Below, piece by piece: positions 1 to 64,000 of a DNA stretch of 64,000 bases (the stretch's first letter is position 1; every line of letters starts with the position of its first letter). This DNA is from Lachnospiraceae bacterium (GTDB lineage: Bacteria > Bacillota > Clostridia > Lachnospirales > Lachnospiraceae), in assembly GCA_021770785.1 (NCBI GenBank), contig JAETQH010000017.1, positions 1 through 64,000 of the forward strand, given 5' to 3'. Made by a program: the position numbers and the translations under genes. The notes under the pieces were generated by a model. That model had not been told where the DNA came from. It searched no databases and saw only the letters and a list, made by a program, of their open reading frames with translations.

Positions 1-6
1 TCACTC

Positions 7-54
7 TGCAAGGCGGAGGAGGGAGGCGTAGCGGTGGCTACGTTGACCGACGAC
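7..54 (-). repeat. Dispersed repeat E, copy 1 (48-nt core)
   Basis: Read on the minus strand, this core matches positions 15915-15962 read on the plus strand at 40 of 48 bases. The shared part includes the 16-nt hairpin block CGTAGCCACCGCTACG and a pyrimidine-rich tail ending in CCTCCGCCTTGCA. Next to it, at 43-64, GCTACGTTG and CAACGTAGC can pair as a second hairpin. The element begins just downstream of the small gene at 114-377 and runs to the window edge, so its far end is not visible. Function is unknown; it resembles a short palindromic intergenic repeat. Confidence 0.6.
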
Positions 55-113
55 AACGTAGCAGATGGCGATATAGGCAGTGCAGTTTGGCTAAATATGA
101 ATGAGCCAGTACA

Positions 114-377
114 CTAATCTTCCTCTATCACATGCAATTCTAAATAGTCAAAGTCTATCTGCTCGATAAAGCTGTCCTGCCGAAATCTTGTTTTGGCGTG
201 GCGTTTAAATTCCTCCACATTGGCGTCTAACCAGATGGGTTTTCCCAAATCAAATTCATAGCACGCCTGTTCTAAGGCATTAAAAATTTTATGGGTTCTT
301 GTGTCCGGCGTGTCGTCATTCACGGTCATGTCCCGCAGTAAATGGGTACCTTTCATTATTTTAAACCAGATTCTCAT
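114..377 (-). CDS. Small conserved-looking protein, function unknown
   Basis: The product is 87 residues and soluble, with no signal peptide or membrane segment. It has an N-terminal stretch MRIWFKIMKGTHLLRD, an acidic tail ending VIEED, and mixed helix and strand character. A good ribosome binding site (AGGAGAAAGGA) lies just before the ATG at 377, and codon use resembles the neighbours, so I regard it as a real gene. I have an impression of similar small proteins in Lachnospiraceae, but I recognise no catalytic motif and assign no function. It lies upstream of repeat E copy 1 and directly downstream of the RNA methyltransferase gene, in the same orientation, so the two could be cotranscribed. 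Confidence 0.7.
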   Translation of the reverse strand: MRIWFKIMKGTHLLRDMTVNDDTPDTRTHKIFNALEQACYEFDLGKPIWLDANVEEFKRHAKTRFRQDSFIEQIDFDYLELHVIEED

Positions 378-452
378 GTACGTTCCTTTCTCCTCTGCCT
401 GCCTTTTCCTTTTCGAATGCCATTTTTCCCTGCAGTGTTTGATACGTATTCG

Positions 453-1259
453 TTACTTTTTGCCGGAGCCCAGGCAGGTTTTTTCTTTTCTGCGCTGCCG
501 ATTCACCTCATACATCAGAATCGAGGCGGAAATGGCTGCGTTTAAGGACTCTACTTTTCCCTCCATGGGAATTTTAATGTAAGTGTCTGCCAGGTCTGCG
601 ATTTCATCGGACAGTCCGTTTCCCTCATTTCCAATCAGAAAGGCTGTCCCGCCCCGGTAATCCGGCTCATCATAGGACAGGGTTCCCTTTAAATGGGCGG
701 CATAGACGGCAATCTGCCGGGCTTTCAGCTCTGCTATGGTTTCCTCTAAATGCTCTGTCACAACAAAGGGCATCCGGTAAATGCTTCCCATGGTGGAGCG
801 TATGGTTTTGGGGTTGAATAAATCCACCGTGGTTCGGTTCATCACCACTCCGGTAATGCCTGCCCCCTCTCCGGTGCGAAGCATGGTTCCGAGATTTCCC
901 GGGTCCTGAATGCTCTCTAAAATCAAAAGATGGGGCTGCTCTTTTTGAAATAAATCCTCTAACCTGTATTCTGGCTTTTTTACCAGACAGAGGATTCCCT
1001 GGGGTGTCTGGGTATCGGAAACACTCTTTAAAACAGAATCCGCCACTACCTCATATTCTCTGCCCTCTAACATTTTTTTATGCTCCGGCTCCTTTAAAAA
1101 GGTTTCGGAAACATAGATGGCTGTCACCCAGTCTTTGGGGGCTTCGACAAACATCTTTCTTCCCTCCACCACAAAAATGCCTTCTTCATTTCTTACTTTT
1201 GCTTTTTTTAACAGCAGGCTGATATGTTTCATCTGCTGGTTATTTGTACTTGTAATCAT
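453..1259 (-). CDS. TrmH/SpoU family rRNA 2'-O-methyltransferase
   Basis: This is a 268-residue SpoU-class (SPOUT, trefoil-knot) RNA methyltransferase that would transfer a methyl group from S-adenosylmethionine to a ribose 2'-OH, probably in 23S rRNA. An N-terminal substrate-binding domain is visible, with GIFVVEGRKMFVEA near residue 24. The catalytic half contains the three SpoU motifs: QDPGNLGTMLRT (motif 1), FLIGNEGNGLSDE (motif 2) and KIPMEGKVESLNAAISASI (motif 3). I chose the ATG at 1259 because AAGGA lies 7 nt upstream. A longer frame starting at 1310 would run through the pfkA terminator, so it is unlikely. The exact rRNA target cannot be read from the sequence. Confidence 0.9.
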   Translation of the reverse strand: MITSTNNQQMKHISLLLKKAKVRNEEGIFVVEGRKMFVEAPKDWVTAIYVSETFLKEPEHKKMLEGREYEVVADSVLKSVSDTQTPQGILCLVKKPEYRLEDLFQKEQPHLLILESIQDPGNLGTMLRTGEGAGITGVVMNRTTVDLFNPKTIRSTMGSIYRMPFVVTEHLEETIAELKARQIAVYAAHLKGTLSYDEPDYRGGTAFLIGNEGNGLSDEIADLADTYIKIPMEGKVESLNAAISASILMYEVNRQRRKEKTCLGSGKK

Positions 1260-1282
1260 ATTATTTTCCTTACTTTTTTGTG

Positions 1283-1321
1283 AAAAAAATCCGCCACACT
1301 TATTTTCCAAGTATAGCGGAC
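1283..1321 (-). terminator. Intrinsic terminator after pfkA
   Basis: On the minus strand a stem built from TCCGC...GCGGA, with further pairing TACTT/AAGTG, is followed by a run of seven T. It lies between the pfkA stop (1400) and the methyltransferase start (1259), so it should end dnaE-pfkA transcription. Confidence 0.8.
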
Positions 1322-1399
1322 TTCTTTAAAAATTACAACTCTGTTTCATGATAAATCCAGGCTGTATGCTGTTATATGATTTGTTATGTAGCTTTTATT

Positions 1400-2374
1400 T
1401 TATATAGAAAGGTTCTTGCTGATTTCATACTGGTACTCGGCAATGCCCTTTTCCATCGACAGTGCCTCGTCAATATCAAAATCAACGAAATCTCCATGGC
1501 GGTATCCTACGACACGGTTTGATTTGCCTTCGCAGAGTAAATCCACCGCCAAAGCTCCCATGGTAGACGCATATACACGGTCTTTACAGGTTGGGCTGCC
1601 GCCACGCTGCATATGTCCTAAAATAGTAGCACGGGTCTCCACGCCAGTTGCCGCTTCAATACGTTTTGCCATACTAGAGGAATGTCCGATACCCTCTGCA
1701 TTGATGATGATATGATGCTGTTTGCCGCGTTTTCTGTTCTCGATGATGTGATTCACTAATTTCTGCTCGTCATAATCATACTTCTCCGGAAGTAAAATAT
1801 CCTCCGCACCATTGGCGATACCGCACCACAATGCAATATAGCCTGCTCCACGTCCCATAACCTCAATGATACTGCATCGCTCATGGGAGGTAGAAGTATC
1901 ACGAACCTTATCAATCGCCTCCATTGCAGTATTTACTGCCGTATCAAATCCGATGGTGTATTCGGTACATGCAATATCAAGGTCAATGGTTCCCGGAAGT
2001 CCGATGGTATTAATGCCAAGGGCTGCTAACTTCTGTGCTCCCTTAAAGGAACCGTCACCGCCGATAACGATAACTCCGTCAATGCCGTGTTTTTTACAAA
2101 TCTCAGCGCCTTTCTGCTGTCCCTCTGCTGTGGTAAACTCCATACAGCGTGCGGTCTGTAAAATCGTACCGCCTCTCTGGATAATATCGGAAACGTCCTT
2201 TGCTTCCATATCAATGATTTCTTCCTGTAAAAGACCTGCATAACCTCTCTTAATACCTTTTACTTTTTTTCCCTTTGCAATCGATTCTCTTACTACTGCA
2301 CGGATTGCAGCATTCATACCGGGAGCATCACCGCCACTGGTCAATACACCGATTGTGTTAATCTCTTTTGCCAT
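1400..2374 (-). CDS. pfkA: ATP-dependent 6-phosphofructokinase
   Basis: This 324-residue product has the usual bacterial PfkA length. It phosphorylates fructose 6-phosphate to fructose 1,6-bisphosphate, the committed step of glycolysis, in the cytoplasm. Visible motifs are the N-terminal nucleotide site GVLTSGGDAPGMNAAIR (about residues 9-25), IGGDGSFKGAQ near residue 103, and the catalytic GTIDLDIA near residue 125. In the last motif both aspartates are kept, but the usual Asn between them is Leu. Gly rather than Lys before TID, and GGDGS rather than GGDDS, point to ATP and not pyrophosphate as donor. The start at 2374 has a strong AGGAGG. It follows dnaE by 65 nt, a gene order often seen in Clostridia. 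Confidence 0.96.
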   Translation of the reverse strand: MAKEINTIGVLTSGGDAPGMNAAIRAVVRESIAKGKKVKGIKRGYAGLLQEEIIDMEAKDVSDIIQRGGTILQTARCMEFTTAEGQQKGAEICKKHGIDGVIVIGGDGSFKGAQKLAALGINTIGLPGTIDLDIACTEYTIGFDTAVNTAMEAIDKVRDTSTSHERCSIIEVMGRGAGYIALWCGIANGAEDILLPEKYDYDEQKLVNHIIENRKRGKQHHIIINAEGIGHSSSMAKRIEAATGVETRATILGHMQRGGSPTCKDRVYASTMGALAVDLLCEGKSNRVVGYRHGDFVDFDIDEALSMEKGIAEYQYEISKNLSI

Positions 2375-2439
2375 TCTTATCCATTCCTCCTAAAAAAATA
2401 TACCCATTTATCTCTTTAATCTATACTATTTTAATCTGT

Positions 2440-5400
2440 TTACGCTTTCTTTTCAATGCTCTTTTCTACAACTTTTAGATTATTTTCGCCCAAAAAGTTA
2501 GTTAAATTGTTCACAATCTCAGGATTTATCCGAATCGTAAGGTTTTTTCCTAATTTTTTCATGGCTCTCGGGGAAGCAATGTAAATCACAACCTCGTCCT
2601 TCCCATCGGATTCCTGCAGCATGGAATAAAGTCTCTGCTCCTTTTCTAAAAATTCCTCCTTGGTGGGAAATTGCAGCCACAACTCCCGTATGGTGTCATC
2701 AAAGGAATAAATTTTTTCACAAATTAACTTTCCGTTTTTGTCCTCCTCCACGTTGGCGTGCCCACTGATAAATACCTTTTCATCTTCCATCAGGTACGAA
2801 TGATATTTCTCATAATCTCTGGGGAAAACCACCACTTCCACCGTACCGAACAAATCCTCCACCGTCAGAAACGCCATGGTTTTATTGTTCTTGGTGTATT
2901 TGATGGTTTTTTCCGTAATCATGCCGCCGATGGTGACGGACTGGTTATCCCTGATTTTTACCTCGCCCGTTTCCTCATCCAACAGAAAGTCCGACGTGAC
3001 GGCACTGGTATTTTTCTTCCATTTTTCCTCATATTCCTCTAAAGGATGGCCGCTCAAGTAGATACCAAGCACCTCTTTTTCAAACCCTAATTTAATTTCT
3101 TTTTTAAATTCCGGTACATTAGGGTACTGCACCTTATAGGCTTCTTTCTCCTCCTCGGAAACCAGGTCAAACAGGGACATCTGCCCTGCCATGGAGGTTT
3201 TCTTTTCCTGTGCAAGATTGTCCATCAGCATGGGAAAAACCTGCATCATCTGCTGGCGGTTTCCGTCTAAACAGTCACAGGCTCCCGCCTTGATTAAATT
3301 CTCCACTGCCCGCTTATTGACCTCACGGCCGGACACCCGCTCTAGGAAGCTCTGCAAAGTCGTATATTTTCCGTTTGCCCTCCGTTCCTCTAAAATCTGG
3401 TTAATTACCGGACGTCCGATGCTTTTAATGGCATACATGCCGTAGCGGATTCCCTCCGCCGACGGGCTGAAGGTTCCCTCTCCCTCATTAATATCGGGAG
3501 GCAGCACCTTGATTCCCATCTGGCGGCAGGTGTAAATATACTCCGACACCTTTCTGGCATTATCAATGACGGAAGTCATGAGTGCCGCCATAAATTCCAC
3601 CGGATAATAATATTTGAAATAAGCGGTCTGGTACGCCACCACTGCATAGGCTGCCGCATGGGATTTATTAAAGGCATATTTCGCAAAATCCACCATGGAA
3701 TCGTAAATCTCATTTGCCGCCTGCTCGCTGATACCATTATTGACGCAGCCCTTAATGCCCTGCTCCTCATTGCCGTAAACAAAGTTCTGTCGCTCCGCAT
3801 CGATAACATACTGCTTTTTCTTACTCATGGCACGGCGGATATTGTCCGCCTGCCCCATGGTATAGCCCGCCAGATTCTGCACAATCTGCATGACCTGCTC
3901 CTGATAGACGATACAGCCATAGGTAGGCTCTAAGATTGGCTCTAGCTCCTTGCAGACATAGGTAATGCTGCCGGATTCATTTTTTCCCTTGATGTATTTC
4001 GGGATAAAATCCATGGGCCCCGGACGGTACAGGGAAATTCCCGCAATGATATCCTCAAGGCTCTGGGGCTTTAGCTCCTTCATAAAGTTTTTCATCCCGG
4101 CACTTTCTAACTGGAAGATACCCTCGCATTTTCCGGTACCGATGGAATCTAACACTTTTTTGTCATTGTAATCAATGAGCCGGACATTTTCATCTCTTTC
4201 CCCAATATAATCAATGTGATCCACGTCAATCCGCACACCGTGATTTTTTTCCACCAAATCCGCTGCGTCCTTGATGACCGTCAGGGTACGGAGACCTAAG
4301 AAATCCATCTTTAACAACCCTAATTCTTCTATGGTGGTCATGACAAACTGGGTGGTAATGGTGCCGTCGGAACCACGGGACAGCGGCACATATTCGTCCA
4401 TTGCCTTCTGGGAAATCACCACGCCCGCTGCGTGCATGGAGGTGTGTCTTGGCAGTCCCTCAAGGCGCTTTGACATGTCAATCAGAGCTCGCACCTGCTG
4501 GTCTGATTCATACATCGCCCGCAGCTCCGGATTCATTACCAGGGCTTTGTCAATGGTAATGTTCAGCTCGTTGGGAATATTTTTTGCGATGGTATCGCAG
4601 AAATTGTAGGGCAAATCCATCACACGGCCCACATCACGGATCACTCCCCTTGCGGCTAACGTACCGAAGGTTACAATCTGGGTGACACAGTCCTTACCGT
4701 ATTTTTCCACCACATAATCAATGACCTCTCCACGCCGCTCATAACAGAAATCAATGTCAATATCCGGCATGGTAACACGCTCCGGGTTTAAGAAACGCTC
4801 AAAGAGCAGATTGTAACGGATAGGGTCAATGTTGGTGATACCTGTGGTGTAAGACACAAGGCTGCCCGCCGCACTTCCTCTTCCCGGCCCCACCGGAATG
4901 CCATGGGTTCTGGCAAAATTGATAAAATCCCACACAATCAAAAAGTAATCCACGTAACCCATTTTCTGAATGACGGAAAGCTCATAGTCAAGCTGGGGGA
5001 GCAATTCGTCATGGTTCTTTGGATAACGCTCCATTAGTCCCTCATGGCAGAGTTTATTCAAGTAAGTCCAGGAATCATAGCCCTCCGGCACATCGAAATG
5101 CGGCAGCTTTGTGACGCCGAACTCAATTTCCACATGACAGCGGTCCGCAATTTTCTGGGTGTTGTCAATCGCCTGGGCTGCATAGGGAAAAAGCGCCCGC
5201 ATTTCTTCCTCCGACTTCACAAAATACTGTCCGCCCTCATAGCGCATCCGATTTTCATCAGACAGCTTTTTCCCTGTCTGTAAGCACAGCAGGATATCAT
5301 GGGGCTCTGCGTCCTCCGCATAGGTGTAATGGACATCATTGGTGGCAACCAGCTCCATCCCCGTCTCCTGGCTCATGCGCAATAGCTGGGTATTGACGGT

Positions 5401-5952
5401 CTTCTGGTCAGGAATGCCATGGTCCTGAAGCTCTAAAAAGAAATTACCCTTTCCAAAACATTTCTCATATTTGAAGGCTACCTCTTTTGCCTCCTCATAC
5501 ATGCCCCGGACTAAATACCGCTGCACCTCTCCCGCAAGGCAGGCGCTTAGGGCAATGATTCCCTCATGGTACTGCTCTAGCACCTCCATATCCACACGCG
5601 GTTTATAATAGTAACCTTCCACAAAGCCCTTTGACACAATTTTCATCAGGTTCTGGTAGCCCCGGTTATTCTCCGCCAATAACACCAAGTGATAGTAGCG
5701 GTCCTCCCCGTGGGACGCCTCCCTGTCAAAACGGGAATTGGGTGCCACGTATACCTCACAGCCTAAAACGGGGTTGATACCCGCCGCCTTTGCCGCCTTG
5801 TAAAAATCAATAACGCCGTACATCACACCATGGTCGGTGATTGCGGCGCTGTTCATACCAAGTTCTTTGACTCTTGCAACGTATTCTTTAATTTTATTCG
5901 AACCGTCTAACAGACTGTACTCTGTGTGGACGTGTAAATGTGTAAACGACAT
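2440..5952 (-). CDS. dnaE: DNA polymerase III alpha subunit (DnaE)
   Basis: This 1170-residue catalytic subunit of replicative DNA polymerase III is of the DnaE type. An N-terminal PHP domain starts THLHVHTEYSLLDG. The polymerase core contains the catalytic aspartates in PDIDIDF near residue 397. A helix-hairpin-helix region follows (around RAVENLIKAGACD), and an OB-fold nucleic-acid binding domain lies near residues 1000-1075 (VTIGGMITEKTIKYTKNNKT). Gram-positives usually carry PolC as a second replicative polymerase; it is not in this window. A sigma-A type promoter (TTGAAT, 17-nt spacer, TATAAT) lies at 5992-6020, giving a short leader. pfkA follows and is probably cotranscribed. Confidence 0.97.
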   Translation of the reverse strand: MSFTHLHVHTEYSLLDGSNKIKEYVARVKELGMNSAAITDHGVMYGVIDFYKAAKAAGINPVLGCEVYVAPNSRFDREASHGEDRYYHLVLLAENNRGYQNLMKIVSKGFVEGYYYKPRVDMEVLEQYHEGIIALSACLAGEVQRYLVRGMYEEAKEVAFKYEKCFGKGNFFLELQDHGIPDQKTVNTQLLRMSQETGMELVATNDVHYTYAEDAEPHDILLCLQTGKKLSDENRMRYEGGQYFVKSEEEMRALFPYAAQAIDNTQKIADRCHVEIEFGVTKLPHFDVPEGYDSWTYLNKLCHEGLMERYPKNHDELLPQLDYELSVIQKMGYVDYFLIVWDFINFARTHGIPVGPGRGSAAGSLVSYTTGITNIDPIRYNLLFERFLNPERVTMPDIDIDFCYERRGEVIDYVVEKYGKDCVTQIVTFGTLAARGVIRDVGRVMDLPYNFCDTIAKNIPNELNITIDKALVMNPELRAMYESDQQVRALIDMSKRLEGLPRHTSMHAAGVVISQKAMDEYVPLSRGSDGTITTQFVMTTIEELGLLKMDFLGLRTLTVIKDAADLVEKNHGVRIDVDHIDYIGERDENVRLIDYNDKKVLDSIGTGKCEGIFQLESAGMKNFMKELKPQSLEDIIAGISLYRPGPMDFIPKYIKGKNESGSITYVCKELEPILEPTYGCIVYQEQVMQIVQNLAGYTMGQADNIRRAMSKKKQYVIDAERQNFVYGNEEQGIKGCVNNGISEQAANEIYDSMVDFAKYAFNKSHAAAYAVVAYQTAYFKYYYPVEFMAALMTSVIDNARKVSEYIYTCRQMGIKVLPPDINEGEGTFSPSAEGIRYGMYAIKSIGRPVINQILEERRANGKYTTLQSFLERVSGREVNKRAVENLIKAGACDCLDGNRQQMMQVFPMLMDNLAQEKKTSMAGQMSLFDLVSEEEKEAYKVQYPNVPEFKKEIKLGFEKEVLGIYLSGHPLEEYEEKWKKNTSAVTSDFLLDEETGEVKIRDNQSVTIGGMITEKTIKYTKNNKTMAFLTVEDLFGTVEVVVFPRDYEKYHSYLMEDEKVFISGHANVEEDKNGKLICEKIYSFDDTIRELWLQFPTKEEFLEKEQRLYSMLQESDGKDEVVIYIASPRAMKKLGKNLTIRINPEIVNNLTNFLGENNLKVVEKSIEKKA

Positions 5953-5991
5953 TCAAACAACTTACCTTTCTATCCTATCTTTCCTCGATTT

Positions 5992-6020
5992 ATTATAGTA
6001 TGGATATTGAAATTATTCAA
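5992..6020 (-). promoter_or_regulatory. Putative sigma-A promoter of dnaE-pfkA
   Basis: On the minus strand TTGAAT (6015-6020) and TATAAT (5992-5997) are separated by exactly 17 nt, about 40 nt ahead of the dnaE start. The structured element at 6060-6150 lies upstream of this promoter, so it would not be part of an mRNA started here. Confidence 0.65.
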
Positions 6021-6059
6021 ATCTTTTATGGCATTGCAAACATAATTTTTTCGAAAAAA

Positions 6060-6150
6060 ATCGAGTAGGGAAGAATTTTCCCCTACTCGCTGCGCGCCCC
6101 ATGCGCCGCTTCAGCGGCATACTTCCTCTGCATGGGGCTGTGCATAAAAA
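6060..6150 (-). repeat. Terminator-adjacent structured repeat, copy A
   Basis: Minus-strand order is: U-tract of the preceding terminator, TGCAC, main stem arm GCCCCATGC, purine strand AGAGGAAGTAT, inner hairpin GCCGC/GCGGC, closing arm GCATGGGGC, the joint GCGCAGC, and a second hairpin with arms GAGTAGGGGAA and TTCCCTACTC. Copies B (9566), C (44569) and D (53685) have the same architecture. Copies A and D share the same main-stem sequence, while B and C carry different, still complementary stems. Here the element separates the histidine-kinase remnant from dnaE. I do not recognise it as a known RNA family. Confidence 0.8.
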
Positions 6151-6186
6151 GAATCTGACAGGCAAAACCGCCTGCCGGATTCCTTT
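6151..6186 (-). terminator. Intrinsic terminator after the histidine-kinase remnant
   Basis: On the minus strand AATCCGGCAGGC pairs with GCCTGTCAGATT across a short loop, followed by CTTTTT. The U-tract runs directly into structured repeat copy A. Confidence 0.8.
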
Positions 6187-6188
6187 TT

Positions 6189-6821
6189 CTAAATGCTTAA
6201 AATAACCCGGAACACTCCCTCCTTAATCTCCGCTTCTAACTCCCCCTGCATTTCCTCCGTCAGCTTTCTGGCAATAGAAAGCTGACGGAGGAATTTTCCG
6301 CAGAAGCCACCGTAAAATAGCGGTCAAACAAATGCCCGGTTCAAAGACACCGGTTCTTTTACGCCATACTCTTCTTTGGAAAGCACGATAGAATAGCGGA
6401 ACAGCTCCTCTGTCAGCTCCCGCATTGCCGCCACCCGGTTTTCCATAACAGAAAGATATTCCTTTGCCTTCTCTGTCAGTTCCTCCTGCTTTAGCAATTC
6501 CATATAACCGCAGACGGCAGTCAGCGGGGTCCGCAAATCATGGGAAATCCCGGTAACCGCCTGCTTTAATTCCATATCGCCTCTAGTGTAGCGCAGCTGC
6601 TCTTTCCGCAGGAGCTTTAAGCTGCTGTCTAACTCCGCCGCTAACTGCCGCATGGTTTTATCCCCGGTGGATACGGAGATACCCACGTTCGTCTCTTCTT
6701 TTATTTTTTCCTGGTACAAAGCCGAAATTTCCCTCGCCGCCCGATGCACGGACATGAGTTTTCCGGCTAAAACCAAAACCAGCGCCGACAGCAGAATGCA
6801 GCAACAGACCAGCAGAGCCAT
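6189..6821 (-). pseudogene. Decayed sensor histidine kinase
   Basis: The intact reading frame (6324-6821) gives an N-terminal membrane helix, a HAMP-like linker and the dimerisation/phosphoacceptor box GISHDLRTPLTAVCGYMELL, then stops after SLNRAFV. Downstream sequence still encodes kinase fragments in shifted frames: FDRYFTVASAENS, then LSIARKLTEEMQGELE and VFRVILSI with a natural stop at 6189-6191. The region between SLNRA and FDRYF, which should hold the ATP-binding N box, is missing. The glycine-rich G2 segment before LSIARK is replaced by a 4-nt shorter sequence forming a perfect palindrome (6252-6293). It follows the permease gene by 12 nt, the usual place for the cognate kinase of this RR-ABC cassette. 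It cannot bind ATP normally. Confidence 0.88.
6252..6293. repeat. Perfect 18-bp inverted repeat inside the kinase remnant
   Basis: The arms at 6252-6269 and 6276-6293 are perfectly complementary over 18 bp with a 6-nt loop. One arm encodes the conserved RKLTEE stretch of the kinase; the other occupies the place where the G2 box codons should be. This is what a template-switch (quasipalindrome correction) mutation leaves behind. Confidence 0.85.
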
Positions 6822-6833
6822 TTTCCCCTCCTG

Positions 6834-7658
6834 TTATTTAATATCTTTTTTCTGAAAAAAGTACAATCCAATTCCATTAAAAATCATAATATCGCAGACG
6901 GCGCAGACAATCAACCGTACCGGATGGGTGATTGTCCCTGTCATCATCTGCATTGCCATGCCGCTGGGCAGTACATCCAGCAAAAATCGGAAAACCGTAC
7001 GGCGCATACCGGTGACATAATAAGGATTTTTCTCCGTTACCATCTTTGCCTGCCCGTCTACAATATCTGCATATTCAAAAAACTGCGGTGAATCCATGGT
7101 CTGATAAAGATAGGAGCCTGCCAGCAAAAGCAGAAAACCTACTATCAGGCAGATAATCGCCGTGTATGCCTTATTTTGATTCAGCATGGCAACCATCTGA
7201 TAAAGGGACGCATATACAAGAAACACCAAAAACATCAGCAGATATTCATACCCGATTTTCCCGAGGGACTCTTTGAAAAATCCAAACAGTGGAATCCCCA
7301 CCGTCAACTGCAAAAACGCAGGTATCAGATAAGTAAGCAGCGCTTCTGTACCGCATAAAACCGAAGTTGATAAATAGATATGGCTTCTCTTTTTTCCCGT
7401 GGCGATTTTATTGCGTATCGTTCCGTCACTGTATTCCGTTCCCACCAATACACTAAGCGATGCCGCCAGCGTAATCGCCGGAAACAGGATATGCAAAAAT
7501 GCCACACTCTCTAACGTTCTCTCCCTTTGATATTGCACCATATCATGGTACTGCGAAATACAGCCCCAGATACCACTAACAAGAATAATGAAAATTCCTG
7601 TCCACAGCCATTTATCTTTTTTTACCCGCCAGAATCCGGCGCGAAGCAAATTACCCAT
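6834..7658 (-). CDS. ABC transporter permease (ABC-2 type)
   Basis: This 274-residue integral membrane protein has about six hydrophobic segments. The first is WLWTGIFIILVSGIWGC, followed by LHILFPAITLAASLSVLVG and a C-terminal LIVCAVCDIMIFNGIGLYF. The motif TEYSDGTIRNKIATGKKR after the second segment is typical of ABC-2 permeases for lipids, antibiotics or bacteriocins. I prefer the ATG at 7658 because GGGAGG lies 5 nt upstream; an in-frame ATG at 7682 lacks this. It pairs with the ATPase at 7733-8665 and was once followed by a histidine kinase. Such response regulator-ABC-kinase cassettes often handle antimicrobial peptides, but the substrate here is unknown. Confidence 0.85.
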   Translation of the reverse strand: MGNLLRAGFWRVKKDKWLWTGIFIILVSGIWGCISQYHDMVQYQRERTLESVAFLHILFPAITLAASLSVLVGTEYSDGTIRNKIATGKKRSHIYLSTSVLCGTEALLTYLIPAFLQLTVGIPLFGFFKESLGKIGYEYLLMFLVFLVYASLYQMVAMLNQNKAYTAIICLIVGFLLLLAGSYLYQTMDSPQFFEYADIVDGQAKMVTEKNPYYVTGMRRTVFRFLLDVLPSGMAMQMMTGTITHPVRLIVCAVCDIMIFNGIGLYFFQKKDIK

Positions 7659-7732
7659 TTTTTCCTCCCATTCCGCCGCCAAAGCGGCTTAAAATTAATA
7701 TGTGGAACTAAAACTTCTTCGGAACCCCACCA

Positions 7733-8665
7733 TCAGTGCAGTTTCGATTTAAAAGCTCTCTCCTCATTGCCTACCAGACGAATATAATAGCTCTCAAGGC
7801 TCTCATCCTGCTGCTGCATAGATATCACCTGACACCCTTCCTCCGCCAGCCACAGAATAAATTCCGTCACATGGATTTTCCCGAAAACATCAATCTGTGT
7901 CCCTGAGAGAATTGAGTACGAGAAATTCCTCTTGTCAAGAACTGTTGCAAACTTCTTCGTATTCTCCACTTCCATACGGGTACAGCTCCGGCACTGAAGT
8001 TCCAGGGCTTCGGCGCTGATTTCTTTTACTATATGTCCGTTGTCAATAAATCCATAATGGGTTGCCAGCCGTGCCAATTCGTCTAAAATATGGCTGGAAA
8101 TCAAAAATGTAATTTGTTTCTCCCTGTTCAGTTTTAAAATCAATTCCCGCATTTCGATGATTCCCTGCGGGTCTAAACCATTTACCGGCTCGTCTAAAAT
8201 CAGCATATCCGGGCTGCCCGCCAAAGCCACCGCAATGCCAAGGCGCTGCCGCATTCCAAAGGAAAAATGCTTTGCCTTCTTTTTCCCGGTATCTGCCAAT
8301 CCCACCAGTTCTAACAATTCCTGTATGCCTTCAAAGGAGGGCAGACCCAAAATCATGTACTGCTGCCTTACATTTTCCTCCGCCGTCATATCCAGATAAA
8401 TGGATGGTGTTTCCACCACGGCTCCAATTCTTCTGCGGGCTTCGTTTATCCCTTTGTCCCCGCTCTTTTTTCCATAAAGGGTAAATTCACCCCCGGTGGG
8501 TTTCTGCAAGCCGCAGAGCAGGCGGATTAACGTGGTTTTCCCTGCACCGTTTTTTCCCACAAAACCGTAAATGCTTCCCTTCGGCACGTGCATGGTCACT
8601 CCGTCTAGCGCCCGAAAGCCGCCATACTGTTTCGAAAGCGCATTTGTTTCTAACACATATTCCAT
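7733..8665 (-). CDS. ABC transporter ATP-binding protein
   Basis: This 310-residue ATPase would power export through the permease encoded next. Walker A is GKNGAGKTT near residue 38, the ABC signature is FSFGMRQRLGIA, and Walker B is DMLILDEPVNGLDPQG, followed by the switch histidine in LISSHIL. The C-terminal 80 residues are an accessory domain of the kind found in BcrA-like and lantibiotic-immunity ATPases. Its gene is preceded by an array of TTTAC-type direct repeats (8726-8844), the expected binding place for the regulator encoded upstream at 8856-9521. The partner kinase is a pseudogene, so normal induction is probably lost. Confidence 0.92.
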   Translation of the reverse strand: MEYVLETNALSKQYGGFRALDGVTMHVPKGSIYGFVGKNGAGKTTLIRLLCGLQKPTGGEFTLYGKKSGDKGINEARRRIGAVVETPSIYLDMTAEENVRQQYMILGLPSFEGIQELLELVGLADTGKKKAKHFSFGMRQRLGIAVALAGSPDMLILDEPVNGLDPQGIIEMRELILKLNREKQITFLISSHILDELARLATHYGFIDNGHIVKEISAEALELQCRSCTRMEVENTKKFATVLDKRNFSYSILSGTQIDVFGKIHVTEFILWLAEEGCQVISMQQQDESLESYYIRLVGNEERAFKSKLH

Positions 8666-8725
8666 ATCATGTCCTCTCTTTCCTGTAAACTTTGTCCGGA
8701 CAGCTTTTTTGTTCCGTTTTTCTAC

Positions 8726-8844
8726 CGTTTCCTATCTTATACTGCAAGGGTTAAGAAAACGATAAAGAATATGGTAAAGAAACAGTAAAGATTGTTTCTC
8801 GAAACAGTAAAGATTGTTTCTCGAAACAGTAAAGATTATTTCTT
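8726..8844 (-). promoter_or_regulatory. Tandem TTTAC repeats, probable response-regulator operator array
   Basis: On the minus strand the sequence contains CTTTACTGTTT, CTTTACCATAT, TCTTTATCGTT and TTCTTAACCCT in 11-bp register. OmpR/PhoB-family regulators often bind such direct repeats. Immediately upstream, a 22-bp unit is repeated three times in tandem (8779-8800, 8801-8822, 8823-8844; the third copy has two changes), which multiplies the CTTTACTGTTTC box. The array lies between the response regulator gene and the ABC operon. Confidence 0.65.
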
Positions 8845-8855
8845 AAAAGTAAATG

Positions 8856-9521
8856 CTATTCCTCCCGCATTTTAAAGCCAATGCCCCAGACTGCCTCTAT
8901 GTAATCTTTGCCACCTGCCTCCCGCAGTTTTTTCCGCAGGTTGCTGACATGGACTTTTAGGGAGCTTTCCATGCAGTCCGGGGTGTCTTCGCTGATACGG
9001 TTCAATATCACGGATTTTGGCACTACCTGTCTGCTGTTTTGCATGAGCAGCTTTAAAATGGCATATTCCGTTTTCGTCAGCTTCACCGCCGTTTCCCCGA
9101 TATGCGCTTCATGGCACAGCAGGTCTAAATGCAGTTCCCCGAAAATAAGTTCCCTGCTGTCCTTTTTATTTTCCTGTTTTCGCAGTTGCACCGTGATTCT
9201 TGCTAACAGTTCTTTTGTGTCAAAGGGCTTTGTCAGGTAGTCCGCTGCACCGTCTAAGAGAACCTTTACCTTGTCCTCCACATCTATTTTGGCACTAATC
9301 ACAATGACGGGTGTCTCTTTTAATTTGGGCAGAATTTCCTCGCCGGAAAGTCCCGGCAGCATTAAGTCAAGGAGTATTACGTCTGCTTTTGTCTGCTCTA
9401 ACAGCAGCAGCGCTTCTGTGCCGGAATAGGCACGCAATACCTGATAGCCCTCCCTTGTCAGTACCTCTTCTAGCATGTTTCCGATATAAACATCGTCATC
9501 AATGACTGCGATTGTGTACAT
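8856..9521 (-). CDS. OmpR/PhoB-family response regulator
   Basis: This 221-residue two-component regulator has an N-terminal receiver domain (TIAVIDDDVYIGNMLEEVL). The phosphoacceptor Asp is in ADVILLDLMLPGLSGEE near residue 53, and the conserved Thr/Ser and Lys are in PVIVISAK and YLTKPF. The C-terminal winged helix ends in VHVSNLRKKLREAGG and VWGIGFKM, as in OmpR/VanR. It probably controls the adjacent ABC operon through the direct repeats at 8726-8844 and may autoregulate. Since the neighbouring kinase is broken, it is either orphaned, phosphorylated by another kinase or acetyl phosphate, or inactive. The start at 9521 has a GGGAGG site. Confidence 0.94.
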   Translation of the reverse strand: MYTIAVIDDDVYIGNMLEEVLTREGYQVLRAYSGTEALLLLEQTKADVILLDLMLPGLSGEEILPKLKETPVIVISAKIDVEDKVKVLLDGAADYLTKPFDTKELLARITVQLRKQENKKDSRELIFGELHLDLLCHEAHIGETAVKLTKTEYAILKLLMQNSRQVVPKSVILNRISEDTPDCMESSLKVHVSNLRKKLREAGGKDYIEAVWGIGFKMREE

Positions 9522-9565
9522 AGCTGCCTCCCTCTTAAATTCTGTTTTTCCCCTTTCGGGCTACA

Positions 9566-9660
9566 ATCGAGTAGGGAAGATTTCTTCCACTGCTCGTGCG
9601 CCAGGCGTCCGTCAGCTTCTGCTGACTTTCTTCCTTTGGACACCCGTGTGCATTTAAAAG
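9566..9660 (-). repeat. Terminator-adjacent structured repeat, copy B
   Basis: This has the same architecture as copy A. On the minus strand TGCACA is followed by stem arm CGGGTGTCC, AAAGGAAGAAA, inner hairpin GTCAGC/GCTGAC, and closing arm GGACGCCTG, then GCGCACGAG and the second hairpin ending CCCTACTCGATTGTA. The main stem differs from A and C in sequence but still pairs, with G-U pairs allowed. It lies between the terminator of the DUF4065 remnant and the response regulator gene, whose start is 45 nt further on. Confidence 0.78.
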
Positions 9661-9690
9661 AGACAGACACAAACTGCCTGTCTCTTTCCG
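9661..9690 (-). terminator. Intrinsic terminator after the DUF4065 remnant
   Basis: On the minus strand AAAGAGACAG pairs with CTGTCTCTTT across a short loop and is followed by TT; the U-tract joins structured repeat copy B. Confidence 0.75.
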
Positions 9691-9694
9691 GTCA

Positions 9695-10180
9695 TTATAA
9701 TGCGCTATTCAATGTATTACTGTTAAATTCTTCGAGTTTTTCCAACACCGTTAAATATAAATCTTCATAATCATCTTTCATGTTCCATGTAAGTACCTCC
9801 GCATCTTCAAACTCATCAAAATACATATCCCACACATGGTCATAGGGACGTACCTTCTTAGAATCTTCCCGAATATCCTCTAACTTTAATTTCTTACTGC
9901 CATTTTCACCATCTGCTAAACCTATTCTTGCATTTTTCCATGATTTTTCTTTATGTGACAGTTCACTTAACTTCCATGACGCTAAGGAACCATATTCCAG
10001 AATAATATTATTAATAATGTACTTACACTCGTCTGAAATATCGCTGTCATAATCTATTATTCCATCTCGGGTAATTGAATTGCGTATTTCCTTACATACC
10101 GGACCATACTTCCATCCCTCGAATTCACCTTCAAATAAAGGTTCATTTCCATTCAGCCACTTCCTTTCCTTTATTTTCAT
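9695..10180 (-). pseudogene. N-terminally truncated DUF4065 / SocA-like (Panacea) protein
   Basis: The readable protein (161 residues from the ATG at 10180) begins in the middle of the family's first conserved block: NGNEPLFEGEFEGWKYGPV corresponds to the usual LF-x-E-x-EAW-x-YGPV region of DUF4065/SocA-like antitoxin domains. The helices that normally precede it are absent. The upstream frame continues to 10267, but through sequence made of promoter-like repeats, not homologous protein. The ATG at 10180 sits right after a possible -10 (TGATATACT) with no ribosome binding site. I therefore call it a probable truncated gene. No toxin partner is adjacent. A functional short protein cannot be excluded. 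Confidence 0.6.
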
Positions 10181-10294
10181 ATACAGTATATCATGTGCAA
10201 AAACGGCACATGATTGACATTCGCCGTTCGCCGAACAAGCAAGCATGTTCTTCTCTCTTGCGCTCATTATATCCTAATTACTGCGCACGCTTTT

Positions 10295-10357
10295 TGCGCA
10301 TCTCAAATTTCACAGAAACTTGCATAGGAACGCTGGTTTTGCGTTCATTATATCATA
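10295..10357 (-). repeat. Promoter-bearing repeat F, copy 1
   Basis: This 63-bp unit is identical to 25703-25765 at 60 of 63 positions. On the minus strand it starts with TGATATAAT, an extended -10 promoter motif, then a hairpin GAACGC/GCGTTC and a second one AGTTTC/GAAATT. A partial third copy of the beginning (ATATAATGAGCGC) lies at 10261-10275. The unit reads toward the DUF4065 remnant. It looks like a mobile or duplicated promoter-plus-leader module. Confidence 0.75.
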
Positions 10358-10500
10358 AAATGTAAACTTATGGGATAAAATTTTACCATAGAAACACAAG
10401 CAACTCCATCACTTTTTAATCTTTTTAGAAAAATCACTTATGGACATCTTATAGGCAGCTGCTTCATAAGGACGCAGATAAACTGTAATCAAAAATCTAT
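10358..10500. other. Intergenic stretch between repeat F and the clpB terminator
   Basis: This AT-rich sequence has no plausible gene on either strand. It contains no recognisable operator; the only notable neighbours are repeat F on one side and the clpB terminator on the other. Confidence 0.5.
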
Positions 10501-10545
10501 AAAAAGGACATTTATTGTACATTACGCACAACAAATATCCTTTTT
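10501..10545 (-). terminator. Intrinsic terminator of clpB
   Basis: AAAAAGGA with TATTTGTTG on one side pairs with the complementary sequence ending TCCTTTTT, in a long A/T-flanked stem-loop starting 28 nt after the clpB stop codon. Confidence 0.8.
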
Positions 10546-10572
10546 GTTATTTTCAACTTCCTTCACTCTTTT

Positions 10573-13155
10573 TTATTTTACTCTGGCAGTAAGTGTATCA
10601 TTTTCCACATCAATCAGAATGGTATCTCCCTCCCGCACCTTATCCGCAAGAATCAATTTCGCAGACAGGGTTTCCACATGTTTCTGTAGGAAACGCTTTA
10701 GAGGTCTTGCACCGTAAACCGGGTCGTAGCCGTGTTCCACAATAAAATCCTTTGCCGCATCAGAAAGCTCCACCGTAATCTCCCGGTCAGAAAGCCTTCC
10801 ATTCAACTCTGCCATCAGCAGCGTAATAATATTTCCGATATTACCCTTCGTCAGCGGCTTAAACATAATAATCTCATCGAGACGGTTTAAAAACTCCGGA
10901 CGGAAATGTCCCCGCAGCTCACTCATCACCGCTTCCTCACAGGCGGGATTGATATCCCCGTTCTCGTCAATCCCTTCCAACAGATGAGCGGAACCTAAGT
11001 TTGACGTCATGATGATAATGGTATTTTTAAAGTCCACGGTACGCCCCTGGGAGTCCGTGATACGTCCGTCATCCAATACCTGCAGCAATACGTTAAATAC
11101 GTCCGGATGTGCCTTTTCCACCTCATCAAACAACACCACGGAATACGGTTTCCTGCGGACTGCCTCCGTCAGCTGGCCGCCCTCGTCGTAACCCACATAT
11201 CCCGGAGGCGCTCCGATTAAACGGGACACGGAATATTTTTCCATGTACTCACTCATATCAAGACGCACCATATTCGTCTCGTCATCGAAAAGGCTTGCCG
11301 CCAACGCCTTTGCCAGCTCGGTCTTACCAACTCCGGTAGGCCCTAAAAACAGGAAGGAACCGATGGGCTTGCTCGGGTCTTTAATGCCCGCTTTGGAACG
11401 GATAATCGCTTCCGTCACCTTGGTGACGCCCTCGTCCTGTCCCACCACCCGTCTGTGGAGTTCCTCGTCTAAATGCAGGGTTTTATTCCGCTCGCTCTCC
11501 GTCAGCTTCGCCACCGGGATTCCCGTCCAGCGGGAAATAATACGGGCAATTTCCTCTTCACTGACATTCTCATGGACCAGGGAGAGGTCACGGTTTTTCA
11601 CTTCCTCTTCCTCAATCTCCAACTGCTTCTCTAACTGGGGCAGTTTGCCATACTGCAATTCTGCCGCTTTCTCTAAATCGTAATTCTGCTGGGCAGCCGT
11701 TATCTCGTTTCTGGTGGTTTCTAATTCTTCTCTCAGCTTTTGCACCCGCTCTACGGATTTCTTTTCATTTTCCCATTTTGCCTTTTTATTGCTGAACTCA
11801 TCACGAAGCTCTGCCAGCTCTTTCTGTAAATTGGCAAGACGTTCCTGGCTCAAACGGTCCGTCTCTTTTTTCAGCGCAGTCTCTTCAATCTCCATCTGCA
11901 TGATACGGCGGTTCTCCTCGTCCAACTCCGTGGGCATGGAGTCTAGCTCCGTCTTAATCAGGGCGCAGGCTTCGTCCACTAAATCGATTGCCTTATCCGG
12001 CAGGAAACGGTCGGAAATATAGCGGTTAGAAAGTACTGCCGCGGAAACTAACGCTCCGTCCGTAATCTTAACGCCGTGGAATACCTCATAGCGCTCCTTT
12101 AATCCACGGAGAATAGAAATGGTATCCTCCACCGTGGGCTCATCTACGGTCACAGGCTGGAAACGGCGCTCCAATGCCGCATCCTTTTCAATGTACTCCC
12201 GGTACTCGTCTAAGGTGGTGGCACCGATACAATGCAGCTCGCCCCGTGCCAGCATTGGTTTCAACAACTGTCCTGCGTCCATGGCGCCGTCGGTTTTTCC
12301 GGCTCCCACAATGGTGTGCAGCTCGTCAATAAACAGAATAATCTGTCCGTCAGAATTTTTGATATCGTCAAGCACTGCTTTCAGACGTTCCTCAAATTCG
12401 CCCCGGTATTTTGCTCCGGCAACCAATGCGCCCATATCAAGGGCAAATAATTTTTTATCCTTCAGCCCCTCCGGCACATCTCCTCTGACAATTCTCTGGG
12501 CCAGCCCTTCCACAACAGCGGTTTTCCCGACGCCGGGCTCGCCGATTAACACCGGATTATTTTTAGTTTTCCGGGATAAGATACGGACTACATTTCTGAT
12601 TTCCGCGTCACGCCCGATGACCGGGTCTAACTTCTGGTTTTTCGCCCGCTCTACCATGTCGTAGCCGTATTTTTCCAATGTGTCGTAGGTTGCCTCCGGG
12701 TTATCGGAGGTCACCCGCTGGTTGCCCCTTACAGTGGACAATGCCTGTAAGAACCGCTCTCTGGTGATACCGTATTCTTTGAAGATTTCTTTTAATGCCT
12801 TGTTGGGGTATTTTAACAGACAGAGGAACAAATGCTCCACGGAAACGTATTCGTCCCCCATCTGCTTTGCCTCGTCCTCTGCGTGAATCAATACCTTATT
12901 CAAATCCTGTCCCACGAACACCTGACCGCCGGACACCTTAACTCTGGCTGCTAAATGGCGTTTGGCGTTGTCAATAAAATGCTCCTTCTGGATTTCCATT
13001 TTTTCAATCAGTTTTAAAATCAGCCCGTCCTCCTGCTGCAGCAAAGCTACCAGCAGATGCTCCTGCTCGATTTCCTGATTGCCGTATTCGTAGGCAAGCT
13101 TTTCACAGTCATTGATGGCTTCTACGGATTTCTGGGTAAATTTCTGAATGTTCAT
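10573..13155 (-). CDS. clpB: ATP-dependent disaggregase ClpB
   Basis: This 860-residue Hsp100 chaperone works with DnaK to rescue aggregated proteins after heat stress. Two Clp-N repeats (residues 1-145) precede the first AAA+ domain, with Walker A GEPGVGKT near residue 208. A long coiled-coil middle domain (about 410-525, rich in E/K/R/L) marks ClpB rather than ClpA/C. The second AAA+ domain has Walker A GPTGVGKT near residue 605 and [22 protein letters not shown]. There is no C-terminal ClpP-binding loop typical of ClpX/A that I can see. A CIRCE operator overlapping a strong promoter lies upstream, so HrcA should repress it. Confidence 0.97.
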
Positions 13156-13184
13156 AAGCGTACCTCCCTCTTGCTCTATCGGTG

Positions 13185-13258
13185 GGTTTCAAAGCTGCAC
13201 CGCATGAATGTAAGATATGCAGTTTTGCAGAAATTCATGTGGTGAGTGGTTTGAAACC
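13185..13258 (-). promoter_or_regulatory. Large hairpin in the clpB 5' leader
   Basis: In the roughly 120-nt leader between the promoter and the clpB start, GGTTTCAAA (13250-13258, minus strand) can pair with TTTGAAACC (13185-13193). ACCACATGAAT (13233-13243) can pair with ATTCATGCGGT (13199-13209), and an internal GCAAAACTGC loop lies between. The ribosome binding site lies outside the stem. It could stabilise the mRNA or respond to temperature, but no such role is shown by the sequence. Confidence 0.6.
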
Positions 13259-13280
13259 GGTTGTTTTTCTGTTTAACTGA

Positions 13281-13309
13281 GTTATAGCACGGTTTGTTAG
13301 CACTGTCAA
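13281..13309 (-). promoter_or_regulatory. Sigma-A promoter of clpB
   Basis: On the minus strand TTGACA (13304-13309) and TATAAC (13281-13286) are separated by exactly 17 nt. The -35 box falls inside the CIRCE element, so bound HrcA would block RNA polymerase. Confidence 0.85.
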
Positions 13310-13323
13310 GAGGTGAGTGCTAA
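13297..13323 (-). promoter_or_regulatory. CIRCE operator (HrcA binding site)
   Basis: TTAGCACTC, a 9-nt spacer and CAGTGCTAA on the minus strand match the CIRCE consensus with one mismatch in the second arm. CIRCE is the binding site of the heat-shock repressor HrcA. In many Firmicutes clpB is under CtsR or both; no clear CtsR heptad repeat is visible here. Confidence 0.9.
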
Positions 13324-13330
13324 AATTTTC

Positions 13331-13567
13331 AGATTATTTTTGTATACCCTGTATTCAGACTGTTTATAAAACGTCGGCACTTAGGCACCGTATTTTGGTG
13401 TCTTATGTACCGCTATGTTTTATACCAAGCAAGAGCGTGTCCGAATAGGAAGAACCGCTATCCACCCCTAAGGCGCAGGGAAGGCTGAACTGTTACCGGG
13501 TAGCAGCAGTCAGCAGCAAATGAATTGCCAGCCGTTCAAGGTCTGTCTTGCGGACAGTTACATACCT
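13331..13567. other. Intergenic region between clpB promoter and vanW-like gene
   Basis: No gene is visible on either strand. Small hairpins are present, for example GGCACC/GGTGTC at 13384-13402 and CTGTC/GACAG near 13541-13555 (minus strand), the latter just after the VanW stop. None has the U-tract of a classical terminator. Origin and role are unknown. Confidence 0.4.
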
Positions 13568-14437
13568 CTACTGCAATATCAGCGTTACCGTTACTACGCC
13601 ATTTGCTGCAGATGCCTGAATCAATAGTGGCTGTGAAAATGTATTGGTAAACTTAAGGTCTTTGCTTGTTCCTACAATCGTTGCGTCATAGCCTTCCGGA
13701 AGATATGGAACCGGCAGGGAATGCGGATAACGCTCTGTTGCCGGAAGCCCCGCATGCAGCATTGCAGCGTAAAGTGTCGATGATACCTGACATACACCTC
13801 CACCAATTCCGGTACCAACCGTTCCACTGATATAGATTGGTGCTACGACATATCCGTTTGCCGCAGTGCGCGGTAAAATCGTGGAACTAAAAGAAAATGA
13901 TTGTCCCGGCTGTACCACAACGCCATTGATGCGGGCTGCTGCCAGTTCTACATTGACAGCTCTCGGAATCGTTGCGTCATATTCCGTCGTACATGTACCG
14001 ATCACATTTTCCTGTGTTACGGTCGTATCCGCTGCAACTGTACCGGCAGGCACACTTCCTGTTCCGCCTCCGTCTCTTCCCTCTGCTTTACCATAAGACA
14101 CATAATGACGGCAATATGCTGCCATGTCATCGCCAAACGCCTGCTGCAGATCTGCGTAGTTTGCCCGGTATGCCTGCGGATTAAAATCCGCGGAGCAGCT
14201 TCTTCCTTCCTTTAATCCATAATTTACAAAATGATTAAAAAGCGCTGCCTGATTATTGCCAAATGCAGCAGCCACATCCGGATATGCACTGTAGTAATAA
14301 CCTGCATCAAAAACTGCCTGATACGCACTACGTTCTGCCGCCGTTACTGCACCTGCCGTCATCGGAGCCGTCATAAGAACTCCCGCGCATGCCACAACCG
14401 CCAACATCCTTTTCGTCCAATATTTTCTTCTTCTCAT
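13568..14437 (-). CDS. Secreted VanW-family protein
   Basis: This 289-residue protein has a signal peptide (RKYWTKRMLAVVACAGVLMT). Two tandem short repeats follow, of the type AYQAVFDAGYYYSAYPDVAAAFG and FNPQAYRANYADLQQAFG, each ending in a HFVNYGLKEGR or HYVSYGKAEGR motif. These repeats recur in secreted clostridial proteins. After a Gly/Thr linker comes a VanW domain with RINGVVVQPGQSFSFSSTI and the signature GIGGGVCQVSSTLYAA near residue 215. VanW-like (YoaR-type) domains occur next to peptidoglycan-related domains; their biochemical role is not settled. The start at 14437 is preceded by GGGAGG. It stands alone between the clpB region and the cellulose operon terminator. Confidence 0.88.
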   Translation of the reverse strand: MRRRKYWTKRMLAVVACAGVLMTAPMTAGAVTAAERSAYQAVFDAGYYYSAYPDVAAAFGNNQAALFNHFVNYGLKEGRSCSADFNPQAYRANYADLQQAFGDDMAAYCRHYVSYGKAEGRDGGGTGSVPAGTVAADTTVTQENVIGTCTTEYDATIPRAVNVELAAARINGVVVQPGQSFSFSSTILPRTAANGYVVAPIYISGTVGTGIGGGVCQVSSTLYAAMLHAGLPATERYPHSLPVPYLPEGYDATIVGTSKDLKFTNTFSQPLLIQASAANGVVTVTLILQ

Positions 14438-14568
14438 GGTATCCTCCCTGTGATTTTACTTTATATCTAGTACTTTATATTAGTCCTATTATGCACTAAT
14501 CAGACCATCTATGCAAGGATTTTATGGTATAAATAGCAAATCAGATAACCGTTCAGCCTTCCATTCAC

Positions 14569-14609
14569 AAAAAGTCCCGCAGACCCTGAAAATTCAAGGT
14601 CTGCGAGAC
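14569..14609 (-). terminator. Intrinsic terminator of the cellulose operon
   Basis: On the minus strand GTCTCGCAGACC and GGTCTGCGGGAC form a strong stem with a TTGAATTTTCA top, followed by TTTTTG. It lies 80 nt after the last gene of the operon (stop at 14689). Confidence 0.82.
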
Positions 14610-14688
14610 ATGATATCTCTCACAATTCCAACTTCATACAAACAGACTGTGGATACGATATTTATCACCAACCGATCTTTTTCTTTCC

Positions 14689-15882
14689 CTAAAACGGAAA
14701 AAATTCCTCCACAAGATTCTCCGGCGAAAACATCAGCACCACATAATCATAGTCCCCCGCCTCAATGGTCTCATAATAATCCCCCTCATAAAACCGGGGG
14801 TCAATCAAATCCACCGTATTGCATCGCAGGGAGAGAAACGCCGAAAATGGCACCGCAAAGGAATCCTTAATCACGCAGACCTTTATCCCCTCCGGCTGGT
14901 CTAAATTTTCAATATGGGAAAACGCCGGATTTCCGTACAGATACATGCCGTACATATCCGTATCAAAGGGCCGGCTGCTCTGTCTTATGACCGGAGTGGC
15001 AATCAGCGCCTCCTCAAACCTGCCCGTATACTGCAAATCCCCGGAAATGCTGTTCTCATAGTGATAACTCGTGGCAAACTTCGGATAAATCAACGTAAAA
15101 TCGTCCACCTCCGTATAAAACCGCCCCGTCTTTCTCCCCATGGAACCTAAGAAAATATCCTCATAGGTAATAAAATTATAATTCTCCTTATCCTTATAAA
15201 ACCCTTCCGGGTCTAAGGTCTCCCCGTAGCGTTCTTCTAATGTGTCACAGAATCGGGATGCCGCCCAGAATGCGGTCTGTATTTTCCAGTGGTGGTCCGT
15301 ATTATAAAACACCTCCGACATAGGGATACCGCTGTCATCAAGATAATCCCGCAGATCAAGATACTCCACGCCATACCCTTCCAGGCGGTTTAAGAAATCA
15401 TCCGCCGTCTCGTTTGCCATATTGTAGGGAATTCCCGTGGAAAACTCCGTGTACCCATGGATATATTTTGCAGGAGGCATCACGTATAAAAGTTTCGTAT
15501 CGCCATCCTCCACCGCCTCCGCTAACTTCTTCGTCTTTTCCGCCTCCAGAGAAACATCATTGATTTCCGTGGTAAAATAAGTGTAGTAAAGCTTCCCGTC
15601 ATGGTCCTTTACCACCTCAAAATTAGACTCTTCCTCTTTTCCCAGAACAAGCTGTAAATAACCGTAGGCGTCAATAAAAGAATATTTTTCCACCACATTT
15701 TCATCAATGGCAGTATTCACCTGAGACAAAAGCTCCGTCACCGTCCCTCCGCCTGCATACCAGTTTTCTATAGTTTCCTTTAAAATCGGAAGCTCCTTTC
15801 CGGCATTTAAGATGGCATACCCAAAAAGAAATGCCAGAAACAACAGCGTTGTTATTTTCTTTTTTCCTAATAATCGTTCCAT
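14689..15882 (-). CDS. DHHW / AlgJ-like polysaccharide O-acetylation protein
   Basis: This 397-residue, membrane-anchored, extracellular protein has an N-terminal hydrophobic segment (ITTLLFLAFLFGYAILNAG) and the SGNH/AlgX-like signature FYNTDHHWKIQTAFWAA near residue 195. A second conserved block, KVCVIKDSFAVPFSAFLS, is near residue 345 and would hold the nucleophile Ser. DHHW proteins pair with MBOAT acyltransferases to acetylate polysaccharides, as AlgJ with AlgI or WssI with WssH. The MBOAT gene is directly upstream in the same operon. I chose the ATG at 15882, with GAGGG 8 nt upstream; a GTG three codons earlier is possible. It corresponds in position to one of the ccsH/ccsI genes of clostridial cellulose operons. 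Confidence 0.85.
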   Translation of the reverse strand: MERLLGKKKITTLLFLAFLFGYAILNAGKELPILKETIENWYAGGGTVTELLSQVNTAIDENVVEKYSFIDAYGYLQLVLGKEEESNFEVVKDHDGKLYYTYFTTEINDVSLEAEKTKKLAEAVEDGDTKLLYVMPPAKYIHGYTEFSTGIPYNMANETADDFLNRLEGYGVEYLDLRDYLDDSGIPMSEVFYNTDHHWKIQTAFWAASRFCDTLEERYGETLDPEGFYKDKENYNFITYEDIFLGSMGRKTGRFYTEVDDFTLIYPKFATSYHYENSISGDLQYTGRFEEALIATPVIRQSSRPFDTDMYGMYLYGNPAFSHIENLDQPEGIKVCVIKDSFAVPFSAFLSLRCNTVDLIDPRFYEGDYYETIEAGDYDYVVLMFSPENLVEEFFPF

Positions 15883-15914
15883 TTCACACACCCTCTTGCC
15901 TCAATGAACTAGTA

Positions 15915-15962
15915 GTCGTCAATCGCCGTAGCCACCGCTACGACCCATTCCTCCGCCTTGCA
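15915..15962 (+). repeat. Dispersed repeat E, copy 2 (48-nt core)
   Basis: This matches the minus strand of 7-54 at 40 of 48 bases, with the 16-nt block CGTAGCCACCGCTACG fully conserved. It sits in the 131-nt gap between the MBOAT and DHHW genes inside the cellulose operon, in opposite orientation to transcription. It would therefore be transcribed as part of the operon mRNA and could form a hairpin there. Confidence 0.6.
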
Positions 15963-16013
15963 TAGGAAGCAATCATTCTTCGTCAATGTATCAGAAACTT
16001 AATATCCGTTGTA

Positions 16014-17432
16014 CTAGAAATTAAAATAGATAAACGGATTGTAGCTGCCCTTCACCAGATAGGTCACACAAATCAGAAAAATCCCCATCATCAGCACCGG
16101 ATAAAGCACATCGGCGACTGCAGTACGCACCTTTTTATTCACAATCAGATAATTAAACCGCTTGCCTATGGGGACACAGAAAACCGCTCCCAACAGAAAA
16201 AAGATTCCGTATTCCCTGAGGTACATCAGGACATAATCGCTGAAAAATCCGCTGCCTCCCAGCCCAAACATACATTTTATATAATTTCCCGCATAAATCA
16301 GATTTTCCGCACGGAAAATGACCCAACCCAGATTCACCACAAACATGGTATAGCACCATTTCAAAATTCCATGCCCCGGCCTGTTTTCCAAATCAATAAA
16401 CCGCTCCAGCACCAGAAATACAAAATTAATCAGTCCCCAGACAATAAATGTCCATTCCGCCCCATGCCAAAGCCCTGTGAACAGCCACACCACCAGCATG
16501 TTGCGGATAACAATATCCATATTTTTCACCTTAGAGCCTCCCAGTGGAAAATAGACATATTCCTTAAACCACTTTCCCAGGGAAATGTGCCATCTGCGCC
16601 AGAATTCCCCGATAGAGCGGGATATGTACGGATAATTAAAGTTTTCCTCAAATTTAAAGCCAAACATCAGCCCCAGACCAATCGCCATATCCGAATAACC
16701 GGAAAAATCAAAAAGAATCTGCAGCGTATAGGCAATAGAACCCAGCCACGCCAGCGTCACCGGCATTCCACCCATCTGGTAGCTGTCAAAAATCCGGTCT
16801 GCCACAATGGCAAAGTTGTTGGAAAGCAACACCTTTTTTCCCAGTCCCGCAATAAAACGGCAAGTGCCCACGGAAAACTTATCCCAGCTTTCCTCCCTGT
16901 GCACAATCTGTTCATCAATAGAGGCATACTGCACGATAGGCCCGGCAATCAGTTGGGGAAAAAATGCGATATACAGCGCCACATAAAAGGGATTCTTCTG
17001 CACCCTTCCCTTCTTCCGGTAAACGTCCACCACGTAGGAAAGCGCCTGAAACGTAAAGAAAGAAATTCCTATAGGAAGCGTTAAATTCGTCAGCGGAATA
17101 TCCCGGTTCATCACCTGACCCACATTCCGCAAAACAAAATCCAGATATTTAAAGACAAACAATAGTCCGAGATTTAAAACCGCTGCCAGCACCAGGAATG
17201 CCCTGACATAAGAACGCTCTCTGTAACGGTCCACCAGAAGCGCCAGAATATAATTAAGCAGAATAGACACCAGCATAATCAGCACAAACCAGGGTTCCCC
17301 CCAGGCATAAAAGATAAGGCTCGCCACCAGCAGAATGGCATTTTTCACCGGCGTCCATTTCCGGAAAAGGTAATACAGCACCAGAACCACCGGAAGAAAA
17401 TAAAATAAAAATACAATACTTGAAAATAACAT
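16014..17432 (-). CDS. MBOAT-family O-acyltransferase (AlgI-like)
   Basis: This 472-residue polytopic membrane protein has about 10-12 hydrophobic segments, starting LFSSIVFLFYFLPVVLVLYY. The family hallmarks are present: PIGISFFTFQALSYVVDVYR near residue 118, FWRRWHISLGKWFKEYVYFPLGG near residue 270, and the catalytic histidine in LFTGLWHGAEWTFIVWG near residue 320. Such proteins move acetyl groups across the membrane to an extracellular acetyltransferase, here probably the DHHW protein encoded next. In this operon the likely acceptor is the cellulose-like polymer made by BcsA. Its start directly abuts the stop of the preceding gene (17433), suggesting translational coupling. Confidence 0.9.
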   Translation of the reverse strand: MLFSSIVFLFYFLPVVLVLYYLFRKWTPVKNAILLVASLIFYAWGEPWFVLIMLVSILLNYILALLVDRYRERSYVRAFLVLAAVLNLGLLFVFKYLDFVLRNVGQVMNRDIPLTNLTLPIGISFFTFQALSYVVDVYRKKGRVQKNPFYVALYIAFFPQLIAGPIVQYASIDEQIVHREESWDKFSVGTCRFIAGLGKKVLLSNNFAIVADRIFDSYQMGGMPVTLAWLGSIAYTLQILFDFSGYSDMAIGLGLMFGFKFEENFNYPYISRSIGEFWRRWHISLGKWFKEYVYFPLGGSKVKNMDIVIRNMLVVWLFTGLWHGAEWTFIVWGLINFVFLVLERFIDLENRPGHGILKWCYTMFVVNLGWVIFRAENLIYAGNYIKCMFGLGGSGFFSDYVLMYLREYGIFFLLGAVFCVPIGKRFNYLIVNKKVRTAVADVLYPVLMMGIFLICVTYLVKGSYNPFIYFNF

Positions 17433-18551
17433 TTACTTACCACTCCTGTTTTTTCTTCTCACCATCAGATAATAGATTAGAAAAAGGGCTCCCCCTGCCA
17501 CAAATGCACCGCGTATCAGCCATAACGTCCTGGGACTTCGCAGCTTTTGTGCCATAGTCACAATAGGTGCAATTTCCGAGGGGTCTGCTAAAGAGGCATC
17601 AAATCCATTATCCGTGCTGACACTGTTCGTCCAGGAATCATAGACCTCTATCTTGCGGACTGCCGTCAGCCCCTCCGCCGTCTCCGCTTTCAGCTCAAGG
17701 GTTTCCTCCCTGCATTTGCTGCCTACCGTAAGCACTCCCTCTGCAGAAATCTCTGCCTGCTCACAGGGCGCCTTTAAGGAGAATACCGCCTCCGCAGGTT
17801 TCCCCTCCCCTAACATATTGTAAACCACTACCTGATAGGGGGTATTGCTCTCCCCTACCTTCGGACGGAATGCACGGTCTTCTCCCTCAATCTCAAGCTC
17901 GCAGGCTTCCCCGGCATCCACCGTTTCCTCCGCCGTAAGAAAAGACAGTCCGGTAAAGGATAAATCAACGGTTTCCTCCTGCTGCGCAACGCAGATCATG
18001 CCGTAGCCCCATATCTGCGCTGTCTCCCCGGCTCTTTCCCCGGTATCCTGAAATGCCAGAATCCGGAAAGGTATCTCCACCCTTCCCGCAAAGTCCGGAG
18101 GAAGTTCAAAACAGCCGTACTCCACCTTTGCATAGGAAACCTCCGATCCCTGCAGCCTCACATAAAACCCGGCTCCCACGTCTATTGTTCTGCCCTCTTC
18201 CTCAAACAGGGCAAAATTCATCCGCACCGCCGTATCACAATTATTACGGACTTCAAAGGAAAGCCCGGCAAACTCTTCCGTATCCAATTTTATATTTTTA
18301 AATGCGGTGGCGGTATAATACCGCTCCTGGTATCCCTTCGTGTCAAAGGAAAGCCGCAGGGTATCTTCTTCCTTCTCATAGGTCAGTTCCGGAGCCACCG
18401 TGCCACCTGCCATATCCTCATTGCTCCCTGCAAAATCCGAGAAATCCGCTTGTGCTTTCTTTGCCGCTTCTGCACTTACACTGCCAAATCCCATGCAGAG
18501 GATACCGGTAAGCACTGCCAGCTTTATCATTTTTTTCTTCCAAATTCTCAT
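17433..18551 (-). CDS. Membrane-anchored extracellular partner of the cellulose synthase
   Basis: This protein of about 372 residues has a signal peptide (KMIKLAVLTGILCMGFGSVSAEA), a beta-rich extracellular part and a C-terminal membrane anchor (LWLIRGAFVAGGALFLIYYLMV) with a basic cytoplasmic tail. The first half (TYEKEEDTLRLSFDTKGYQE onward) looks like a carbohydrate-binding beta-sandwich; the later part resembles an Ig-like module. Placed right after bcsA, with a C-terminal anchor as in BcsB, it is likely the functional counterpart of BcsB/CcsB, though much shorter than proteobacterial BcsB and not recognisably similar in sequence. An ATG at 18641 overlaps the bcsA stop and would add 30 residues; I prefer the ATG at 18551, which starts at the signal peptide. 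Confidence 0.7.
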   Translation of the reverse strand: MRIWKKKMIKLAVLTGILCMGFGSVSAEAAKKAQADFSDFAGSNEDMAGGTVAPELTYEKEEDTLRLSFDTKGYQERYYTATAFKNIKLDTEEFAGLSFEVRNNCDTAVRMNFALFEEEGRTIDVGAGFYVRLQGSEVSYAKVEYGCFELPPDFAGRVEIPFRILAFQDTGERAGETAQIWGYGMICVAQQEETVDLSFTGLSFLTAEETVDAGEACELEIEGEDRAFRPKVGESNTPYQVVVYNMLGEGKPAEAVFSLKAPCEQAEISAEGVLTVGSKCREETLELKAETAEGLTAVRKIEVYDSWTNSVSTDNGFDASLADPSEIAPIVTMAQKLRSPRTLWLIRGAFVAGGALFLIYYLMVRRKNRSGK

Positions 18552-18640
18552 ATTTTTCCCTGTTTCCATCGTCCCGCACTGCCAAAAGCTTATCGAATGC
18601 CATAAACGATATTTCATCTTCAAAAATTCTTCTGACACCA

Positions 18641-20980
18641 TCAGAGATATTCCATCTCTGAAAATTCATCCGCCGCCTGCATTCGCCGCCTCTTAAGGCT
18701 GACCTTCGGGGCATCCTCTTCCCTGATTTCCCCATGGGTATTGCTGTACAGCCAGTTTTTCAGCTTTTCATGCAGCGCCGGGTCATCATGGAGTTTCCGG
18801 TAATTGCCTACCCGGTAAAGCCGTTTTTCCTCCAACAGCCGTTTTTCCAGCACACATTCTAGCTCTAATCCCTCTTCCAGAATAATGGAAAATATTGCCG
18901 GAAGTTTCTTCCCGCTGTCTAGCAGCACATATTCGTAATTATAATCTATGATATGCACCTTCTGTGCGATATCCGCCGGGTAATCGTCGTTGATTGGGAT
19001 TCGCGCCCGCCTGCGGTTCTGGAAATTCTGGGTATACAGACGTTTGCTGATATTGATTCGCAAATCGTCAAAGCTGCTTACCGATTCATCCAAATTCATC
19101 GGCAGGGATGGGTCCCTGTCATAAATCAGCTGCATAAATTCCGCCTTGCTCTCGCCCATCTCCTTCACCAGAAATACATAACGCCACTTTTCCCCCTGTT
19201 TTTCCACTAGAACGATTTCTCCGGTCAACTTTGCATGGTATCTGCCATCGTCTAAGGTCAGCTCCACAGCCTCCCCCTCGTCAATATCCATTCCACGGTC
19301 CAACAGCACAGAAATCCCGCTCTCGGAAATATCCACGGTTTTCCCCGTTTCCTCCTCGTATGCAGTCTTTACCCTGCACTCCATGGATACGCTCTGCCGC
19401 TCCGCATTCCGGACTGCCTTTCTTCCCAGAATAAAAAGCAGGGACATCACCAGGTTATACAAATTCAAAAACAACCAGAACAATATGACAAAATAATCGA
19501 TTCTTCCGGTATCGAAGGTCCACCGGATACAGTTTACAATTCCAATCACTGACAATACAATCAGAATCCCATGGGGAATTGCATAGAAAAGATTGCTTTC
19601 TTCCTCCTTATTTTCCCCTTTTTTCGTCACCTTAAATTTCTTCATACTGATGCCCAGGGTTTCTAAAAGCACCGGTATCAACAGATAGGGAAATATAACG
19701 GTCTCATAAAGGTTCGTCCACTTCGTGGTTCTTATATTTCGGCTCATCATTTTCAGGCACATATTACTGCTGATGTACATGGGCAGCCAGAAAATAAGGA
19801 CCTCCACCAGGGTGCACTTTACCACCACAACCCCAAAGGTGGCAAACAAAATCGGGGATATAATGTAAATCAGCCGCTTCCAAGAGGCATACCAGTACCA
19901 GATGGACGCCAGGTAATTTGCCTTCTGCGCAAAACTCATTTTTCCTGAAAAAATCAGGTGCAGCTTCCTTCCCGTCTGAATACAGCCCCTCGCCCAGCGC
20001 ACACGCTGGTTTATCAGACTCCGCAGCGTGGTAGGGGAAAGCCCGGAGGCTAACACCGTATTGATGGCAAAGCACTGGTATCCCTTTTTTTGAATCAAAA
20101 TGCCCGTGGCAAAATCCTCGGTAATGCTTTCCGTATAAAAGCCGCCCACTTCATCGAGCGCTTCTCTGGAAATCAGCGTATTCGACCCGCCATAAATAAC
20201 GCTGTTGCTCTTATTCCTTGTAATCTGCACGTCCTTATAAAAATAGTCCTGTTCATTTGGGATTCTGTTCTCCGAAAACAGGTTGAACTGGAACAAATCC
20301 GGGTTATAAAAGCTCTGGGGAGACTGGATAAAACCGATTTTCACCCGGTCCTTTTCTTCTAATTCCCGATTTTTGATTTCCTGATGCACAAAATAGGACA
20401 CCATTATCATAAGGAAATTATTTTTCGGTATCATATCGGCATCAAAGGTAGCAATCAGGGGCGAGCTTGTCACAGACATGGCATGGTTTAAGTTTCCCGC
20501 CTTAGCGCCCTCATGGTCCTCCCTGTCAATATAGCCCACTCCCATCTGTTCCGCTAATTCCCGCACTTCCTGCCGTTTTCCGTCATCGCAGAGATAGATG
20601 TGGACTTTATTTTTGTCCGGGTATTTCATATGTATACAGCCGTTGACGGTCTTATACAACAAATCCACCGGTTCATTGTAGGTGGCAATAAACACATCCA
20701 CATCAGGAAATTCCTCTGCCGGAACCCGGGGCACCTCATGGCTTTCTATTTTATACATATTGAAATAATGTACAAACGCTTCTAACATTCCGAGGATTTC
20801 CACCACCAGAAGGGCAATCCCCGCCACCGCAGAAAGGATACCGTACTCCAAGGGAACCGTACAGAAGGTTCTCCAGAGCAGATACAGCACCGTCCAGCCT
20901 ATGTTAAAATACAGCCACGCAAGATTTCTCACTTCTCCCACTTTTCCAGTTTCTCTCGTTTTCTTTTTCTTCAATCTCAT
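18641..20980 (-). CDS. bcsA: Cellulose synthase catalytic subunit (GT2) with C-terminal PilZ domain
   Basis: This 779-residue processive beta-glycosyltransferase would polymerise glucose from UDP-glucose and extrude the chain. Membrane helices flank a cytosolic GT2 domain with all landmark motifs: DVFIATYNEP near residue 93, LCDDGKRQ near 131, FDADMIP near 181, TEDFATG near 289 and QRVRW near 327. The C-terminal part has a PilZ c-di-GMP site: an RNAER (RxxxR) motif just after the last helix and DISESG (D-x-S-x-x-G) near 552. A further 170 residues follow. An ATG (20980) and a GTG one codon earlier are both possible starts. Synthesis of a related beta-glucan instead of cellulose cannot be excluded. 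Confidence 0.9.
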   Translation of the reverse strand: MRLKKKKTRETGKVGEVRNLAWLYFNIGWTVLYLLWRTFCTVPLEYGILSAVAGIALLVVEILGMLEAFVHYFNMYKIESHEVPRVPAEEFPDVDVFIATYNEPVDLLYKTVNGCIHMKYPDKNKVHIYLCDDGKRQEVRELAEQMGVGYIDREDHEGAKAGNLNHAMSVTSSPLIATFDADMIPKNNFLMIMVSYFVHQEIKNRELEEKDRVKIGFIQSPQSFYNPDLFQFNLFSENRIPNEQDYFYKDVQITRNKSNSVIYGGSNTLISREALDEVGGFYTESITEDFATGILIQKKGYQCFAINTVLASGLSPTTLRSLINQRVRWARGCIQTGRKLHLIFSGKMSFAQKANYLASIWYWYASWKRLIYIISPILFATFGVVVVKCTLVEVLIFWLPMYISSNMCLKMMSRNIRTTKWTNLYETVIFPYLLIPVLLETLGISMKKFKVTKKGENKEEESNLFYAIPHGILIVLSVIGIVNCIRWTFDTGRIDYFVILFWLFLNLYNLVMSLLFILGRKAVRNAERQSVSMECRVKTAYEEETGKTVDISESGISVLLDRGMDIDEGEAVELTLDDGRYHAKLTGEIVLVEKQGEKWRYVFLVKEMGESKAEFMQLIYDRDPSLPMNLDESVSSFDDLRINISKRLYTQNFQNRRRARIPINDDYPADIAQKVHIIDYNYEYVLLDSGKKLPAIFSIILEEGLELECVLEKRLLEEKRLYRVGNYRKLHDDPALHEKLKNWLYSNTHGEIREEDAPKVSLKRRRMQAADEFSEMEYL

Positions 20981-21062
20981 CACCTGTCTCTTTTACCTTT
21001 TCCGTCTATTTCCGATTTCCGGGCGCTGCCTCCCGGCTCCTCTCCGTCTGCTCCATTTTCTT

Positions 21063-22145
21063 TCACTCTGTCAGCATATCCCGGATTTCTGGAAAGAGCC
21101 AGCTTTTCTGCTCCCTGTCAAAAATGCGGAATCTGCCGTAAGTTTCCCCGGAGGGACCGCCTTCGTCCCACCAGATAAAGGAAATCCCATTCTTTTCTGC
21201 CGCCTCTAAGTATGCCGCAAGCCACTTGAGGCGTTCCTCCGTATTACATTTATCAATGGCTCCAAACTCCCCGATAATCACCGGTATGCCCTTAGAAACA
21301 AATCCGGTATGCAGACGGCTCATGGTATCCTCAATTTCCTGCACCTCTGCCTCCTGCCACACCGTTTCCCCCTTTTCGTCCATGGCGAAGGAATAGGGGA
21401 GATACGCATGTACGGTAACAATCAGATGTTCCCCCTCCGGCATCCGGAAATATTTCAGTGCATTTTCTAAAGAAGAGCCTCCATAAGTAGTCACCAGAAG
21501 ATACCTCTCCCGGTTGTTGCCGCCCTGTGCCCGTATGGTATCCACAAAGGTCTGGTTCAGGCAATTGACAAGCTCTGCCGTCTCTTCGCTTCCTCCCGTC
21601 CATTCCTCTGCCGTGCCAATACACCTTGGCTCATTCATGCCCTCAAATAATAAGTGATTGTCATATCCGATAAATGCTTCTCCAATCTGATTCCAGACCT
21701 TTTCCATCATGGAAACCGCTGTCTCTTCTTTTTCCGGAAAAGGCTCAAACCAGGTGTCATGATGGGCGTCTAAAATAACATACATTCCATCCTCTATGGC
21801 ATAGTCAACCACTTCCCGGACCCTGTCTAACCATACCGCTTCCATGTTTCCCTGGGAATCCATATGGTTTTCCCAGGTCACCGGAATTCTGATTGTCCCA
21901 AAGCCGGCATTATGGATTTCCTCTATCATCTCTTTTGTAGTGGCAGGATTCTGCCAGTAAAGCTCCAGTGCATTTCCGGTGTAGCTGCCGTCGATACATA
22001 TCGATTCTAAGGAGTTTCCCAGATTCCAGCCTGCCCCCATTTCCCTTACAAAATCAAGCTCCGCCGTCTGACTGCTGCCGCAGCCACTTAGTACTGTCAG
22101 AATAACACCACAGAGCAGCAGGATTTTCCATTTATTTCCCATCAT
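21063..22145 (-). CDS. GH5 endoglucanase lipoprotein of the cellulose operon
   Basis: This 360-residue cell-surface lipoprotein has signal sequence WKILLLCGVILTVLSGC, with a lipobox LSGC whose Cys is at residue 22. The catalytic domain is glycoside hydrolase family 5: MGAGWNLGNSLES near residue 36, the acid/base Glu in LFEGMNEPR near 172, and the nucleophile Glu in PVIIGEFGAID near 294. Cellulose synthase operons carry an endoglucanase (BcsZ, GH8, in proteobacteria; CcsZ, GH5, in Clostridioides difficile) that trims or untangles the nascent polymer. As first gene after the promoter at 22193-22221, it leads the five-gene operon. A purely nutritional role in cellulose degradation is less likely given the context. 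Confidence 0.9.
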   Translation of the reverse strand: MMGNKWKILLLCGVILTVLSGCGSSQTAELDFVREMGAGWNLGNSLESICIDGSYTGNALELYWQNPATTKEMIEEIHNAGFGTIRIPVTWENHMDSQGNMEAVWLDRVREVVDYAIEDGMYVILDAHHDTWFEPFPEKEETAVSMMEKVWNQIGEAFIGYDNHLLFEGMNEPRCIGTAEEWTGGSEETAELVNCLNQTFVDTIRAQGGNNRERYLLVTTYGGSSLENALKYFRMPEGEHLIVTVHAYLPYSFAMDEKGETVWQEAEVQEIEDTMSRLHTGFVSKGIPVIIGEFGAIDKCNTEERLKWLAAYLEAAEKNGISFIWWDEGGPSGETYGRFRIFDREQKSWLFPEIRDMLTE

Positions 22146-22192
22146 AGGTAAACCTCATCACATTTGAACTTTATTGCTATTCTTGTATCATT

Positions 22193-22221
22193 ATTGTAAT
22201 GGTATTACATACAAAAAACAA
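22193..22221 (-). promoter_or_regulatory. Putative promoter of the cellulose operon
   Basis: On the minus strand TTGTTT (22216-22221) and TACAAT (22193-22198) are separated by exactly 17 nt, about 48 nt ahead of the GH5 start codon. Confidence 0.6.
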
Positions 22222-22241
22222 GTTAAAGGAAGTAGCAATAT

Positions 22242-22270
22242 TTGCAAATCATCACCTTTTATGTTAAAAT
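22242..22270 (+). promoter_or_regulatory. Putative promoter of the diguanylate cyclase gene
   Basis: TTGCAA (22242-22247) and TAAAAT (22265-22270) are spaced by 17 nt. The -10 lies in a small palindrome ATGTTA-AAA-TAACAT (22261-22275). The start points of this promoter and the oppositely directed cellulose promoter are about 90 nt apart, so one regulator could act on both. Confidence 0.55.
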
Positions 22271-22327
22271 AACATACGTTATGAAAACAATTATGTTTTT
22301 CTGTGTAAGATAACGATTGGAGAATAT

Positions 22328-23722
22328 ATGATAGATAAAAAACTGTATTGGGGGAAAATTTCCCGCTTTGACCGATATTTGTTTGAAATTTTAATTGCAA
22401 TTGAGTTATTGATGTCATTCACTTTTTTAGGATATATCCATATTCCTCCGATTTCCGTTACCATCGCCTACCTTCCTGTTTTAATTGCAGGATGCCTTTG
22501 GGAACCTCCACAGGCAGTAATGATTTCGCTTGTTTTTGGTATCGCAAGTACATACAAAGCATCCGCTTCCTATGTAATGCTCGCAGATGCCGTATTCTCC
22601 CCGTTTTTGAGCGGCGCTCCTGTCAGCAGTCTCCTGTTAAGCATTGGAACAAGAATGTTGTTCGGCTTTCTCATTGGCGTTGCGTTCCAATGTGTGCGAA
22701 AGGGCAAACACAGCCGCTTGTATATTGGCCTGATTGCTGCCATTGCACCTAAAATCCACTCACTGATTGTCTACACTGCAATGGGATTGCTATTTCCGGA
22801 ACTTGGCAAAAATTTTCGTTCGGCATTGCACTGGAAACTCAACGACACGTTTTTTGTCATTATCTGTGTCGTTGCCGTTGAATTGTCGTGGACAATATAT
22901 CAAACCGCTTCCGTACAACACATTAAGATGTGCATTGACCAATCAATTAACAATATGCATTCCTCTAAAAAGATGAACATATTTTTTGCAGTGATTGAAT
23001 TGTTTTTAATATGCATGTCTGCCTTTGCAGCACTCTATTTTGTCCAGCGGGAATCCTATATGCTAGAACAACATGGCGTAACAATATCTGAACAGATTTC
23101 CTCAGATTTACTGCTTTTACAGATGCAATTTTTAATTGCTTCGTTGGCTCTTAATGTGATTATGGTAATATTACTGATTGCGACATACGAATATATGTCC
23201 TACAAAGAATATTGCATAGAAATGGATATGTTGACAGGTGTAATGGGGCGAAGAATGTTTCTCTACTACTGTGATAAGATACAGAAGCCTGACCACTCAA
23301 ACCATGTGCGCACAGGATGGTTCTTGTTTGTAGACGCCGATTACTTTAAATCCATTAACGATAACCTGGGGCATTCCACCGGAGATATGGTTCTTAGGGA
23401 GATAGCGCAGCATTTGCAGCGTATTTTCGTGGACAACGGAAAAGTTGGAAGGCTTGGCGGGGACGAATTTGCCGTCATTCTTGAAAAGACCCTATCACAG
23501 CAGGAGCTGGGGAAACGTCTGAATCAATTCTTACAAGATATTTCCCATATTCTGCCTGACAGAACGGTAAGTTGCAGCATTGGTGCTTACGAGTTTGTCT
23601 TTCCGCAGGATGTGAAATATTTATTGGCGAAAGCAGACGCAGTATTATACGAGGCAAAGGGAAATGGCCGAGCCTGCTATGTGATGAAACCATGCAATCC
23701 TGATAAATCGTCTACCCTATAA
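22328..23722 (+). CDS. Membrane-bound diguanylate cyclase (GGDEF)
   Basis: This 464-residue protein would make cyclic di-GMP from two GTP. The first 190 residues form about six membrane helices (starting FEILIAIELLMSFTFLGYI) in an arrangement like small-molecule-binding transporter subunits. Two more helices flank a short extracellular segment (210-300). The C-terminal GGDEF domain has FVDADYFKSINDNLGH, the intact active site GRLGGDEFAVI near residue 377, and KADAVLYEAKGNG. No RxxD inhibitory site precedes GGDEF. It is divergent from, and adjacent to, the cellulose operon whose BcsA has a PilZ domain, so it is the obvious local c-di-GMP source. The start at 22328 follows GGAG by 5 nt. No EAL domain is present. 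Confidence 0.93.
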   Translation: MIDKKLYWGKISRFDRYLFEILIAIELLMSFTFLGYIHIPPISVTIAYLPVLIAGCLWEPPQAVMISLVFGIASTYKASASYVMLADAVFSPFLSGAPVSSLLLSIGTRMLFGFLIGVAFQCVRKGKHSRLYIGLIAAIAPKIHSLIVYTAMGLLFPELGKNFRSALHWKLNDTFFVIICVVAVELSWTIYQTASVQHIKMCIDQSINNMHSSKKMNIFFAVIELFLICMSAFAALYFVQRESYMLEQHGVTISEQISSDLLLLQMQFLIASLALNVIMVILLIATYEYMSYKEYCIEMDMLTGVMGRRMFLYYCDKIQKPDHSNHVRTGWFLFVDADYFKSINDNLGHSTGDMVLREIAQHLQRIFVDNGKVGRLGGDEFAVILEKTLSQQELGKRLNQFLQDISHILPDRTVSCSIGAYEFVFPQDVKYLLAKADAVLYEAKGNGRACYVMKPCNPDKSSTL

Positions 23723-23827
23723 TTGTTGTGATTAAATGAACCTCCAGTCCCTCGATGCAATTTTGCGACTTGTGCAGGCATTTTCCCCCAGCAGCTATAT
23801 TTCGTAAACAAAATATATTACGTATAG

Positions 23828-23865
23828 AAAAGACACCTCAGATTATATTCATAAGGTGTCTTTTT
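23828..23865. terminator. Bidirectional intrinsic terminator
   Basis: AAAAGACACCT pairs with AGGTGTCTTTT across a loop, with A-run and T-run on the two sides. It can serve both the diguanylate cyclase gene (plus) and the metallophosphoesterase gene ending at 23882 (minus). Confidence 0.8.
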
Positions 23866-23881
23866 AGGAAATAACAAATCC

Positions 23882-24754
23882 TCACTCCACCGCAACCGGC
23901 CCCGCAATCACCACCCGTTCCACAAACAGCGTCATATCCGGCCTTGTGGACATCTGCCATTTCACCAGCGTCATTTTCATATTCTCTATTTCCACCGCCG
24001 TAATGCCGCTAGGGTGCACGCAGCTTCCGGTATTAATGTATAATCCACCCTCTCCGGGCAGCGCCGGACGGTGGGAATGCCCCGCTGCCAGATACATATC
24101 CTTATCCTTCGCCCACTCCGCCAGACAGCGCTCGTACCTGCTCTGCTTTTTAAAATTTTTTGCTGCGCTGGTGGGGTCATTTACCCCGAAATGCTCTAAG
24201 GGCTTCCACAGATAACGCACCAGAAACCGTGACAGCTTCCAGAGCACCGAATTAAAAAAGTCCGCCTGGTGGCCGTGGAGCAGGCAGATATCCCTGCCGC
24301 CGCTGCGATTCTCCAACAGGACGCTCTCCTTTAAATCCCCCTTGAGGAAATTTTCACAATGACTGCACCCCCTCCTGTCATTTTCGGCCGGTTCTCTTCC
24401 TTTCTTCTGTTTTTCCTTAAGCTCCATATTATGATTTCCAAAGAGCCGCAGCAGCCTTCCCTGCTGTTTAAAACGGCAGAGCATACTGTAAACGTCCTCA
24501 TGATAGGTCTGAATCTGGTTTTTGTCCCGGTTTTCCCAGAGTTCCTCCCCGTCCCCTAACTCAATGTAGAAAAAATTTCTCCGGTAATAGTATTCCAAGG
24601 CTGCAAGATACAAATGGCGGTTTTTCAGAAAATTATCATAGACCGTCCCCGTTCCCCTGTGGCAGTCGCTGATTAACACATACCTGCTACACTCGTCAAG
24701 GGGCAGACGCACTGCCCCATCATATGCCTTTTGTATCCTTTTCCTGCAGCTCAT
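23882..24754 (-). CDS. Calcineurin-like metallophosphoesterase
   Basis: This 290-residue cytoplasmic protein has the metal-binding motifs of the family in order: LISDCHRGTG near residue 28, ELGDGEELWE near 65, LFGNHNMEL near 105, CLLHGHQADFF near 155 and LAAGHSHRPALP near 218. These coordinate two divalent metals and catalyse phosphoester hydrolysis; the substrate cannot be told from sequence. The start codon overlaps the stop of the upstream DUF4474 gene by 4 nt (ATGA), so the two are translationally coupled and probably act in one process. The C-terminal 30 residues are predicted beta and end in VVIAGPVAVE. Confidence 0.88.
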   Translation of the reverse strand: MSCRKRIQKAYDGAVRLPLDECSRYVLISDCHRGTGTVYDNFLKNRHLYLAALEYYYRRNFFYIELGDGEELWENRDKNQIQTYHEDVYSMLCRFKQQGRLLRLFGNHNMELKEKQKKGREPAENDRRGCSHCENFLKGDLKESVLLENRSGGRDICLLHGHQADFFNSVLWKLSRFLVRYLWKPLEHFGVNDPTSAAKNFKKQSRYERCLAEWAKDKDMYLAAGHSHRPALPGEGGLYINTGSCVHPSGITAVEIENMKMTLVKWQMSTRPDMTLFVERVVIAGPVAVE

Positions 24755-25653
24755 TCCTGCCGCCTTTTTCCATGGGCGGAAATCTGAAGCATTTTCCTAA
24801 AACACCGTGGAAACAGGAAATAGAGAAACAGCAGTTTATCTACCGTACAGCAGAAGGGGTGCGTCACCAGGCAGTACAGCAGACAGCAAAGCTTATTTTG
24901 CAACTGGGTAAAGCTGCGGTACAGCCTGCTGAAAAATCCATGCCTGTCGCTCCAGTCCATACGCAGATGTACCTCATTGCAGGCAAGGTGAAATTTACTT
25001 TCCTCACACCCGCTTTCCCGTATTCCCTCGTAAAAGTTCTTTGCCAGCTGGGGATTTGGGAAGGTAAGTACCGTCATCAGCTGTAAATCTTTCGGTCGGC
25101 TGAATTCTCCCATCCGAAAAGAAGCGAGCCACCAGTGGTTCCATTTCATGCCGTACATTCTTTTTTTCTTTTTCTCCAGACAATAGGAAATCAGCGGCAT
25201 TTCCCCGTCATCCACCGCCTGAAAATGTTCTTTTTCCCGCTCCTCCTCCGGCACAATCCTGTCTGCATGGTACACTCCCACTTCTGCCCCCGTATTGATG
25301 CCGTACTGTCCTTTCCAGAATTCAATCAGCCAGGTACGCCCCTCATAATCAAAATAAACCGGAAAAGCATCGAAAATCATGTGGAAATGGGCTGCGGCTT
25401 TGTCGAACAGCGCCTCGTAACCGCTCTTTCTCTGCCATGCGTCAACTCTTCCGGTAAATACGTCCTCCTCCTGTATATAAGCAAATCCAAAGGGAGATGC
25501 CAGCCCGTTTAGCAGCCGGCGTTTCTCCTCCCATGGCATACTGCGCACTTTCCGTCTGCTTTTTCTCCTGCGGTGGAGGAAATAGAACAGCCAGGCAAAA
25601 CAGACCAGCAGAATAAGGGATAGTATTATGATAAAAACGGATGTTTTATCCAT
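24751..25653 (-). CDS. DUF4474 membrane-anchored protein
   Basis: This 300-residue protein has an N-terminal membrane helix (VFIIILSLILLVCFAWLFYFL) followed by a basic stretch and a soluble domain matching the DUF4474 pattern as I recall it: SPFGFAYIQEEDVFTGRVDAW, FPVYFDYEGRTWLIEFWKGQ and GAEVGVYHAD. The C-terminal 70 residues are Cys-, Phe- and Leu-rich (LCCLLYCLVTHPFCC) and may be a second membrane-associated segment. The family has no known function. It is coupled to a metallophosphoesterase by a 4-nt overlap and is preceded by the promoter-bearing repeat F at 25703-25765, which could drive its transcription. Confidence 0.78.
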   Translation of the reverse strand: MDKTSVFIIILSLILLVCFAWLFYFLHRRRKSRRKVRSMPWEEKRRLLNGLASPFGFAYIQEEDVFTGRVDAWQRKSGYEALFDKAAAHFHMIFDAFPVYFDYEGRTWLIEFWKGQYGINTGAEVGVYHADRIVPEEEREKEHFQAVDDGEMPLISYCLEKKKKRMYGMKWNHWWLASFRMGEFSRPKDLQLMTVLTFPNPQLAKNFYEGIRESGCEESKFHLACNEVHLRMDWSDRHGFFSRLYRSFTQLQNKLCCLLYCLVTHPFCCTVDKLLFLYFLFPRCFRKMLQISAHGKRRQE

Positions 25654-25702
25654 TTAGAAAGCTCCTTTCATAGGTTTTTATTTTCATTATTATCATAATT
25701 TC

Positions 25703-25765
25703 TGCGCATCTCAAGTTTCGCAGAAACTTGCATAGGAACGCTGTTTTTGCGTTCATTATATCATA
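25703..25765 (-). repeat. Promoter-bearing repeat F, copy 2
   Basis: This 63-bp sequence matches 10295-10357 at 60 positions. On the minus strand TGATATAAT (extended -10) is followed by hairpins GAACGC/GCGTTC and CAAGTTTC/GAAACTTG. The element ends 50 nt before the DUF4474 start codon and points toward it. Two of the three differences from copy 1 fall in the second hairpin, and here that stem is perfectly paired. Confidence 0.78.
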
Positions 25766-25919
25766 TGTGGGAAGGGGGGATTGTTTCGTTTGAAGGAGAA
25801 GCGTTTCCAAGATAGTTTTTAGGTTTAGAACAGACTTGAACCGAGATAGCTTTAAAAGAAAAAAGTGAAAAACATGCAAAGAGAAATGAATTTTGGAGGT
25901 GAGAACGGGCTTGAACGGC
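25766..25919. other. Intergenic stretch without a convincing gene
   Basis: Minus-strand frame 25646-25921 is Phe/Leu-rich, starts without a ribosome binding site and overlaps repeat F, so I do not call it. Nothing else recognisable is present. Confidence 0.5.
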
Positions 25920-26024
25920 ACAGGGGAATTATCGCATTAAGGAGAAACAGATCAGCTATCGCAAAGTTTACATTAATCCATACGATATCCTGGTTGCTCA
26001 GCAATTAATGTGACAATCCCCTGT
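25920..26024. mobile_element. MITE-like element with about 20-bp terminal inverted repeats
   Basis: The left end (25920-25940) starts ACAGGGGAATTATC and the right end, read on the minus strand (26024-26005), starts ACAGGGGATTGTC; about 17 of 20 positions match. The interior is about 64 bp and contains a short open stretch (GGN-NYRIKEKQISYRKVY style reading on the plus strand) too short to be a gene. Size and symmetry fit a non-autonomous miniature element derived from an insertion sequence. No target duplication is obvious, and no transposase with matching ends is in the window. Confidence 0.5.
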
Positions 26025-26070
26025 ACTTCACCCATATCATAATGGGAAGAAAAACATATTTCTCCTGATT

Positions 26071-27609
26071 TTAATCTACATACTCAAAGTAATCAAAGTC
26101 TGCCGGAATCCTGCTGCCGCAGCCGCCGTTGTTGGCATAGATTCCTACCAGGGTTCCGGTGTGGCGCTTCGGGTCATCGGGAACGCCCTCGTCACAGAGA
26201 TAGACACAGTTTTCCAGAATGCCTGCTAAAGTCCAATCTTTGCCGTCATAGCTGTAATAAAATCTCCGGGTAAGCTTTTCCACCACTACCTTCAGATAGA
26301 TTTCCTGCTCTTTCACCTGGGAAACCTCTGCTATCAGCTCTTCTCCATGGTTGCGGTTGATGACTAGCTGCAGTTTTCTGCCTTCTTCGTAGCAGACAGA
26401 AAATCTGGCGTAGGTTGCAGTACTATAGTAGCAGGTCAGTCCCGCCTGTTCCCCGTTTCTGGTGGGATAAAATGCAATCTTTGTGGAGGCAGTGTAGGAA
26501 AGCTCCTGCTCCCTGCGCAGCAGCGTATTTTTGGCACGGATTTCATTCAGCTGCCCGTCCCTGGTCCAAATTCTGAAATACCCAGGACGCTCGGTAAGGG
26601 AGTAGCTGCTCCTTGCGGGATTGCGGACAAATTCCCAGTTAACATTTAAGGTTTCTCCGTCAAAATCGTCTCTCGTCCACTTCGGATAGCTGCACTCCGG
26701 CAAATCCGGTGCCGTCTGGGTAGTACTGGGGCCTTTGCGGTTATTGATGATAAACCAGCCGTCTGGCAGCCATGTCACCGGATCAAGCCCCGATTCCCTG
26801 CCGATGGTGGTGTAATGTCCCTGATTCGGACGCCCCATCAAGTAGTAAACCCACCAGTCACCGTTTTGGGTTTCAATGAGTTTTCCATGTCCGGTACGCT
26901 GAATCGGTGCCTCCGAATCAAACTGACGCATCAACGGGTTATAAGGACATGCCTCATAAGGGCCGAAGAGATTTTTCGAACGCCCCACATTAATACCGTG
27001 TCCATAGCCTGTTCCCCCTTCTGCAAGAATCGCATAATAATATTCCCCCCGTTTTAAAATATGGGGTCCCTCCGGGCAGCGCTCCCCTGTTCCTTCCCAC
27101 ACCGGAATGGTCTCTCCGATAACCTTGGTGCAGTCATCGGACAGCGGCACCAAGTTAATTCCCGGGCTAATCACCATATAATGTTTTCCGTCGTCGTCCA
27201 CAAAATGGGAGGGGTCAATGCTGTCCACTTCAAGACATGCCGGTTTCGTGTAAGGCCCCTCCGGCTTCTCCGCAGACATCACCAGCTGACGGCGCAGTAC
27301 ATTGTTCTCCCGCTTGCCGTCCCCGTTTAAACGCAGCGTCGCCATAATGATAAAACGCCCATTGCTGTAGGAGATATCCGGCGCCCAGATACCGTGGGAA
27401 TCTCTGATATCCTGCAAATCCAAATCCTCTGGGTCTGTGATAGCATGACCAATTAACTCCCAGTGCACCATATCCCTCGAATGGCTGATGGCGATTGCCG
27501 GAAAATACTGAAACGTAGAATTTACCATATAATAATCATCTCCCACGCGCACCACCGACGGGTCGGGGAAAAATCCACGTTGCACCGGATTTTCGTATGT
27601 TCTTTCCAT
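26071..27609 (-). CDS. Glycoside hydrolase family 43, beta-xylosidase/arabinofuranosidase type
   Basis: This 512-residue cytoplasmic enzyme (no signal peptide) has an N-terminal five-bladed propeller starting YENPVQRGFFPDPSVVRVGDDYYMVNST, with the general-base Asp in the FPDPSV motif at about residue 17. DSHGIWAPDIS lies near residue 72, VDSIDPSHFVDDDGKHY near 127 and the acid Glu probably in GERCPEGPHI. The C-terminal 180 residues form the beta-sandwich typical of beta-xylosidases of this family. It would cleave xylo- or arabino-oligosaccharides after uptake. A second GH43 gene (27775-29379) lies directly upstream and an AraC regulator is divergent, so the locus probably serves hemicellulose breakdown products. 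Confidence 0.9.
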   Translation of the reverse strand: MERTYENPVQRGFFPDPSVVRVGDDYYMVNSTFQYFPAIAISHSRDMVHWELIGHAITDPEDLDLQDIRDSHGIWAPDISYSNGRFIIMATLRLNGDGKRENNVLRRQLVMSAEKPEGPYTKPACLEVDSIDPSHFVDDDGKHYMVISPGINLVPLSDDCTKVIGETIPVWEGTGERCPEGPHILKRGEYYYAILAEGGTGYGHGINVGRSKNLFGPYEACPYNPLMRQFDSEAPIQRTGHGKLIETQNGDWWVYYLMGRPNQGHYTTIGRESGLDPVTWLPDGWFIINNRKGPSTTQTAPDLPECSYPKWTRDDFDGETLNVNWEFVRNPARSSYSLTERPGYFRIWTRDGQLNEIRAKNTLLRREQELSYTASTKIAFYPTRNGEQAGLTCYYSTATYARFSVCYEEGRKLQLVINRNHGEELIAEVSQVKEQEIYLKVVVEKLTRRFYYSYDGKDWTLAGILENCVYLCDEGVPDDPKRHTGTLVGIYANNGGCGSRIPADFDYFEYVD

Positions 27610-27641
27610 AATTAGATACCTTCCTTCCTCAATTTATTCAT

Positions 27642-27771
27642 TTTCCTGCCGGGCAGCCTGCATATTCCGCAGCTTTTTCCTGCCGGCAGCCCTCCTATTC
27701 CAATGTCTTTTCCTACCGGGCAGCCTGCATATTCCGCAGCTTTTTTCCCGGCAGCCCTCCTATTCCAATGA
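27642..27771. repeat. Two tandem copies of a 67-bp unit
   Basis: Units at 27642-27708 and 27709-27771 are nearly identical; both contain GGGCAGCCTGCATATTCCGC and GGCAGCCCTCCTATTCCAAT. Each unit carries an imperfect GCCGGGCAGC/GGCAGCC pairing. The duplication fills the spacer between the two GH43 genes and the minus-strand open frame through it has no ribosome binding site, so I read it as non-coding. Confidence 0.75.
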
Positions 27772-27774
27772 TTT

Positions 27775-29379
27775 TCATACTTCGTATTCCACATATTCCA
27801 CTGCAAGCCTTCCACCCGCACCCCGGGCTTTCCGCATACAGAACACACCGTTTTTCACGCCAACCCAGCGCCCTGGCACGGAAATCATGTTTCCCGCCTC
27901 TTTGTAGTTCTCTCCGTCTAAGCTGTAGGAAATCGTCACCGTCTCCTCCGGGAAACTTTTTTCCGTCTCGCTTAAATCACGGATGCCCGTTCTCTTCACC
28001 TCATATTTCACATAGAGAACACTCTGGCTGGCGGCATCTAACGTATCAACTGCCGTACTGCTTTCCTCCGTGGCTTCCTCTAAAATCTTGCCAAACTTCT
28101 GCACACCTTTTACAAAATTTAATTCCAATACACTGCCGATGCGTTTTATCTCCAACAGACCGTATCTCATTCCCATGGAAATCACTCCGGCACAGTCCCC
28201 CTCCTTCATTTCCCCGCAATCCAGCTTGGTTACACAGGTAAACTCCGGTGCCGGCCATTTCTGTAACAAAAGATTAGGCTGATTTCCATAAGGAGTATCC
28301 ACATCGGCAGCTGCCGCATTCAAGAACAGCTTTCCGCCCTTTAACTCATACCAGCCCTCCTTCGGATTGGCATTCCACTGCCACTGAAGTCCCAGGCTGC
28401 TGCCGGAAAAATCATCCGAAGCCTCCGGCTCAAAAATGCTGCTTTCCGCAGCTCCCACATCAGGCTTGCGGTACTCCGTCACAGGCTCCCCATAATCCTT
28501 TCCCTCCTTGGCAACGCCAATAATAGGCCAATCCTCTTTCCAGCTCATGGGCTGCAAATGCACAATCCTTCCCGCTGCATACACATCCTGAAAATGAAGA
28601 AACCAGTCCTCCCCCGTCACCGTATCAATCCATGCCCCCTGGTGAGGTCCGTTCACCGGGCTGTCCCCCTGGCGCATTACAACCTTACACTCATAGGGAC
28701 CAAACACATTCTTAGACCGCAGCACCGTCTGCCACCCGATTTTCACCCCGCCCGCCGGAGCAAAAATATAGTACCAGCCGTTTCTCTTATACATTTTCGG
28801 CCCCTCAATGGTCACCTGGTCATTCTCGTTTCCGTCAAAAGTCTTCACTTCCCCGCCGATTAACCCCATACCGTCCGGCTGCATTTCCACCATATGAAGC
28901 ACGCTCTTATAGCCAATCCGGCTCTTCGCCACCCCCGCCACAAGATAAGCTCTTCCGTCCTCGTCCCAGAACGGACAGGGATCAATCCACCCCGCCCCCG
29001 GACGGATATTCACAGGCCGGGACCACTCCCCAAAAGGATCCTTCGTCGTACACATATAAATCCCCTCATCCGGCATCGGAAAGCAGGCATAAAAAATCCC
29101 CTCATGATATCTCAAAGACGGTGCCCAGACCCCGCATCCGTGTACCGGCTTGTCATAACGCTCTCCCGGCACCTCAGGCAAAATATAATTTACCACCTTC
29201 CAGTTCACCAAATCCCTAGAATGCAGCAACGGCAGCCCCGGCGCATTACAAAAGCTCGACGCCGTCATAAAATAATCCTCCCCCACCCGAATCGCATCCG
29301 GGTCAGAGTAATCCGCATACAAAACAGGATTTCGAAACGTCCCGTCTCCCTTATCCGCAATCCAAATCTGTTTCCCCAT
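27775..29379 (-). CDS. Glycoside hydrolase family 43 protein
   Basis: This 534-residue, cytoplasmic, second GH43 enzyme is only moderately similar to its neighbour. The propeller begins GTFRNPVLYADYSDPDAIRVGEDYFMTASS, with the general base Asp in YSDPDA. GCGVWAPSLRYHEGIFYAC lies near residue 78, PGAGWIDPCPFWDEDGRAYLV near 130 and NDQVTIEGPKMYKRNGWYY near 190; the last likely holds the catalytic acid Glu. A C-terminal beta-sandwich follows (from about 325). Substrate is likely xylan- or arabinan-derived oligosaccharide; the two paralogues may act on different linkages. As first gene of the pair it faces the AraC regulator gene across a 337-nt intergenic region. Confidence 0.88.
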   Translation of the reverse strand: MGKQIWIADKGDGTFRNPVLYADYSDPDAIRVGEDYFMTASSFCNAPGLPLLHSRDLVNWKVVNYILPEVPGERYDKPVHGCGVWAPSLRYHEGIFYACFPMPDEGIYMCTTKDPFGEWSRPVNIRPGAGWIDPCPFWDEDGRAYLVAGVAKSRIGYKSVLHMVEMQPDGMGLIGGEVKTFDGNENDQVTIEGPKMYKRNGWYYIFAPAGGVKIGWQTVLRSKNVFGPYECKVVMRQGDSPVNGPHQGAWIDTVTGEDWFLHFQDVYAAGRIVHLQPMSWKEDWPIIGVAKEGKDYGEPVTEYRKPDVGAAESSIFEPEASDDFSGSSLGLQWQWNANPKEGWYELKGGKLFLNAAAADVDTPYGNQPNLLLQKWPAPEFTCVTKLDCGEMKEGDCAGVISMGMRYGLLEIKRIGSVLELNFVKGVQKFGKILEEATEESSTAVDTLDAASQSVLYVKYEVKRTGIRDLSETEKSFPEETVTISYSLDGENYKEAGNMISVPGRWVGVKNGVFCMRKARGAGGRLAVEYVEYEV

Positions 29380-29599
29380 ATCCGTATCCTCCTTTTCTCA
29401 TGTACCGTCTTTCTTTATTTCCCTTCAAAAACCTCTCCGGCAAGCACTGTACAGTTCTTCTTTTTCTATTTCATTTCTATCCTAATCATAATAGATATAA
29501 ATTGCGTTTTCTACGTCTTTCTCCCTAATTTTATTGTCAAATATTGCGCTTTTATTACTCTTAATATAAAATGATGTTATTGGAAAAAAGGGTTGGGAT
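29380..29599. other. Promoter region between GH43 and araC-type genes
   Basis: This AT-rich stretch has several TATAAT-like words on both strands, for example around 29486-29500 and 29565-29572, and a TTGACA on the minus strand at 29535-29540. No -35/-10 pair with good spacing stands out. The AraC-type regulator probably binds here, but no clear half-site repeat is visible. Confidence 0.4.
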
Positions 29600-29656
29600 A
29601 AGGTTATGAGGCAGAGGGCACAAAGAAGGCTTTGTGCCCTCTGCCCCCATAACCTT
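29600..29656. repeat. Long inverted repeat upstream of the AraC-type gene
   Basis: AAGGTTATG (29600-29608) and CATAACCTT (29648-29656) flank a perfect 16-bp stem, GGCAGAGGGCACAAAG with CTTTGTGCCCTCTGCC, closed by a 4-nt loop. Together they form a 25-bp, very stable hairpin with a single small internal bulge. It lies 60 nt upstream of the regulator start, in its leader or promoter, and has no U-tract on either side. Confidence 0.8.
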
Positions 29657-29716
29657 CCACACCCCCATTTGCCCCTAATTATTCCCCCCAAAAAAACAAA
29701 ACGAAAGGAGCCCTCT

Positions 29717-30508
29717 ATGCCCATCATCTACCAAACCCGTCAGGAAACCCTGACCGCCAAACTCACCATCAACAACACCTGCCCCGCCCACATCCACCGT
29801 GAAACAGAAATCTTTTATGTCCTTGGCGGAAACCTGGACATTACCATCGGGCAGGAAACCCGCCAACTAAAAAAAGGCGACCTCTCCGTCACCTTCCCCA
29901 ATGTCATACATCAAACCCGCACTGCGGAATCCTCCTCTGCCCTGATGCTTATTTTTGACGCAAAAGAACTGCCGGATTACCACAATGACTTTGTCTCCCA
30001 CGTACCGGAAACACCCTTTTTAGAAAACATAACCCAATACGCGGCTCTTTCCCATGCCCTCAATGAATTAGTTGCCTATGCCCAAAATGAAACCCCAAAT
30101 CCCCGCCTGCTGAAAGGATATCTCAGTATCTTTTTGCATTTTCTCCTAGAGCAGCTCACCCTGCTTTCCCATATTCCGGAAAAGCACGACCTCTGTCAGA
30201 AAATCGCAGAATACCTCAATTCCCATTTTACGGAAAGTCTAAGCCTCTCCTCCCTCTCCCACGACTTAGGCTACAGCAAATACCATATTTCCCACGTATG
30301 CAATGAAAAGTTCGGCTGCTCCCTGTCAGATTATGTCAACCGTCTCCGGGCCGAACACGCTATGGGGCTTTTGACACACTCTGAACTTTCCATCACTGAC
30401 ATCTGCTATGCCAGCGGTTTTAACAGCCTCAGAACCTTCTATCGGGTATTTAAGGAGCGTTACGGGCAGACTCCCGGAGCATTTCAAAAAAACCCTTCCT
30501 CCGGCTAA
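29717..30508 (+). CDS. AraC-family transcriptional regulator
   Basis: This 263-residue regulator has an N-terminal cupin-type sugar-binding domain (CPAHIHRETEIFYVLGGNLDITIG) and a C-terminal double helix-turn-helix of the AraC family (SLSSLSHDLGYSKYHISHVCNEKFG and SITDICYASGFNSLRTFYRVFKERYGQTPG). It is divergent from the two GH43 genes and most likely activates them in response to a pentose or oligosaccharide. The start at 29717 is chosen because AAAGGAG lies 6 nt upstream; a longer frame from 29606 would translate the inverted repeat and is unlikely. Confidence 0.92.
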   Translation: MPIIYQTRQETLTAKLTINNTCPAHIHRETEIFYVLGGNLDITIGQETRQLKKGDLSVTFPNVIHQTRTAESSSALMLIFDAKELPDYHNDFVSHVPETPFLENITQYAALSHALNELVAYAQNETPNPRLLKGYLSIFLHFLLEQLTLLSHIPEKHDLCQKIAEYLNSHFTESLSLSSLSHDLGYSKYHISHVCNEKFGCSLSDYVNRLRAEHAMGLLTHSELSITDICYASGFNSLRTFYRVFKERYGQTPGAFQKNPSSG

Positions 30509-30566
30509 TGTACCGGCATGCTCACCTTTCGCTGATGCCAATGGTGCCCCTGCACCAGAGTAAAAC

Positions 30567-31892
30567 TTACTCCGTCTCTCCCTTCTTCCATCGCCGGATT
30601 TCCTCTAACCGTTCCTTTACCTCCCGCTCTTTCCCCTGGGTAGTGGGACGATAGTAGGTTCTGTCAGCCAGCGCCTCCGGGAGGCACTGCATTTTCGTCA
30701 GTTTATTCTCATAATCGTGGGCATACTCATAGCCTTTTCCGTACTCTAATTCCTCCATCAGCCTGGTTGGAGCATTGCAGATAGGAAGCGGAACCGGCTC
30801 TGTGCGTCCGGTGCGGATATCCTTTTTCGTTTCCTCACACGCCAGATAAAGGGCATTGGACTTAGGCGCCATGGAAAGATAGGTGACCGCATGTGCCAAA
30901 TTTACATCGCACTCCGGCATACCGTTAAAATGACATGCCTGGTACGCCGCCACCGCCACCTGCAGCGCCCCGCTGTCCGCCATCCCCACATCCTCACTAG
31001 CAAACCGTATCAGCCGCCTTGCAATATAAAGCGGGTTCTCCCCGCCCTCTAACATCCGCTGCATCCAGTAGATTGCCGCATCCGGGTCAGAATTTCGCAT
31101 AGATTTGTGCAGGGCGGAAATCAGATTGTAATGCTCGTCCCCGTTTTTATCATAGAGCAGGGATTTTCTGCTGACGCACTGCTCCATCCCCTCGTTGGTG
31201 ACGGTGATGGCTCCGTCCGGAGCGATTTCTCCATTTAGCACCGCCATTTCTAACGTATTTAATGCCGTCCGGGCGTCTCCGTTTGCCACCCTGGCAATGG
31301 CGGCAAGTTGTTGCTCTGTCATATGTACCCTCTGGCTGCCAAAGCCCTCCGGGACTTTCAGGGCATGTTTCAAAAGCCGCACCAGATTTTGCTCCGTCAG
31401 CGCCTTTAGCACAAACACCTTGCACCGGGACAGAAGAGCCGCATTGACCTCAAAAGAGGGATTCTCCGTGGTGGCTCCAATCAGCAGAATACTGCCCTTC
31501 TCCACAAAAGGAAGGAACGCATCCTGCTGCGCCTTGTTAAAGCGGTGTATCTCGTCCACAAACATCACGGTGCGAATCCCCATTCGCCTGGCATTTTCCG
31601 CCTGTGCCATAACCTCTTTTATCTCTTTGATGCCGCTGGTAACTGCGCTGAAATTGATAAACTCCGCCTTGGTCTGACCGGCAATAATGCTGGCAAGGGT
31701 GGTTTTCCCCACCCCCGGCGGCCCCCAGAAAATCATGGACGAAATCTGATCCCTCTCAATCAGCTGCCGCAGCATCTTCCCCTGTCCGAGAAGATGTTCC
31801 TGCCCCACGAAATCAGCCAAGCTCTTCGGACGCAGCCTGCTGGCTAAAGGTGCATTTACTTTTCTGTCATCAAATAAGGACATCTGCTCCAC
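30567..31892 (-). CDS. rarA: Replication-associated recombination protein A (RarA/MgsA)
   Basis: This 441-residue AAA+ ATPase related to clamp loaders acts at stalled replication forks. Landmarks are PLASRLRPKSLADFVGQEHLLG at residue 15, Walker A GPPGVGKTTLASIIAG near 58, Walker B RTVMFVDEIHRFNKAQQDAFLP near 108 and sensor 1 GATTENPSFEVNAALLSRCKVF. The C-terminal tetramerisation region contains GGENPLYIARRLIRFASEDVGMAD and YLSMAPKSNALY. Length and motifs fit RarA/MgsA. It is convergent with the AraC-type gene. Confidence 0.95.
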   Translation of the reverse strand: MEQMSLFDDRKVNAPLASRLRPKSLADFVGQEHLLGQGKMLRQLIERDQISSMIFWGPPGVGKTTLASIIAGQTKAEFINFSAVTSGIKEIKEVMAQAENARRMGIRTVMFVDEIHRFNKAQQDAFLPFVEKGSILLIGATTENPSFEVNAALLSRCKVFVLKALTEQNLVRLLKHALKVPEGFGSQRVHMTEQQLAAIARVANGDARTALNTLEMAVLNGEIAPDGAITVTNEGMEQCVSRKSLLYDKNGDEHYNLISALHKSMRNSDPDAAIYWMQRMLEGGENPLYIARRLIRFASEDVGMADSGALQVAVAAYQACHFNGMPECDVNLAHAVTYLSMAPKSNALYLACEETKKDIRTGRTEPVPLPICNAPTRLMEELEYGKGYEYAHDYENKLTKMQCLPEALADRTYYRPTTQGKEREVKERLEEIRRWKKGETE

Positions 31893-32004
31893 GATAAAGT
31901 CCTCCTTTTTCGTTTCCTAGATGTCCTTATTATAACAAACATATGTTCTATTTGCAAGAGCTATCCTGTCTTTTTTTATGTAATTCCATAATACGTGTTG
32001 TTAA

Positions 32005-32385
32005 TCACTGGTATTTCCGAATGCAATCAACAATCTCATTCTGTAGCGGCAAAATCTCCTTAAGAACAACTCTCGCTCCCTCCGGATCATCAGCTCTTAA
32101 GAGCTCCACGATTTTGCTATACGCCTGATACATAGGGGTCACTGAAATATTTCCGGATGTACCTTTGATACTGTGAGCTTTTGCAATCTCCTCCTGATAG
32201 TCAGTAGCGGAAAAATCCGGACTGACATACTGCCCCTCTATGGTTTTCACATAGAGTCCGAGAAGTCTTTTGTACAAATCTTCCTTCCCATTCAAACGTT
32301 TGAGTGCGTCGTCCACATCAACACCTAGTTTCTTTAATTCCTCAAACAGCTCCATTTCTATTCCTCCTTGCGATGATTTTCTCAA
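32005..32385 (-). CDS. Hpt-domain phosphotransfer protein
   Basis: This 126-residue, all-helical protein has the histidine phosphotransfer motif AHSIKGTSGNI; the active His is at about residue 71. The N-terminal ELFEELKKLGVDVDDALKRLNG is typical of stand-alone Hpt modules. It would shuttle phosphate between a hybrid kinase receiver domain and a final response regulator. The gene lies 136 nt downstream of a hybrid kinase that ends in a receiver domain and lacks its own Hpt, so the two probably form a phosphorelay. No output regulator is encoded nearby. The ATG at 32355 (MELFEEL) has a better ribosome binding site (AGGAGGAATAGAA) than the one at 32385. Confidence 0.88.
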   Translation of the reverse strand: MRKSSQGGIEMELFEELKKLGVDVDDALKRLNGKEDLYKRLLGLYVKTIEGQYVSPDFSATDYQEEIAKAHSIKGTSGNISVTPMYQAYSKIVELLRADDPEGARVVLKEILPLQNEIVDCIRKYQ

Positions 32386-32520
32386 TGTGTATTTTATTAT
32401 ATCATATACCCGGAAACAATTTCAATATTACCTGATTAACGAAAGAAAATCACTTCACCTCTTTTAAAATGAGCTTATCCTCCGTCAATAAAAAGTTCCG
32501 GTCTTTCAGCCCGTCGCTCA

Positions 32521-35112
32521 CTACATCCACCGGTGTTTCAGCCGGTTCATGACCTTGAACAGTTTTCCGGTATCCACCGGCTTCGCCAGATGTTCATTCA
32601 TTCCGGCATCCTTTGCCATTGCAACGTCCTCTTCAAATGCGTTCGCCGATAACGCTATGATAGGCACGTCTTCCGCGTCTGACCGGCCCAGACTGCGGAT
32701 CTCACGAGTTGCCTCATATCCGCTCATGACCGGCATCATCAAATCCATAAGTACACAGTCAAACGTTCCCGGCTCCGATGCCGCAAACGCATCCACGGCA
32801 GCTTTTCCATCATTTGCGGTCACAACCTCCGCATCCGCATCCTCAAGGATAAACTCCAGAATTTCACGGTTAAGTTCATTATCCTCCACCAAAAGGACGC
32901 GCATCCCGGCAATATTGCTCCGCACATTGCGCTCCTCAGCCGCAGAGTCCGTGCTCCACGCCTCATCCACTTGCATGGGCAGAGTAATCCGGAACACGCT
33001 TCCCTTGTCAATCTCACTGTCCATCTCAATGGTCCCCTTCATCTCATCCACCGTTTTCTTCACGACGGACATACCAAGCCCAACGCCATTATAGTGGGTC
33101 CTTGCGCCTTGATGTTCCTGAGTGAACGGTTCAAAAATACGCTTTTGAAAATCTTCCCCGATACCAATCCCGGTATCTTCGATTACAAAGCGATAGTTTG
33201 CAATCCCTCCCTGGCAGGAAATCTCCTTTGCCTGAACAAATACGGAACCATGAGGCCGGTTATATTTGAGAGCGTTTTCAATGACATTTATCAAAATCAA
33301 TCTTACATGCAGCGGATTTCCAATCAGTTTGCTATGCTGCAGGTCGACCTCCTCTAGCACCAGCCGGATACCCTCCGTCTCCGCCTGGGCGGACAGGATC
33401 GTAATGCAGTTTTCCAAGGTATCGTAAAGGTCAAAGGGCTCCTCTTCCTTCGTCGGTCTTCCGCTCTCTAATTTGCTGACCTGAAGAACGTCGTTAACCA
33501 GAGAAAGCAGATGCTCCGTTGACACGCGGATTTTCTTCCGGCACTCTCTCTGCCGCTCCAGATCATCCTCACTTTTCTCTATCATGTCCAACATTCCCAT
33601 AATCCCGTTGATGGGCGTACGAAGATCGTGGGACATATGGGAAAGAAATTCGCTTTTTGCCGAGTTTGCCCATCTCACTTTCTCTAGCAGCTCCATAATG
33701 ACCTGTTCCTGCTTTTTTCTCGTCACCATAGTATCCGTGATGTCCTGATGATATCCGCTCAGGCAGGCGCCCGGTTTTTTAAATGTTTTATCCGGCACAC
33801 CGCCGCAACGGACGTAAATCCTCCCCAGTTCAGGATGATTCCATGGATAAATCACCTCGGAGCACCCGGTTTCCAATATCTCCTGCACCGCTTCCTGCAC
33901 CATCTCCACATAGTCCGGCTCAATGCGCTCAAACCAGTGCTGATAGCACTCCTCCGGCCCGACCTCATCCGATACTCCCAAAAGGAGCCGCATGGTCCGA
34001 TCCGCATACATCCTTGGCTGACAACCCTCTTCCAATTCAATCGTCCAGGTACCGGTTCTGGCTGCTTCGAGAATATTCTCCAGACTCTGTCTTGTCTCTA
34101 GCTTGTACTTTTCTTCCTGCTTCACCACGGCATTAATATCCCGCTGAGCAAAAATCACGCAGTTTTCCTCCGCCGCCTTCTCCGTGACGGAAAAATGAAT
34201 CTCCATATACTTCAGTCCGTAAAAATTATCTTTTACCTGGTATCGGACGTAGAACTTCTTCTCTTTCCCAAGCTGAGCGAGCACATAGTCTTTTTTTGTC
34301 ACGGTACGAAGCCGTTCCTGGTCCTGGGGAATCACATACCGGGAAATGTACCGCTCCATAGCCTTCTGATAGCCTTCCTCAAAATTGACATCCCCGTCCA
34401 TAATCATCCGTTCATTTTCCCGGTATATCTCACATTCGTCTGTGTCAAAGTTTACCTGATAGATTCCCAGATAGTCCACGTTGAGAGCATGGAGAACGTT
34501 ATGGCTCCGCTTTTGAAGCTCACGGAGCAAATTACGCCGTTTCAGAGAGGATACGATAAAGTATGCCGCAGTCTGAAGCATATTCCACGCATATTCCAGC
34601 TGCTTCACAGGCGGATTGTCCACACCGTAAAAGCCGATAATCCTCTCGCCATCATAAAGGGGAACCACCACAAGAGAATGGATGCTCTGCCGCTTCAGAT
34701 TCTCATACTGAAGCGGGTCAGTCTCCCGGATATCTTCTAGTCTCTCAATAACGATATGCTTGCCGATGCTGAAATTTCGGTACCAGCTCGCGCACACCTC
34801 CGGGGAAAGATTTTGAAGATTCTCCTTTTCCGGCTCCACCCCATCAGCCACCCACTCATAAGTATTGTCATCACCGCCCAACTCGTTCTGCTCAAATATA
34901 TAGGTTCGTTCCCCGTTCAGCCCTTTTCCCAGATGCTCTAGCAACACCTCCAGCGACTGATCCGGAGTCTCTTCCAGCAGGGCAGCGCGAAGGCCCTCAT
35001 TGATAACGGCTTCCAGATCCTGCGCATTTCTCACGTCACTGTACTGCTTACGTTTCCTGATACCCGATGCGCTTTCGCTGTTCTGTTCAAAAAGCTTCTT
35101 TGAATACTCCAT
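32521..35112 (-). CDS. Hybrid sensor histidine kinase (GAF-PAS-HisKA-HATPase-REC)
   Basis: This 863-residue soluble sensor kinase has a GAF-like domain (about 35-195, LLEETPDQSLEVLLEHLGKGL to YFIVSSLKRRN). One or two PAS-like segments follow (200-460, with YVRYQVKDNFYGLKYMEIHFS and the YHQDITD end of a PAS-PAC). The phosphoacceptor His is in FLSHMSHDLRTPINGIMGML near residue 492, and the ATPase domain has NVIENALKYN, DTGIGIGEDF and GVGLGMSVVKK. A C-terminal receiver domain carries Asp near 788 (CVLMDLMMPVMSGYEA). It has no transmembrane segment, so it senses a cytoplasmic signal. Its phosphate probably passes to the Hpt protein encoded next. Beyond the stop, an out-of-frame stretch also reads like protein. 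Confidence 0.92.
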   Translation of the reverse strand: MEYSKKLFEQNSESASGIRKRKQYSDVRNAQDLEAVINEGLRAALLEETPDQSLEVLLEHLGKGLNGERTYIFEQNELGGDDNTYEWVADGVEPEKENLQNLSPEVCASWYRNFSIGKHIVIERLEDIRETDPLQYENLKRQSIHSLVVVPLYDGERIIGFYGVDNPPVKQLEYAWNMLQTAAYFIVSSLKRRNLLRELQKRSHNVLHALNVDYLGIYQVNFDTDECEIYRENERMIMDGDVNFEEGYQKAMERYISRYVIPQDQERLRTVTKKDYVLAQLGKEKKFYVRYQVKDNFYGLKYMEIHFSVTEKAAEENCVIFAQRDINAVVKQEEKYKLETRQSLENILEAARTGTWTIELEEGCQPRMYADRTMRLLLGVSDEVGPEECYQHWFERIEPDYVEMVQEAVQEILETGCSEVIYPWNHPELGRIYVRCGGVPDKTFKKPGACLSGYHQDITDTMVTRKKQEQVIMELLEKVRWANSAKSEFLSHMSHDLRTPINGIMGMLDMIEKSEDDLERQRECRKKIRVSTEHLLSLVNDVLQVSKLESGRPTKEEEPFDLYDTLENCITILSAQAETEGIRLVLEEVDLQHSKLIGNPLHVRLILINVIENALKYNRPHGSVFVQAKEISCQGGIANYRFVIEDTGIGIGEDFQKRIFEPFTQEHQGARTHYNGVGLGMSVVKKTVDEMKGTIEMDSEIDKGSVFRITLPMQVDEAWSTDSAAEERNVRSNIAGMRVLLVEDNELNREILEFILEDADAEVVTANDGKAAVDAFAASEPGTFDCVLMDLMMPVMSGYEATREIRSLGRSDAEDVPIIALSANAFEEDVAMAKDAGMNEHLAKPVDTGKLFKVMNRLKHRWM

Positions 35113-35380
35113 AAGATTATCCTCCCTATACTACTTTCCGTCCATGTTCCGTTCACTGCACCTGTGAATCCTGACACGGAGGAGCTCCTCCACGGAAAAT
35201 TCTATTTCAAAATATCGGTACATTTCTACTTTATTCTCATAAAATTCCAATCACTTTGCCGCAAAAAGCGGTAGTTCTTTTATATAATACCACCAAAACC
35301 GGAATTACGTCAATCATTGAGGTTTTTTCGGTCATATTCTGTCAGAACGTCAAGGCTGTAACAAAATCCTGCGTTGCACA
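35113..35380. other. Upstream region of the hybrid kinase gene
   Basis: No gene is visible on either strand. A TATATAATA word at 35281-35289 could serve as a -10 on the plus strand, and the purine-rich GGGAGGATAATCTT just before the kinase ATG is its ribosome binding site. I see no clear operator. Confidence 0.4.
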
Positions 35381-35410
35381 AAAAAACAGCCGGACCACCG
35401 ACTGTTTTTT
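35381..35410. terminator. Intrinsic terminator of cstA
   Basis: AAAAAACAG and CTGTTTTTT flank a CGG/CCG inner stem. The hairpin lies 29 nt after the cstA stop and has U-tracts in both directions. Confidence 0.82.
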
Positions 35411-35438
35411 CTGATTTCTTCCTAATATTATTATACTG

Positions 35439-37106
35439 CTAAGCGGCTTTTCTGTCCTCGAACAGCTTTTTGAGCCCTTCCGCTGCCACCATAATTCCAA
35501 GAAGAAGCAGCAGCACCGCAAACATCAGCTGTAACGCATTTCCGGCCACAAACCGGGTGGTAAGTCCGGATATCAGTTCCACAATCTTTATCACTATTGC
35601 TGTGAAGGTAACAGCTAACATGATAAACATCGGCCCCCAGAGCATAATGCCCTGACGTTTTGTTTTCTTTAAAAATACGGCACAGGCAATCAGCGCTAAT
35701 GCGGATAACATCTGGTTTGCCGAACCAAACAGAGGCCAGATGCTTGCATAACCCACCTTTGCCAACAGGAAGGACAGTACCAGTGTGATAATGGTTGCCA
35801 CATAGGTATTGGAAGCCACCTTAGCGGCTTTGCTCATTTCTTTATCCTCATCCATGAAAAACTCCTGGAATGCAATACGTCCCACACGTGCCACAGAATC
35901 CAGACTGGTGAGCGCAAATGCAGAAATTGCAAGCGTAATCAGTGTATAGGAAATACTCTCGGAAAGCCCTACTTTTGTTAAAAAGACGGCAATGGCAGAG
36001 GCAAACACCTGTGCCGGAGTTCCGCTTGGAAGTCCCTCGGAGGTAGCTGCAAATCCCACGCATACCAATGCAATCACGGCAAGGAAACTCTCTAATAACA
36101 TAGCTCCGAAGGATACCGGAAGCATTGCCTTTTCATTCTTAATCTGCTTAGAAGCGGTACCGGAGGAAACCAGAGAATGGAAACCGGACACCGCACCGCA
36201 GGCGATGGTGACAAACAGCGTCGGGAACAAATAGGACGTGGTATTGCCGCTTACAATCTTAAATCCCGTAAACGGCGCTAAATTCATCGCCGGCTGATAA
36301 ATAATAATTCCCACAAATGCCATTAACATCATGGCAATCAGCAGGTAGCTGTTTAAGTAATCCCTTGGCTGAAGCAGTGCCCACACCGGAGTGACGCAGG
36401 CAATCAGAATATAAGCAAAGACAAACAGCAGCCAAAATTCCCTGGTACAGTAAATCGGCAGATTGATGCCAATGGCAATGGCCGCAACCAGAAGCACAAT
36501 GGCAGCCATCGTATTTACCCAGGTAGGGCATTTGGTAAATTTTAAGAACATTCCTAATCCCACGGCAAAAAGAATGAACAAAATGGATGTAGTTGCCACC
36601 GCACCGTCTGCCGCAACCTTTGCCCCCCCTGCGTCAAAGCCGTTGAAAGTAGTTGCCACAATATCTGCAAAGGCAGCCACAACCAGAATAGAAAACAGCC
36701 ATGTGAAAATCAGAAACAGCCGCTTTCCTGTTTTTCCGATATACCGCTCAATGATATAGCCGATGGATTTTCCCTTATTCTTAACGGAAGCATACATAGA
36801 AGAAAAATCCTGTACCGCTCCGAAAAACACACCGCCGATTAAAATCCATAAAAGCACTGGAAGCCAGCCGAAAATCGCTGCCTGAATCGGACCATTGATA
36901 GGTCCCGCCCCTGCAATAGAGGCAAACTGATGTCCAAATACCACATTGGTATCTGCCGGAACATAGTCCACGCCATCTTTTTCTGTATAGGCAGGCGTCT
37001 TTGCATTCGGATCAATGCCCCATTTTTTTGCAAGAAATCGCCCGTAAAAAACGTAGCCACAGATTAACACCACTGCAGCAATGATGATAATAACAAAACC
37101 ATTCAT
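35439..37106 (-). CDS. cstA: CstA-family carbon-starvation / peptide or pyruvate transporter
   Basis: This 555-residue polytopic membrane protein has about 14-16 helices. CstA hallmarks are DYVPADTNVVFGHQFASIAGAGPINGP near residue 45, FFGAVQDFSSMYASVKNKGKSIGYI near 95, ACGAVSGFHSLVSSGTASKQI near 305 and SIWPLFGSANQMLSALAL near 475. CstA and its relative BtsT import peptides or pyruvate when better carbon sources run out. The ATG at 37106 is favoured by GAGGGA 8 nt upstream; the in-frame ATG at 37127 has none. A 14-bp-arm palindrome at 37224-37254 overlaps the -35 position of a TATAAT at 37206-37211, so a regulator probably controls this promoter. Confidence 0.93.
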   Translation of the reverse strand: MNGFVIIIIAAVVLICGYVFYGRFLAKKWGIDPNAKTPAYTEKDGVDYVPADTNVVFGHQFASIAGAGPINGPIQAAIFGWLPVLLWILIGGVFFGAVQDFSSMYASVKNKGKSIGYIIERYIGKTGKRLFLIFTWLFSILVVAAFADIVATTFNGFDAGGAKVAADGAVATTSILFILFAVGLGMFLKFTKCPTWVNTMAAIVLLVAAIAIGINLPIYCTREFWLLFVFAYILIACVTPVWALLQPRDYLNSYLLIAMMLMAFVGIIIYQPAMNLAPFTGFKIVSGNTTSYLFPTLFVTIACGAVSGFHSLVSSGTASKQIKNEKAMLPVSFGAMLLESFLAVIALVCVGFAATSEGLPSGTPAQVFASAIAVFLTKVGLSESISYTLITLAISAFALTSLDSVARVGRIAFQEFFMDEDKEMSKAAKVASNTYVATIITLVLSFLLAKVGYASIWPLFGSANQMLSALALIACAVFLKKTKRQGIMLWGPMFIMLAVTFTAIVIKIVELISGLTTRFVAGNALQLMFAVLLLLLGIMVAAEGLKKLFEDRKAA

Positions 37107-37205
37107 AACAAAATCCCTCTTTTCCATACAAATTTAATGGTTCTAAGCTACTTTAGTCCTTTCTTTCAGCAAAGTCAATGCCATATTTATACAAGATTTT
37201 TATAC

Positions 37206-37254
37206 ATTATATAATCTGATTTTATATTAGTTATGATTTTATCATAACTAATAT
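37206..37254 (-). promoter_or_regulatory. cstA promoter with a 14-bp-arm palindromic operator
   Basis: On the minus strand TATAAT (37206-37211) is a candidate -10. A perfect palindrome, ATATTAGTTATGAT with its complement (37224-37237 and 37241-37254, 3-nt spacer), covers the position where the -35 box would be, and the -35 itself is poor. That layout fits an activator site or a repressor that occludes the -35. Confidence 0.65.
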
Positions 37255-37342
37255 TCCCAAAATAAAACCTCTTCACAGCTATATGAGAAAAAGCTTCCTA
37301 CATCCGAATCCTTAAGAAACGTGCGCCGCAAGGCGCACCCGG

Positions 37343-37378
37343 AAAAAGCCGCAGGTACATAGCGCACCTGCGGCTTTT
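37343..37378 (-). terminator. Intrinsic terminator after the decayed membrane-protein gene
   Basis: AAAAGCCGCAGGT pairs with ACCTGCGGCTTTT; on the minus strand a T-run follows. A second small perfect hairpin, GTGCGCC-GCAA-GGCGCAC (37321-37338), lies next to it. Transcription reaching this point comes from the remnant at 37405-37690. Confidence 0.78.
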
Positions 37379-37404
37379 CTCTCATTTTCTATTTCCGTGA
37401 CAAT

Positions 37405-37690
37405 TATTTGCCCTCTGCACGGGACATTGCAATCTTGAAATCTTTCTGGTCGGTAAAAATCTCGTTCTTATACGGATTCCTCTTCTGTTCAACGGCACGT
37501 TTGATAATAGCCGCAATACAGATAACGTTTGCGCCCAATGCTAACAGCATAGAGCTTCGCATAATGGAACCAACCGTTCATATATACATGTGTCCGGTTG
37601 TTTGCTGCCCATTCCGCCCCGCCTGCTGCGCCAACTGCGATGGCGATGAAATGTATAAATCCTGCCTGCTATTGCCGTCTTATCCTTCTT
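37405..37690 (-). pseudogene. Frameshifted remnant of a small membrane protein
   Basis: Two minus-strand segments read like one protein broken by a frameshift. The first reads AGFIHFIAIAVGAAGGAEWAANN, then HVYMNGWFHYAKLYA. The second, one frame over, reads MLLALGANVICIAAIIKRAV, then NPYKNEIFTDQKDFKIAMSRAEGK with a stop near 37405. Both have hydrophobic stretches and a basic or charged tail, as in a two- or three-helix membrane protein. No start codon with a ribosome binding site is left, and a stop precedes the first segment. I do not recognise the family. It lies between the terminator of the ferredoxin gene and the cstA promoter. Confidence 0.5.
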
Positions 37691-37705
37691 TCCTCTTCCG
37701 TGCAG

Positions 37706-37743
37706 AAAAAAGACGCTGCCTTTCAAATACGCAGCGCCTTTTC
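37706..37743 (-). terminator. Intrinsic terminator of the 4Fe-4S protein gene
   Basis: AAAAGaCGCTGC pairs with GCAGCGcCTTTT around a CTTTCAAATAC loop; on the minus strand a run of T follows. It begins 17 nt after the stop codon at 37760. Confidence 0.8.
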
Positions 37744-37759
37744 TATCACTTTTTTGCAA

Positions 37760-38467
37760 TTAATCTAAAATTCTCCCGTCGGTAGAAATCGTCACCACCT
37801 GCCAGGGGATAAATTTTCCGCTGTTCTTCAACGCCGTTACCGCAGCATGCTCGATACCTCCGCAGCAGGGCACTTCCATCCGCACAACGGTAAGGCTCTT
37901 AATGTTGTTTCTGCTGATAATCTCTGTGAGCTTCTCGCTGTAGTCCCCCTCATCTAATTTCGGGCAGCCGATAAGCGTCACCTTCCCCCGGATAAAATCC
38001 TGATGGAAGCTGCCATAGGCATAGGCAGTACAGTCCGCCGCCACCAGTAAATTCGCCCCCTCAAAATAAGGTGCATTGACAGGCGCTAACTTTATCTGTA
38101 CTGGCCACTGACGAAGCTCTGAGGGCTGTGTCCCCGCCATCGGAGCAGCACAGGGCTCTGCCCTTTTGATTTCCTTGGACTGGCTGCCGGGGCAGCCGCA
38201 GGGCAGTATCTTTTCCCCTGTCTGCGCTTTCTTTTTTTTACTTGCCAGGACAGCCGCCTCGTCATAAGCTGCCGCCTCCCGCTCCACAAAAGTGATTGCC
38301 CCGGTGGGACAGGTGGGAAGGCAGTCTCCTAAGCCGTCACAGTAATCATCTCTGAGCAGCTTCGCTTTGCCCTCCACCATTCCAATGGCTCCCTCGTGGC
38401 AGGCTGCTGCGCAGAGACCGCAGCCGTTGCATTTTTCCTCATTAATCTGAATGATTCTACGAACCAT
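37760..38467 (-). CDS. 4Fe-4S ferredoxin-type iron-sulfur protein
   Basis: This 235-residue protein has an N-terminal two-cluster ferredoxin domain: NEEKCNGCGLCAAACHEGAIG (first C-x2-C-x2-C-x3-C) and CDGLGDCLPTCPTGAI (second, with C-x3-G-x-C spacing). The C-terminal 130 residues contain further cysteines, CGCPGSQSKE near 108 and VPCCGGIEHAA near 200, possibly another cluster or a thiol site, plus VTLIGCPKLDEGDYSEKL. Such proteins are widespread in anaerobes next to Crp/Fnr-type regulators and are thought to serve in redox or nitrosative-stress metabolism; the exact reaction is not known. A Crp-type palindrome at 38546-38561 lies at the class II activation distance from its promoter. Confidence 0.85.
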   Translation of the reverse strand: MVRRIIQINEEKCNGCGLCAAACHEGAIGMVEGKAKLLRDDYCDGLGDCLPTCPTGAITFVEREAAAYDEAAVLASKKKKAQTGEKILPCGCPGSQSKEIKRAEPCAAPMAGTQPSELRQWPVQIKLAPVNAPYFEGANLLVAADCTAYAYGSFHQDFIRGKVTLIGCPKLDEGDYSEKLTEIISRNNIKSLTVVRMEVPCCGGIEHAAVTALKNSGKFIPWQVVTISTDGRILD

Positions 38468-38518
38468 AAGTATTCCCTCTTCCCTTTCTTTTTTCTATTT
38501 TCTTGACTTTACCTGCCA

Positions 38519-38561
38519 AGTATAATAAAATTTTCGGGAAAAGTATGTTGTTATAACAACA
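38519..38561 (-). promoter_or_regulatory. Class II-type Crp/Fnr operator and promoter of the iron-sulfur gene
   Basis: A perfect 16-bp palindrome TGTTGTTATAACAACA occupies 38546-38561. On the minus strand TATACT (38519-38524) is a good -10; with a start about 38512 the palindrome centre falls at -41.5, exactly the class II position of Crp/Fnr activators. No -35 hexamer is present, as expected for such promoters. The divergent gene encodes a Crp/Fnr regulator. Confidence 0.7.
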
Positions 38562-38617
38562 AAATTATTTTTTTGAAAAAAAGTTTGCTTAGAATGTCAA
38601 TATGAAAGGAAATTTCC

Positions 38618-39295
38618 ATGGACTATGATTTTTTAGAAAAGACCGCCCTGTTTCGGGGCTGCACGGCAGAAACAATCCGCTCCATGCTAAACTGCCTTGG
38701 GGCGGAAACCAGAACCTATGAAAAGGACTCTGTCATTTATGCCGCCGGAACCACCGTAACCCGCTTTGGGCTGGTGCTCTCCGGCAGCGTACAGATTATT
38801 AATGATGATTTGTGGGGAAACCGCAGTATCTTAGACAATATCGGGACAGGCAGGGTTTTTGCGGAAACCTATGCCGGTCTTCCCGAAGAACCTCTGATGG
38901 TCAGCGTCCTGGCCGCGGAGAACTGCGAAATCCTGTTTTTAAATGCAGCAAAAATCTCCGCTTCCTGTACCGCCGCCTGTCCCCACCACGCAGCCTTAAT
39001 CCGCAATCTGCTGCGGATTTCCTCCCAGAAAAACTTAAATTTATCCCGCCGTATTTTCCACACCACCCCAAAATCCATCCGGGGCAGGCTGCTCTCCTAC
39101 CTCTCCTTCCAGGCTGCCTCCTGCGGCTCTCCGGAATTTACCATTCCCTTTAACAGGCAGCAGTTAGCGGACTACTTAAGCGTGGAGCGCAGCGCCCTCT
39201 CCCATGAGCTCAGTAAAATGCAGCGTGACGGACTGCTGACGGTTCGCAAGAATCATTTTTGCTTAAACTTCCTCGTCCACCTTAATCCCCTTTAA
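38618..39295 (+). CDS. Crp/Fnr-family transcriptional regulator
   Basis: This 225-residue protein has an N-terminal cyclic-nucleotide-binding-like beta roll (EKTALFRGCTAETIRSMLNCL, then YAAGTTVTRFGLVLSGSVQII), a long dimer helix and a C-terminal winged helix with FNRQQLADYLSVERSALSHELSKMQRDGLL as recognition region. The cAMP-contact motif (GE-x-x-x-R-S/T) is not conserved, so the ligand is not cAMP. The cysteines (for example CTAACPHHAA) could hold a cluster or heme, as in Fnr/HcpR-like sensors, but this is inference. It probably activates the divergent iron-sulfur gene through the palindrome at 38546-38561 and may autoregulate. Its end overlaps the convergent gene at 39263 by 33 nt. Confidence 0.88.
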   Translation: MDYDFLEKTALFRGCTAETIRSMLNCLGAETRTYEKDSVIYAAGTTVTRFGLVLSGSVQIINDDLWGNRSILDNIGTGRVFAETYAGLPEEPLMVSVLAAENCEILFLNAAKISASCTAACPHHAALIRNLLRISSQKNLNLSRRIFHTTPKSIRGRLLSYLSFQAASCGSPEFTIPFNRQQLADYLSVERSALSHELSKMQRDGLLTVRKNHFCLNFLVHLNPL

Positions 39296-40267
39296 ATCTG
39301 CTTCCACTAACTTCATGCTGTTTTTGATGTCAGCAAGTCCCTGCTGCACGTCACTGGCGGCAGGGTTATTACGGGTCAAATCTAACATCTCGTCAAAACC
39401 TATGTCAGGTGCCTCCTGCTGCTGTTCCTTGGATTTCGCCCGGTCTACCGCCTCTTTGGTCTGCTCTATCATAGCCTCCTGCACCGCCCGTTTTAGCTCT
39501 ATTTCCTCCTGGAGTTTTTCCTTTTCCTCTTTCTCTTCGGCCTTTTTGTCTGCCTGCTTTTCCGCTTCTTCTAACTTCTCGTCGATATAGTCCATGGCAT
39601 CCTGCTTTAACATACCGATAATTTCATCGTTGGTTGCCTGATTGATTTCCTCTGCCGCCTTCTGGGCATCCACCATGGGGTCTGATTTCAGTTTCTCTAG
39701 CAAAATACTCTTTACATTGGCAACATCCGCCTGCATAATATTTTTATTGTCATTTATCTTCTTTTTCAGGATACCCGCACGACCGTTCATCTCCAATGCC
39801 CTTTGCTGATATTCCGTCAGACCCTGCTTGTCGATTTCCGCTAAACGCTCATACTCTTCCGCCGTGGGAGCTTCCCCCACCCGGTTGTTATAATCCTGAC
39901 GTTTCTTTAGCAGTTCTAAATCCTCCTGCTCCTTGGAATCCTCCGGCACACCGTACAACTCCTGCAGCACTTTCTCGTCCTCGTGGATATCGTCTAATTC
40001 TTTTCCGTATTCCAGATTCTCCGCCTGAAGCCCATAGTAATGCTCCTTCATGGAAGTTATCGATTTTTCCACTTCCCTGTCATTCTCCCAGGCATCCTTT
40101 ACCAGCTTAAAAGCCTTCTCCTGTGCTTCCTTCCGCTTCTGGGCAATGGGATCACTCCCCAGATTTAAGTTTCCAGCAAATACGTTTTTCTTTCCTCCCG
40201 ATAACCCGTTCAAATTCTCTTCCGGCCTTAAGGAAAACATTCCCTGCGCCTGTATATTGATTGACAT
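39263..40267 (-). CDS. Coiled-coil protein of unknown function
   Basis: This 334-residue protein starts MSINIQAQGMFSLRPEENLN and is charged and helical almost throughout. Long heptad-like stretches occur at about residues 45-110 and 225-290 (KLEEAEKQADKKAEEKEEKEKLQEE region). It has no signal peptide, membrane segment or enzymatic motif. The N-terminal pattern, a short polar head followed by a coiled coil, suggests a structural or scaffold role. The gene follows the HAD phosphatase gene in the same direction and overlaps the convergent regulator gene by 33 nt at its 3' end. Confidence 0.75.
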   Translation of the reverse strand: MSINIQAQGMFSLRPEENLNGLSGGKKNVFAGNLNLGSDPIAQKRKEAQEKAFKLVKDAWENDREVEKSITSMKEHYYGLQAENLEYGKELDDIHEDEKVLQELYGVPEDSKEQEDLELLKKRQDYNNRVGEAPTAEEYERLAEIDKQGLTEYQQRALEMNGRAGILKKKINDNKNIMQADVANVKSILLEKLKSDPMVDAQKAAEEINQATNDEIIGMLKQDAMDYIDEKLEEAEKQADKKAEEKEEKEKLQEEIELKRAVQEAMIEQTKEAVDRAKSKEQQQEAPDIGFDEMLDLTRNNPAASDVQQGLADIKNSMKLVEADLKGIKVDEEV

Positions 40268-40341
40268 AACTCATTCCTCCTGTCATATGCTCTGGCAATT
40301 AGTACCTTTAACCTGTTTATCGGCGAAACTCTGCCAAAAAT

Positions 40342-41115
40342 TTACCCTAACAGTCGTTCTTTTACTGCTTTCATATCCATATGGAGCAGCACTTCGTCCG
40401 CCTCCGGCTCTCCCTCTAGTTCCGGCGATATGTTAGAATGAATGTAAAACGAAGACAATCCCACCTGTTTTGCCCCGCAGATATCGCTGTTCATGTCATT
40501 TCCTATCATGATTGCTTTTGACACATCAATGTGGTGTTTGTCTAACAGCATGCAAAAGAAACGCTCGTCCGGCTTTTTCACCCCGCAGGAGGAGGAAATG
40601 AAAATATCATCAAAATAAGAGGCGATCCCTAAGGTATGAAGCTCATATTCCGTAAAAATCCGCTGGGCATTAGACAAAAGATAAAGCTTTCCCCCCGCCT
40701 CCTTTAAGGCGGCAAGCAGCTCCTTTGCCCCATCGTAAAGCCTTATGTATTCCGTGGTGAGAATGCGGAAAAACTGTCCTGCATGGACGGCGAGGGTCAA
40801 ATCCGCCTCCACCCCCTTCCGCTGAAACAATTCCAGAAATATCTCCTCAATCTCAACCTCCGGGAATGCCTCATGGGTATCCGCCTCCCTGCTCTGTGGG
40901 GACTGCATTTCCTTTCGCATTTCCGCCTCCCTCCCGGCAATCAGGCTCCGAAATGCCTGCTGCAGCTCCTTCGGCTCATAAAGCGCATCATAATATCCGT
41001 AAAATAACGCTAATTTTTCCCATACCGTCTCTGCTTCTTCCTCCGTATGAATATCCACTAAAGTTCCGTATAAATCAAAAATATAGGTTTCGTATCTTCT
41101 CTTTTCCATCCCCAT
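40342..41115 (-). CDS. HAD-superfamily hydrolase (YjjG-like)
   Basis: This 257-residue phosphatase-fold enzyme shows all four HAD motifs: the nucleophile in YIFDLYGTLVDIH (D-x-Y-x-T) near residue 12, the Thr/Ser of motif II in LYLLSNAQRIF, the Lys of motif III in SCGVKKPDERFF, and acidic motif IV in MIGNDMNSDICGAKQ. The variant Asp-Leu-Tyr at motif I resembles nucleotidase-like HADs, which hydrolyse sugar or nucleoside monophosphates; the substrate is open. I chose the ATG at 41115 because AGGAG lies 6 nt upstream; the frame extends to 41148 without support. It follows sigF by 56 nt and might be cotranscribed with the spoIIA operon. Confidence 0.88.
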   Translation of the reverse strand: MGMEKRRYETYIFDLYGTLVDIHTEEEAETVWEKLALFYGYYDALYEPKELQQAFRSLIAGREAEMRKEMQSPQSREADTHEAFPEVEIEEIFLELFQRKGVEADLTLAVHAGQFFRILTTEYIRLYDGAKELLAALKEAGGKLYLLSNAQRIFTEYELHTLGIASYFDDIFISSSCGVKKPDERFFCMLLDKHHIDVSKAIMIGNDMNSDICGAKQVGLSSFYIHSNISPELEGEPEADEVLLHMDMKAVKERLLG

Positions 41116-41171
41116 GTCTCTCTCCTGTCTTTTTCTAAAATGTACCATTTATCCTTTCTCTAATCAAGTCC

Positions 41172-41909
41172 TTATATTTTTTCCCGCAGACGCAGAAGGA
41201 TCTTTTTTTCCAGGCGGCTGACCTGTACCTGGGTCATATCTAACTCCCCCGCCACCTCCACCTGGGTCTTATTTTCAAAATATCTCAATTCTATCAGCTT
41301 CCGCTCCTGCTCATTTAACAACCCTAAGAGCTGGTCAATCACCATCTGATTGAGTACCGCCTCTTTTTCCGGCTCTTCCCTGGTAAAATCCTCCCGGCCG
41401 CTGCCGGATATCTGGTCAATCATCAGAAGCTCGTCCCCATCCTTCTCATAAATCGGCTGATAGATAGATTCCACCTCCCGGCTGGCTTCCGTTGCCATCA
41501 CGATTTCCTCCAAAGAAAGTTCTGTGGCTGCCGACACCTCCGCTAAGGACGGCTCCCTGCCTAATTCCCGGCACAGCATTTCCCGCGCCTTATAGATTTT
41601 GTAGGCATTTTCCTTTAGTGTCCTGCTGACCTTCACCATCCCATCATCCCTTAGAAAACGGCGGATTTCCCCGGTTATCACGGGAACCGCATAGGTGGAA
41701 AATGCCAGTTTTAAGGAAAGGTCAAATTTGTCAATCGCTTTCATCAGCCCAATGCACCCTATCTGGAACAGTTCTTCCCTGTCATGCCCCCGGTTGTCAA
41801 ACCTCCTTGTAATCGCACGTACCAGTCCTAAATTTTCAGACACCAGCGCATCCCTGGCGCTTTTATCCCCCTCGTGTGCCAGTTGTATCAGTTCTGCGAA
41901 ACGCTCCAT
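41172..41909 (-). CDS. sigF: Sporulation sigma factor SigF
   Basis: This 245-residue forespore-specific sigma factor has region 2 with VSENLGLVRAITRRF and ELFQIGCIGLMKAIDKFDLSLKLAFSTYAVPVITGEIRRFLRDDG, and region 3 with VSRTLKENAYKIYKAREML. Region 4 has LNEQERKLIELRYFENKTQVEVAGELDMTQVQVSRLEKKIL; the TQ-VQ-VS-RLEK recognition helix is typical of SigF/SigG. It is held inactive by SpoIIAB, encoded just upstream. The ATG at 41909 has AGGGGTGGGAGC before it; a GTG at 41927 overlapping spoIIAB is less likely. It marks the organism as an endospore former or a descendant of one. Confidence 0.95.
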   Translation of the reverse strand: MERFAELIQLAHEGDKSARDALVSENLGLVRAITRRFDNRGHDREELFQIGCIGLMKAIDKFDLSLKLAFSTYAVPVITGEIRRFLRDDGMVKVSRTLKENAYKIYKAREMLCRELGREPSLAEVSAATELSLEEIVMATEASREVESIYQPIYEKDGDELLMIDQISGSGREDFTREEPEKEAVLNQMVIDQLLGLLNEQERKLIELRYFENKTQVEVAGELDMTQVQVSRLEKKILLRLREKI

Positions 41910-41919
41910 GCTCCCACCC

Positions 41920-42345
41920 CTATGCACCGATTTTTTTGCGCATAATGACTTTCGTTCCCTCTCCCGGGGCGGATATCACCTGCACTTCGTCCATAAAGGC
42001 TTCCATAAAAGCAAATCCCATGCCGGAGCGCTCTAATTCCGGCTTAGTGGTATAAAAAGGCTCCATGGCGGTTTTCACGTCCGCAATACCCTTTCCCTTA
42101 TCCTCCACCACAATTTCCAAATTCCTGCCCTCTATCTTGCAGGCAACCGCCACCTTCTGCTCCGGGTCATCATAACCGTGAATAATGGCGTTAGTCACCG
42201 CCTCGGAAACAGCGGTCTTGATATCTGAAATCTCATCTAATGTGGGATTTTCCTCCGCAATAAACGCCGCCACCGCCATTCTCGCAAATCCCTCGTTTAC
42301 GGAACGGGCATCAAATTCCAGTTTCATCTGATTTCTATTCTGCAT
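41920..42345 (-). CDS. spoIIAB: Anti-sigma F factor / serine kinase SpoIIAB
   Basis: This 141-residue GHKL-type protein kinase binds SigF and phosphorylates SpoIIAA. The N box is in [17 protein letters not shown] near residue 45, the G1 box in [11 protein letters not shown] near 85, and the G2 box in [18 protein letters not shown] near 115. Its length and the motif spacing match SpoIIAB. Its start follows spoIIAA by one nucleotide and it ends 10 nt before sigF, a compact operon. Confidence 0.96.
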
Positions 42346-42346
42346 G

Positions 42347-42658
42347 TTAGTTCTCCTCTACCTTTATGATTTTTTTCAGTCCTGAGACTAAAAAGATTTT
42401 CTGAATGCGGTCATTTAGATTCTTCGCGGAAACCTCCCCGCCCTGGTAGCCTAAGCTTTTACACCTGCCGATAATCACCCCGATGCCGGAGCTGTCCATA
42501 AACTCTGTTTTCGAAAAATCAAACACCAGATGCCTCACGTGGTACGCCTGTATCAGCATGTCCGTCTCCACCCTGATCTGATTCGCCTGATGGTGGTCAA
42601 TCTCCCGGGGCATAACCACTGTCAGGCTGCCCTTATCTCTCTCATAATAATTTTCCAT
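42347..42658 (-). CDS. spoIIAA: Anti-anti-sigma factor SpoIIAA
   Basis: This 103-residue STAS-domain protein, in its unphosphorylated form, binds SpoIIAB and frees SigF. The phosphorylatable Ser is in [21 protein letters not shown] near residue 57. It is the first gene of the spoIIAA-spoIIAB-sigF operon. A ribosome binding site (AAAGGAG) lies 6 nt ahead of the ATG. In Firmicutes the operon is driven by sigma-H and Spo0A; the 285-nt upstream region holds a stack of small hairpins, but I could not identify a clear sigma-H promoter or Spo0A box. Confidence 0.95.
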
Positions 42659-42698
42659 ATGTACTCCTTTCCAAACTCTTATTTACAGACTATAAAAT

Positions 42699-42776
42699 CG
42701 TCACTTGGTGACGCTCCTAAAAGCTACAGGTAACTAAAGTTACCGCAACTTCTTAATAAATGCGTCTGATAACGCA
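42699..42776 (-). promoter_or_regulatory. Hairpin array upstream of the spoIIA operon
   Basis: Three short palindromes follow one another: CGTCAC/GTGACG (42699-42713), GGTAACT/AGTTACC (42729-42744) and TGCGT/ACGCA (42761-42776). The last two are each followed by GCAA(C/T)TTCTTA, so the array looks like a duplicated module. It lies in the probable leader or promoter of spoIIAA. Role unknown. Confidence 0.55.
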
Positions 42777-42790
42777 ATTTCTTATAAGGT

Positions 42791-42828
42791 AAAAACAAAA
42801 GACGCCCATTTTCTCAATAGACGTCTTT
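42791..42828 (-). terminator. Putative terminator of the TPR protein gene
   Basis: On the minus strand AAAGACG pairs with CGTCTTT-like sequence (GGCGTCTTTT) around a TCTATTGAGAAAATG loop, followed by a T-rich GTTTTT. Two more perfect or near-perfect hairpins (42852-42876, GAAGAACGC/GCGTTCTTC; 42889-42933, AGTTTCcCTTAGGC and its complement) lie between it and the TPR gene stop. Confidence 0.6.
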
Positions 42829-42943
42829 CGTAATAAATAAAATATACACGGGAAGAACGCCGCTTTTGCGTTCTTCTAAGAAATGGCTAGTTTCCCTTAG
42901 GCGGCGTGTTTTTTTTCGGCGCCTTAGTGAAACTCCATTTCAT

Positions 42944-44308
42944 TTATTCTTCGATATTTAGATAATTCTGCGCATTTGCTGCCCTCTCCGTGCCCGGATA
43001 CAGCTCCACGATTTTCTGGTAATAGGTCTTTGCCGTTTCCAAATCGTTATTTTTCCGCAGCGCCTGGGCAAGGTAATAAATTGCGTAACCGTCCTCAAAG
43101 GTTTCGTCTAATTCCACCACCTTCTCCAGCTTCGGAATGGCTTCCTCGAAATTCTGGGCATTGTAAGCATTGTAGCCCTCCTGATAGAGTGCCGTAATGT
43201 ACTCCGCATTGACCTGTGCATTGATGGTGTCATAAATAATCTTTGCCTCGTCGCTCAAATACTTTTCGTTGACATTTCCCAACGCTGTCCCGGCAGCCTC
43301 GATATCCTTGGTGCTGTAGGCTGCATATGCCTGTAACAGCTGATCATAGCTGCTGATTTGGCTCTTGGCGCTCTCTTCATCTCCCTTGGCGGCGGAAACC
43401 TGTTTCGTCAGCTCATCCACCTGTGCCTCTAAGGAGCTGATATTCTGGTTCTTAGAGGAAATGGTATCGTTGGCGGCTAAAACCTCCGCCTTCGCCTCAT
43501 TCTGCACCTGCCGTCTTACCCCCGGCACTAACAGAAACCAGGTAATCGCCACACCGATGGCAATTCCGATCACCATGTTGACAATGGTTCCGATGGCAGA
43601 ATTATCCTTCAGGTACTTTGGCTGGATAATGGTCTCATTTCCGCTCCGGTAGGAAATCAATTCCTCGTTCTTGTTCTTTTTGGGATTGCTTTCCCGCATT
43701 TTGCCGTTGACTTCTTTCAGATAACGCAGGGTAATTGTATTATTGGAATCGATTTTCCCTGCATTGCGCAATGCCTTTTTCGCCAGCTCGTATTTGCCCT
43801 CCTGAATGTAGAGCAACGCTAACAGCTGGTGTCCCCGGACTAATTTCGGGTTTAACGCCACCACCTTTTTTAGCTGGATAATGGCTAAATCCCGGCTGTC
43901 CTGCTTACAGTACAGCAAAGCCTGATTATATTTTTTGATGGTCTGGTTAATACTCTCTAAGCTGGTACGGTTGTTCTGCACCTCGTCTAAATAATAGCCC
44001 GCACGGTTATCCCCGGGTTGGTAATTTTTGCTGATGACCCATTCCGTCAGCGCCTCCACCACTTCCCCCATCTCAAAATAAATCAGTCCTAACAGGTTTC
44101 TGGCGTCTGTATTTAATTTATTAAACTTCAGACTGGTCCGCAGCGCTTCCGCCGCACCGGACAAATCCCTGACCTCTGCCTTTGCCAGAGCATCATTGTA
44201 ACAGGCATTAGATGCCCACCTGATTCTCTTATATGTCTTTACATTGATTCCGCAATTCGGACAAATATTCTCCTTGCCTAATTTGGCTCCGCAGTTGTAG
44301 CACTCCAT
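42944..44308 (-). CDS. Zinc-ribbon TPR membrane protein
   Basis: This 454-residue protein has an N-terminal zinc ribbon with two CxxC pairs (CYNCGAKLG and CPNCG). TPR-like helical repeats span residues about 30-190 (AAEALRTSLKFNKLNTDARNLLG, IQLKKVVALNPKLVRGHQLLA). A single membrane helix lies near 245-265 (IGTIVNMVIGIAIGVAITWFLL), then a coiled coil (285-325) and a C-terminal TPR tract (YQEGYNAYNAQNFEEAIPKLEKV). The N-terminal part is cytoplasmic and the C-terminal part probably outside. It may act as a scaffold for an envelope complex; the partner is unknown. It lies 24 nt after the 47-residue gene, probably in one transcript. Confidence 0.82.
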   Translation of the reverse strand: MECYNCGAKLGKENICPNCGINVKTYKRIRWASNACYNDALAKAEVRDLSGAAEALRTSLKFNKLNTDARNLLGLIYFEMGEVVEALTEWVISKNYQPGDNRAGYYLDEVQNNRTSLESINQTIKKYNQALLYCKQDSRDLAIIQLKKVVALNPKLVRGHQLLALLYIQEGKYELAKKALRNAGKIDSNNTITLRYLKEVNGKMRESNPKKNKNEELISYRSGNETIIQPKYLKDNSAIGTIVNMVIGIAIGVAITWFLLVPGVRRQVQNEAKAEVLAANDTISSKNQNISSLEAQVDELTKQVSAAKGDEESAKSQISSYDQLLQAYAAYSTKDIEAAGTALGNVNEKYLSDEAKIIYDTINAQVNAEYITALYQEGYNAYNAQNFEEAIPKLEKVVELDETFEDGYAIYYLAQALRKNNDLETAKTYYQKIVELYPGTERAANAQNYLNIEE

Positions 44309-44332
44309 GTTTTCCCTCTTCTTCTATTCCTA

Positions 44333-44476
44333 TTAGCTGTTTCTCTTTGCTTCACGCATGATTTCTTTCAGGACATCGGTCATATCCGTCAATTCATGGT
44401 TGTAAATTGCCTGCTCTGCTTCCTCAACCTCTAAACTCGGTTTAAAATTCTTTAATTCTTCTTCAAAATTTATCAT
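44333..44476 (-). CDS. 47-residue conserved-looking acidic protein
   Basis: This 47-residue protein (MINFEEELKNFKPSLEVEE..., ending MREAKRNS) is acidic in its first half and basic at the end, and is predicted helical. GAGG lies about 8 nt upstream of the ATG at 44476, and codon use is like the neighbours. It precedes the zinc-ribbon TPR gene by 24 nt, so it is probably translated from the same mRNA. I believe similar short proteins accompany such TPR genes in Lachnospiraceae, but cannot verify this. No function is assigned. Confidence 0.7.
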   Translation of the reverse strand: MINFEEELKNFKPSLEVEEAEQAIYNHELTDMTDVLKEIMREAKRNS

Positions 44477-44568
44477 AATGATACCTCTTCTTATCTTCAT
44501 CGACTGCTTTTCTGTCCGCCTGCACCGGATGCGTCCCTAAATGCCGTCTCCCCCGGGCAGCTGCGTAC

Positions 44569-44660
44569 AATCGAGTAGGGGAGATTTTTCCCCTACTCGC
44601 TGCGCCGGGTGCGGGCAGCTTTTGCTGCCTCTTTCCTCTCCGCACCCGTGTGCATAAAAA
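44569..44660 (-). repeat. Terminator-adjacent structured repeat, copy C
   Basis: Minus strand: TGCACA, stem arm CGGGTGCGG, AGAGGAAAGA, inner hairpin GGCAGC-AAAA-GCTGCC, closing arm CCGCACCCG, GCGCAGC, and second hairpin GAGTAGGGGA/TCCCCTACTC ending in CGATTGTA. The stem arms are perfectly complementary and differ in sequence from copies A and D. It follows the FapA terminator and precedes the 47-residue gene by 93 nt. Confidence 0.8.
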
Positions 44661-44703
44661 CACCACTATATTATTTTCCTTACCCATTATAATATAGTGG
44701 TGC
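44661..44703 (-). terminator. Intrinsic terminator of the FapA gene
   Basis: On the minus strand CACCACTATATTAT and ATAATATAGTGGTG form a strong stem, followed by TTTTT that runs into structured repeat copy C. Confidence 0.82.
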
Positions 44704-44804
44704 TCAAAATCAAGTAAATTTCTCTTAAGTTTTTCTTTTCTTATCGCAAAATCAATCCCTATTCGACACCTTGCCTATTACTTCGAAATTAGTGCAACGC
44801 TGTA

Positions 44805-46193
44805 CTAGCAGGGACGGGTTGAAATTTTATCGCTGAGTTTGTAAAATTCCACGGACTTTCCCACATTCCGAAGGTCAAACCGCAAATCCTCAATACGGAT
44901 AATCACGCCGGGATATACCTCCTTGAGTACGGAAACACAGGCTCCTCTGGAACACTCCACCAGATGGCGCAGCTTCTTTTCTTCCTCCTTATCACTGGCG
45001 AGGACTGCCGTATCCCTGATTTTGATACGGAGCAGCTGCATACGCCTCGGATCGTTGGCATAGCTGACACCACGCTCGGACTCTAAGGCATCAAACTGCC
45101 TTAAGCCGCCCTCAATTTTCTCCAAATTCGTTGCGGTAGCTTCGATTTTCTTCTCAAGAACCCGGAGCCTGCTGTATACATCTCCGCTGGCGCCCACGGT
45201 AATCTCGGTCTTTTTCTCGGCATCATTACCAAGGCTAGTGACCTCTACGCCCCGAATGGCATGAACCTCACCGCCGATAATGCTGCCTCTTGATCCGTTC
45301 ATAATAACCTTTCCCTGACAATTTACTTTGCAGTCCATCATGACATCTGCCTGCAAATTACCGTCACAGTCAATCTTGGTATATTCAAAAAACTTTGCGG
45401 TAATGCTGCCCTTGCTCTTAACGGAGGCTTTGTTTCCGCCTAGCATTCCGCTTCTTAAGATAATATCTTTTCCTGCTTCTATGCTGCATGCCTCAACCAC
45501 ACCGTCAACGGTGACGCTTCCGGTGGCCCGGATACTGACACCGCTCTCCACGCCGCCGTGAATCACCACATCGCCACGGAAATCAATATTTCCCAGGGTA
45601 ATCTCTGCGTTGCCGGAAATCTCATAGACAGGAAGAATCAGAATACGGTCATTCTGCATCTCAATTTTTCCGTCCATAGACGCTATATAAGTGATATTAT
45701 CCGGCTGGCGCTTAAAGCCCTTGCCCTTGATGGGGAGTTTATCCCTGCCCTTCCTCGCCTGAATCGGTCTACCCTTTACATTGAAACCGTCCGAGCCTGC
45801 GACAGGCGGATGATACACTGCAATAATCTGTCCCTCCACCACAGACTCTATGGAATGTACCGACCAGTAGTCTACGGAACCGTCCGGAAGCACCCTGGGT
45901 TTATTGTCAAAGCTGGTGCTGAATCTATATTCATAATATCCGTCCACACCATCCACCGCCTTAGTTCCTTCCGCCACAGGAAGCTCCCTCTCATATACCT
46001 CTTCCGCAACCATCCGGGCAATTTGCTCATGATTCACTCCGGCATTGATGCCGCGTTCGTTCAATGCCTGCATTAAAAACGGAACCGTATACGCTTCCTC
46101 TTCTTCCGGCACAGGAAGCAGCATATATGCCTCCATCTCATCCAATGAAATTCTTATACTCGGTTTTTCCTTTGGTAAAGTTGCCATAACCAT
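44805..46193 (-). CDS. FapA-family (DUF342) protein
   Basis: This 462-residue cytoplasmic protein has the flagellar-assembly-protein-A architecture. An N-terminal helical domain (residues 1-110) is followed by a beta-helix of polyalanine-free repeats with the characteristic GEVYISGNAEITLGNIDFRGDVVI and GSVTVDGVVEACSIEAGKDIILRSG strands (about 190-300). A C-terminal coiled coil (VLEKKIEATATNLEKIEGGL) and a small domain come last. DUF342 proteins are linked to motility, chemotaxis or surface organisation in several bacteria; no such genes lie nearby. A promoter (TTGAAA, 17-nt spacer, TATTAT) lies at 46268-46296. Confidence 0.85.
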   Translation of the reverse strand: MVMATLPKEKPSIRISLDEMEAYMLLPVPEEEEAYTVPFLMQALNERGINAGVNHEQIARMVAEEVYERELPVAEGTKAVDGVDGYYEYRFSTSFDNKPRVLPDGSVDYWSVHSIESVVEGQIIAVYHPPVAGSDGFNVKGRPIQARKGRDKLPIKGKGFKRQPDNITYIASMDGKIEMQNDRILILPVYEISGNAEITLGNIDFRGDVVIHGGVESGVSIRATGSVTVDGVVEACSIEAGKDIILRSGMLGGNKASVKSKGSITAKFFEYTKIDCDGNLQADVMMDCKVNCQGKVIMNGSRGSIIGGEVHAIRGVEVTSLGNDAEKKTEITVGASGDVYSRLRVLEKKIEATATNLEKIEGGLRQFDALESERGVSYANDPRRMQLLRIKIRDTAVLASDKEEEKKLRHLVECSRGACVSVLKEVYPGVIIRIEDLRFDLRNVGKSVEFYKLSDKISTRPC

Positions 46194-46267
46194 CGTGCTC
46201 CCTATATCTATTCTACATCAACTATAGTGTACACTTACTCACAACAAAAAATATCTTCCTACATTCT

Positions 46268-46296
46268 ATAATACTAGCAGTCCGCACCTTTTTCAA
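46268..46296 (-). promoter_or_regulatory. Putative sigma-A promoter of the FapA gene
   Basis: On the minus strand TTGAAA (46291-46296) and TATTAT (46268-46273) are spaced by exactly 17 nt, 75 nt upstream of the start codon and directly after valS. Confidence 0.6.
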
Positions 46297-46336
46297 GTGA
46301 AATCTTTGTTCCCACTCAGATTTTGTTAAACTTTCG

Positions 46337-49078
46337 TTACTGTTCCTTCCCTCCGGCTGTTCCGGTAACGCTCATCTGGGCAAGACGTTCTTTTACCTGC
46401 GCCATCATCTGCTCATAGCCGGCTAACTTTTCTTTTTCCTCCTGTACCTTTGCCTCCGGCGCTTTGCTCAAGAATTTTTCATTGGAAAGCATCCCTTTGG
46501 AACGGGCAAGCTCTTTCTCTAAGCGCGCCTGCTCCTTTAAGAGGCGTTCCTTTTCTTTTTCAAAATCCACCAAATCCTCTAAAGGAAGGTACAAGGTTGC
46601 CCCGGGAATCACTACAGATACCGCATCCTCACCGATACCGCTCTTATCCGTCTGTACCGCCACTTCGGAAGCTCCCGCAAGATTCTGGTAAACCTCTTTA
46701 TTCAATGCAAAGGTGTCACGCAGGGCAGCATCCTCCGCCACAATAAAGATTTTCGCTTTTCTGGAAGGCGGAACGTCCATCTCGGTGCGGGCATTTCGGA
46801 CTCCCTTTACCAAATCCTTGCAGTGCTCTAACATTTCTTCCTCTGCCTGAAAGTTCCACTCTTCTTTGTATTCCGGCCATTTTGCCAGCATGATGGTGTC
46901 CTCTTCCGGATGCAGGGTGCAGAAAATTTCCTCCGTGATAAACGGCATGAAGGGGTGCAGCAGCTTGAGCGCCTCCGTCAGCACGGTCTTTAAGGTCCAG
47001 AAGGCTGCATTTGCGGATGCAGGGTCATTTTCTTTATTATAAGTACGGGTCTTGGTAATCTCAATGTACCAGTCGCAGAACTCATCCCAGATAAAGTCAT
47101 AAACCTTCTGTACCGCGATGCCCATCTCGTATTTATCCATATTTTCGGTGACGTCTTTTGCCAGCGTATTTACCCTGGACAAAATCCATTTATCCGCAGG
47201 CTTTAAGCCATTTTCCAGAAAACCTTCCATTTCAGCGTGGGAGGAAGTGCAAAGTCCGCATGCCTGAGGCATTGTCAGCTCATCTGCCCCTTCTAAGTTT
47301 ATGAGAATGAAACGGGACGCATTCCATACCTTGTTGGCAAAGTTTCTTGACGCTTCCACTCTCTCCCAGTAGAAACGCATATCATTTCCCGGTGCATTTC
47401 CGGTGATTAAGGTCAGACGCAAGGCATCGGCACCGTATCTGTCAATGACCTCTAACGGGTCAATTCCGTTTCCGAGAGATTTGCTCATTTTCCGTCCCTG
47501 GGAATCACGTACCAGCCCGTGGAATAATACCGTATGGAACGGCGCTTTTCCCATCTGCTCGTAACCGGAAAAAATCATACGGATCACCCAGAAGAAAATA
47601 ATGTCATATCCGGTTACCAGAACATCTGTAGGGAAGAAATAATCCAGATCCTCTGTCTTTTCGGGCCAGCCCAAGGTAGAGAATGGCCAAAGTGCAGAAG
47701 AAAACCAGGTATCCAGAGTATCCGGATCCTGCTCCATGTGGTCACAGCCGCATTTCGGGCATTTTGCCGGAGCATTCTTTGCAACCACCATCTCACCGCA
47801 ATCTGGACAATAGTAAGCCGGAATCCGGTGTCCCCACCAGAGCTGTCTCGAAATACACCAGTCACGGATATTGTCTGTCCAGTTGAAGTAAGTTTTCTCC
47901 ATACGCTTCGGGAGAAGTTTGATTTCTCCGTTTTTCACTGCCTCTACCGCAGGCTTAATCAGCTCATCCATTTTTACGAACCACTGCTGTTTTACCATGG
48001 GCTCTACCGTAGTACCGCAGCGGTCATGGGTTCCTACATTATGGGAGTGGGGCTCTACCTTTACCAAAAGCCCCTGCTCCTCTAAGTCTACAACCAGCGC
48101 CTTTCTGCACTCATAGCGGTCCATTCCTTCATATTTTCCCGCATAGGCGTTCATGGTGGCATCATCGTTGATAACGGTGATTTCCTCTAAATTATGGCGT
48201 TTTCCAACCTCAAAGTCGTTCGGGTCATGGGCCGGGGTGATTTTCACACATCCGGTTCCAAACTCTTTGTCTACATAGGCGTCTGCAATCACAGGAATTT
48301 CCCGATCTGTCATTGGCAGCTTTAATGTTTTTCCCACAATATCCTTGTATCTCTCATCCTCCGGGTTGACTGCAACAGCGGTATCTCCAAAGAGCGTCTC
48401 CGGTCTTGTGGTAGCGATTTCCACAAATCTGCCCTCTTCCCCCACTACAGGATAATTGATATGCCAGAAAAAGCCGTCCTGCTCCTCGTGCTCTACCTCC
48501 GCATCGGAAATAGAGGTCTTACATACCGGACACCAGTTGACGATACGGGAACCTTTATAAATCATGCCTTTTTCGTATAATTTTACGAATACATCAACCA
48601 CGGCATCGGAACAGCCCTTGTCCATGGTAAAGCGTTCCCTCTCCCAGTCCGCGGAAGATCCCATCTTCTTTAACTGATTGATGATACGGCTGCCGTACTC
48701 TTCTTTCCAGTCCCAGCACTTCTCCAAAAAGCCCTCTCTGCCTAAGTCACGCTTGTCAATGCCCTGGGCTTTCAGATTCTCAATGACCTTTACTTCCGTT
48801 GCGATGGAGGCATGGTCCGTTCCCGGCTGCCACAGGGCATTGTAGCCCTGCATTCTCTTATAGCGGGTCAAAATATCCTGCATGGTATTGTCCAAAGCAT
48901 GTCCCATATGAAGCTGTCCGGTGATGTTTGGCGGCGGCATCACGATGGTAAAGGGTTTCTTGCTGCGGTCCGCTTCTGCGTGGAAGTAACCGTTATCCTC
49001 CCATTTTTTGTATAAACGTTCCTCAATACTTTTCGGATCGTAGGTCTTAGCCAATTCTTTGCTGCAGTTCTGACACAT
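46337..49078 (-). CDS. valS: Valyl-tRNA synthetase
   Basis: This 913-residue class I aminoacyl-tRNA synthetase charges tRNA-Val. The HIGH motif reads HMGHAL near residue 57 (PPPNITGQLHMGHAL), and the KMSKS motif is at about residue 529 (GRKMSKSLGNGIDPLE). The CP1 editing domain is present with GTGCVKITPAHDPND, and the zinc-type segment with CPDCGEMVVAKN and CPKCGCD. The C-terminal coiled coil (LVDFEKEKERLLKEQARLEKEL) binds tRNA. A T-box riboswitch with Val specifier lies upstream, so uncharged tRNA-Val should raise expression. Confidence 0.97.
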   Translation of the reverse strand: MCQNCSKELAKTYDPKSIEERLYKKWEDNGYFHAEADRSKKPFTIVMPPPNITGQLHMGHALDNTMQDILTRYKRMQGYNALWQPGTDHASIATEVKVIENLKAQGIDKRDLGREGFLEKCWDWKEEYGSRIINQLKKMGSSADWERERFTMDKGCSDAVVDVFVKLYEKGMIYKGSRIVNWCPVCKTSISDAEVEHEEQDGFFWHINYPVVGEEGRFVEIATTRPETLFGDTAVAVNPEDERYKDIVGKTLKLPMTDREIPVIADAYVDKEFGTGCVKITPAHDPNDFEVGKRHNLEEITVINDDATMNAYAGKYEGMDRYECRKALVVDLEEQGLLVKVEPHSHNVGTHDRCGTTVEPMVKQQWFVKMDELIKPAVEAVKNGEIKLLPKRMEKTYFNWTDNIRDWCISRQLWWGHRIPAYYCPDCGEMVVAKNAPAKCPKCGCDHMEQDPDTLDTWFSSALWPFSTLGWPEKTEDLDYFFPTDVLVTGYDIIFFWVIRMIFSGYEQMGKAPFHTVLFHGLVRDSQGRKMSKSLGNGIDPLEVIDRYGADALRLTLITGNAPGNDMRFYWERVEASRNFANKVWNASRFILINLEGADELTMPQACGLCTSSHAEMEGFLENGLKPADKWILSRVNTLAKDVTENMDKYEMGIAVQKVYDFIWDEFCDWYIEITKTRTYNKENDPASANAAFWTLKTVLTEALKLLHPFMPFITEEIFCTLHPEEDTIMLAKWPEYKEEWNFQAEEEMLEHCKDLVKGVRNARTEMDVPPSRKAKIFIVAEDAALRDTFALNKEVYQNLAGASEVAVQTDKSGIGEDAVSVVIPGATLYLPLEDLVDFEKEKERLLKEQARLEKELARSKGMLSNEKFLSKAPEAKVQEEKEKLAGYEQMMAQVKERLAQMSVTGTAGGKEQ

Positions 49079-49165
49079 AATCGTTTCTCCTTTATCATTT
49101 TTTGTTGCAATTACTTTTTCTGCTGCAGGGTGTACCGGGTATCCACAGATGTTTTTTCGCTTACT

Positions 49166-49466
49166 ATAAAAACGCCCCCTGCATTCTCTGGAGAATGCAA
49201 AGGGCGATATTATCGCGGTACCACCTTTGTTCGTCAGTATAACTAACCTTTGTCCTGCCGGCGCAGCTTAATCCTGTGCTTAGCGGGCGGTTCACTAACG
49301 GGAACCGGGCGGGAATACTTTTGCCGTATCTTCTCCTACGCTTTCTCGGTATTCCGGTTCAAAAGCTACCTTCCACATGCCTTTCTTTGGAAAACCTTTC
49401 AGCCAATGGGATTTCCTCTCTGACAAGAGTGCACGTGTACTCCTCTTTCTCATTACCTTTGATTTC
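49166..49466 (-). promoter_or_regulatory. T-box riboswitch of valS
   Basis: The conserved T-box word GGTGGTACCGCG-like sequence (AAAGGTGGTACCGCG on the minus strand) is at 49214-49228. It is followed by a terminator hairpin, GCCCTTTGCATTC and GAATGCAGGGGGC with TTTTT (49168-49206). The upstream Stem I region contains AGAGAGGAAATCCC and the specifier context GGTAGCTTTTGAACC; the GTA codon at 49367-49369 fits valine. Uncharged tRNA-Val would stabilise the antiterminator and allow valS transcription. Confidence 0.88.
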
Positions 49467-49477
49467 TTATGTTTCTT

Positions 49478-49506
49478 ATCATACGTGGGGATTTTTTATT
49501 TGTCAA
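49478..49506 (-). promoter_or_regulatory. Sigma-A promoter of valS
   Basis: On the minus strand TTGACA (49501-49506), a 17-nt spacer and TATGAT (49478-49483) lie just upstream of the T-box leader. Confidence 0.8.
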
Positions 49507-49541
49507 CTGTTTTTTTCAGGTGCAAGAGTGCGCTAGCATTC

Positions 49542-52500
49542 TTACAATTCCTCTTCCACCATACTCTTATTGCTGGTAAATAGGTCATAAATACACGGTA
49601 CTACAATCAGCGTCAGCAACGTACCGTAAATCAGTCCTCCCTCTGTGACAATCGCCATGGGCTGCATCATTTCTGAGCCGCCCCCAAGCCCTAACGCCAT
49701 GGTGGACATGGAGAGGATGGTGGTAAGCGCCGTCATAAGAATCGGGCGGAGCCTGGTCTTTCCTGCCTCTACAATCGCCTGCCGCTTCTCCATGCCCTCT
49801 CTCCTGAGCTGGTTGATATAATCCACCATAACGATACCGTTATTTACAATAATACCCGCCAACATGACAAATCCGATCATGGCAATGACACTGACCTCTT
49901 TTCCCGTGAAAAACAGGGCAAAGAAGCCTCCGGTAAATGCCAGCGGGATGGTAAACATAATGATAAAGGGGGAAAGGAAGGACTGAAACTGCGCCACCAT
50001 AATCAGGTAAATAAAGATAACCGCCAGCAAAAGCATCAGGTACAGCTGGCTCATCGCCTCATTGATGGTTTCATCCTCTCCGGTCATGGCTACGGAATAA
50101 CCCTCCGGCAGTTCTAATTTCTCTAACTCCTTCTGTATCTCATTACTTACCAGCGTTACGTTGTGCTCCCCGTCAATACCTGCGGAAACGCTGATATAAC
50201 GGTTCTGGGAATCCCTGTAAATGGTATTTAAGGCACTTCCCTCTTCAAAGGCTGCAATCTCCGACAGGGCAACCTCTTTTGACTCTCCCATACGATCCGT
50301 ATAGGTGAAGGTCAGCTTTTTAATGTCCTCTAAGGTGGTGCCGGACTGTTCCTCCGTCTGAATGTAAACCTTATAATCCTTTAAATCCGTGGTAATGGTG
50401 GTAGGTGATGTGTCCGCTGCCATCTTTGCATAAACAAGCTGGAACACCTGTGCTGTGGTCATACCGTATTTTGCCGCTTTCTCCTTATCCACCACAACGG
50501 TAAAGGATGGAGTGGTATCACCGAGACCGTCCTCCACATCCACCGTTCCCTCCGTCTGCTCCACAATCGCCGCCACCTCTGCCGCAAGCTCCTGCAGCCT
50601 ATCTAAGTCTTTCCCGCTGATTTGCACCGAAATGCCGCTGCCAAACATGGCGCTCATGTCAGAGGACGAGGCATCCGCCGACACTTCGCAATCCATATCC
50701 CCGGTTAATGCCGTAATCTGTTCTGCAATCTGGTCTGCGGTCATGTCGGTTTCCCCATCTAAAATCAGGTACATGGTAACGCTGTCATCACCGCCGCCTA
50801 AGGACATCATGCTGCCGCCCCCTGTCATGGCGCCGATGGCCTCAATACCGGAAATACCGGAAATTTTTTCCACAATCTCATCAGACAGCGCCGTCAGTTC
50901 CTCAAAAGTCAGCGTCTGGTCTTCCTTAGCTCCCACCGTCACAGTCATCTGGTTTGACTCCATGCTCATATCCATAAAGGTAAAACCACGGGAAAGGGCT
51001 GACACCATGCTGACTGCCAAAAGAACCACCACGGCAATAAGCACAAGGGGCTTTACATGAAGTGCCATATCCAGCACAAATACATATCCGTCCCTTAATT
51101 TTTCAAAAAATCCCGCCTTGACCTCTTTGGTATTTTTCAAAATTCCCGCCGCCATCATAGGTACAAATGTCAGCGCCACAATCAGGCTGGCGGTCAGGGT
51201 AAAGGCAATCGTCAGCGCAATATCCACAAACAGCTGCCTTGTAATGCCCTCCGTAAAGATAATGGGGGCAAAAACACAAACTGTCGTAAGGGTAGAGGCA
51301 AAAATGGCCCCCGCCACCTGGCTTGCGCCTTCCACCGCCGCTTTACGGATGGAATACCCCTCCTTTTGCAGACGGTAAATGTTTTCAATTACTACAATCG
51401 AGTTATCCACCAGCATACCAATTCCGAGGGCAAGGCCGGACAGCGAAATAATATTTAAGGAAATATCGGAAAAATACATCAGCACAATGGCAAAAATAAC
51501 GCTCAGCGGAATGGAGCAGGCAATCACCATGGTGGGTTTAAAATCCTTCAAAAACAGCGCCAGCACGATAACCGCCAAAAACGCCCCCACAATCATGTTT
51601 TCCAATACGGATTCCACAATCATATCAATATAAACGCCCTGGTTCATCAGAATCGTCATTCTAAGACCGTCTGTTTCCTTTTCTAAGGCTTCAAATTTAT
51701 TTTTTACCCGCTTCGTCACATCTCCGGTGGAATATCCGGTCTGCTTTTCAATGGAAAGCAGAATCGCCGGGTTTCCGTTCAGCTTGGAGTAGGACTCGGA
51801 GGAATTGTCCACCATCTCAATTTCCGCCACATCCGAGAGCCGTATGGGCCCGATTCCCTCCAGCCCTAAATCAATCAGCACCAGATCCGTCAATGCGTCC
51901 GTGGATTCCACCTTATCTCCCACCCGCACCATATAGGAATTGTCTCCCTCCTGCACATAGCCTGCCGGCATGGAGAAATTCTGTGCCACCAGAAGACCGC
52001 TTAAATTTTCCACCGTCAGGACAGCATTTAAGTCCGCTGCTTCCTCCGCACTCTGTTTCGCCTCGTCAAGCTGCGCCTGCCCCAAAGCTAGCTGGTTTTC
52101 CCCGTCTGCTAACTGTGCCGCCGCATCGCTCATCTGAAGCAGGCTGCTGATTTCCGTTTTGTTTAACGTCACATAGGCATCGTCTAACGTGGTTTTTCCC
52201 TCTGCCACCTGATTCTGCGCCGCCTCGATGGCTGCCATGCCGGAATTAATTTCCACCAACTTTGCCGAGAGGGTTGCTATTACCTGGGGAATATCCTCAA
52301 TGGAAGAAAGGCTCACATCGAAAGCCGCTAACTGCTCCGACCACTGCCCGCTTAAAGACGCATTCAGCTCTAAAATCTGGTACTTTAACATGTCTATCTG
52401 GTCACTGTCCATTATATTCTGCCCCATGGCAGCCACAATACTATCCTGTATACTGTCTGCCGCTGTCCCGGTGCTTCCCTCCGCAGTGTCGGTTCCGGTG

Positions 52501-53519
52501 GTAGCTCCGGTTCCTGCCGTATCTCCGGTTCCTGCCGTATCTCCGGTGTTTTCCCCGGTAAATCTGTTTTCCAGATCATCTAACTGCTGTTCCAAAATGG
52601 CAGTACTCTCATCACTGCGAGCCTGGGCCGCTCCTAACTGTTCCTTTAATTCCATTCCCTGTTTATAAATTTCCTGCAATTCCGGCACTGCTTGTTCAAT
52701 CAGGGTTTTCATTGCCCCTAGCATCGTGTAATTCTGGTTCAGGTCAGACTCCGACACAAAGGCCTGAATCTTTCCGTTTGTCATCTCATTCTGCGCCTGT
52801 CCTAACTGGCTGGCAAGCTCTTCTTTCCCGCTGTCTAACTTCTCTTTCCCGTTCCGGATTTCCTCTGCGGCATCGTCTAATTCCTTCTGGGGCTCTTCGA
52901 ATTGTTCCTCGATTTTCTCAAAAATCTTTTCGTTTAACCCGTCAATTTTCTTCTGGTCTAAGGTCACCCGCACCGCTTCCTCTAAGGTTCCCGTGGCGGA
53001 AACAGATGCCACACCGTCCACACTGGTAAGGGCAGGCACTAATTCCTGCTCTACATACTGGGAAATTTCCCCCCGGCTCATGCCCTCAATGTCCGCGGAA
53101 GCCACCATAATAGGCATCATATCCGGGTCAATCTGCATAATCATAGGTGTTCCCACGCTATCCGGGAAACTGCCCTCTAGCTGGTCAAGCTTCTGCTGCA
53201 TTTCGATCAAAACAGAATCCATGTTGGCGCTCTGCTCATACTCCAAAATCACCATGGAATAACTGTCATAGGAGGACGAACTTACGTTTTTGATATTGGA
53301 AGTGGTCGCCATCGCCGACTCAATGGGTGCCGTCACATCACTCTCCACCTCTTCCGGGCTGGCTCCAATATCTGTGGTAACCACCAATGCGTAGGGCAGA
53401 TTCATATCCGGCAGCAAATCCGTAGTCATTCTCGTAAAAGAAACAACTCCTAAAACCACCACCAAAATCACGCCTACAATCACCGTGTATGGCTTTCTCA
53501 CACTAAACTTCGAAATCAC
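49542..53519 (-). CDS. RND-family exporter (AcrB/HAE1-type) with long coiled-coil insert
   Basis: This 1325-residue protein has 12 predicted membrane helices in the RND layout: helix 1 at residues 10-30 (YTVIVGVILVVVLGVVSF), helices 2-7 at about 690-880 and helices 8-12 near the C terminus (AVIFIYLIMVAQFQSF). RND landmarks include ALGIGMLVDNSIVVIENIYR in helix 4 and FTIPLAFTGGFFALFFTGKEVSV. Residues about 180-530 hold an insert with coiled-coil stretches and a low-complexity TAGTG repeat (52480-52560). Gram-positive members export lipids, peptides or drugs; substrate unknown. I chose the GTG at 53519, with AGGAGG 8 nt upstream; the frame extends to 53666 without a ribosome binding site. Confidence 0.85.
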   Translation of the reverse strand: MISKFSVRKPYTVIVGVILVVVLGVVSFTRMTTDLLPDMNLPYALVVTTDIGASPEEVESDVTAPIESAMATTSNIKNVSSSSYDSYSMVILEYEQSANMDSVLIEMQQKLDQLEGSFPDSVGTPMIMQIDPDMMPIMVASADIEGMSRGEISQYVEQELVPALTSVDGVASVSATGTLEEAVRVTLDQKKIDGLNEKIFEKIEEQFEEPQKELDDAAEEIRNGKEKLDSGKEELASQLGQAQNEMTNGKIQAFVSESDLNQNYTMLGAMKTLIEQAVPELQEIYKQGMELKEQLGAAQARSDESTAILEQQLDDLENRFTGENTGDTAGTGDTAGTGATTGTDTAEGSTGTAADSIQDSIVAAMGQNIMDSDQIDMLKYQILELNASLSGQWSEQLAAFDVSLSSIEDIPQVIATLSAKLVEINSGMAAIEAAQNQVAEGKTTLDDAYVTLNKTEISSLLQMSDAAAQLADGENQLALGQAQLDEAKQSAEEAADLNAVLTVENLSGLLVAQNFSMPAGYVQEGDNSYMVRVGDKVESTDALTDLVLIDLGLEGIGPIRLSDVAEIEMVDNSSESYSKLNGNPAILLSIEKQTGYSTGDVTKRVKNKFEALEKETDGLRMTILMNQGVYIDMIVESVLENMIVGAFLAVIVLALFLKDFKPTMVIACSIPLSVIFAIVLMYFSDISLNIISLSGLALGIGMLVDNSIVVIENIYRLQKEGYSIRKAAVEGASQVAGAIFASTLTTVCVFAPIIFTEGITRQLFVDIALTIAFTLTASLIVALTFVPMMAAGILKNTKEVKAGFFEKLRDGYVFVLDMALHVKPLVLIAVVVLLAVSMVSALSRGFTFMDMSMESNQMTVTVGAKEDQTLTFEELTALSDEIVEKISGISGIEAIGAMTGGGSMMSLGGGDDSVTMYLILDGETDMTADQIAEQITALTGDMDCEVSADASSSDMSAMFGSGISVQISGKDLDRLQELAAEVAAIVEQTEGTVDVEDGLGDTTPSFTVVVDKEKAAKYGMTTAQVFQLVYAKMAADTSPTTITTDLKDYKVYIQTEEQSGTTLEDIKKLTFTYTDRMGESKEVALSEIAAFEEGSALNTIYRDSQNRYISVSAGIDGEHNVTLVSNEIQKELEKLELPEGYSVAMTGEDETINEAMSQLYLMLLLAVIFIYLIMVAQFQSFLSPFIIMFTIPLAFTGGFFALFFTGKEVSVIAMIGFVMLAGIIVNNGIVMVDYINQLRREGMEKRQAIVEAGKTRLRPILMTALTTILSMSTMALGLGGGSEMMQPMAIVTEGGLIYGTLLTLIVVPCIYDLFTSNKSMVEEEL

Positions 53520-53684
53520 TTCCACATCCTCCTGACTTTCTTTCCCGGCTTTCCGTTTCTTCAGTAGTTTCAGTTTACGTCTTTTTGTCGAAAAAACAAG
53601 ATTTTTTGCGCAATTTATATTTTTTTTATAAAAGAAAACTACCACTCTGTATTGCCTCCGCCGCACTTCCCCACACCTGATATG

Positions 53685-53764
53685 TTTTCCCTACTCGCCG
53701 CGCGCCCCATGCGCCGCCTCGGCGGCATACTTCCTCTGCATGGGGCTGTGCACAAAAAAGGAGG
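53685..53764 (-). repeat. Terminator-adjacent structured repeat, copy D (truncated)
   Basis: Main-stem and inner-hairpin sequences are the same as copy A (GCCCCATGC ... GCATGGGGC), but the outer half of the second hairpin is missing: only GAGTAGGGAAAA remains and the complementary arm has been lost or replaced. It lies between the terminator of the 43-residue gene and the RND gene. Confidence 0.75.
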
Positions 53765-53800
53765 TTCCCTTTTTCCTAAGGAGCCCCCTCTTTTTCACTT
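53765..53800 (-). terminator. Intrinsic terminator of the 43-residue gene
   Basis: On the minus strand AAGAGGGGGCTCC pairs with GGGAACCTCCTT (some G-U pairs) around an A-rich loop and is followed by TTTTTT, which joins structured repeat copy D. Confidence 0.7.
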
Positions 53801-53808
53801 ATGAAATT

Positions 53809-53940
53809 TTATTCTTCGTCCTCTTCATCTACAATGGCTGCCGCTGCGCCTGACACTGCAGACACTACCGCAATCACCGTCACTATAATTACTAATATAA
53901 GCAATATAATCAGAAAAATCCATAATCCGCCTTCTGTCAT
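53809..53940 (-). CDS. 43-residue single-pass membrane protein
   Basis: This short protein, MTEGGLWIFLIILLILVIIV..., has one long hydrophobic helix (about residues 7-35) and an acidic tail ending VDEEDEE. The ATG at 53940 has GGAGGAAGAG in front; another ATG four codons upstream is possible. It lies 114 nt downstream of the large secreted protein gene's stop and has its own terminator. Length and topology fit a small regulatory or stabilising membrane peptide; no function can be assigned. It is real on the evidence of its ribosome binding site, hydrophobic-acidic design and terminator. Confidence 0.62.
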   Translation of the reverse strand: MTEGGLWIFLIILLILVIIVTVIAVVSAVSGAAAAIVDEEDEE

Positions 53941-54065
53941 CTCTTCCTCCATACCTGCACATTGTTATAGCAAGCCCTGCTACGGTTTGCAGCCTTATCC
54001 CTGCGTAACTTTATTTAAATGCTAGGACAAGTATAGCACATTTACTGTTTCTTGAAAAGAGGAAT

Positions 54066-57000
54066 TTATTTCTTTACGGTTACTTTAAAGGTTGCCTTTG
54101 CACCGCTCTTCATTGTTACGGTGATATTTGCTGTTCCTTTCTTCTTTCCGGTTACCTTTCCGTTCTTGTCAACGGTGGCAACTTTCTTATTAGAGCTCTT
54201 GTAAGATTTTACTTTATCATCCTTCGGGAAAGTGGATTTAATCTTAATCTGTAAGGTCTTGCCTACTTTTACCGTTCCGCTGGTCTTTGCCAGTTTAACC
54301 GTAGCATTTTTTACGGTTACTTTACAAGTTGCTTTCTTTCCATTAGAAGTTTTTGCCGTAATGGTGGCAGTTCCTGCTTTCTTGGCAGTTACCTTACCCT
54401 TAGAACTCACCGTTGCAACCTTCTTGTTGGAAGAAGTCCAGGTAATCTTTTCTGTTGCAGTAATCGGATTTCTGGTTACTGCCAACGTCGCGCTCTTTCC
54501 TTTTAATAAGGTCATTTTCTTGCTGCTTAAGGAAATGCTCTTGGTGGTTACCTTGCCCTTCTGTACTTGTACAGTACAGCTTGCTTTCGCACCACTCTTG
54601 GTGGTTACGGTAACAGTTGCCTTACCCGTCTTGCTGGTGGCTGTCAGTTTTCCTTTGGAATCTACCTTAACAATCTTTGTGTTGGATGATTTCCAGGATG
54701 CCACAGAATCCCCTTTTGCACTTACCGCTGCCTTTAAAGCGGCTGTGGATTTCTTCACCTGCAGCGGTACCGTTTTCGCATTTAAGGTTACGGAAGAAAC
54801 CGTTACCTTGCAGACTGCACTCTTATCGTTTGCTGCCTTTACGGTGATATCTGCCCTTCCGGCTTTTACGCCTGTCACAGTACCGTTCTGGTCTACGGTT
54901 GCCACTTTCTCATCAGAAGATACCCAGATCAGACTCTTGTCGCCGGCGTTGGCTGGATTAATGGCTGCTGTCAGGGTTAAGGTTGCTCCTTTGCCTACAA
55001 TTGCCTCTGTCTTGTCTAAGGTAACGCTCTCCACACCCCCGGTATCCTCAGTATCACCCGGTTTCGGCAGCCGGTCCGTCTTCGTTCCGGCCGAAAGTAC
55101 CGCACCACAGCCCTTACAGCAGGTATCTCCCGTATAGCCTTCCTCTGTCACGGTCGCTTCCTTTGCATTTCGAAGCTCCGTTCCGCCGGTATGGTTTGTC
55201 GGATCCTTACTGCCGTATTCCTGCCCGCAGGCCTCACAGACCGCCTTTGCCTGACACGTTGCCTCTCCTCCGTGGTGTCCCTTTGCAGAGCCCACATCCG
55301 TTTTCGTGTCCGTTGCACCGCAGCCATAGGCACAGACTGCCGTCTTTGTTCCGTCCTCGGTACAGGTCGCATTGTTGTCCGATTTATAATCAACAAAGCT
55401 GTGAACGTCCGGATTGATCTTTCCGTATTCTACGCCGCAGATTTCGCAGACCGCTCTCTTTTTGCAGGTCGCCGTACCGCCGCTGTGTGTATGCTGTAAA
55501 TATTCCGCAGCACCGATGTCGGGCGCACTGCCCTCTGTGTTCCGGTTTCCGAAGAAATCCAGATCGTAGCGCACGCCGCTCACCCGCGGGAAATTTGTCC
55601 CCATTACATACTTGATGGAATCATCTCTGTTTTGCTGATCCATTGCTTCTGTAATTACGGTTCCCCAACCGTCCTGGTACTGCTCCTCAAGCTTGCTCGG
55701 GGAAAGGCTTCTGCCGTCAAAGATTTCACACGGATCGACCTTATTTTCCGTCGCAAAATATGCGATTGCCTGCTCAACCGTAATTCCCTTATCAATGACC
55801 GGTGCACCCGCCGCAAGCTGGTAGCCTGCCAGCTCCGCTGCACTTCCGGTCCGCGGAACTGACGTATCGTTTGTCTCCGGCGCACTGCCCGCACTCACGA
55901 GCACGCTGGCCGTATCCGCAGCCACAACGGCATTTTTCTCCTCTGTCGGCGGCTGTATTCCTCCGACCCAGCCGTTGTTGTAAAGATTTATCACCGCTTT
56001 TATATTGTCTGGTTCCCCTCCGTAGTATGTCGTCTGTGACGAAGGGTAGCAGAACAGATTATTAAATACATAAAAATCCTTAACGCCACGCCCTTTGTTT
56101 TGATTCCGGCTTGTGTTGGAAAGATAGAACAATCCCTTTTTGACCGGATTTTCCGAATAAATCGTATTGTTATAGATCATCGTGCCCATCGGAAGTCCCT
56201 GGGCAAACTCAAATGTCTTGTCGCGGTCGTTCTGGCTCACATTGTAGCGCACGGTCGGAGCCGTATGCGGGTAGCCGCCCATAATCAGCATAAACCCGCC
56301 CTCATTGTTATGGCTATAATTGTACTGCATCAGCGAATAGGAGGAGGCATGGTCACAGTCTAAGCCCTGCCCGTCCTGCACGCTGTGCGTGTCATAGGCC
56401 TCATTGTACTGAATCACCGTATTCGCCGCCTGGAACGGCCAGATTGCCACATTGTAGCCCGTATTCTGATAACGGCAGTCTCTGGCCAGATTGTGTTCAA
56501 TCAGCGCGCCGTCCGTATCACGCGTCGTGATTCCGTCGCCGCCGATCTTTTCGAGGTAATTTCCCCGAACGACCACATTTGTGGACGGATACCAGTTCAT
56601 CGGCTTCCCGCCGTCATTTCCAATCCACTGATTACACCATGCCGAGCTGACAAGCTTGATTGCCGAACGGTCCACGTTCCGTATCGTACAGCCCTCAATG
56701 AGCACATCGTCATACTTTGTCGGCACGCCAGACAACTGCATATTCGTCACGGTCGCCTGTACGTCAAAGAAGATTCCGCCGTTCCACTTTGCGTTATTAT
56801 TTCCGTTGACATCGTGGATATAGCAGTTTTTGATATGGATTCCGGACACCACGCCGAAGTCTTTCGCAGACACATTGATGGCGCGCAGGTTTTTCGACGT
56901 ATTGTTATTACCGTTTAACGTAAATACGCTCTTAAATTCCGGCGTTGTATTTGTAATCTCCAGATTCTGAATCGTAATGTACTGCTGGTTGTACAGGGAA

Positions 57001-59504
57001 ACCACATTTTCTACCGCACCGGCACCGTCTATGCGGGGCAGTTCTCCCTCGCCGTATGCGTCTACCGTAACCGGAGCATCTGCACTTCCCATCCCGGAAA
57101 AGGCAAGCTGCTGGCCCGTAAAAACGCTCCCGCGCTTTAAGTAGATGCCGCATCCCGGTTCAAGCACGACATTTTCTCCGGCAAGCGGCGCAAAACTCTT
57201 CCACGGACGCTCCATCGTCCCGGGATTCGCGTCGTCTCCGCCTGCGGAATCAATGTAATAACTGCGCGCACCGGACGGTTCGGATGACTCAAACACCACC
57301 GCCACCGTGAGCGTCCCCTTCTGTCCTGACGGTATGACAAATTTATTGTCCGTCACCGTAATCTGTCTGTTCTCTTCGATATAGCATTCCGCCAGACGAT
57401 ATCCCGCCTTTGCCGTTGCGGTGACCGTAATCTCGTCTCCCTCCACCGCAGAATAAGCGCTGAGTTCCGCAATGCCGCCCTTGCGTTCCGTGTCCTCCAC
57501 GTCCGCACCGTTTTCGCGCAGCAGCACCTTCACGTCAACCGCACTCTTCTCGGGCATGCGCTCCACCATAAAATTGTCAAAGCACACCTTGCTGCCGTAT
57601 GTCATATTGTAAAGTCCCGCCGTACTGCCGATGGGCCAGTCATCCTGTGAGGTATAGCTTAAAATTTCTTTTCCGTCCGCAAAAAACGTCACCGTTTTTC
57701 CCACAACCTCAAGATCTACATGCACCTTTTTTGTGGTAAACGTAAATGTCGTTTCCTTAAGCAGATCATCCGTTGCATCGGAGTTTGGCTGTGCGAACCT
57801 AAACATCGCCTTACCCTGAGCGTTGAGCACAAGCACATACCGTCCGTTCGGAGAATCGTCGGCTCCCCGGAATGCAATCTGCATGGTTCCGGCCTTCGTA
57901 TCCGCTTTCCAGATATCCGCGGAAATCCGGTATCCTTCCTCCGATTTTAAACTGCTGAATACGTCTTTGTTTAAAAGCAGGTAGTTTGCACCGCCGCTCT
58001 TCGCATCAAGCGTCAGAATACCGTCTTTCTGTACCGCTCCCGCCGCCTCGCCGACGGTCTTATAGGCCGGGTCGAGGGATGCCGCACCGAAATCATCGTA
58101 AAACAGTTCAAACCGCCCCGGCACTCTCGTCTTAAAATGCGCCACCACCGTGACATTTCCGGTCTTGCTGTTGAATGCAAAGCTGTTGTCTGCAATCGGC
58201 AGATGGCCGTCCGTACCCGTTCCGTCCTCCTTAAAGGACTCATAGCGGTCAAACACATACCCGTGCTTCGGGGATGGCGTCAGCTTCACCCGGTCTCCCT
58301 CATACCCTTTCATGACATCCGCGGTCAGCGTGCCGCCCGTCTCATCGTTCATTTTTCCGTCTGTCGCCGAGACAAGCGTTACCGTGTATTCCGATCCGGT
58401 CTGCTGCTCATCCGTCGTGATATCCAGATTGGAAATGCCAAAATCCTGCAGCGGAAATTCCCCTGCAACCGCAAAATATCCCTTCTGCATCGTGCCGATT
58501 GCTGTATTTGTCACCTGAGCCACAGATGTTCCGTTGATATAGACCGTTATCGTATTATCCGCCACATCGATATCCACGCCATAGGTTTCTCCCAGCGTAA
58601 ACGCATAACTGTTCTGTGCTAACACGGTTGCGCCCGTACTGTCATTGTCCGTCTCCTTCTGAATGATAACCGACCCGTTTTTTGTATCAAGCCTTACCTC
58701 AAGACGCTCTCCCTGCGAATTGTAAAGCTGATTTTCCATTTTAAACGCAGCTTTCACGCTGGCGTTTGTATGTCCGCTATTTAACGTCATATCCATCCGG
58801 ATGCGGAAATTTTTCGCACTGACTAAATCCACAAGACTGATTGCGTTGCACTTGCCGCTTCCTTTGATTTTCGCCATATTATCTTCAAATGCTACGCTGC
58901 TGTTTGTGTTTGCCGTCTGGGATTTCCACTTGCTGCCGCTGGAAAAATCATCCTGCGCAAGCACACGGCTTAACGCATCAATATGCGTTACCGCGCGGGG
59001 TATTCCAAAGACTATTTCCGTTTCCTCCTCCGGCTCCGTCATCTCTGTCGTTTCCGTCATTTCCGGATTCTGGTTTGACTCCTTCGTCTCTGTTGTCTCC
59101 GGTTTCTGATTCGAATCGGGCTCCGTTGTTTCCGTCGTTTCCGATGCCTTCGTCTCTGTCGGCTCCGGTTCCGTCGTCTCTGTCGTTTCCGACTCCTTTG
59201 TTTCCGTCGTTTCCGGCTCCTTCGTCTCCGGCTCCGTTGTTTCCGTCGGCTCCAGTTCCGTCGGCTCTGTTAGCTCTGTCGGCTCCGGTTTCTTTGACTC
59301 CGTCGTCTCTGTCGTTTCCGGACTCTGGTTTGTCTCCGTCGTCTCCGACTCCTTTGTTTCCGGCTTCTTCGGCTCTGTCGGCTCCGACTCCGTCGTCTCT
59401 GCCGTCTTCGGCTCTGTCAGCTCCGTGCTATACGCTGTCGTCCCCGTCTGAAGTACCATCAAGAAACACAAAATCAGACAAAATATCCGTCTTAGTTTTT
59501 TCAT
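54066..59504 (-). CDS. Large secreted beta-helix protein with Ig-like (BIG2) repeats
   Basis: This 1812-residue secreted protein has a signal peptide (LRRIFCLILCFLMVLQTGTTAYS) and a Thr/Glu/Pro-rich linker (about 25-150; repeated TETTE/EPTE words). Two LamG/concanavalin-like domains follow (about 190-380 and 450-640). A parallel beta-helix starts at YYIDSAGGDDANPGTMERPWKSF (about 735-1330) with the inserted words NGGIFFDVQATV and WNGGIFF typical of right-handed helices. Cys-rich repeats with CEACGQEYG and CKGCGAVL lie near 1340-1480, and the C-terminal 310 residues are four bacterial Ig-like BIG2 domains (VTLDKTEAIVGKGATLTL and similar). The start at 59504 has AGGAGG 8 nt upstream. It probably binds or cleaves polysaccharide at the cell surface; no sorting signal is seen. 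Confidence 0.82.
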   Translation of the reverse strand: MKKLRRIFCLILCFLMVLQTGTTAYSTELTEPKTAETTESEPTEPKKPETKESETTETNQSPETTETTESKKPEPTELTEPTELEPTETTEPETKEPETTETKESETTETTEPEPTETKASETTETTEPDSNQKPETTETKESNQNPEMTETTEMTEPEEETEIVFGIPRAVTHIDALSRVLAQDDFSSGSKWKSQTANTNSSVAFEDNMAKIKGSGKCNAISLVDLVSAKNFRIRMDMTLNSGHTNASVKAAFKMENQLYNSQGERLEVRLDTKNGSVIIQKETDNDSTGATVLAQNSYAFTLGETYGVDIDVADNTITVYINGTSVAQVTNTAIGTMQKGYFAVAGEFPLQDFGISNLDITTDEQQTGSEYTVTLVSATDGKMNDETGGTLTADVMKGYEGDRVKLTPSPKHGYVFDRYESFKEDGTGTDGHLPIADNSFAFNSKTGNVTVVAHFKTRVPGRFELFYDDFGAASLDPAYKTVGEAAGAVQKDGILTLDAKSGGANYLLLNKDVFSSLKSEEGYRISADIWKADTKAGTMQIAFRGADDSPNGRYVLVLNAQGKAMFRFAQPNSDATDDLLKETTFTFTTKKVHVDLEVVGKTVTFFADGKEILSYTSQDDWPIGSTAGLYNMTYGSKVCFDNFMVERMPEKSAVDVKVLLRENGADVEDTERKGGIAELSAYSAVEGDEITVTATAKAGYRLAECYIEENRQITVTDNKFVIPSGQKGTLTVAVVFESSEPSGARSYYIDSAGGDDANPGTMERPWKSFAPLAGENVVLEPGCGIYLKRGSVFTGQQLAFSGMGSADAPVTVDAYGEGELPRIDGAGAVENVVSLYNQQYITIQNLEITNTTPEFKSVFTLNGNNNTSKNLRAINVSAKDFGVVSGIHIKNCYIHDVNGNNNAKWNGGIFFDVQATVTNMQLSGVPTKYDDVLIEGCTIRNVDRSAIKLVSSAWCNQWIGNDGGKPMNWYPSTNVVVRGNYLEKIGGDGITTRDTDGALIEHNLARDCRYQNTGYNVAIWPFQAANTVIQYNEAYDTHSVQDGQGLDCDHASSYSLMQYNYSHNNEGGFMLIMGGYPHTAPTVRYNVSQNDRDKTFEFAQGLPMGTMIYNNTIYSENPVKKGLFYLSNTSRNQNKGRGVKDFYVFNNLFCYPSSQTTYYGGEPDNIKAVINLYNNGWVGGIQPPTEEKNAVVAADTASVLVSAGSAPETNDTSVPRTGSAAELAGYQLAAGAPVIDKGITVEQAIAYFATENKVDPCEIFDGRSLSPSKLEEQYQDGWGTVITEAMDQQNRDDSIKYVMGTNFPRVSGVRYDLDFFGNRNTEGSAPDIGAAEYLQHTHSGGTATCKKRAVCEICGVEYGKINPDVHSFVDYKSDNNATCTEDGTKTAVCAYGCGATDTKTDVGSAKGHHGGEATCQAKAVCEACGQEYGSKDPTNHTGGTELRNAKEATVTEEGYTGDTCCKGCGAVLSAGTKTDRLPKPGDTEDTGGVESVTLDKTEAIVGKGATLTLTAAINPANAGDKSLIWVSSDEKVATVDQNGTVTGVKAGRADITVKAANDKSAVCKVTVSSVTLNAKTVPLQVKKSTAALKAAVSAKGDSVASWKSSNTKIVKVDSKGKLTATSKTGKATVTVTTKSGAKASCTVQVQKGKVTTKSISLSSKKMTLLKGKSATLAVTRNPITATEKITWTSSNKKVATVSSKGKVTAKKAGTATITAKTSNGKKATCKVTVKNATVKLAKTSGTVKVGKTLQIKIKSTFPKDDKVKSYKSSNKKVATVDKNGKVTGKKKGTANITVTMKSGAKATFKVTVKK

Positions 59505-59577
59505 TCCTGTCTCCTCCTTCCGAAATAATTGCAATTTCACATATCAGATCTGTTACCATATCAGACCTGTTACAATA

Positions 59578-60372
59578 TTACGTTTCATCTTCCCGTAAAT
59601 CTAAAATTTCACTCGTCCTTATTCTGTCCGCAAGCTCCTGTACCAGCATTCCACCTGCATACTGCTCCGCCACGGCTCCCTGCACCTCTGCAAAGGGCTG
59701 GTACGTCCCTTCCTCACGGCTTTTGCAGGTTGCCGTCCACTCGATACCGTATTCGTCCGTCCAGCTGTCCGTTTCTCCCGGCTCAAGCGCCAAAAGCGCG
59801 TCGGCAAGCATTTCATCCTGCTCAGAGAGTGTGCGCAGATTGTATGGAGCTAAAATAACCTCTTCCTCGTATACCGCCCGGGAATCCTCCCATGCCGTCA
59901 CATCCGCCACAATCTCTCCGAATTCCCAGTAATCCTCCATATGCTCCTCATACCAGACAAGAAGTTCCTCCTCTGAGGCCTCCTGCATAATTTTATCCTT
60001 CAGGGCCCGCTCATACTCCCCCATTTGGATGCTATAGTACTGAAGCGGCGTATATTCTGTCATACCGTAAACAACTCCGCCCGCCTCCTTACGTTTCAGC
60101 CGCTCCTCGTTTACCCGGGAAAGCTCCGTGAGAAACTCCTCGTAGGAAAAGGCGGTGTCTGTCACTCCTGCCTCCCTTGCCCACTGCTGCAAAACCTTCA
60201 TGCGGACCGCCTCGTCCACATCATCTCCCAGCAGCGAGAGCTCCTCTGCAGCCACAGCCTCCCCGTTCACATATAAGAGTGCTTCCTGCGTCCGGCCGCA
60301 GCCTGCCGACAGCAATATCCACACGGCAAACAGCAGATATGCCGGACGCATAGATTTCGTCCCTGATTTCAA
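59578..60372 (-). CDS. Lipoprotein with SurA-like/peptidyl-prolyl isomerase-like N-terminal part
   Basis: This 264-residue lipoprotein has signal sequence RPAYLLFAVWILLSAGCGRT, with the lipobox Cys at about residue 25. The mature part is helical and acidic (EAVAAEELSLLGDDVDEAVRMKVLQQWAREAG), resembling the N-terminal domain of SurA/PrsA-type chaperones. The later VYEEEVILAPYNLRTLSEQDEM and EWTATCKSREEGTYQPFAEVQ could hold a parvulin-like fold, but no active-site histidines are clear. It precedes the large secreted protein gene by 73 nt in the same direction and may help it fold or anchor. A TTG start at 60372 has GGGGGA 7 nt upstream; an ATG at 60351 also fits. Confidence 0.65.
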   Translation of the reverse strand: MKSGTKSMRPAYLLFAVWILLSAGCGRTQEALLYVNGEAVAAEELSLLGDDVDEAVRMKVLQQWAREAGVTDTAFSYEEFLTELSRVNEERLKRKEAGGVVYGMTEYTPLQYYSIQMGEYERALKDKIMQEASEEELLVWYEEHMEDYWEFGEIVADVTAWEDSRAVYEEEVILAPYNLRTLSEQDEMLADALLALEPGETDSWTDEYGIEWTATCKSREEGTYQPFAEVQGAVAEQYAGGMLVQELADRIRTSEILDLREDET

Positions 60373-60385
60373 TACAAAATCCCCC

Positions 60386-61174
60386 TTACATATAGCGGTA
60401 AATATTAAAAATATTAATCACGATAATGACAGCCATCAGCCCGATAAAAAGGCGGTCAACGGTTTTCCCGTCTATTTTTTTATTGACGGTGCTCCCCGCA
60501 AACCCGCCCAGAATTCCGCAGGCAACCATAAGCAGCAGTGTCTGAGGCTTAAATTCCGGCACATCTCCCTTTGCCAGCGTGCTGATAAGGCTTGAAATCT
60601 GTGAGAACATAATAATATAAATCGAATACATTGCGGCCTGCTTTGACTCCATCGAAAACAGAAAAAACAGCGCCACCAGATTTATCGGTCCCCCGCCAAT
60701 GCTCAAAAACGATGAAAGGATTCCCAAAAATACACCGACCAGAAAAATCACGACCGTATTCTGGACCTGAAGGGTTTTAATCCGCGCCTTATTGACGGTA
60801 TACAGCAGTGTCCCGACCGTAAGCACCAGCAAAACTGCAGCTTGAACGGCTCCGACACGGCTGGTGTCATCCATGCAGGCCAGAACACCCTGATAAAGCG
60901 ATTTTCCCACAAGACCCCCGACGACCCCGCCGAGCGCAATCACTGTCGCAAACCGTTTGTCAAACGCAAACGTATGTTTCAATTTCATGTTTTTGTACAG
61001 CGAGACAACCGACATTGAGAGTACCGTACAGCCCGACAGAAAGGAAACCGTTGTGACTTCAAGTATCCCGGTCGCATCAAGCACCGGCTTGATAATAACC
61101 CCTCCGCCGATTCCGCAGATTGCCCCGACGACCGAAGAGAAAAAGCACACAAGAAAAATTATGAGCGTTTCCAT
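60386..61174 (-). CDS. TauE/SafE-family membrane transporter
   Basis: This 262-residue protein has about eight membrane helices. The first contains IIFLVCFFSSVVGAICGIGGGVIIKPVL, with the family's GIGGGxxxxP motif; a second copy, FLGILSSFLSIGGGPINLVALFFL, is near residue 160. Such proteins export sulfite, sulfoacetate or other anions. The start at 61174 (GGAGGAGAACA before ATG) overlaps the nagA end by 16 nt, so it is coupled to nagA, which suggests a role in the same amino-sugar pathway. Confidence 0.88.
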   Translation of the reverse strand: METLIIFLVCFFSSVVGAICGIGGGVIIKPVLDATGILEVTTVSFLSGCTVLSMSVVSLYKNMKLKHTFAFDKRFATVIALGGVVGGLVGKSLYQGVLACMDDTSRVGAVQAAVLLVLTVGTLLYTVNKARIKTLQVQNTVVIFLVGVFLGILSSFLSIGGGPINLVALFFLFSMESKQAAMYSIYIIMFSQISSLISTLAKGDVPEFKPQTLLLMVACGILGGFAGSTVNKKIDGKTVDRLFIGLMAVIIVINIFNIYRYM

Positions 61175-62313
61175 TGTTCTCCTCCGATCCATACCGCCGC
61201 CGGTTCATTCCTCTCGTCAAGCAAAACCAGGTCCGCATCCTTTCCATCCGCAATGGAACCCTTTTCCCCGAATACGCCAATCAGTTTTGCCGGATTCTCC
61301 GTCAGCATCGGCAATACCTCCTCCAAAGGCAGTCCCGTATAAGAGAGCATATTTGCAAGCGCCACATCCTGTGTAAGCGTGCTTCCCGCGCGCACACCTG
61401 TGTCCGCAAGCTTCGCATCTCCGTCCTCCACAACAACCTGATTAACGCCGAGATGATAATTCCCGTCCGGCAGCCCTGCGGCCATAATCGAATCCGTAAT
61501 CAGAACCACACGATCCGTACCCTTCGCCTTTGCAATGAGGCGCACCGTACCCGGATGCAGATGACGTCCGTCACAGATTACCTCGCAGTACACATCGGAT
61601 TCGAGCGCTGCCCCGAAAATCGCCGGTTCATGCTGATGCAAAAGCCGCATGGCATTCCCTGTGTGTGTGGACGCAGCCACACCCGCCGCCACCGCGCGCA
61701 TCGAAGTCTCATAATCCGCACCGGAATGCCCCATCGCAGCCACAACGCCAAGCTCCTTTAACGCCGGAATCAATTCTGTCACGCCTGCCACCTCCGGTGA
61801 GACCGTAATATACCGGATGCAGCCTTTTGCAAGCGCCTGATAATCGGCTACAAGTTTAGCATCTCCTTCTCTCAGCAGTTCCTCCGGCATCGCTCCCTTA
61901 TACTCCGGCGCAAGAAACGGCCCCTCTAAATGAATCCCCAGCAATTCTGCACCCTTGTGCTTTTCTCTGCGGAAAGCCAGACACTGCCCGATGCACCACT
62001 CGGTCTGCTCCTTTGTGTCTGTCAGCACCGAAGCAAGATAGGATGTGGTCCCATGGGATGCGAAAAAATTTCCGATTTTTTCGTAGCCGCCTATATCCGC
62101 TCCATTCACATCCACTCCCATTGCGCCGTGTGTGTGAATATCAATAAAACCGGGCACAAGCTTCCTGCCCTTTGCGTCAAAAACCGACGCGTCCGCGGGA
62201 AGCGCTTTTGTCTCTTCGTAAAGCTTCATCTTACCGTTCCGGATTCCAATCGTTCCTCGGCAAAACTTGTGTCCTATGTAAATTTCTCCGTTAATGATAT
62301 ATCTCTCGTCCAT
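61159..62313 (-). CDS. nagA: N-acetylglucosamine-6-phosphate deacetylase
   Basis: This 384-residue amidohydrolase removes acetate from GlcNAc-6-P to give glucosamine-6-P. Metal and catalytic motifs are PGFIDIHTHGAMGVDV near residue 55, GIHLEGPFLAPEYKGA near 125, GHSGADYETSMRAV near 190, THTGNAMRLLHQHEP near 210 and the catalytic Asp in VVLITDSIMAAGLPDG near 275. The gene lies between nagB and the TauE-type gene; 15 nt separate it from nagB. Confidence 0.93.
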   Translation of the reverse strand: MDERYIINGEIYIGHKFCRGTIGIRNGKMKLYEETKALPADASVFDAKGRKLVPGFIDIHTHGAMGVDVNGADIGGYEKIGNFFASHGTTSYLASVLTDTKEQTEWCIGQCLAFRREKHKGAELLGIHLEGPFLAPEYKGAMPEELLREGDAKLVADYQALAKGCIRYITVSPEVAGVTELIPALKELGVVAAMGHSGADYETSMRAVAAGVAASTHTGNAMRLLHQHEPAIFGAALESDVYCEVICDGRHLHPGTVRLIAKAKGTDRVVLITDSIMAAGLPDGNYHLGVNQVVVEDGDAKLADTGVRAGSTLTQDVALANMLSYTGLPLEEVLPMLTENPAKLIGVFGEKGSIADGKDADLVLLDERNEPAAVWIGGEQWKRS

Positions 62314-62328
62314 GTAAATCCTCCGCGC

Positions 62329-63147
62329 CTACGGCAGCTTTGCCACAAATTCTGTAATCCGAATCAGCGCATCCGCATGCTGCTGCAAAAGCGTTACCGG
62401 AAAATGGGCCGATACCTCGCCGTACGCCGCATGACGCACAACACTGCGATGCCAGTCGCGGAAACACCCTAACCGCACTTTTCTTGCGCTGCAAATCTCG
62501 TGCATTCCGATTGTAACACAATAGCGCGGCATATCGTCGATTGCACCGTTTAAATCCCCGATGGCATTTGCCGTGCGCGTTTCCCTGCTGATTTCGAGAA
62601 CCCGCGTATGCAGATTTCCGAATTCCTCCGGCGAGAGCGTATCGTCGGACTCATTAAATGCCAGATGTCCGTTGATTCCAATTCCGCCGAAGCAGATATC
62701 CACACCGCCAAGCCTCTCAATCAGCTCACCCATTGCAGACAGATTCTTCGGATCCGGAAATACCCGCTGTTCCGGCGGCATCACAAGCTCCGGCCGGATT
62801 TTCGTGTACACGGTCCTCTCCATAAAACCGCGGAAGCTTAAAGAATCATCCTTTGAAATCCACTCTTTATCGTCTGTCAGATATTCGTCCATATTTAAAA
62901 ACCAGACATTCTTCAGGCTGATGTTCCCGCTGTTTACCAACTCCACGAAATAAGGATATTGCCCCACCGGACCCACCGGACAGATAAATACGGTCCTCTC
63001 CCCCAGCTCGTTCTTTCTGCTTATCTCGTCCACCATCTCTTGTGCAATCTCACGGAATACAGCCTCATTGTCCGGCAATACCGCAACCGGAATCTTCGGA
63101 GCCTCCAAAAGCTTTTCCCTGCTGTAACTGTTATATTCGTGTCTCAT
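62329..63147 (-). CDS. nagB: Glucosamine-6-phosphate deaminase-family protein
   Basis: This 272-residue protein converts glucosamine-6-P to fructose-6-P and ammonia. Family motifs are WFLNMDEYL near residue 80 (active-site Asp), FGGIGINGHLAFNES near 150 (His and Glu of the base pair) and the lid-like RVFPDPKNLSAMGEL. It is somewhat divergent from the usual NagB (for example VFICPVGPVGQY in place of LGLATGSTP), so a related sugar-phosphate isomerase is possible. It lies directly upstream of nagA. Confidence 0.85.
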   Translation of the reverse strand: MRHEYNSYSREKLLEAPKIPVAVLPDNEAVFREIAQEMVDEISRKNELGERTVFICPVGPVGQYPYFVELVNSGNISLKNVWFLNMDEYLTDDKEWISKDDSLSFRGFMERTVYTKIRPELVMPPEQRVFPDPKNLSAMGELIERLGGVDICFGGIGINGHLAFNESDDTLSPEEFGNLHTRVLEISRETRTANAIGDLNGAIDDMPRYCVTIGMHEICSARKVRLGCFRDWHRSVVRHAAYGEVSAHFPVTLLQQHADALIRITEFVAKLP

Positions 63148-63168
63148 ATCTTACCCCTTTCTCTGCTC

Positions 63169-64000
63169 CTAATGCAGTCCTGTATATTTTTTTGTAACCT
63201 CCAGAATACGGTATACATCCAGATATGGCTGATAGTCCGGCTCTTTTTCGCAAATATAATCCCGCAACTTCTCCCATTTTTCATCGGCCGATTTTTTTTC
63301 TCCGCACGCAAGTGCACAAAGCGCATCCGCAAACAGCATACTGTAATTTCTGTGATATTCCAAAAGCTTCCAGCCAAAGGACTCATAGCTTCCTTCCGCA
63401 TTTTTGTGGCGTAAAATCTCTGCTGCAAATCCCGTGCAGCATTCCTTGATATGCTCCATACTTTCCGCTATGCCCGTGTCTTTTCGCTCTCCCTTTCCAT
63501 TCACATAATCGCAGTCGGAAAAGTCTGACAATTTGGTCAGATACTGCAACACGACAGGCCAGTCTTCGCCGTAACACGCCGCAAAATATTCCGTGATTAC
63601 ATCCTCTGCCACAGCGTTCTCGTCAAAAAGCGTATACGCCATCATGTAGTTCGGCAGCGCATTCGGAAACGCCGCACGTAGCTCCTGACAGCTGATATAG
63701 CCGTCAAGCCCCATTTGTTTCAGCTTTTGTATATCATCGTGAATCACCTGCGCAATATGCACATATCCAAAATCTCCGTAATGCGCACGCCCCAGCGGAT
63801 AATCGTACACAAAACCGTCCCCGTCAAACACCGCCTGCCAGCCGGCCAGAAACGCCATATTTTCCGCCAGACTTGTCGGCAGCGTAACCCGGTTGCGCAC
63901 AAAGGCCGGAAGCTCCTTCCCCGTGCTGCCCAGCTCATAGCTCCTCTGAAAGGTCCGGCTAATCGGCGCGAACATCAGAACAAACCGCTCCGGATGCAGC
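63169..64000 (-). CDS. DUF4838-domain protein (partial, cut by window edge)
   Basis: At least 276 residues are visible; the reading frame continues past 64000 (upstream codons read LHPERFVLM before the first internal Met), so the start lies outside the window. The sequence MFAPISRTFQRSYELGSTG, then WQAVFDGDGFVYDYPLGRAHYGD and LGLDGYISCQELRAAFPNALPNYMMAYTLFDE match the DUF4838 region of carbohydrate-active alpha-glucuronidase-like proteins as I recall it. No signal sequence can be judged. In a nag gene cluster it may help to release or process host or dietary glycans. Confidence 0.75.
   Translation of the reverse strand, partial: LHPERFVLMFAPISRTFQRSYELGSTGKELPAFVRNRVTLPTSLAENMAFLAGWQAVFDGDGFVYDYPLGRAHYGDFGYVHIAQVIHDDIQKLKQMGLDGYISCQELRAAFPNALPNYMMAYTLFDENAVAEDVITEYFAACYGEDWPVVLQYLTKLSDFSDCDYVNGKGERKDTGIAESMEHIKECCTGFAAEILRHKNAEGSYESFGWKLLEYHRNYSMLFADALCALACGEKKSADEKWEKLRDYICEKEPDYQPYLDVYRILEVTKKYTGLH

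Follow-up and report, generated by a model that had tools for sequence, protein, structure and literature searches.

A family of about 85-bp hairpin elements inserted behind terminator-like hairpins in Lachnospiraceae, with a 3′ end resembling that of group IIC introns

Group IIC introns are described in one report (PMC8919778) as inserting just behind terminators, and the account of the solved E. rectale IIC complex (PMC10190682) has it binding a DNA stem, a short spacer and the T's of IBS1, with the dT of IBS3 located just downstream of the insertion point. The element analyzed here resembles these introns in its position 3′ of a terminator-like hairpin and T-run, in its uniform orientation, in the T following the 3′ junction, in the 3′-end sequence CCTAC[TC]CGAT, in its domain VI-like last hairpin, and in the lack of target duplication. 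However, it is 85 nt long compared with ~1.6–1.9 kb, it has no domains I–V, GUGYG start or encoded protein, a bulged hairpin stands in the place of domain V, and the A of its domain VI-like part is paired. ORF-less and 5′-truncated group II introns are likewise short and dependent on protein supplied in trans, but they keep domain V, which is missing from the element. REP/REPIN sequences with their RAYT are likewise small intergenic palindromic repeats with lineage-specific sequence and conserved structure; the element differs from them by having no consistent RAYT, by its direct rather than inverted arrays, its terminator target and its intron-like tail. The attC sites of integrons share the folded stem with bulges, the variable arms and the tandem arrays, but no cassette ORFs were seen in the arrays of the element. 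According to PMC4424553, attC sites also serve some IIC introns as targets. Neither a description of this element nor a group II intron satellite without domain V was found in the literature searched, the coverage of which did not extend to most subscription papers.

The stretch of DNA analyzed (hereinafter the window) is 64,000 nt of a Lachnospiraceae contig (JAETQH010000017.1, positions 1–64,000). An earlier note on this stretch had listed four copies of a repeat in one orientation, and all four are indeed present, on the minus strand, each with TGCACA as its first bases immediately behind the T-tract of a terminator-like hairpin. Copy A (6060..6144, model match of 105.3 bits, stem GCCCCATGC/GCATGGGGC) is complete with an intact second hairpin, and so are copy B (9566..9652, 72.8 bits, stem CGGGTGTCC/GGACGCCTG) and copy C (44570..44654, 106.9 bits, stem CGGGTGCGG/CCGCACCCG), while the second hairpin of copy D (53685..53752, model match at 53675–53752, 56 bits) has no 3′ arm. 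Terminator hairpins with T-tracts lie on the same strand immediately upstream of A (6145..6189), B (9653..9687), C (44655..44703), and D (53753..53790); they were read by eye, entered the hairpin counts given below, and show at each copy the order of terminator hairpin, T-tract and element that the note had proposed. The main stems it quoted were correct in sequence, two wobble pairs being included in that of copy B. The joint GCGCAGCGAGTAGGG, which it regarded as conserved, is exact in A and C, but D has GCGCGGCGAGTAGGG and B diverges more, and the unit runs on into a second hairpin ending CTACTCGAT, which has been lost in copy D.

An unfiltered scan of the window with the model R1 returned copies A–D at E values of 3.6e-25 to 2.9e-12, the scores of A, B, and C not being independent because the R1 training set included these copies. 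Ten weaker rows consisted of three mirror matches to the same hairpins and seven matches elsewhere with E ≥ 1.1. When folded as RNA and compared with 200 shuffles each, A, B, and C gave z values of −5.6, −4.7, and −6.8 with none of the shuffles as good, and they also beat all shuffles when folded as DNA; the folding of copy D was weaker (z −2.9, one of 200 shuffles equally good). Rfam gave no match at gathering score in the whole window, and all ten matches found at E ≤ 5 in five element-bearing loci were below it, so the opinion that this is not a named family stands for the window and these loci. The placing of the dnaE promoter downstream of copy A by the note is supported: the promoter-like stretch 3′ of this copy is conserved, as judged by eye, upstream of dnaE in four relatives (G018, G025, G019, and G034), all without the element there. 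An empty site for copy A was not obtainable because the gene upstream of dnaE varies among the relatives.

The unit of ~85 bp consists of TGCACA, a 9-bp stem, a purine bulge, an inner hairpin, a second hairpin, and the end CCTACTCGAT. It starts with TGC[AG]CA or GC[AG]CA, and the foot of the first hairpin is TGC[AG]C/GCGC[AG] with one bulged A. Above the foot, the 9-bp stem is variable in sequence and is followed by a purine-rich bulge of ~11 nt on the 5′ side and by an inner stem of 5 bp with a small loop. The second hairpin is GCGAGTAGGG...CCCTACTCGAT, and no T-run of the element's own follows it. The terminal inverted repeats typical of MITEs are absent (TGCACA... at one end, ...CTCGAT at the other). 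In 20 copies from the host genome aligned without structure, standard pairs made up 95.6% of the pair cells (82.4% in shuffled alignments), and 71 cells were changed on both sides as against 26.6 after shuffling, a value reached by none of 500 shuffles, while two of the five covariation measures showed no excess in these copies (69 and 217 of 500 shuffles). In 115 copies from named genomes, both-side changes occurred in 23 of 27 pairs (477 cells vs. 140), but this alignment was fitted to the model and thus leans towards it, and much of the covariation is between subfamilies with different stems. The covariation of the stems noticed in the note is supported by both sets.

A model (A2 and R1) was built from 20 of the copies in the host genome. 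In the host assembly (5.0 Mb), the R1 search located the element in at least 55 places at E ≤ 3.2e-4, which is a lower bound because 150 of 2255 first-look candidates were scored. Matches at E ≤ 0.001 were present in 17 of 60 genomes, host included. A pattern scan found at least 108 stretches in named genomes and one in the viral collection, and 92 of these 109 loci were confirmed by R1 among the matches listed. Titles were seen for 80 of the 108 loci, several of them from one assembly, and 66 of these were R1-confirmed among the matches listed: 41 with Lachnospiraceae titles, 13 assigned to Hungatella, Eubacterium, Roseburia, Parablautia, or Lachnotalea, and 12 with other or vague titles, mostly MAGs (Clostridia, Clostridiales, uncultured bacterium, Bacillus, Ruminococcus, Clostridium, and Muribaculaceae). 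The 14 unconfirmed titled loci, again among the matches listed, come from other groups, among them Streptomyces and Pseudoxanthomonas. For the counts of target hairpins, flanks, mirrored sides, tandem units, and tails, a set of 127 copies was used, namely 131 model matches without three that were cut by the end of a stretch and one mirror match. Direct arrays are found in this set, with 21 neighboring pairs no more than 200 bases apart, 16 of them abutting to the base, and some arrayed neighbors belong to different subfamilies.

A T-tailed hairpin of ≤ −8 kcal/mol was found just upstream of 93 of 110 copies (121 of the 127 had enough upstream DNA, and 11 seemingly tandem ones were set aside), compared with 36 of 400 random and 91 of 400 T-rich positions. 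In the host genome, a T-tailed hairpin precedes 48 of 56 copies vs. 1 of 56 on the mirrored side; the corresponding numbers for the copies from named genomes and phages are 94 of 119 vs. 9 of 119. This makes the suspected association with terminator-like hairpins both strong and oriented. Of the eight exceptions in the host, three are tandem units, two lie behind partial units, one is a remnant, and two have weaker hairpins. In 95 single copies starting with TGC[AG]CA, the 5′ flank is a T-run followed by A at −1 in 82%, and in 92% of 101 copies the base that follows the 3′ end is T. Some target hairpins resemble the terminators of T-box leaders, judging by the T-box motif. One insertion could be compared with its empty site: the host has CCTTTTTGA[element]TAAATAATC between ffh and rpsP, where the relatives G018, G025, G002, and G028 have CCTTTTTGATAAA. 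This insertion is clean, with at most one T shared and no target-site duplication at this one empty site, and its target is a small hairpin with five T's. The genome G031 bears an element of another subfamily at the same place, after CCTTTTTAA; in total, the site was occupied in two of the 29 loci where rpsP was found (30 were read by eye). As ffh and rpsP are usually cotranscribed, it seems that the hairpin rather than termination is recognized.

Copies also occur in phages. The contig L287, which carries terminase and portal-like genes (by eye), has the element between a sigma-like gene and a small terminase gene. It is shared by four relatives, while the other 41 of the 46 loci searched are without it, save one chance-level match. 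In one of the phages (L399), the flanks are nearly identical to those of the others, but the stem reads CGCCGATGC where they have GACCCGTGC, with full compensation, as expected if another copy had replaced the first. The behavior at ffh–rpsP and this apparent stem replacement fit the view, raised in the note, of a mobile element targeting terminators. The join position could not be placed in related phages free of the element, their sequences being too divergent, and a search of phage records gave 26 distant matches, mostly terminase.

Introns of the group IIC type in these bacteria use targets of the same kind. One group II intron of the host (Rfam D1D4-3) starts at hairpin-TTTTTTAT|GTGCG, and another, in G019, sits behind hairpin-TTTTTAT (start read by eye); both were assigned to type IIC on the basis of their domain V and target. 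All 14 distinct intron 3′ ends selected by two domain V patterns read CCTAC[TC]CGA[TC], with T as the next base in 13, while different 3′ ends, for example CTACTCGAC or CTATCGCTAT, are found in the other group II introns of these genomes. Of the element 3′ ends, 81 of 127 read CCT[AG]C[TC]CGAT, 56 of them being exactly CCTACTCGAT. Control strands totaling 1.0 Mb contained no instance of the intron 3′-end pattern, and in the named loci a similar tail pattern occurred three times outside the hairpins of the element. Domain VI of the introns begins with GTG[AG]GAGG and the second hairpin of the element with GCGAG[TC]AGG. The model R2, which represents intron domain VI and had only introns in its training set, gave 17 matches at E ≤ 10 over 92 element loci (689 kb), 15 of which stop exactly at element 3′ ends; the E values are singly weak (0.002 to 7), and the evidence lies in the concentration of matches on the element tails. 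The remaining two were an intron-like domain V–VI end abutting the element in L228 and one unrelated match. In 54 control loci, R2 gave two matches, neither on the element, and missed the element in L315; in the window it matched copies A and C weakly (E 0.76 and 0.85), below a chance match at 0.43. Conversely, R1 gave 21 matches on 12 intron loci, eight of which overlap domains V–VI (1.3% of the bases searched), all at E ≥ 0.5 and with the 3′ end matched in only one. The A of domain VI, unpaired in the intron model, is paired with T or C in the elements (A in 72%, G in 28%).

Considering the intron-like tail together with the kind of target, the orientation, and the clean joins, the element may be a miniature hitch-hiker on IIC introns, and we lean slightly towards regarding it as a non-autonomous mobile element, without domain V or protein, that derives from group IIC introns or parasitizes them. 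Domain V was not detected by RF00029 in the window or in five element loci (E ≤ 5), the 5′ GUGYG is absent from the element, and RF00029 occurs in 7 of 17 carriers vs. 17 of 43 non-carriers (6 of 15 among named carriers), many of these genomes being MAGs of incomplete coverage. Because domain V, GUGYG, and co-occurrence are lacking, we do not claim membership in the intron family, and we only infer that introns drive the movement. According to the mechanism we propose, a descendant or satellite of IIC introns would be moved in trans by the IIC ribonucleoprotein, which would recognize the domain VI-like tail; the 3′ end of the RNA would be joined before a T acting as IBS3, and the joined copy would then be reverse transcribed. 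All insertions face the same way, immediately 3′ of a hairpin with a T-run, mostly an intrinsic terminator, and usually between A and T. As there is no recognizable domain V, GUGYG start, or gene, catalysis would have to be supplied from elsewhere; the inserted copies decay without any sign of selection as RNA. If true, mobility is possible with a catalytic core provided in trans, with implications for how introns became fragmented and for how LINEs relate to SINEs; the element would also account for an intergenic feature that is frequent, though unannotated, in common gut bacteria and offer very small substrates for hairpin-targeted insertion.

A structured RNA or insulator useful to the host at gene ends, blocking read-through or protecting 3′ ends, was among the meanings suggested in the note, and the placement behind terminators as well as the covarying structure would suit it. 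RNA kept in place should, however, tolerate G.U far better than A.C, and the mismatches in the element stems, with the outermost pair excluded, were 100 G.T and 100 A.C, unlike the 18 G.T and one A.C in 19 tRNAs of the retrieved sequences (those left of 26 distinct predictions once seven with poor stems had been dropped). Equal numbers indicate that the copies decay as DNA and are not kept as RNA; they have the appearance of decaying DNA, with a fold that was important in the source elements. In addition, the element comes after the T-tract and its second hairpin is not followed by a T-run, and copies lie in T-box leaders behind their terminators, in phages, and behind a chance hairpin between ffh and rpsP, a site empty in relatives. 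We therefore consider a host function of this kind scarcely credible. A DNA element moved in single-stranded form by a Y1 (HUH) transposase, like REP/REPIN via RAYT or PATEs via IS200/IS605, with the hairpins as protein binding sites and the T-run as cleavage flank, is favored by several features: there are two hairpins but no terminal inverted repeats, the target is not duplicated, the stems are lineage-specific like those of REPs, units occur in tandem, and the mismatches show no RNA-like bias. Copies in G030 often follow TTTTA (also TTTAT) without a terminator, and TTTAA, as read by eye, precedes the IS200 copies of these bacteria. But searches for Y1_Tnp came back empty for 5 of 9 and 4 of 12 genomes, weak evidence in itself because most genomes are MAGs or drafts, from which repeated mobile genes are easily lost. 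Moreover, the sole RAYT-like gene seen, in G030, adjoins a different palindrome, the IS200 ends in G000, G034, and G019 (loci read by eye) are unlike those of the element, and the intron-like tail is left unexplained, so the REP-like or IS200/605-derived origin considered in the note appears quite improbable.

Another hairpin-recognizing recombinase could also be responsible, the resemblance to IIC introns in tail and target being convergent or captured for other use. This would agree with the fact that none of the gene families tested occurs in all carriers (RVT_1, for instance, is absent from 6 of 18) and that the first hairpin (domain 1) is common to relatives with unrelated 3′ ends. On the other hand, a match in the ten-base tail, the following T, and the target is improbable by chance, and the ORF families that recur next to copies in the named loci, considered as possible mobilizers, were only those of common genes, hence we judge this explanation unlikely too. 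The recurring neighbors read by eye were ABC transporters, MATE, glmM, regulators, and one Rpn-like family in four loci; Rpn nucleases, tried as a mobilizer in the host genome, gave four matches, three of them over the cut-off, and nothing consistent. Contig 98 of G030 looked like a candidate full-length carrier and turned out to contain two separate elements with ordinary genes between them. In L164 and L165, the genes that separate closely spaced elements were also ordinary-looking.

Returning to the preferred origin from, or parasitism on, IIC introns, a more specific form of it can be put forward only tentatively: the element could be a bacterial counterpart of a SINE, an 85-nt RNA parasite of IIC introns with a domain VI-like tail and a target-reading hairpin, served by ribozyme and RT in trans, and split into lineage subfamilies in Lachnospiraceae and their phages. 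As a mere suggestion, the purine bulge ARNGGAAR might pair with the T-run in the manner of an EBS1. Shortened introns exist in these genomes, of 514 nt in the host and 692 nt in G056, and an apparently 5′-truncated intron lies behind a terminator in G061. The relatives of the element in G030 and G034 have the first hairpin in common with it but carry an extra 5′ palindrome and other 3′ ends, and judging from these sequences the first hairpin may be the older common part and the tail an exchangeable module. In L062, an intron targets the terminal hairpin of a related element.

At the start of the L228 stretch, an intron-like domain V–VI end (positions 1–46) abuts the element without any gap, and this site is possibly an intron–element junction. 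A short group II intron was located in the host genome at locus L500 (contig C24), where it is bounded by GTGCG and CCTACTCGAT and immediately preceded by a terminator; its length of 514 nt is insufficient for a reverse transcriptase gene. Host reverse transcriptase genes were found near the Rfam RT-4 and RT-14 RNAs, which lie at 999–1118 of locus L450 and at 2633–2785 of locus L448, respectively.

In G030, one of the compared genomes, a multi-hairpin repeat related to the element occupies about 40 or more places (e.g., loci L165, L170, and L173), sits after TTTTA or TTTAT, and contains an extra CCCC-hairpin unit. The same genome carries a gene resembling those of the REP-linked Y1-type transposases (RAYT-like, L178, 584–1360), which adjoins remnants of the element and also the GGGGACGG palindrome, a sequence distinct from the element.

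Other repeats were detected in the window: a pair of 67-nt copies with 94% identity, separated by 15 kb (10291–10357 and 25699–25765), an intergenic array of related units (TTTTCCTGCCGGGCAGCC...) at 27641–27775, and three tandem copies of the 22-nt repeat GAAACAGTAAAGATTGTTTCTC at 8779–8848.
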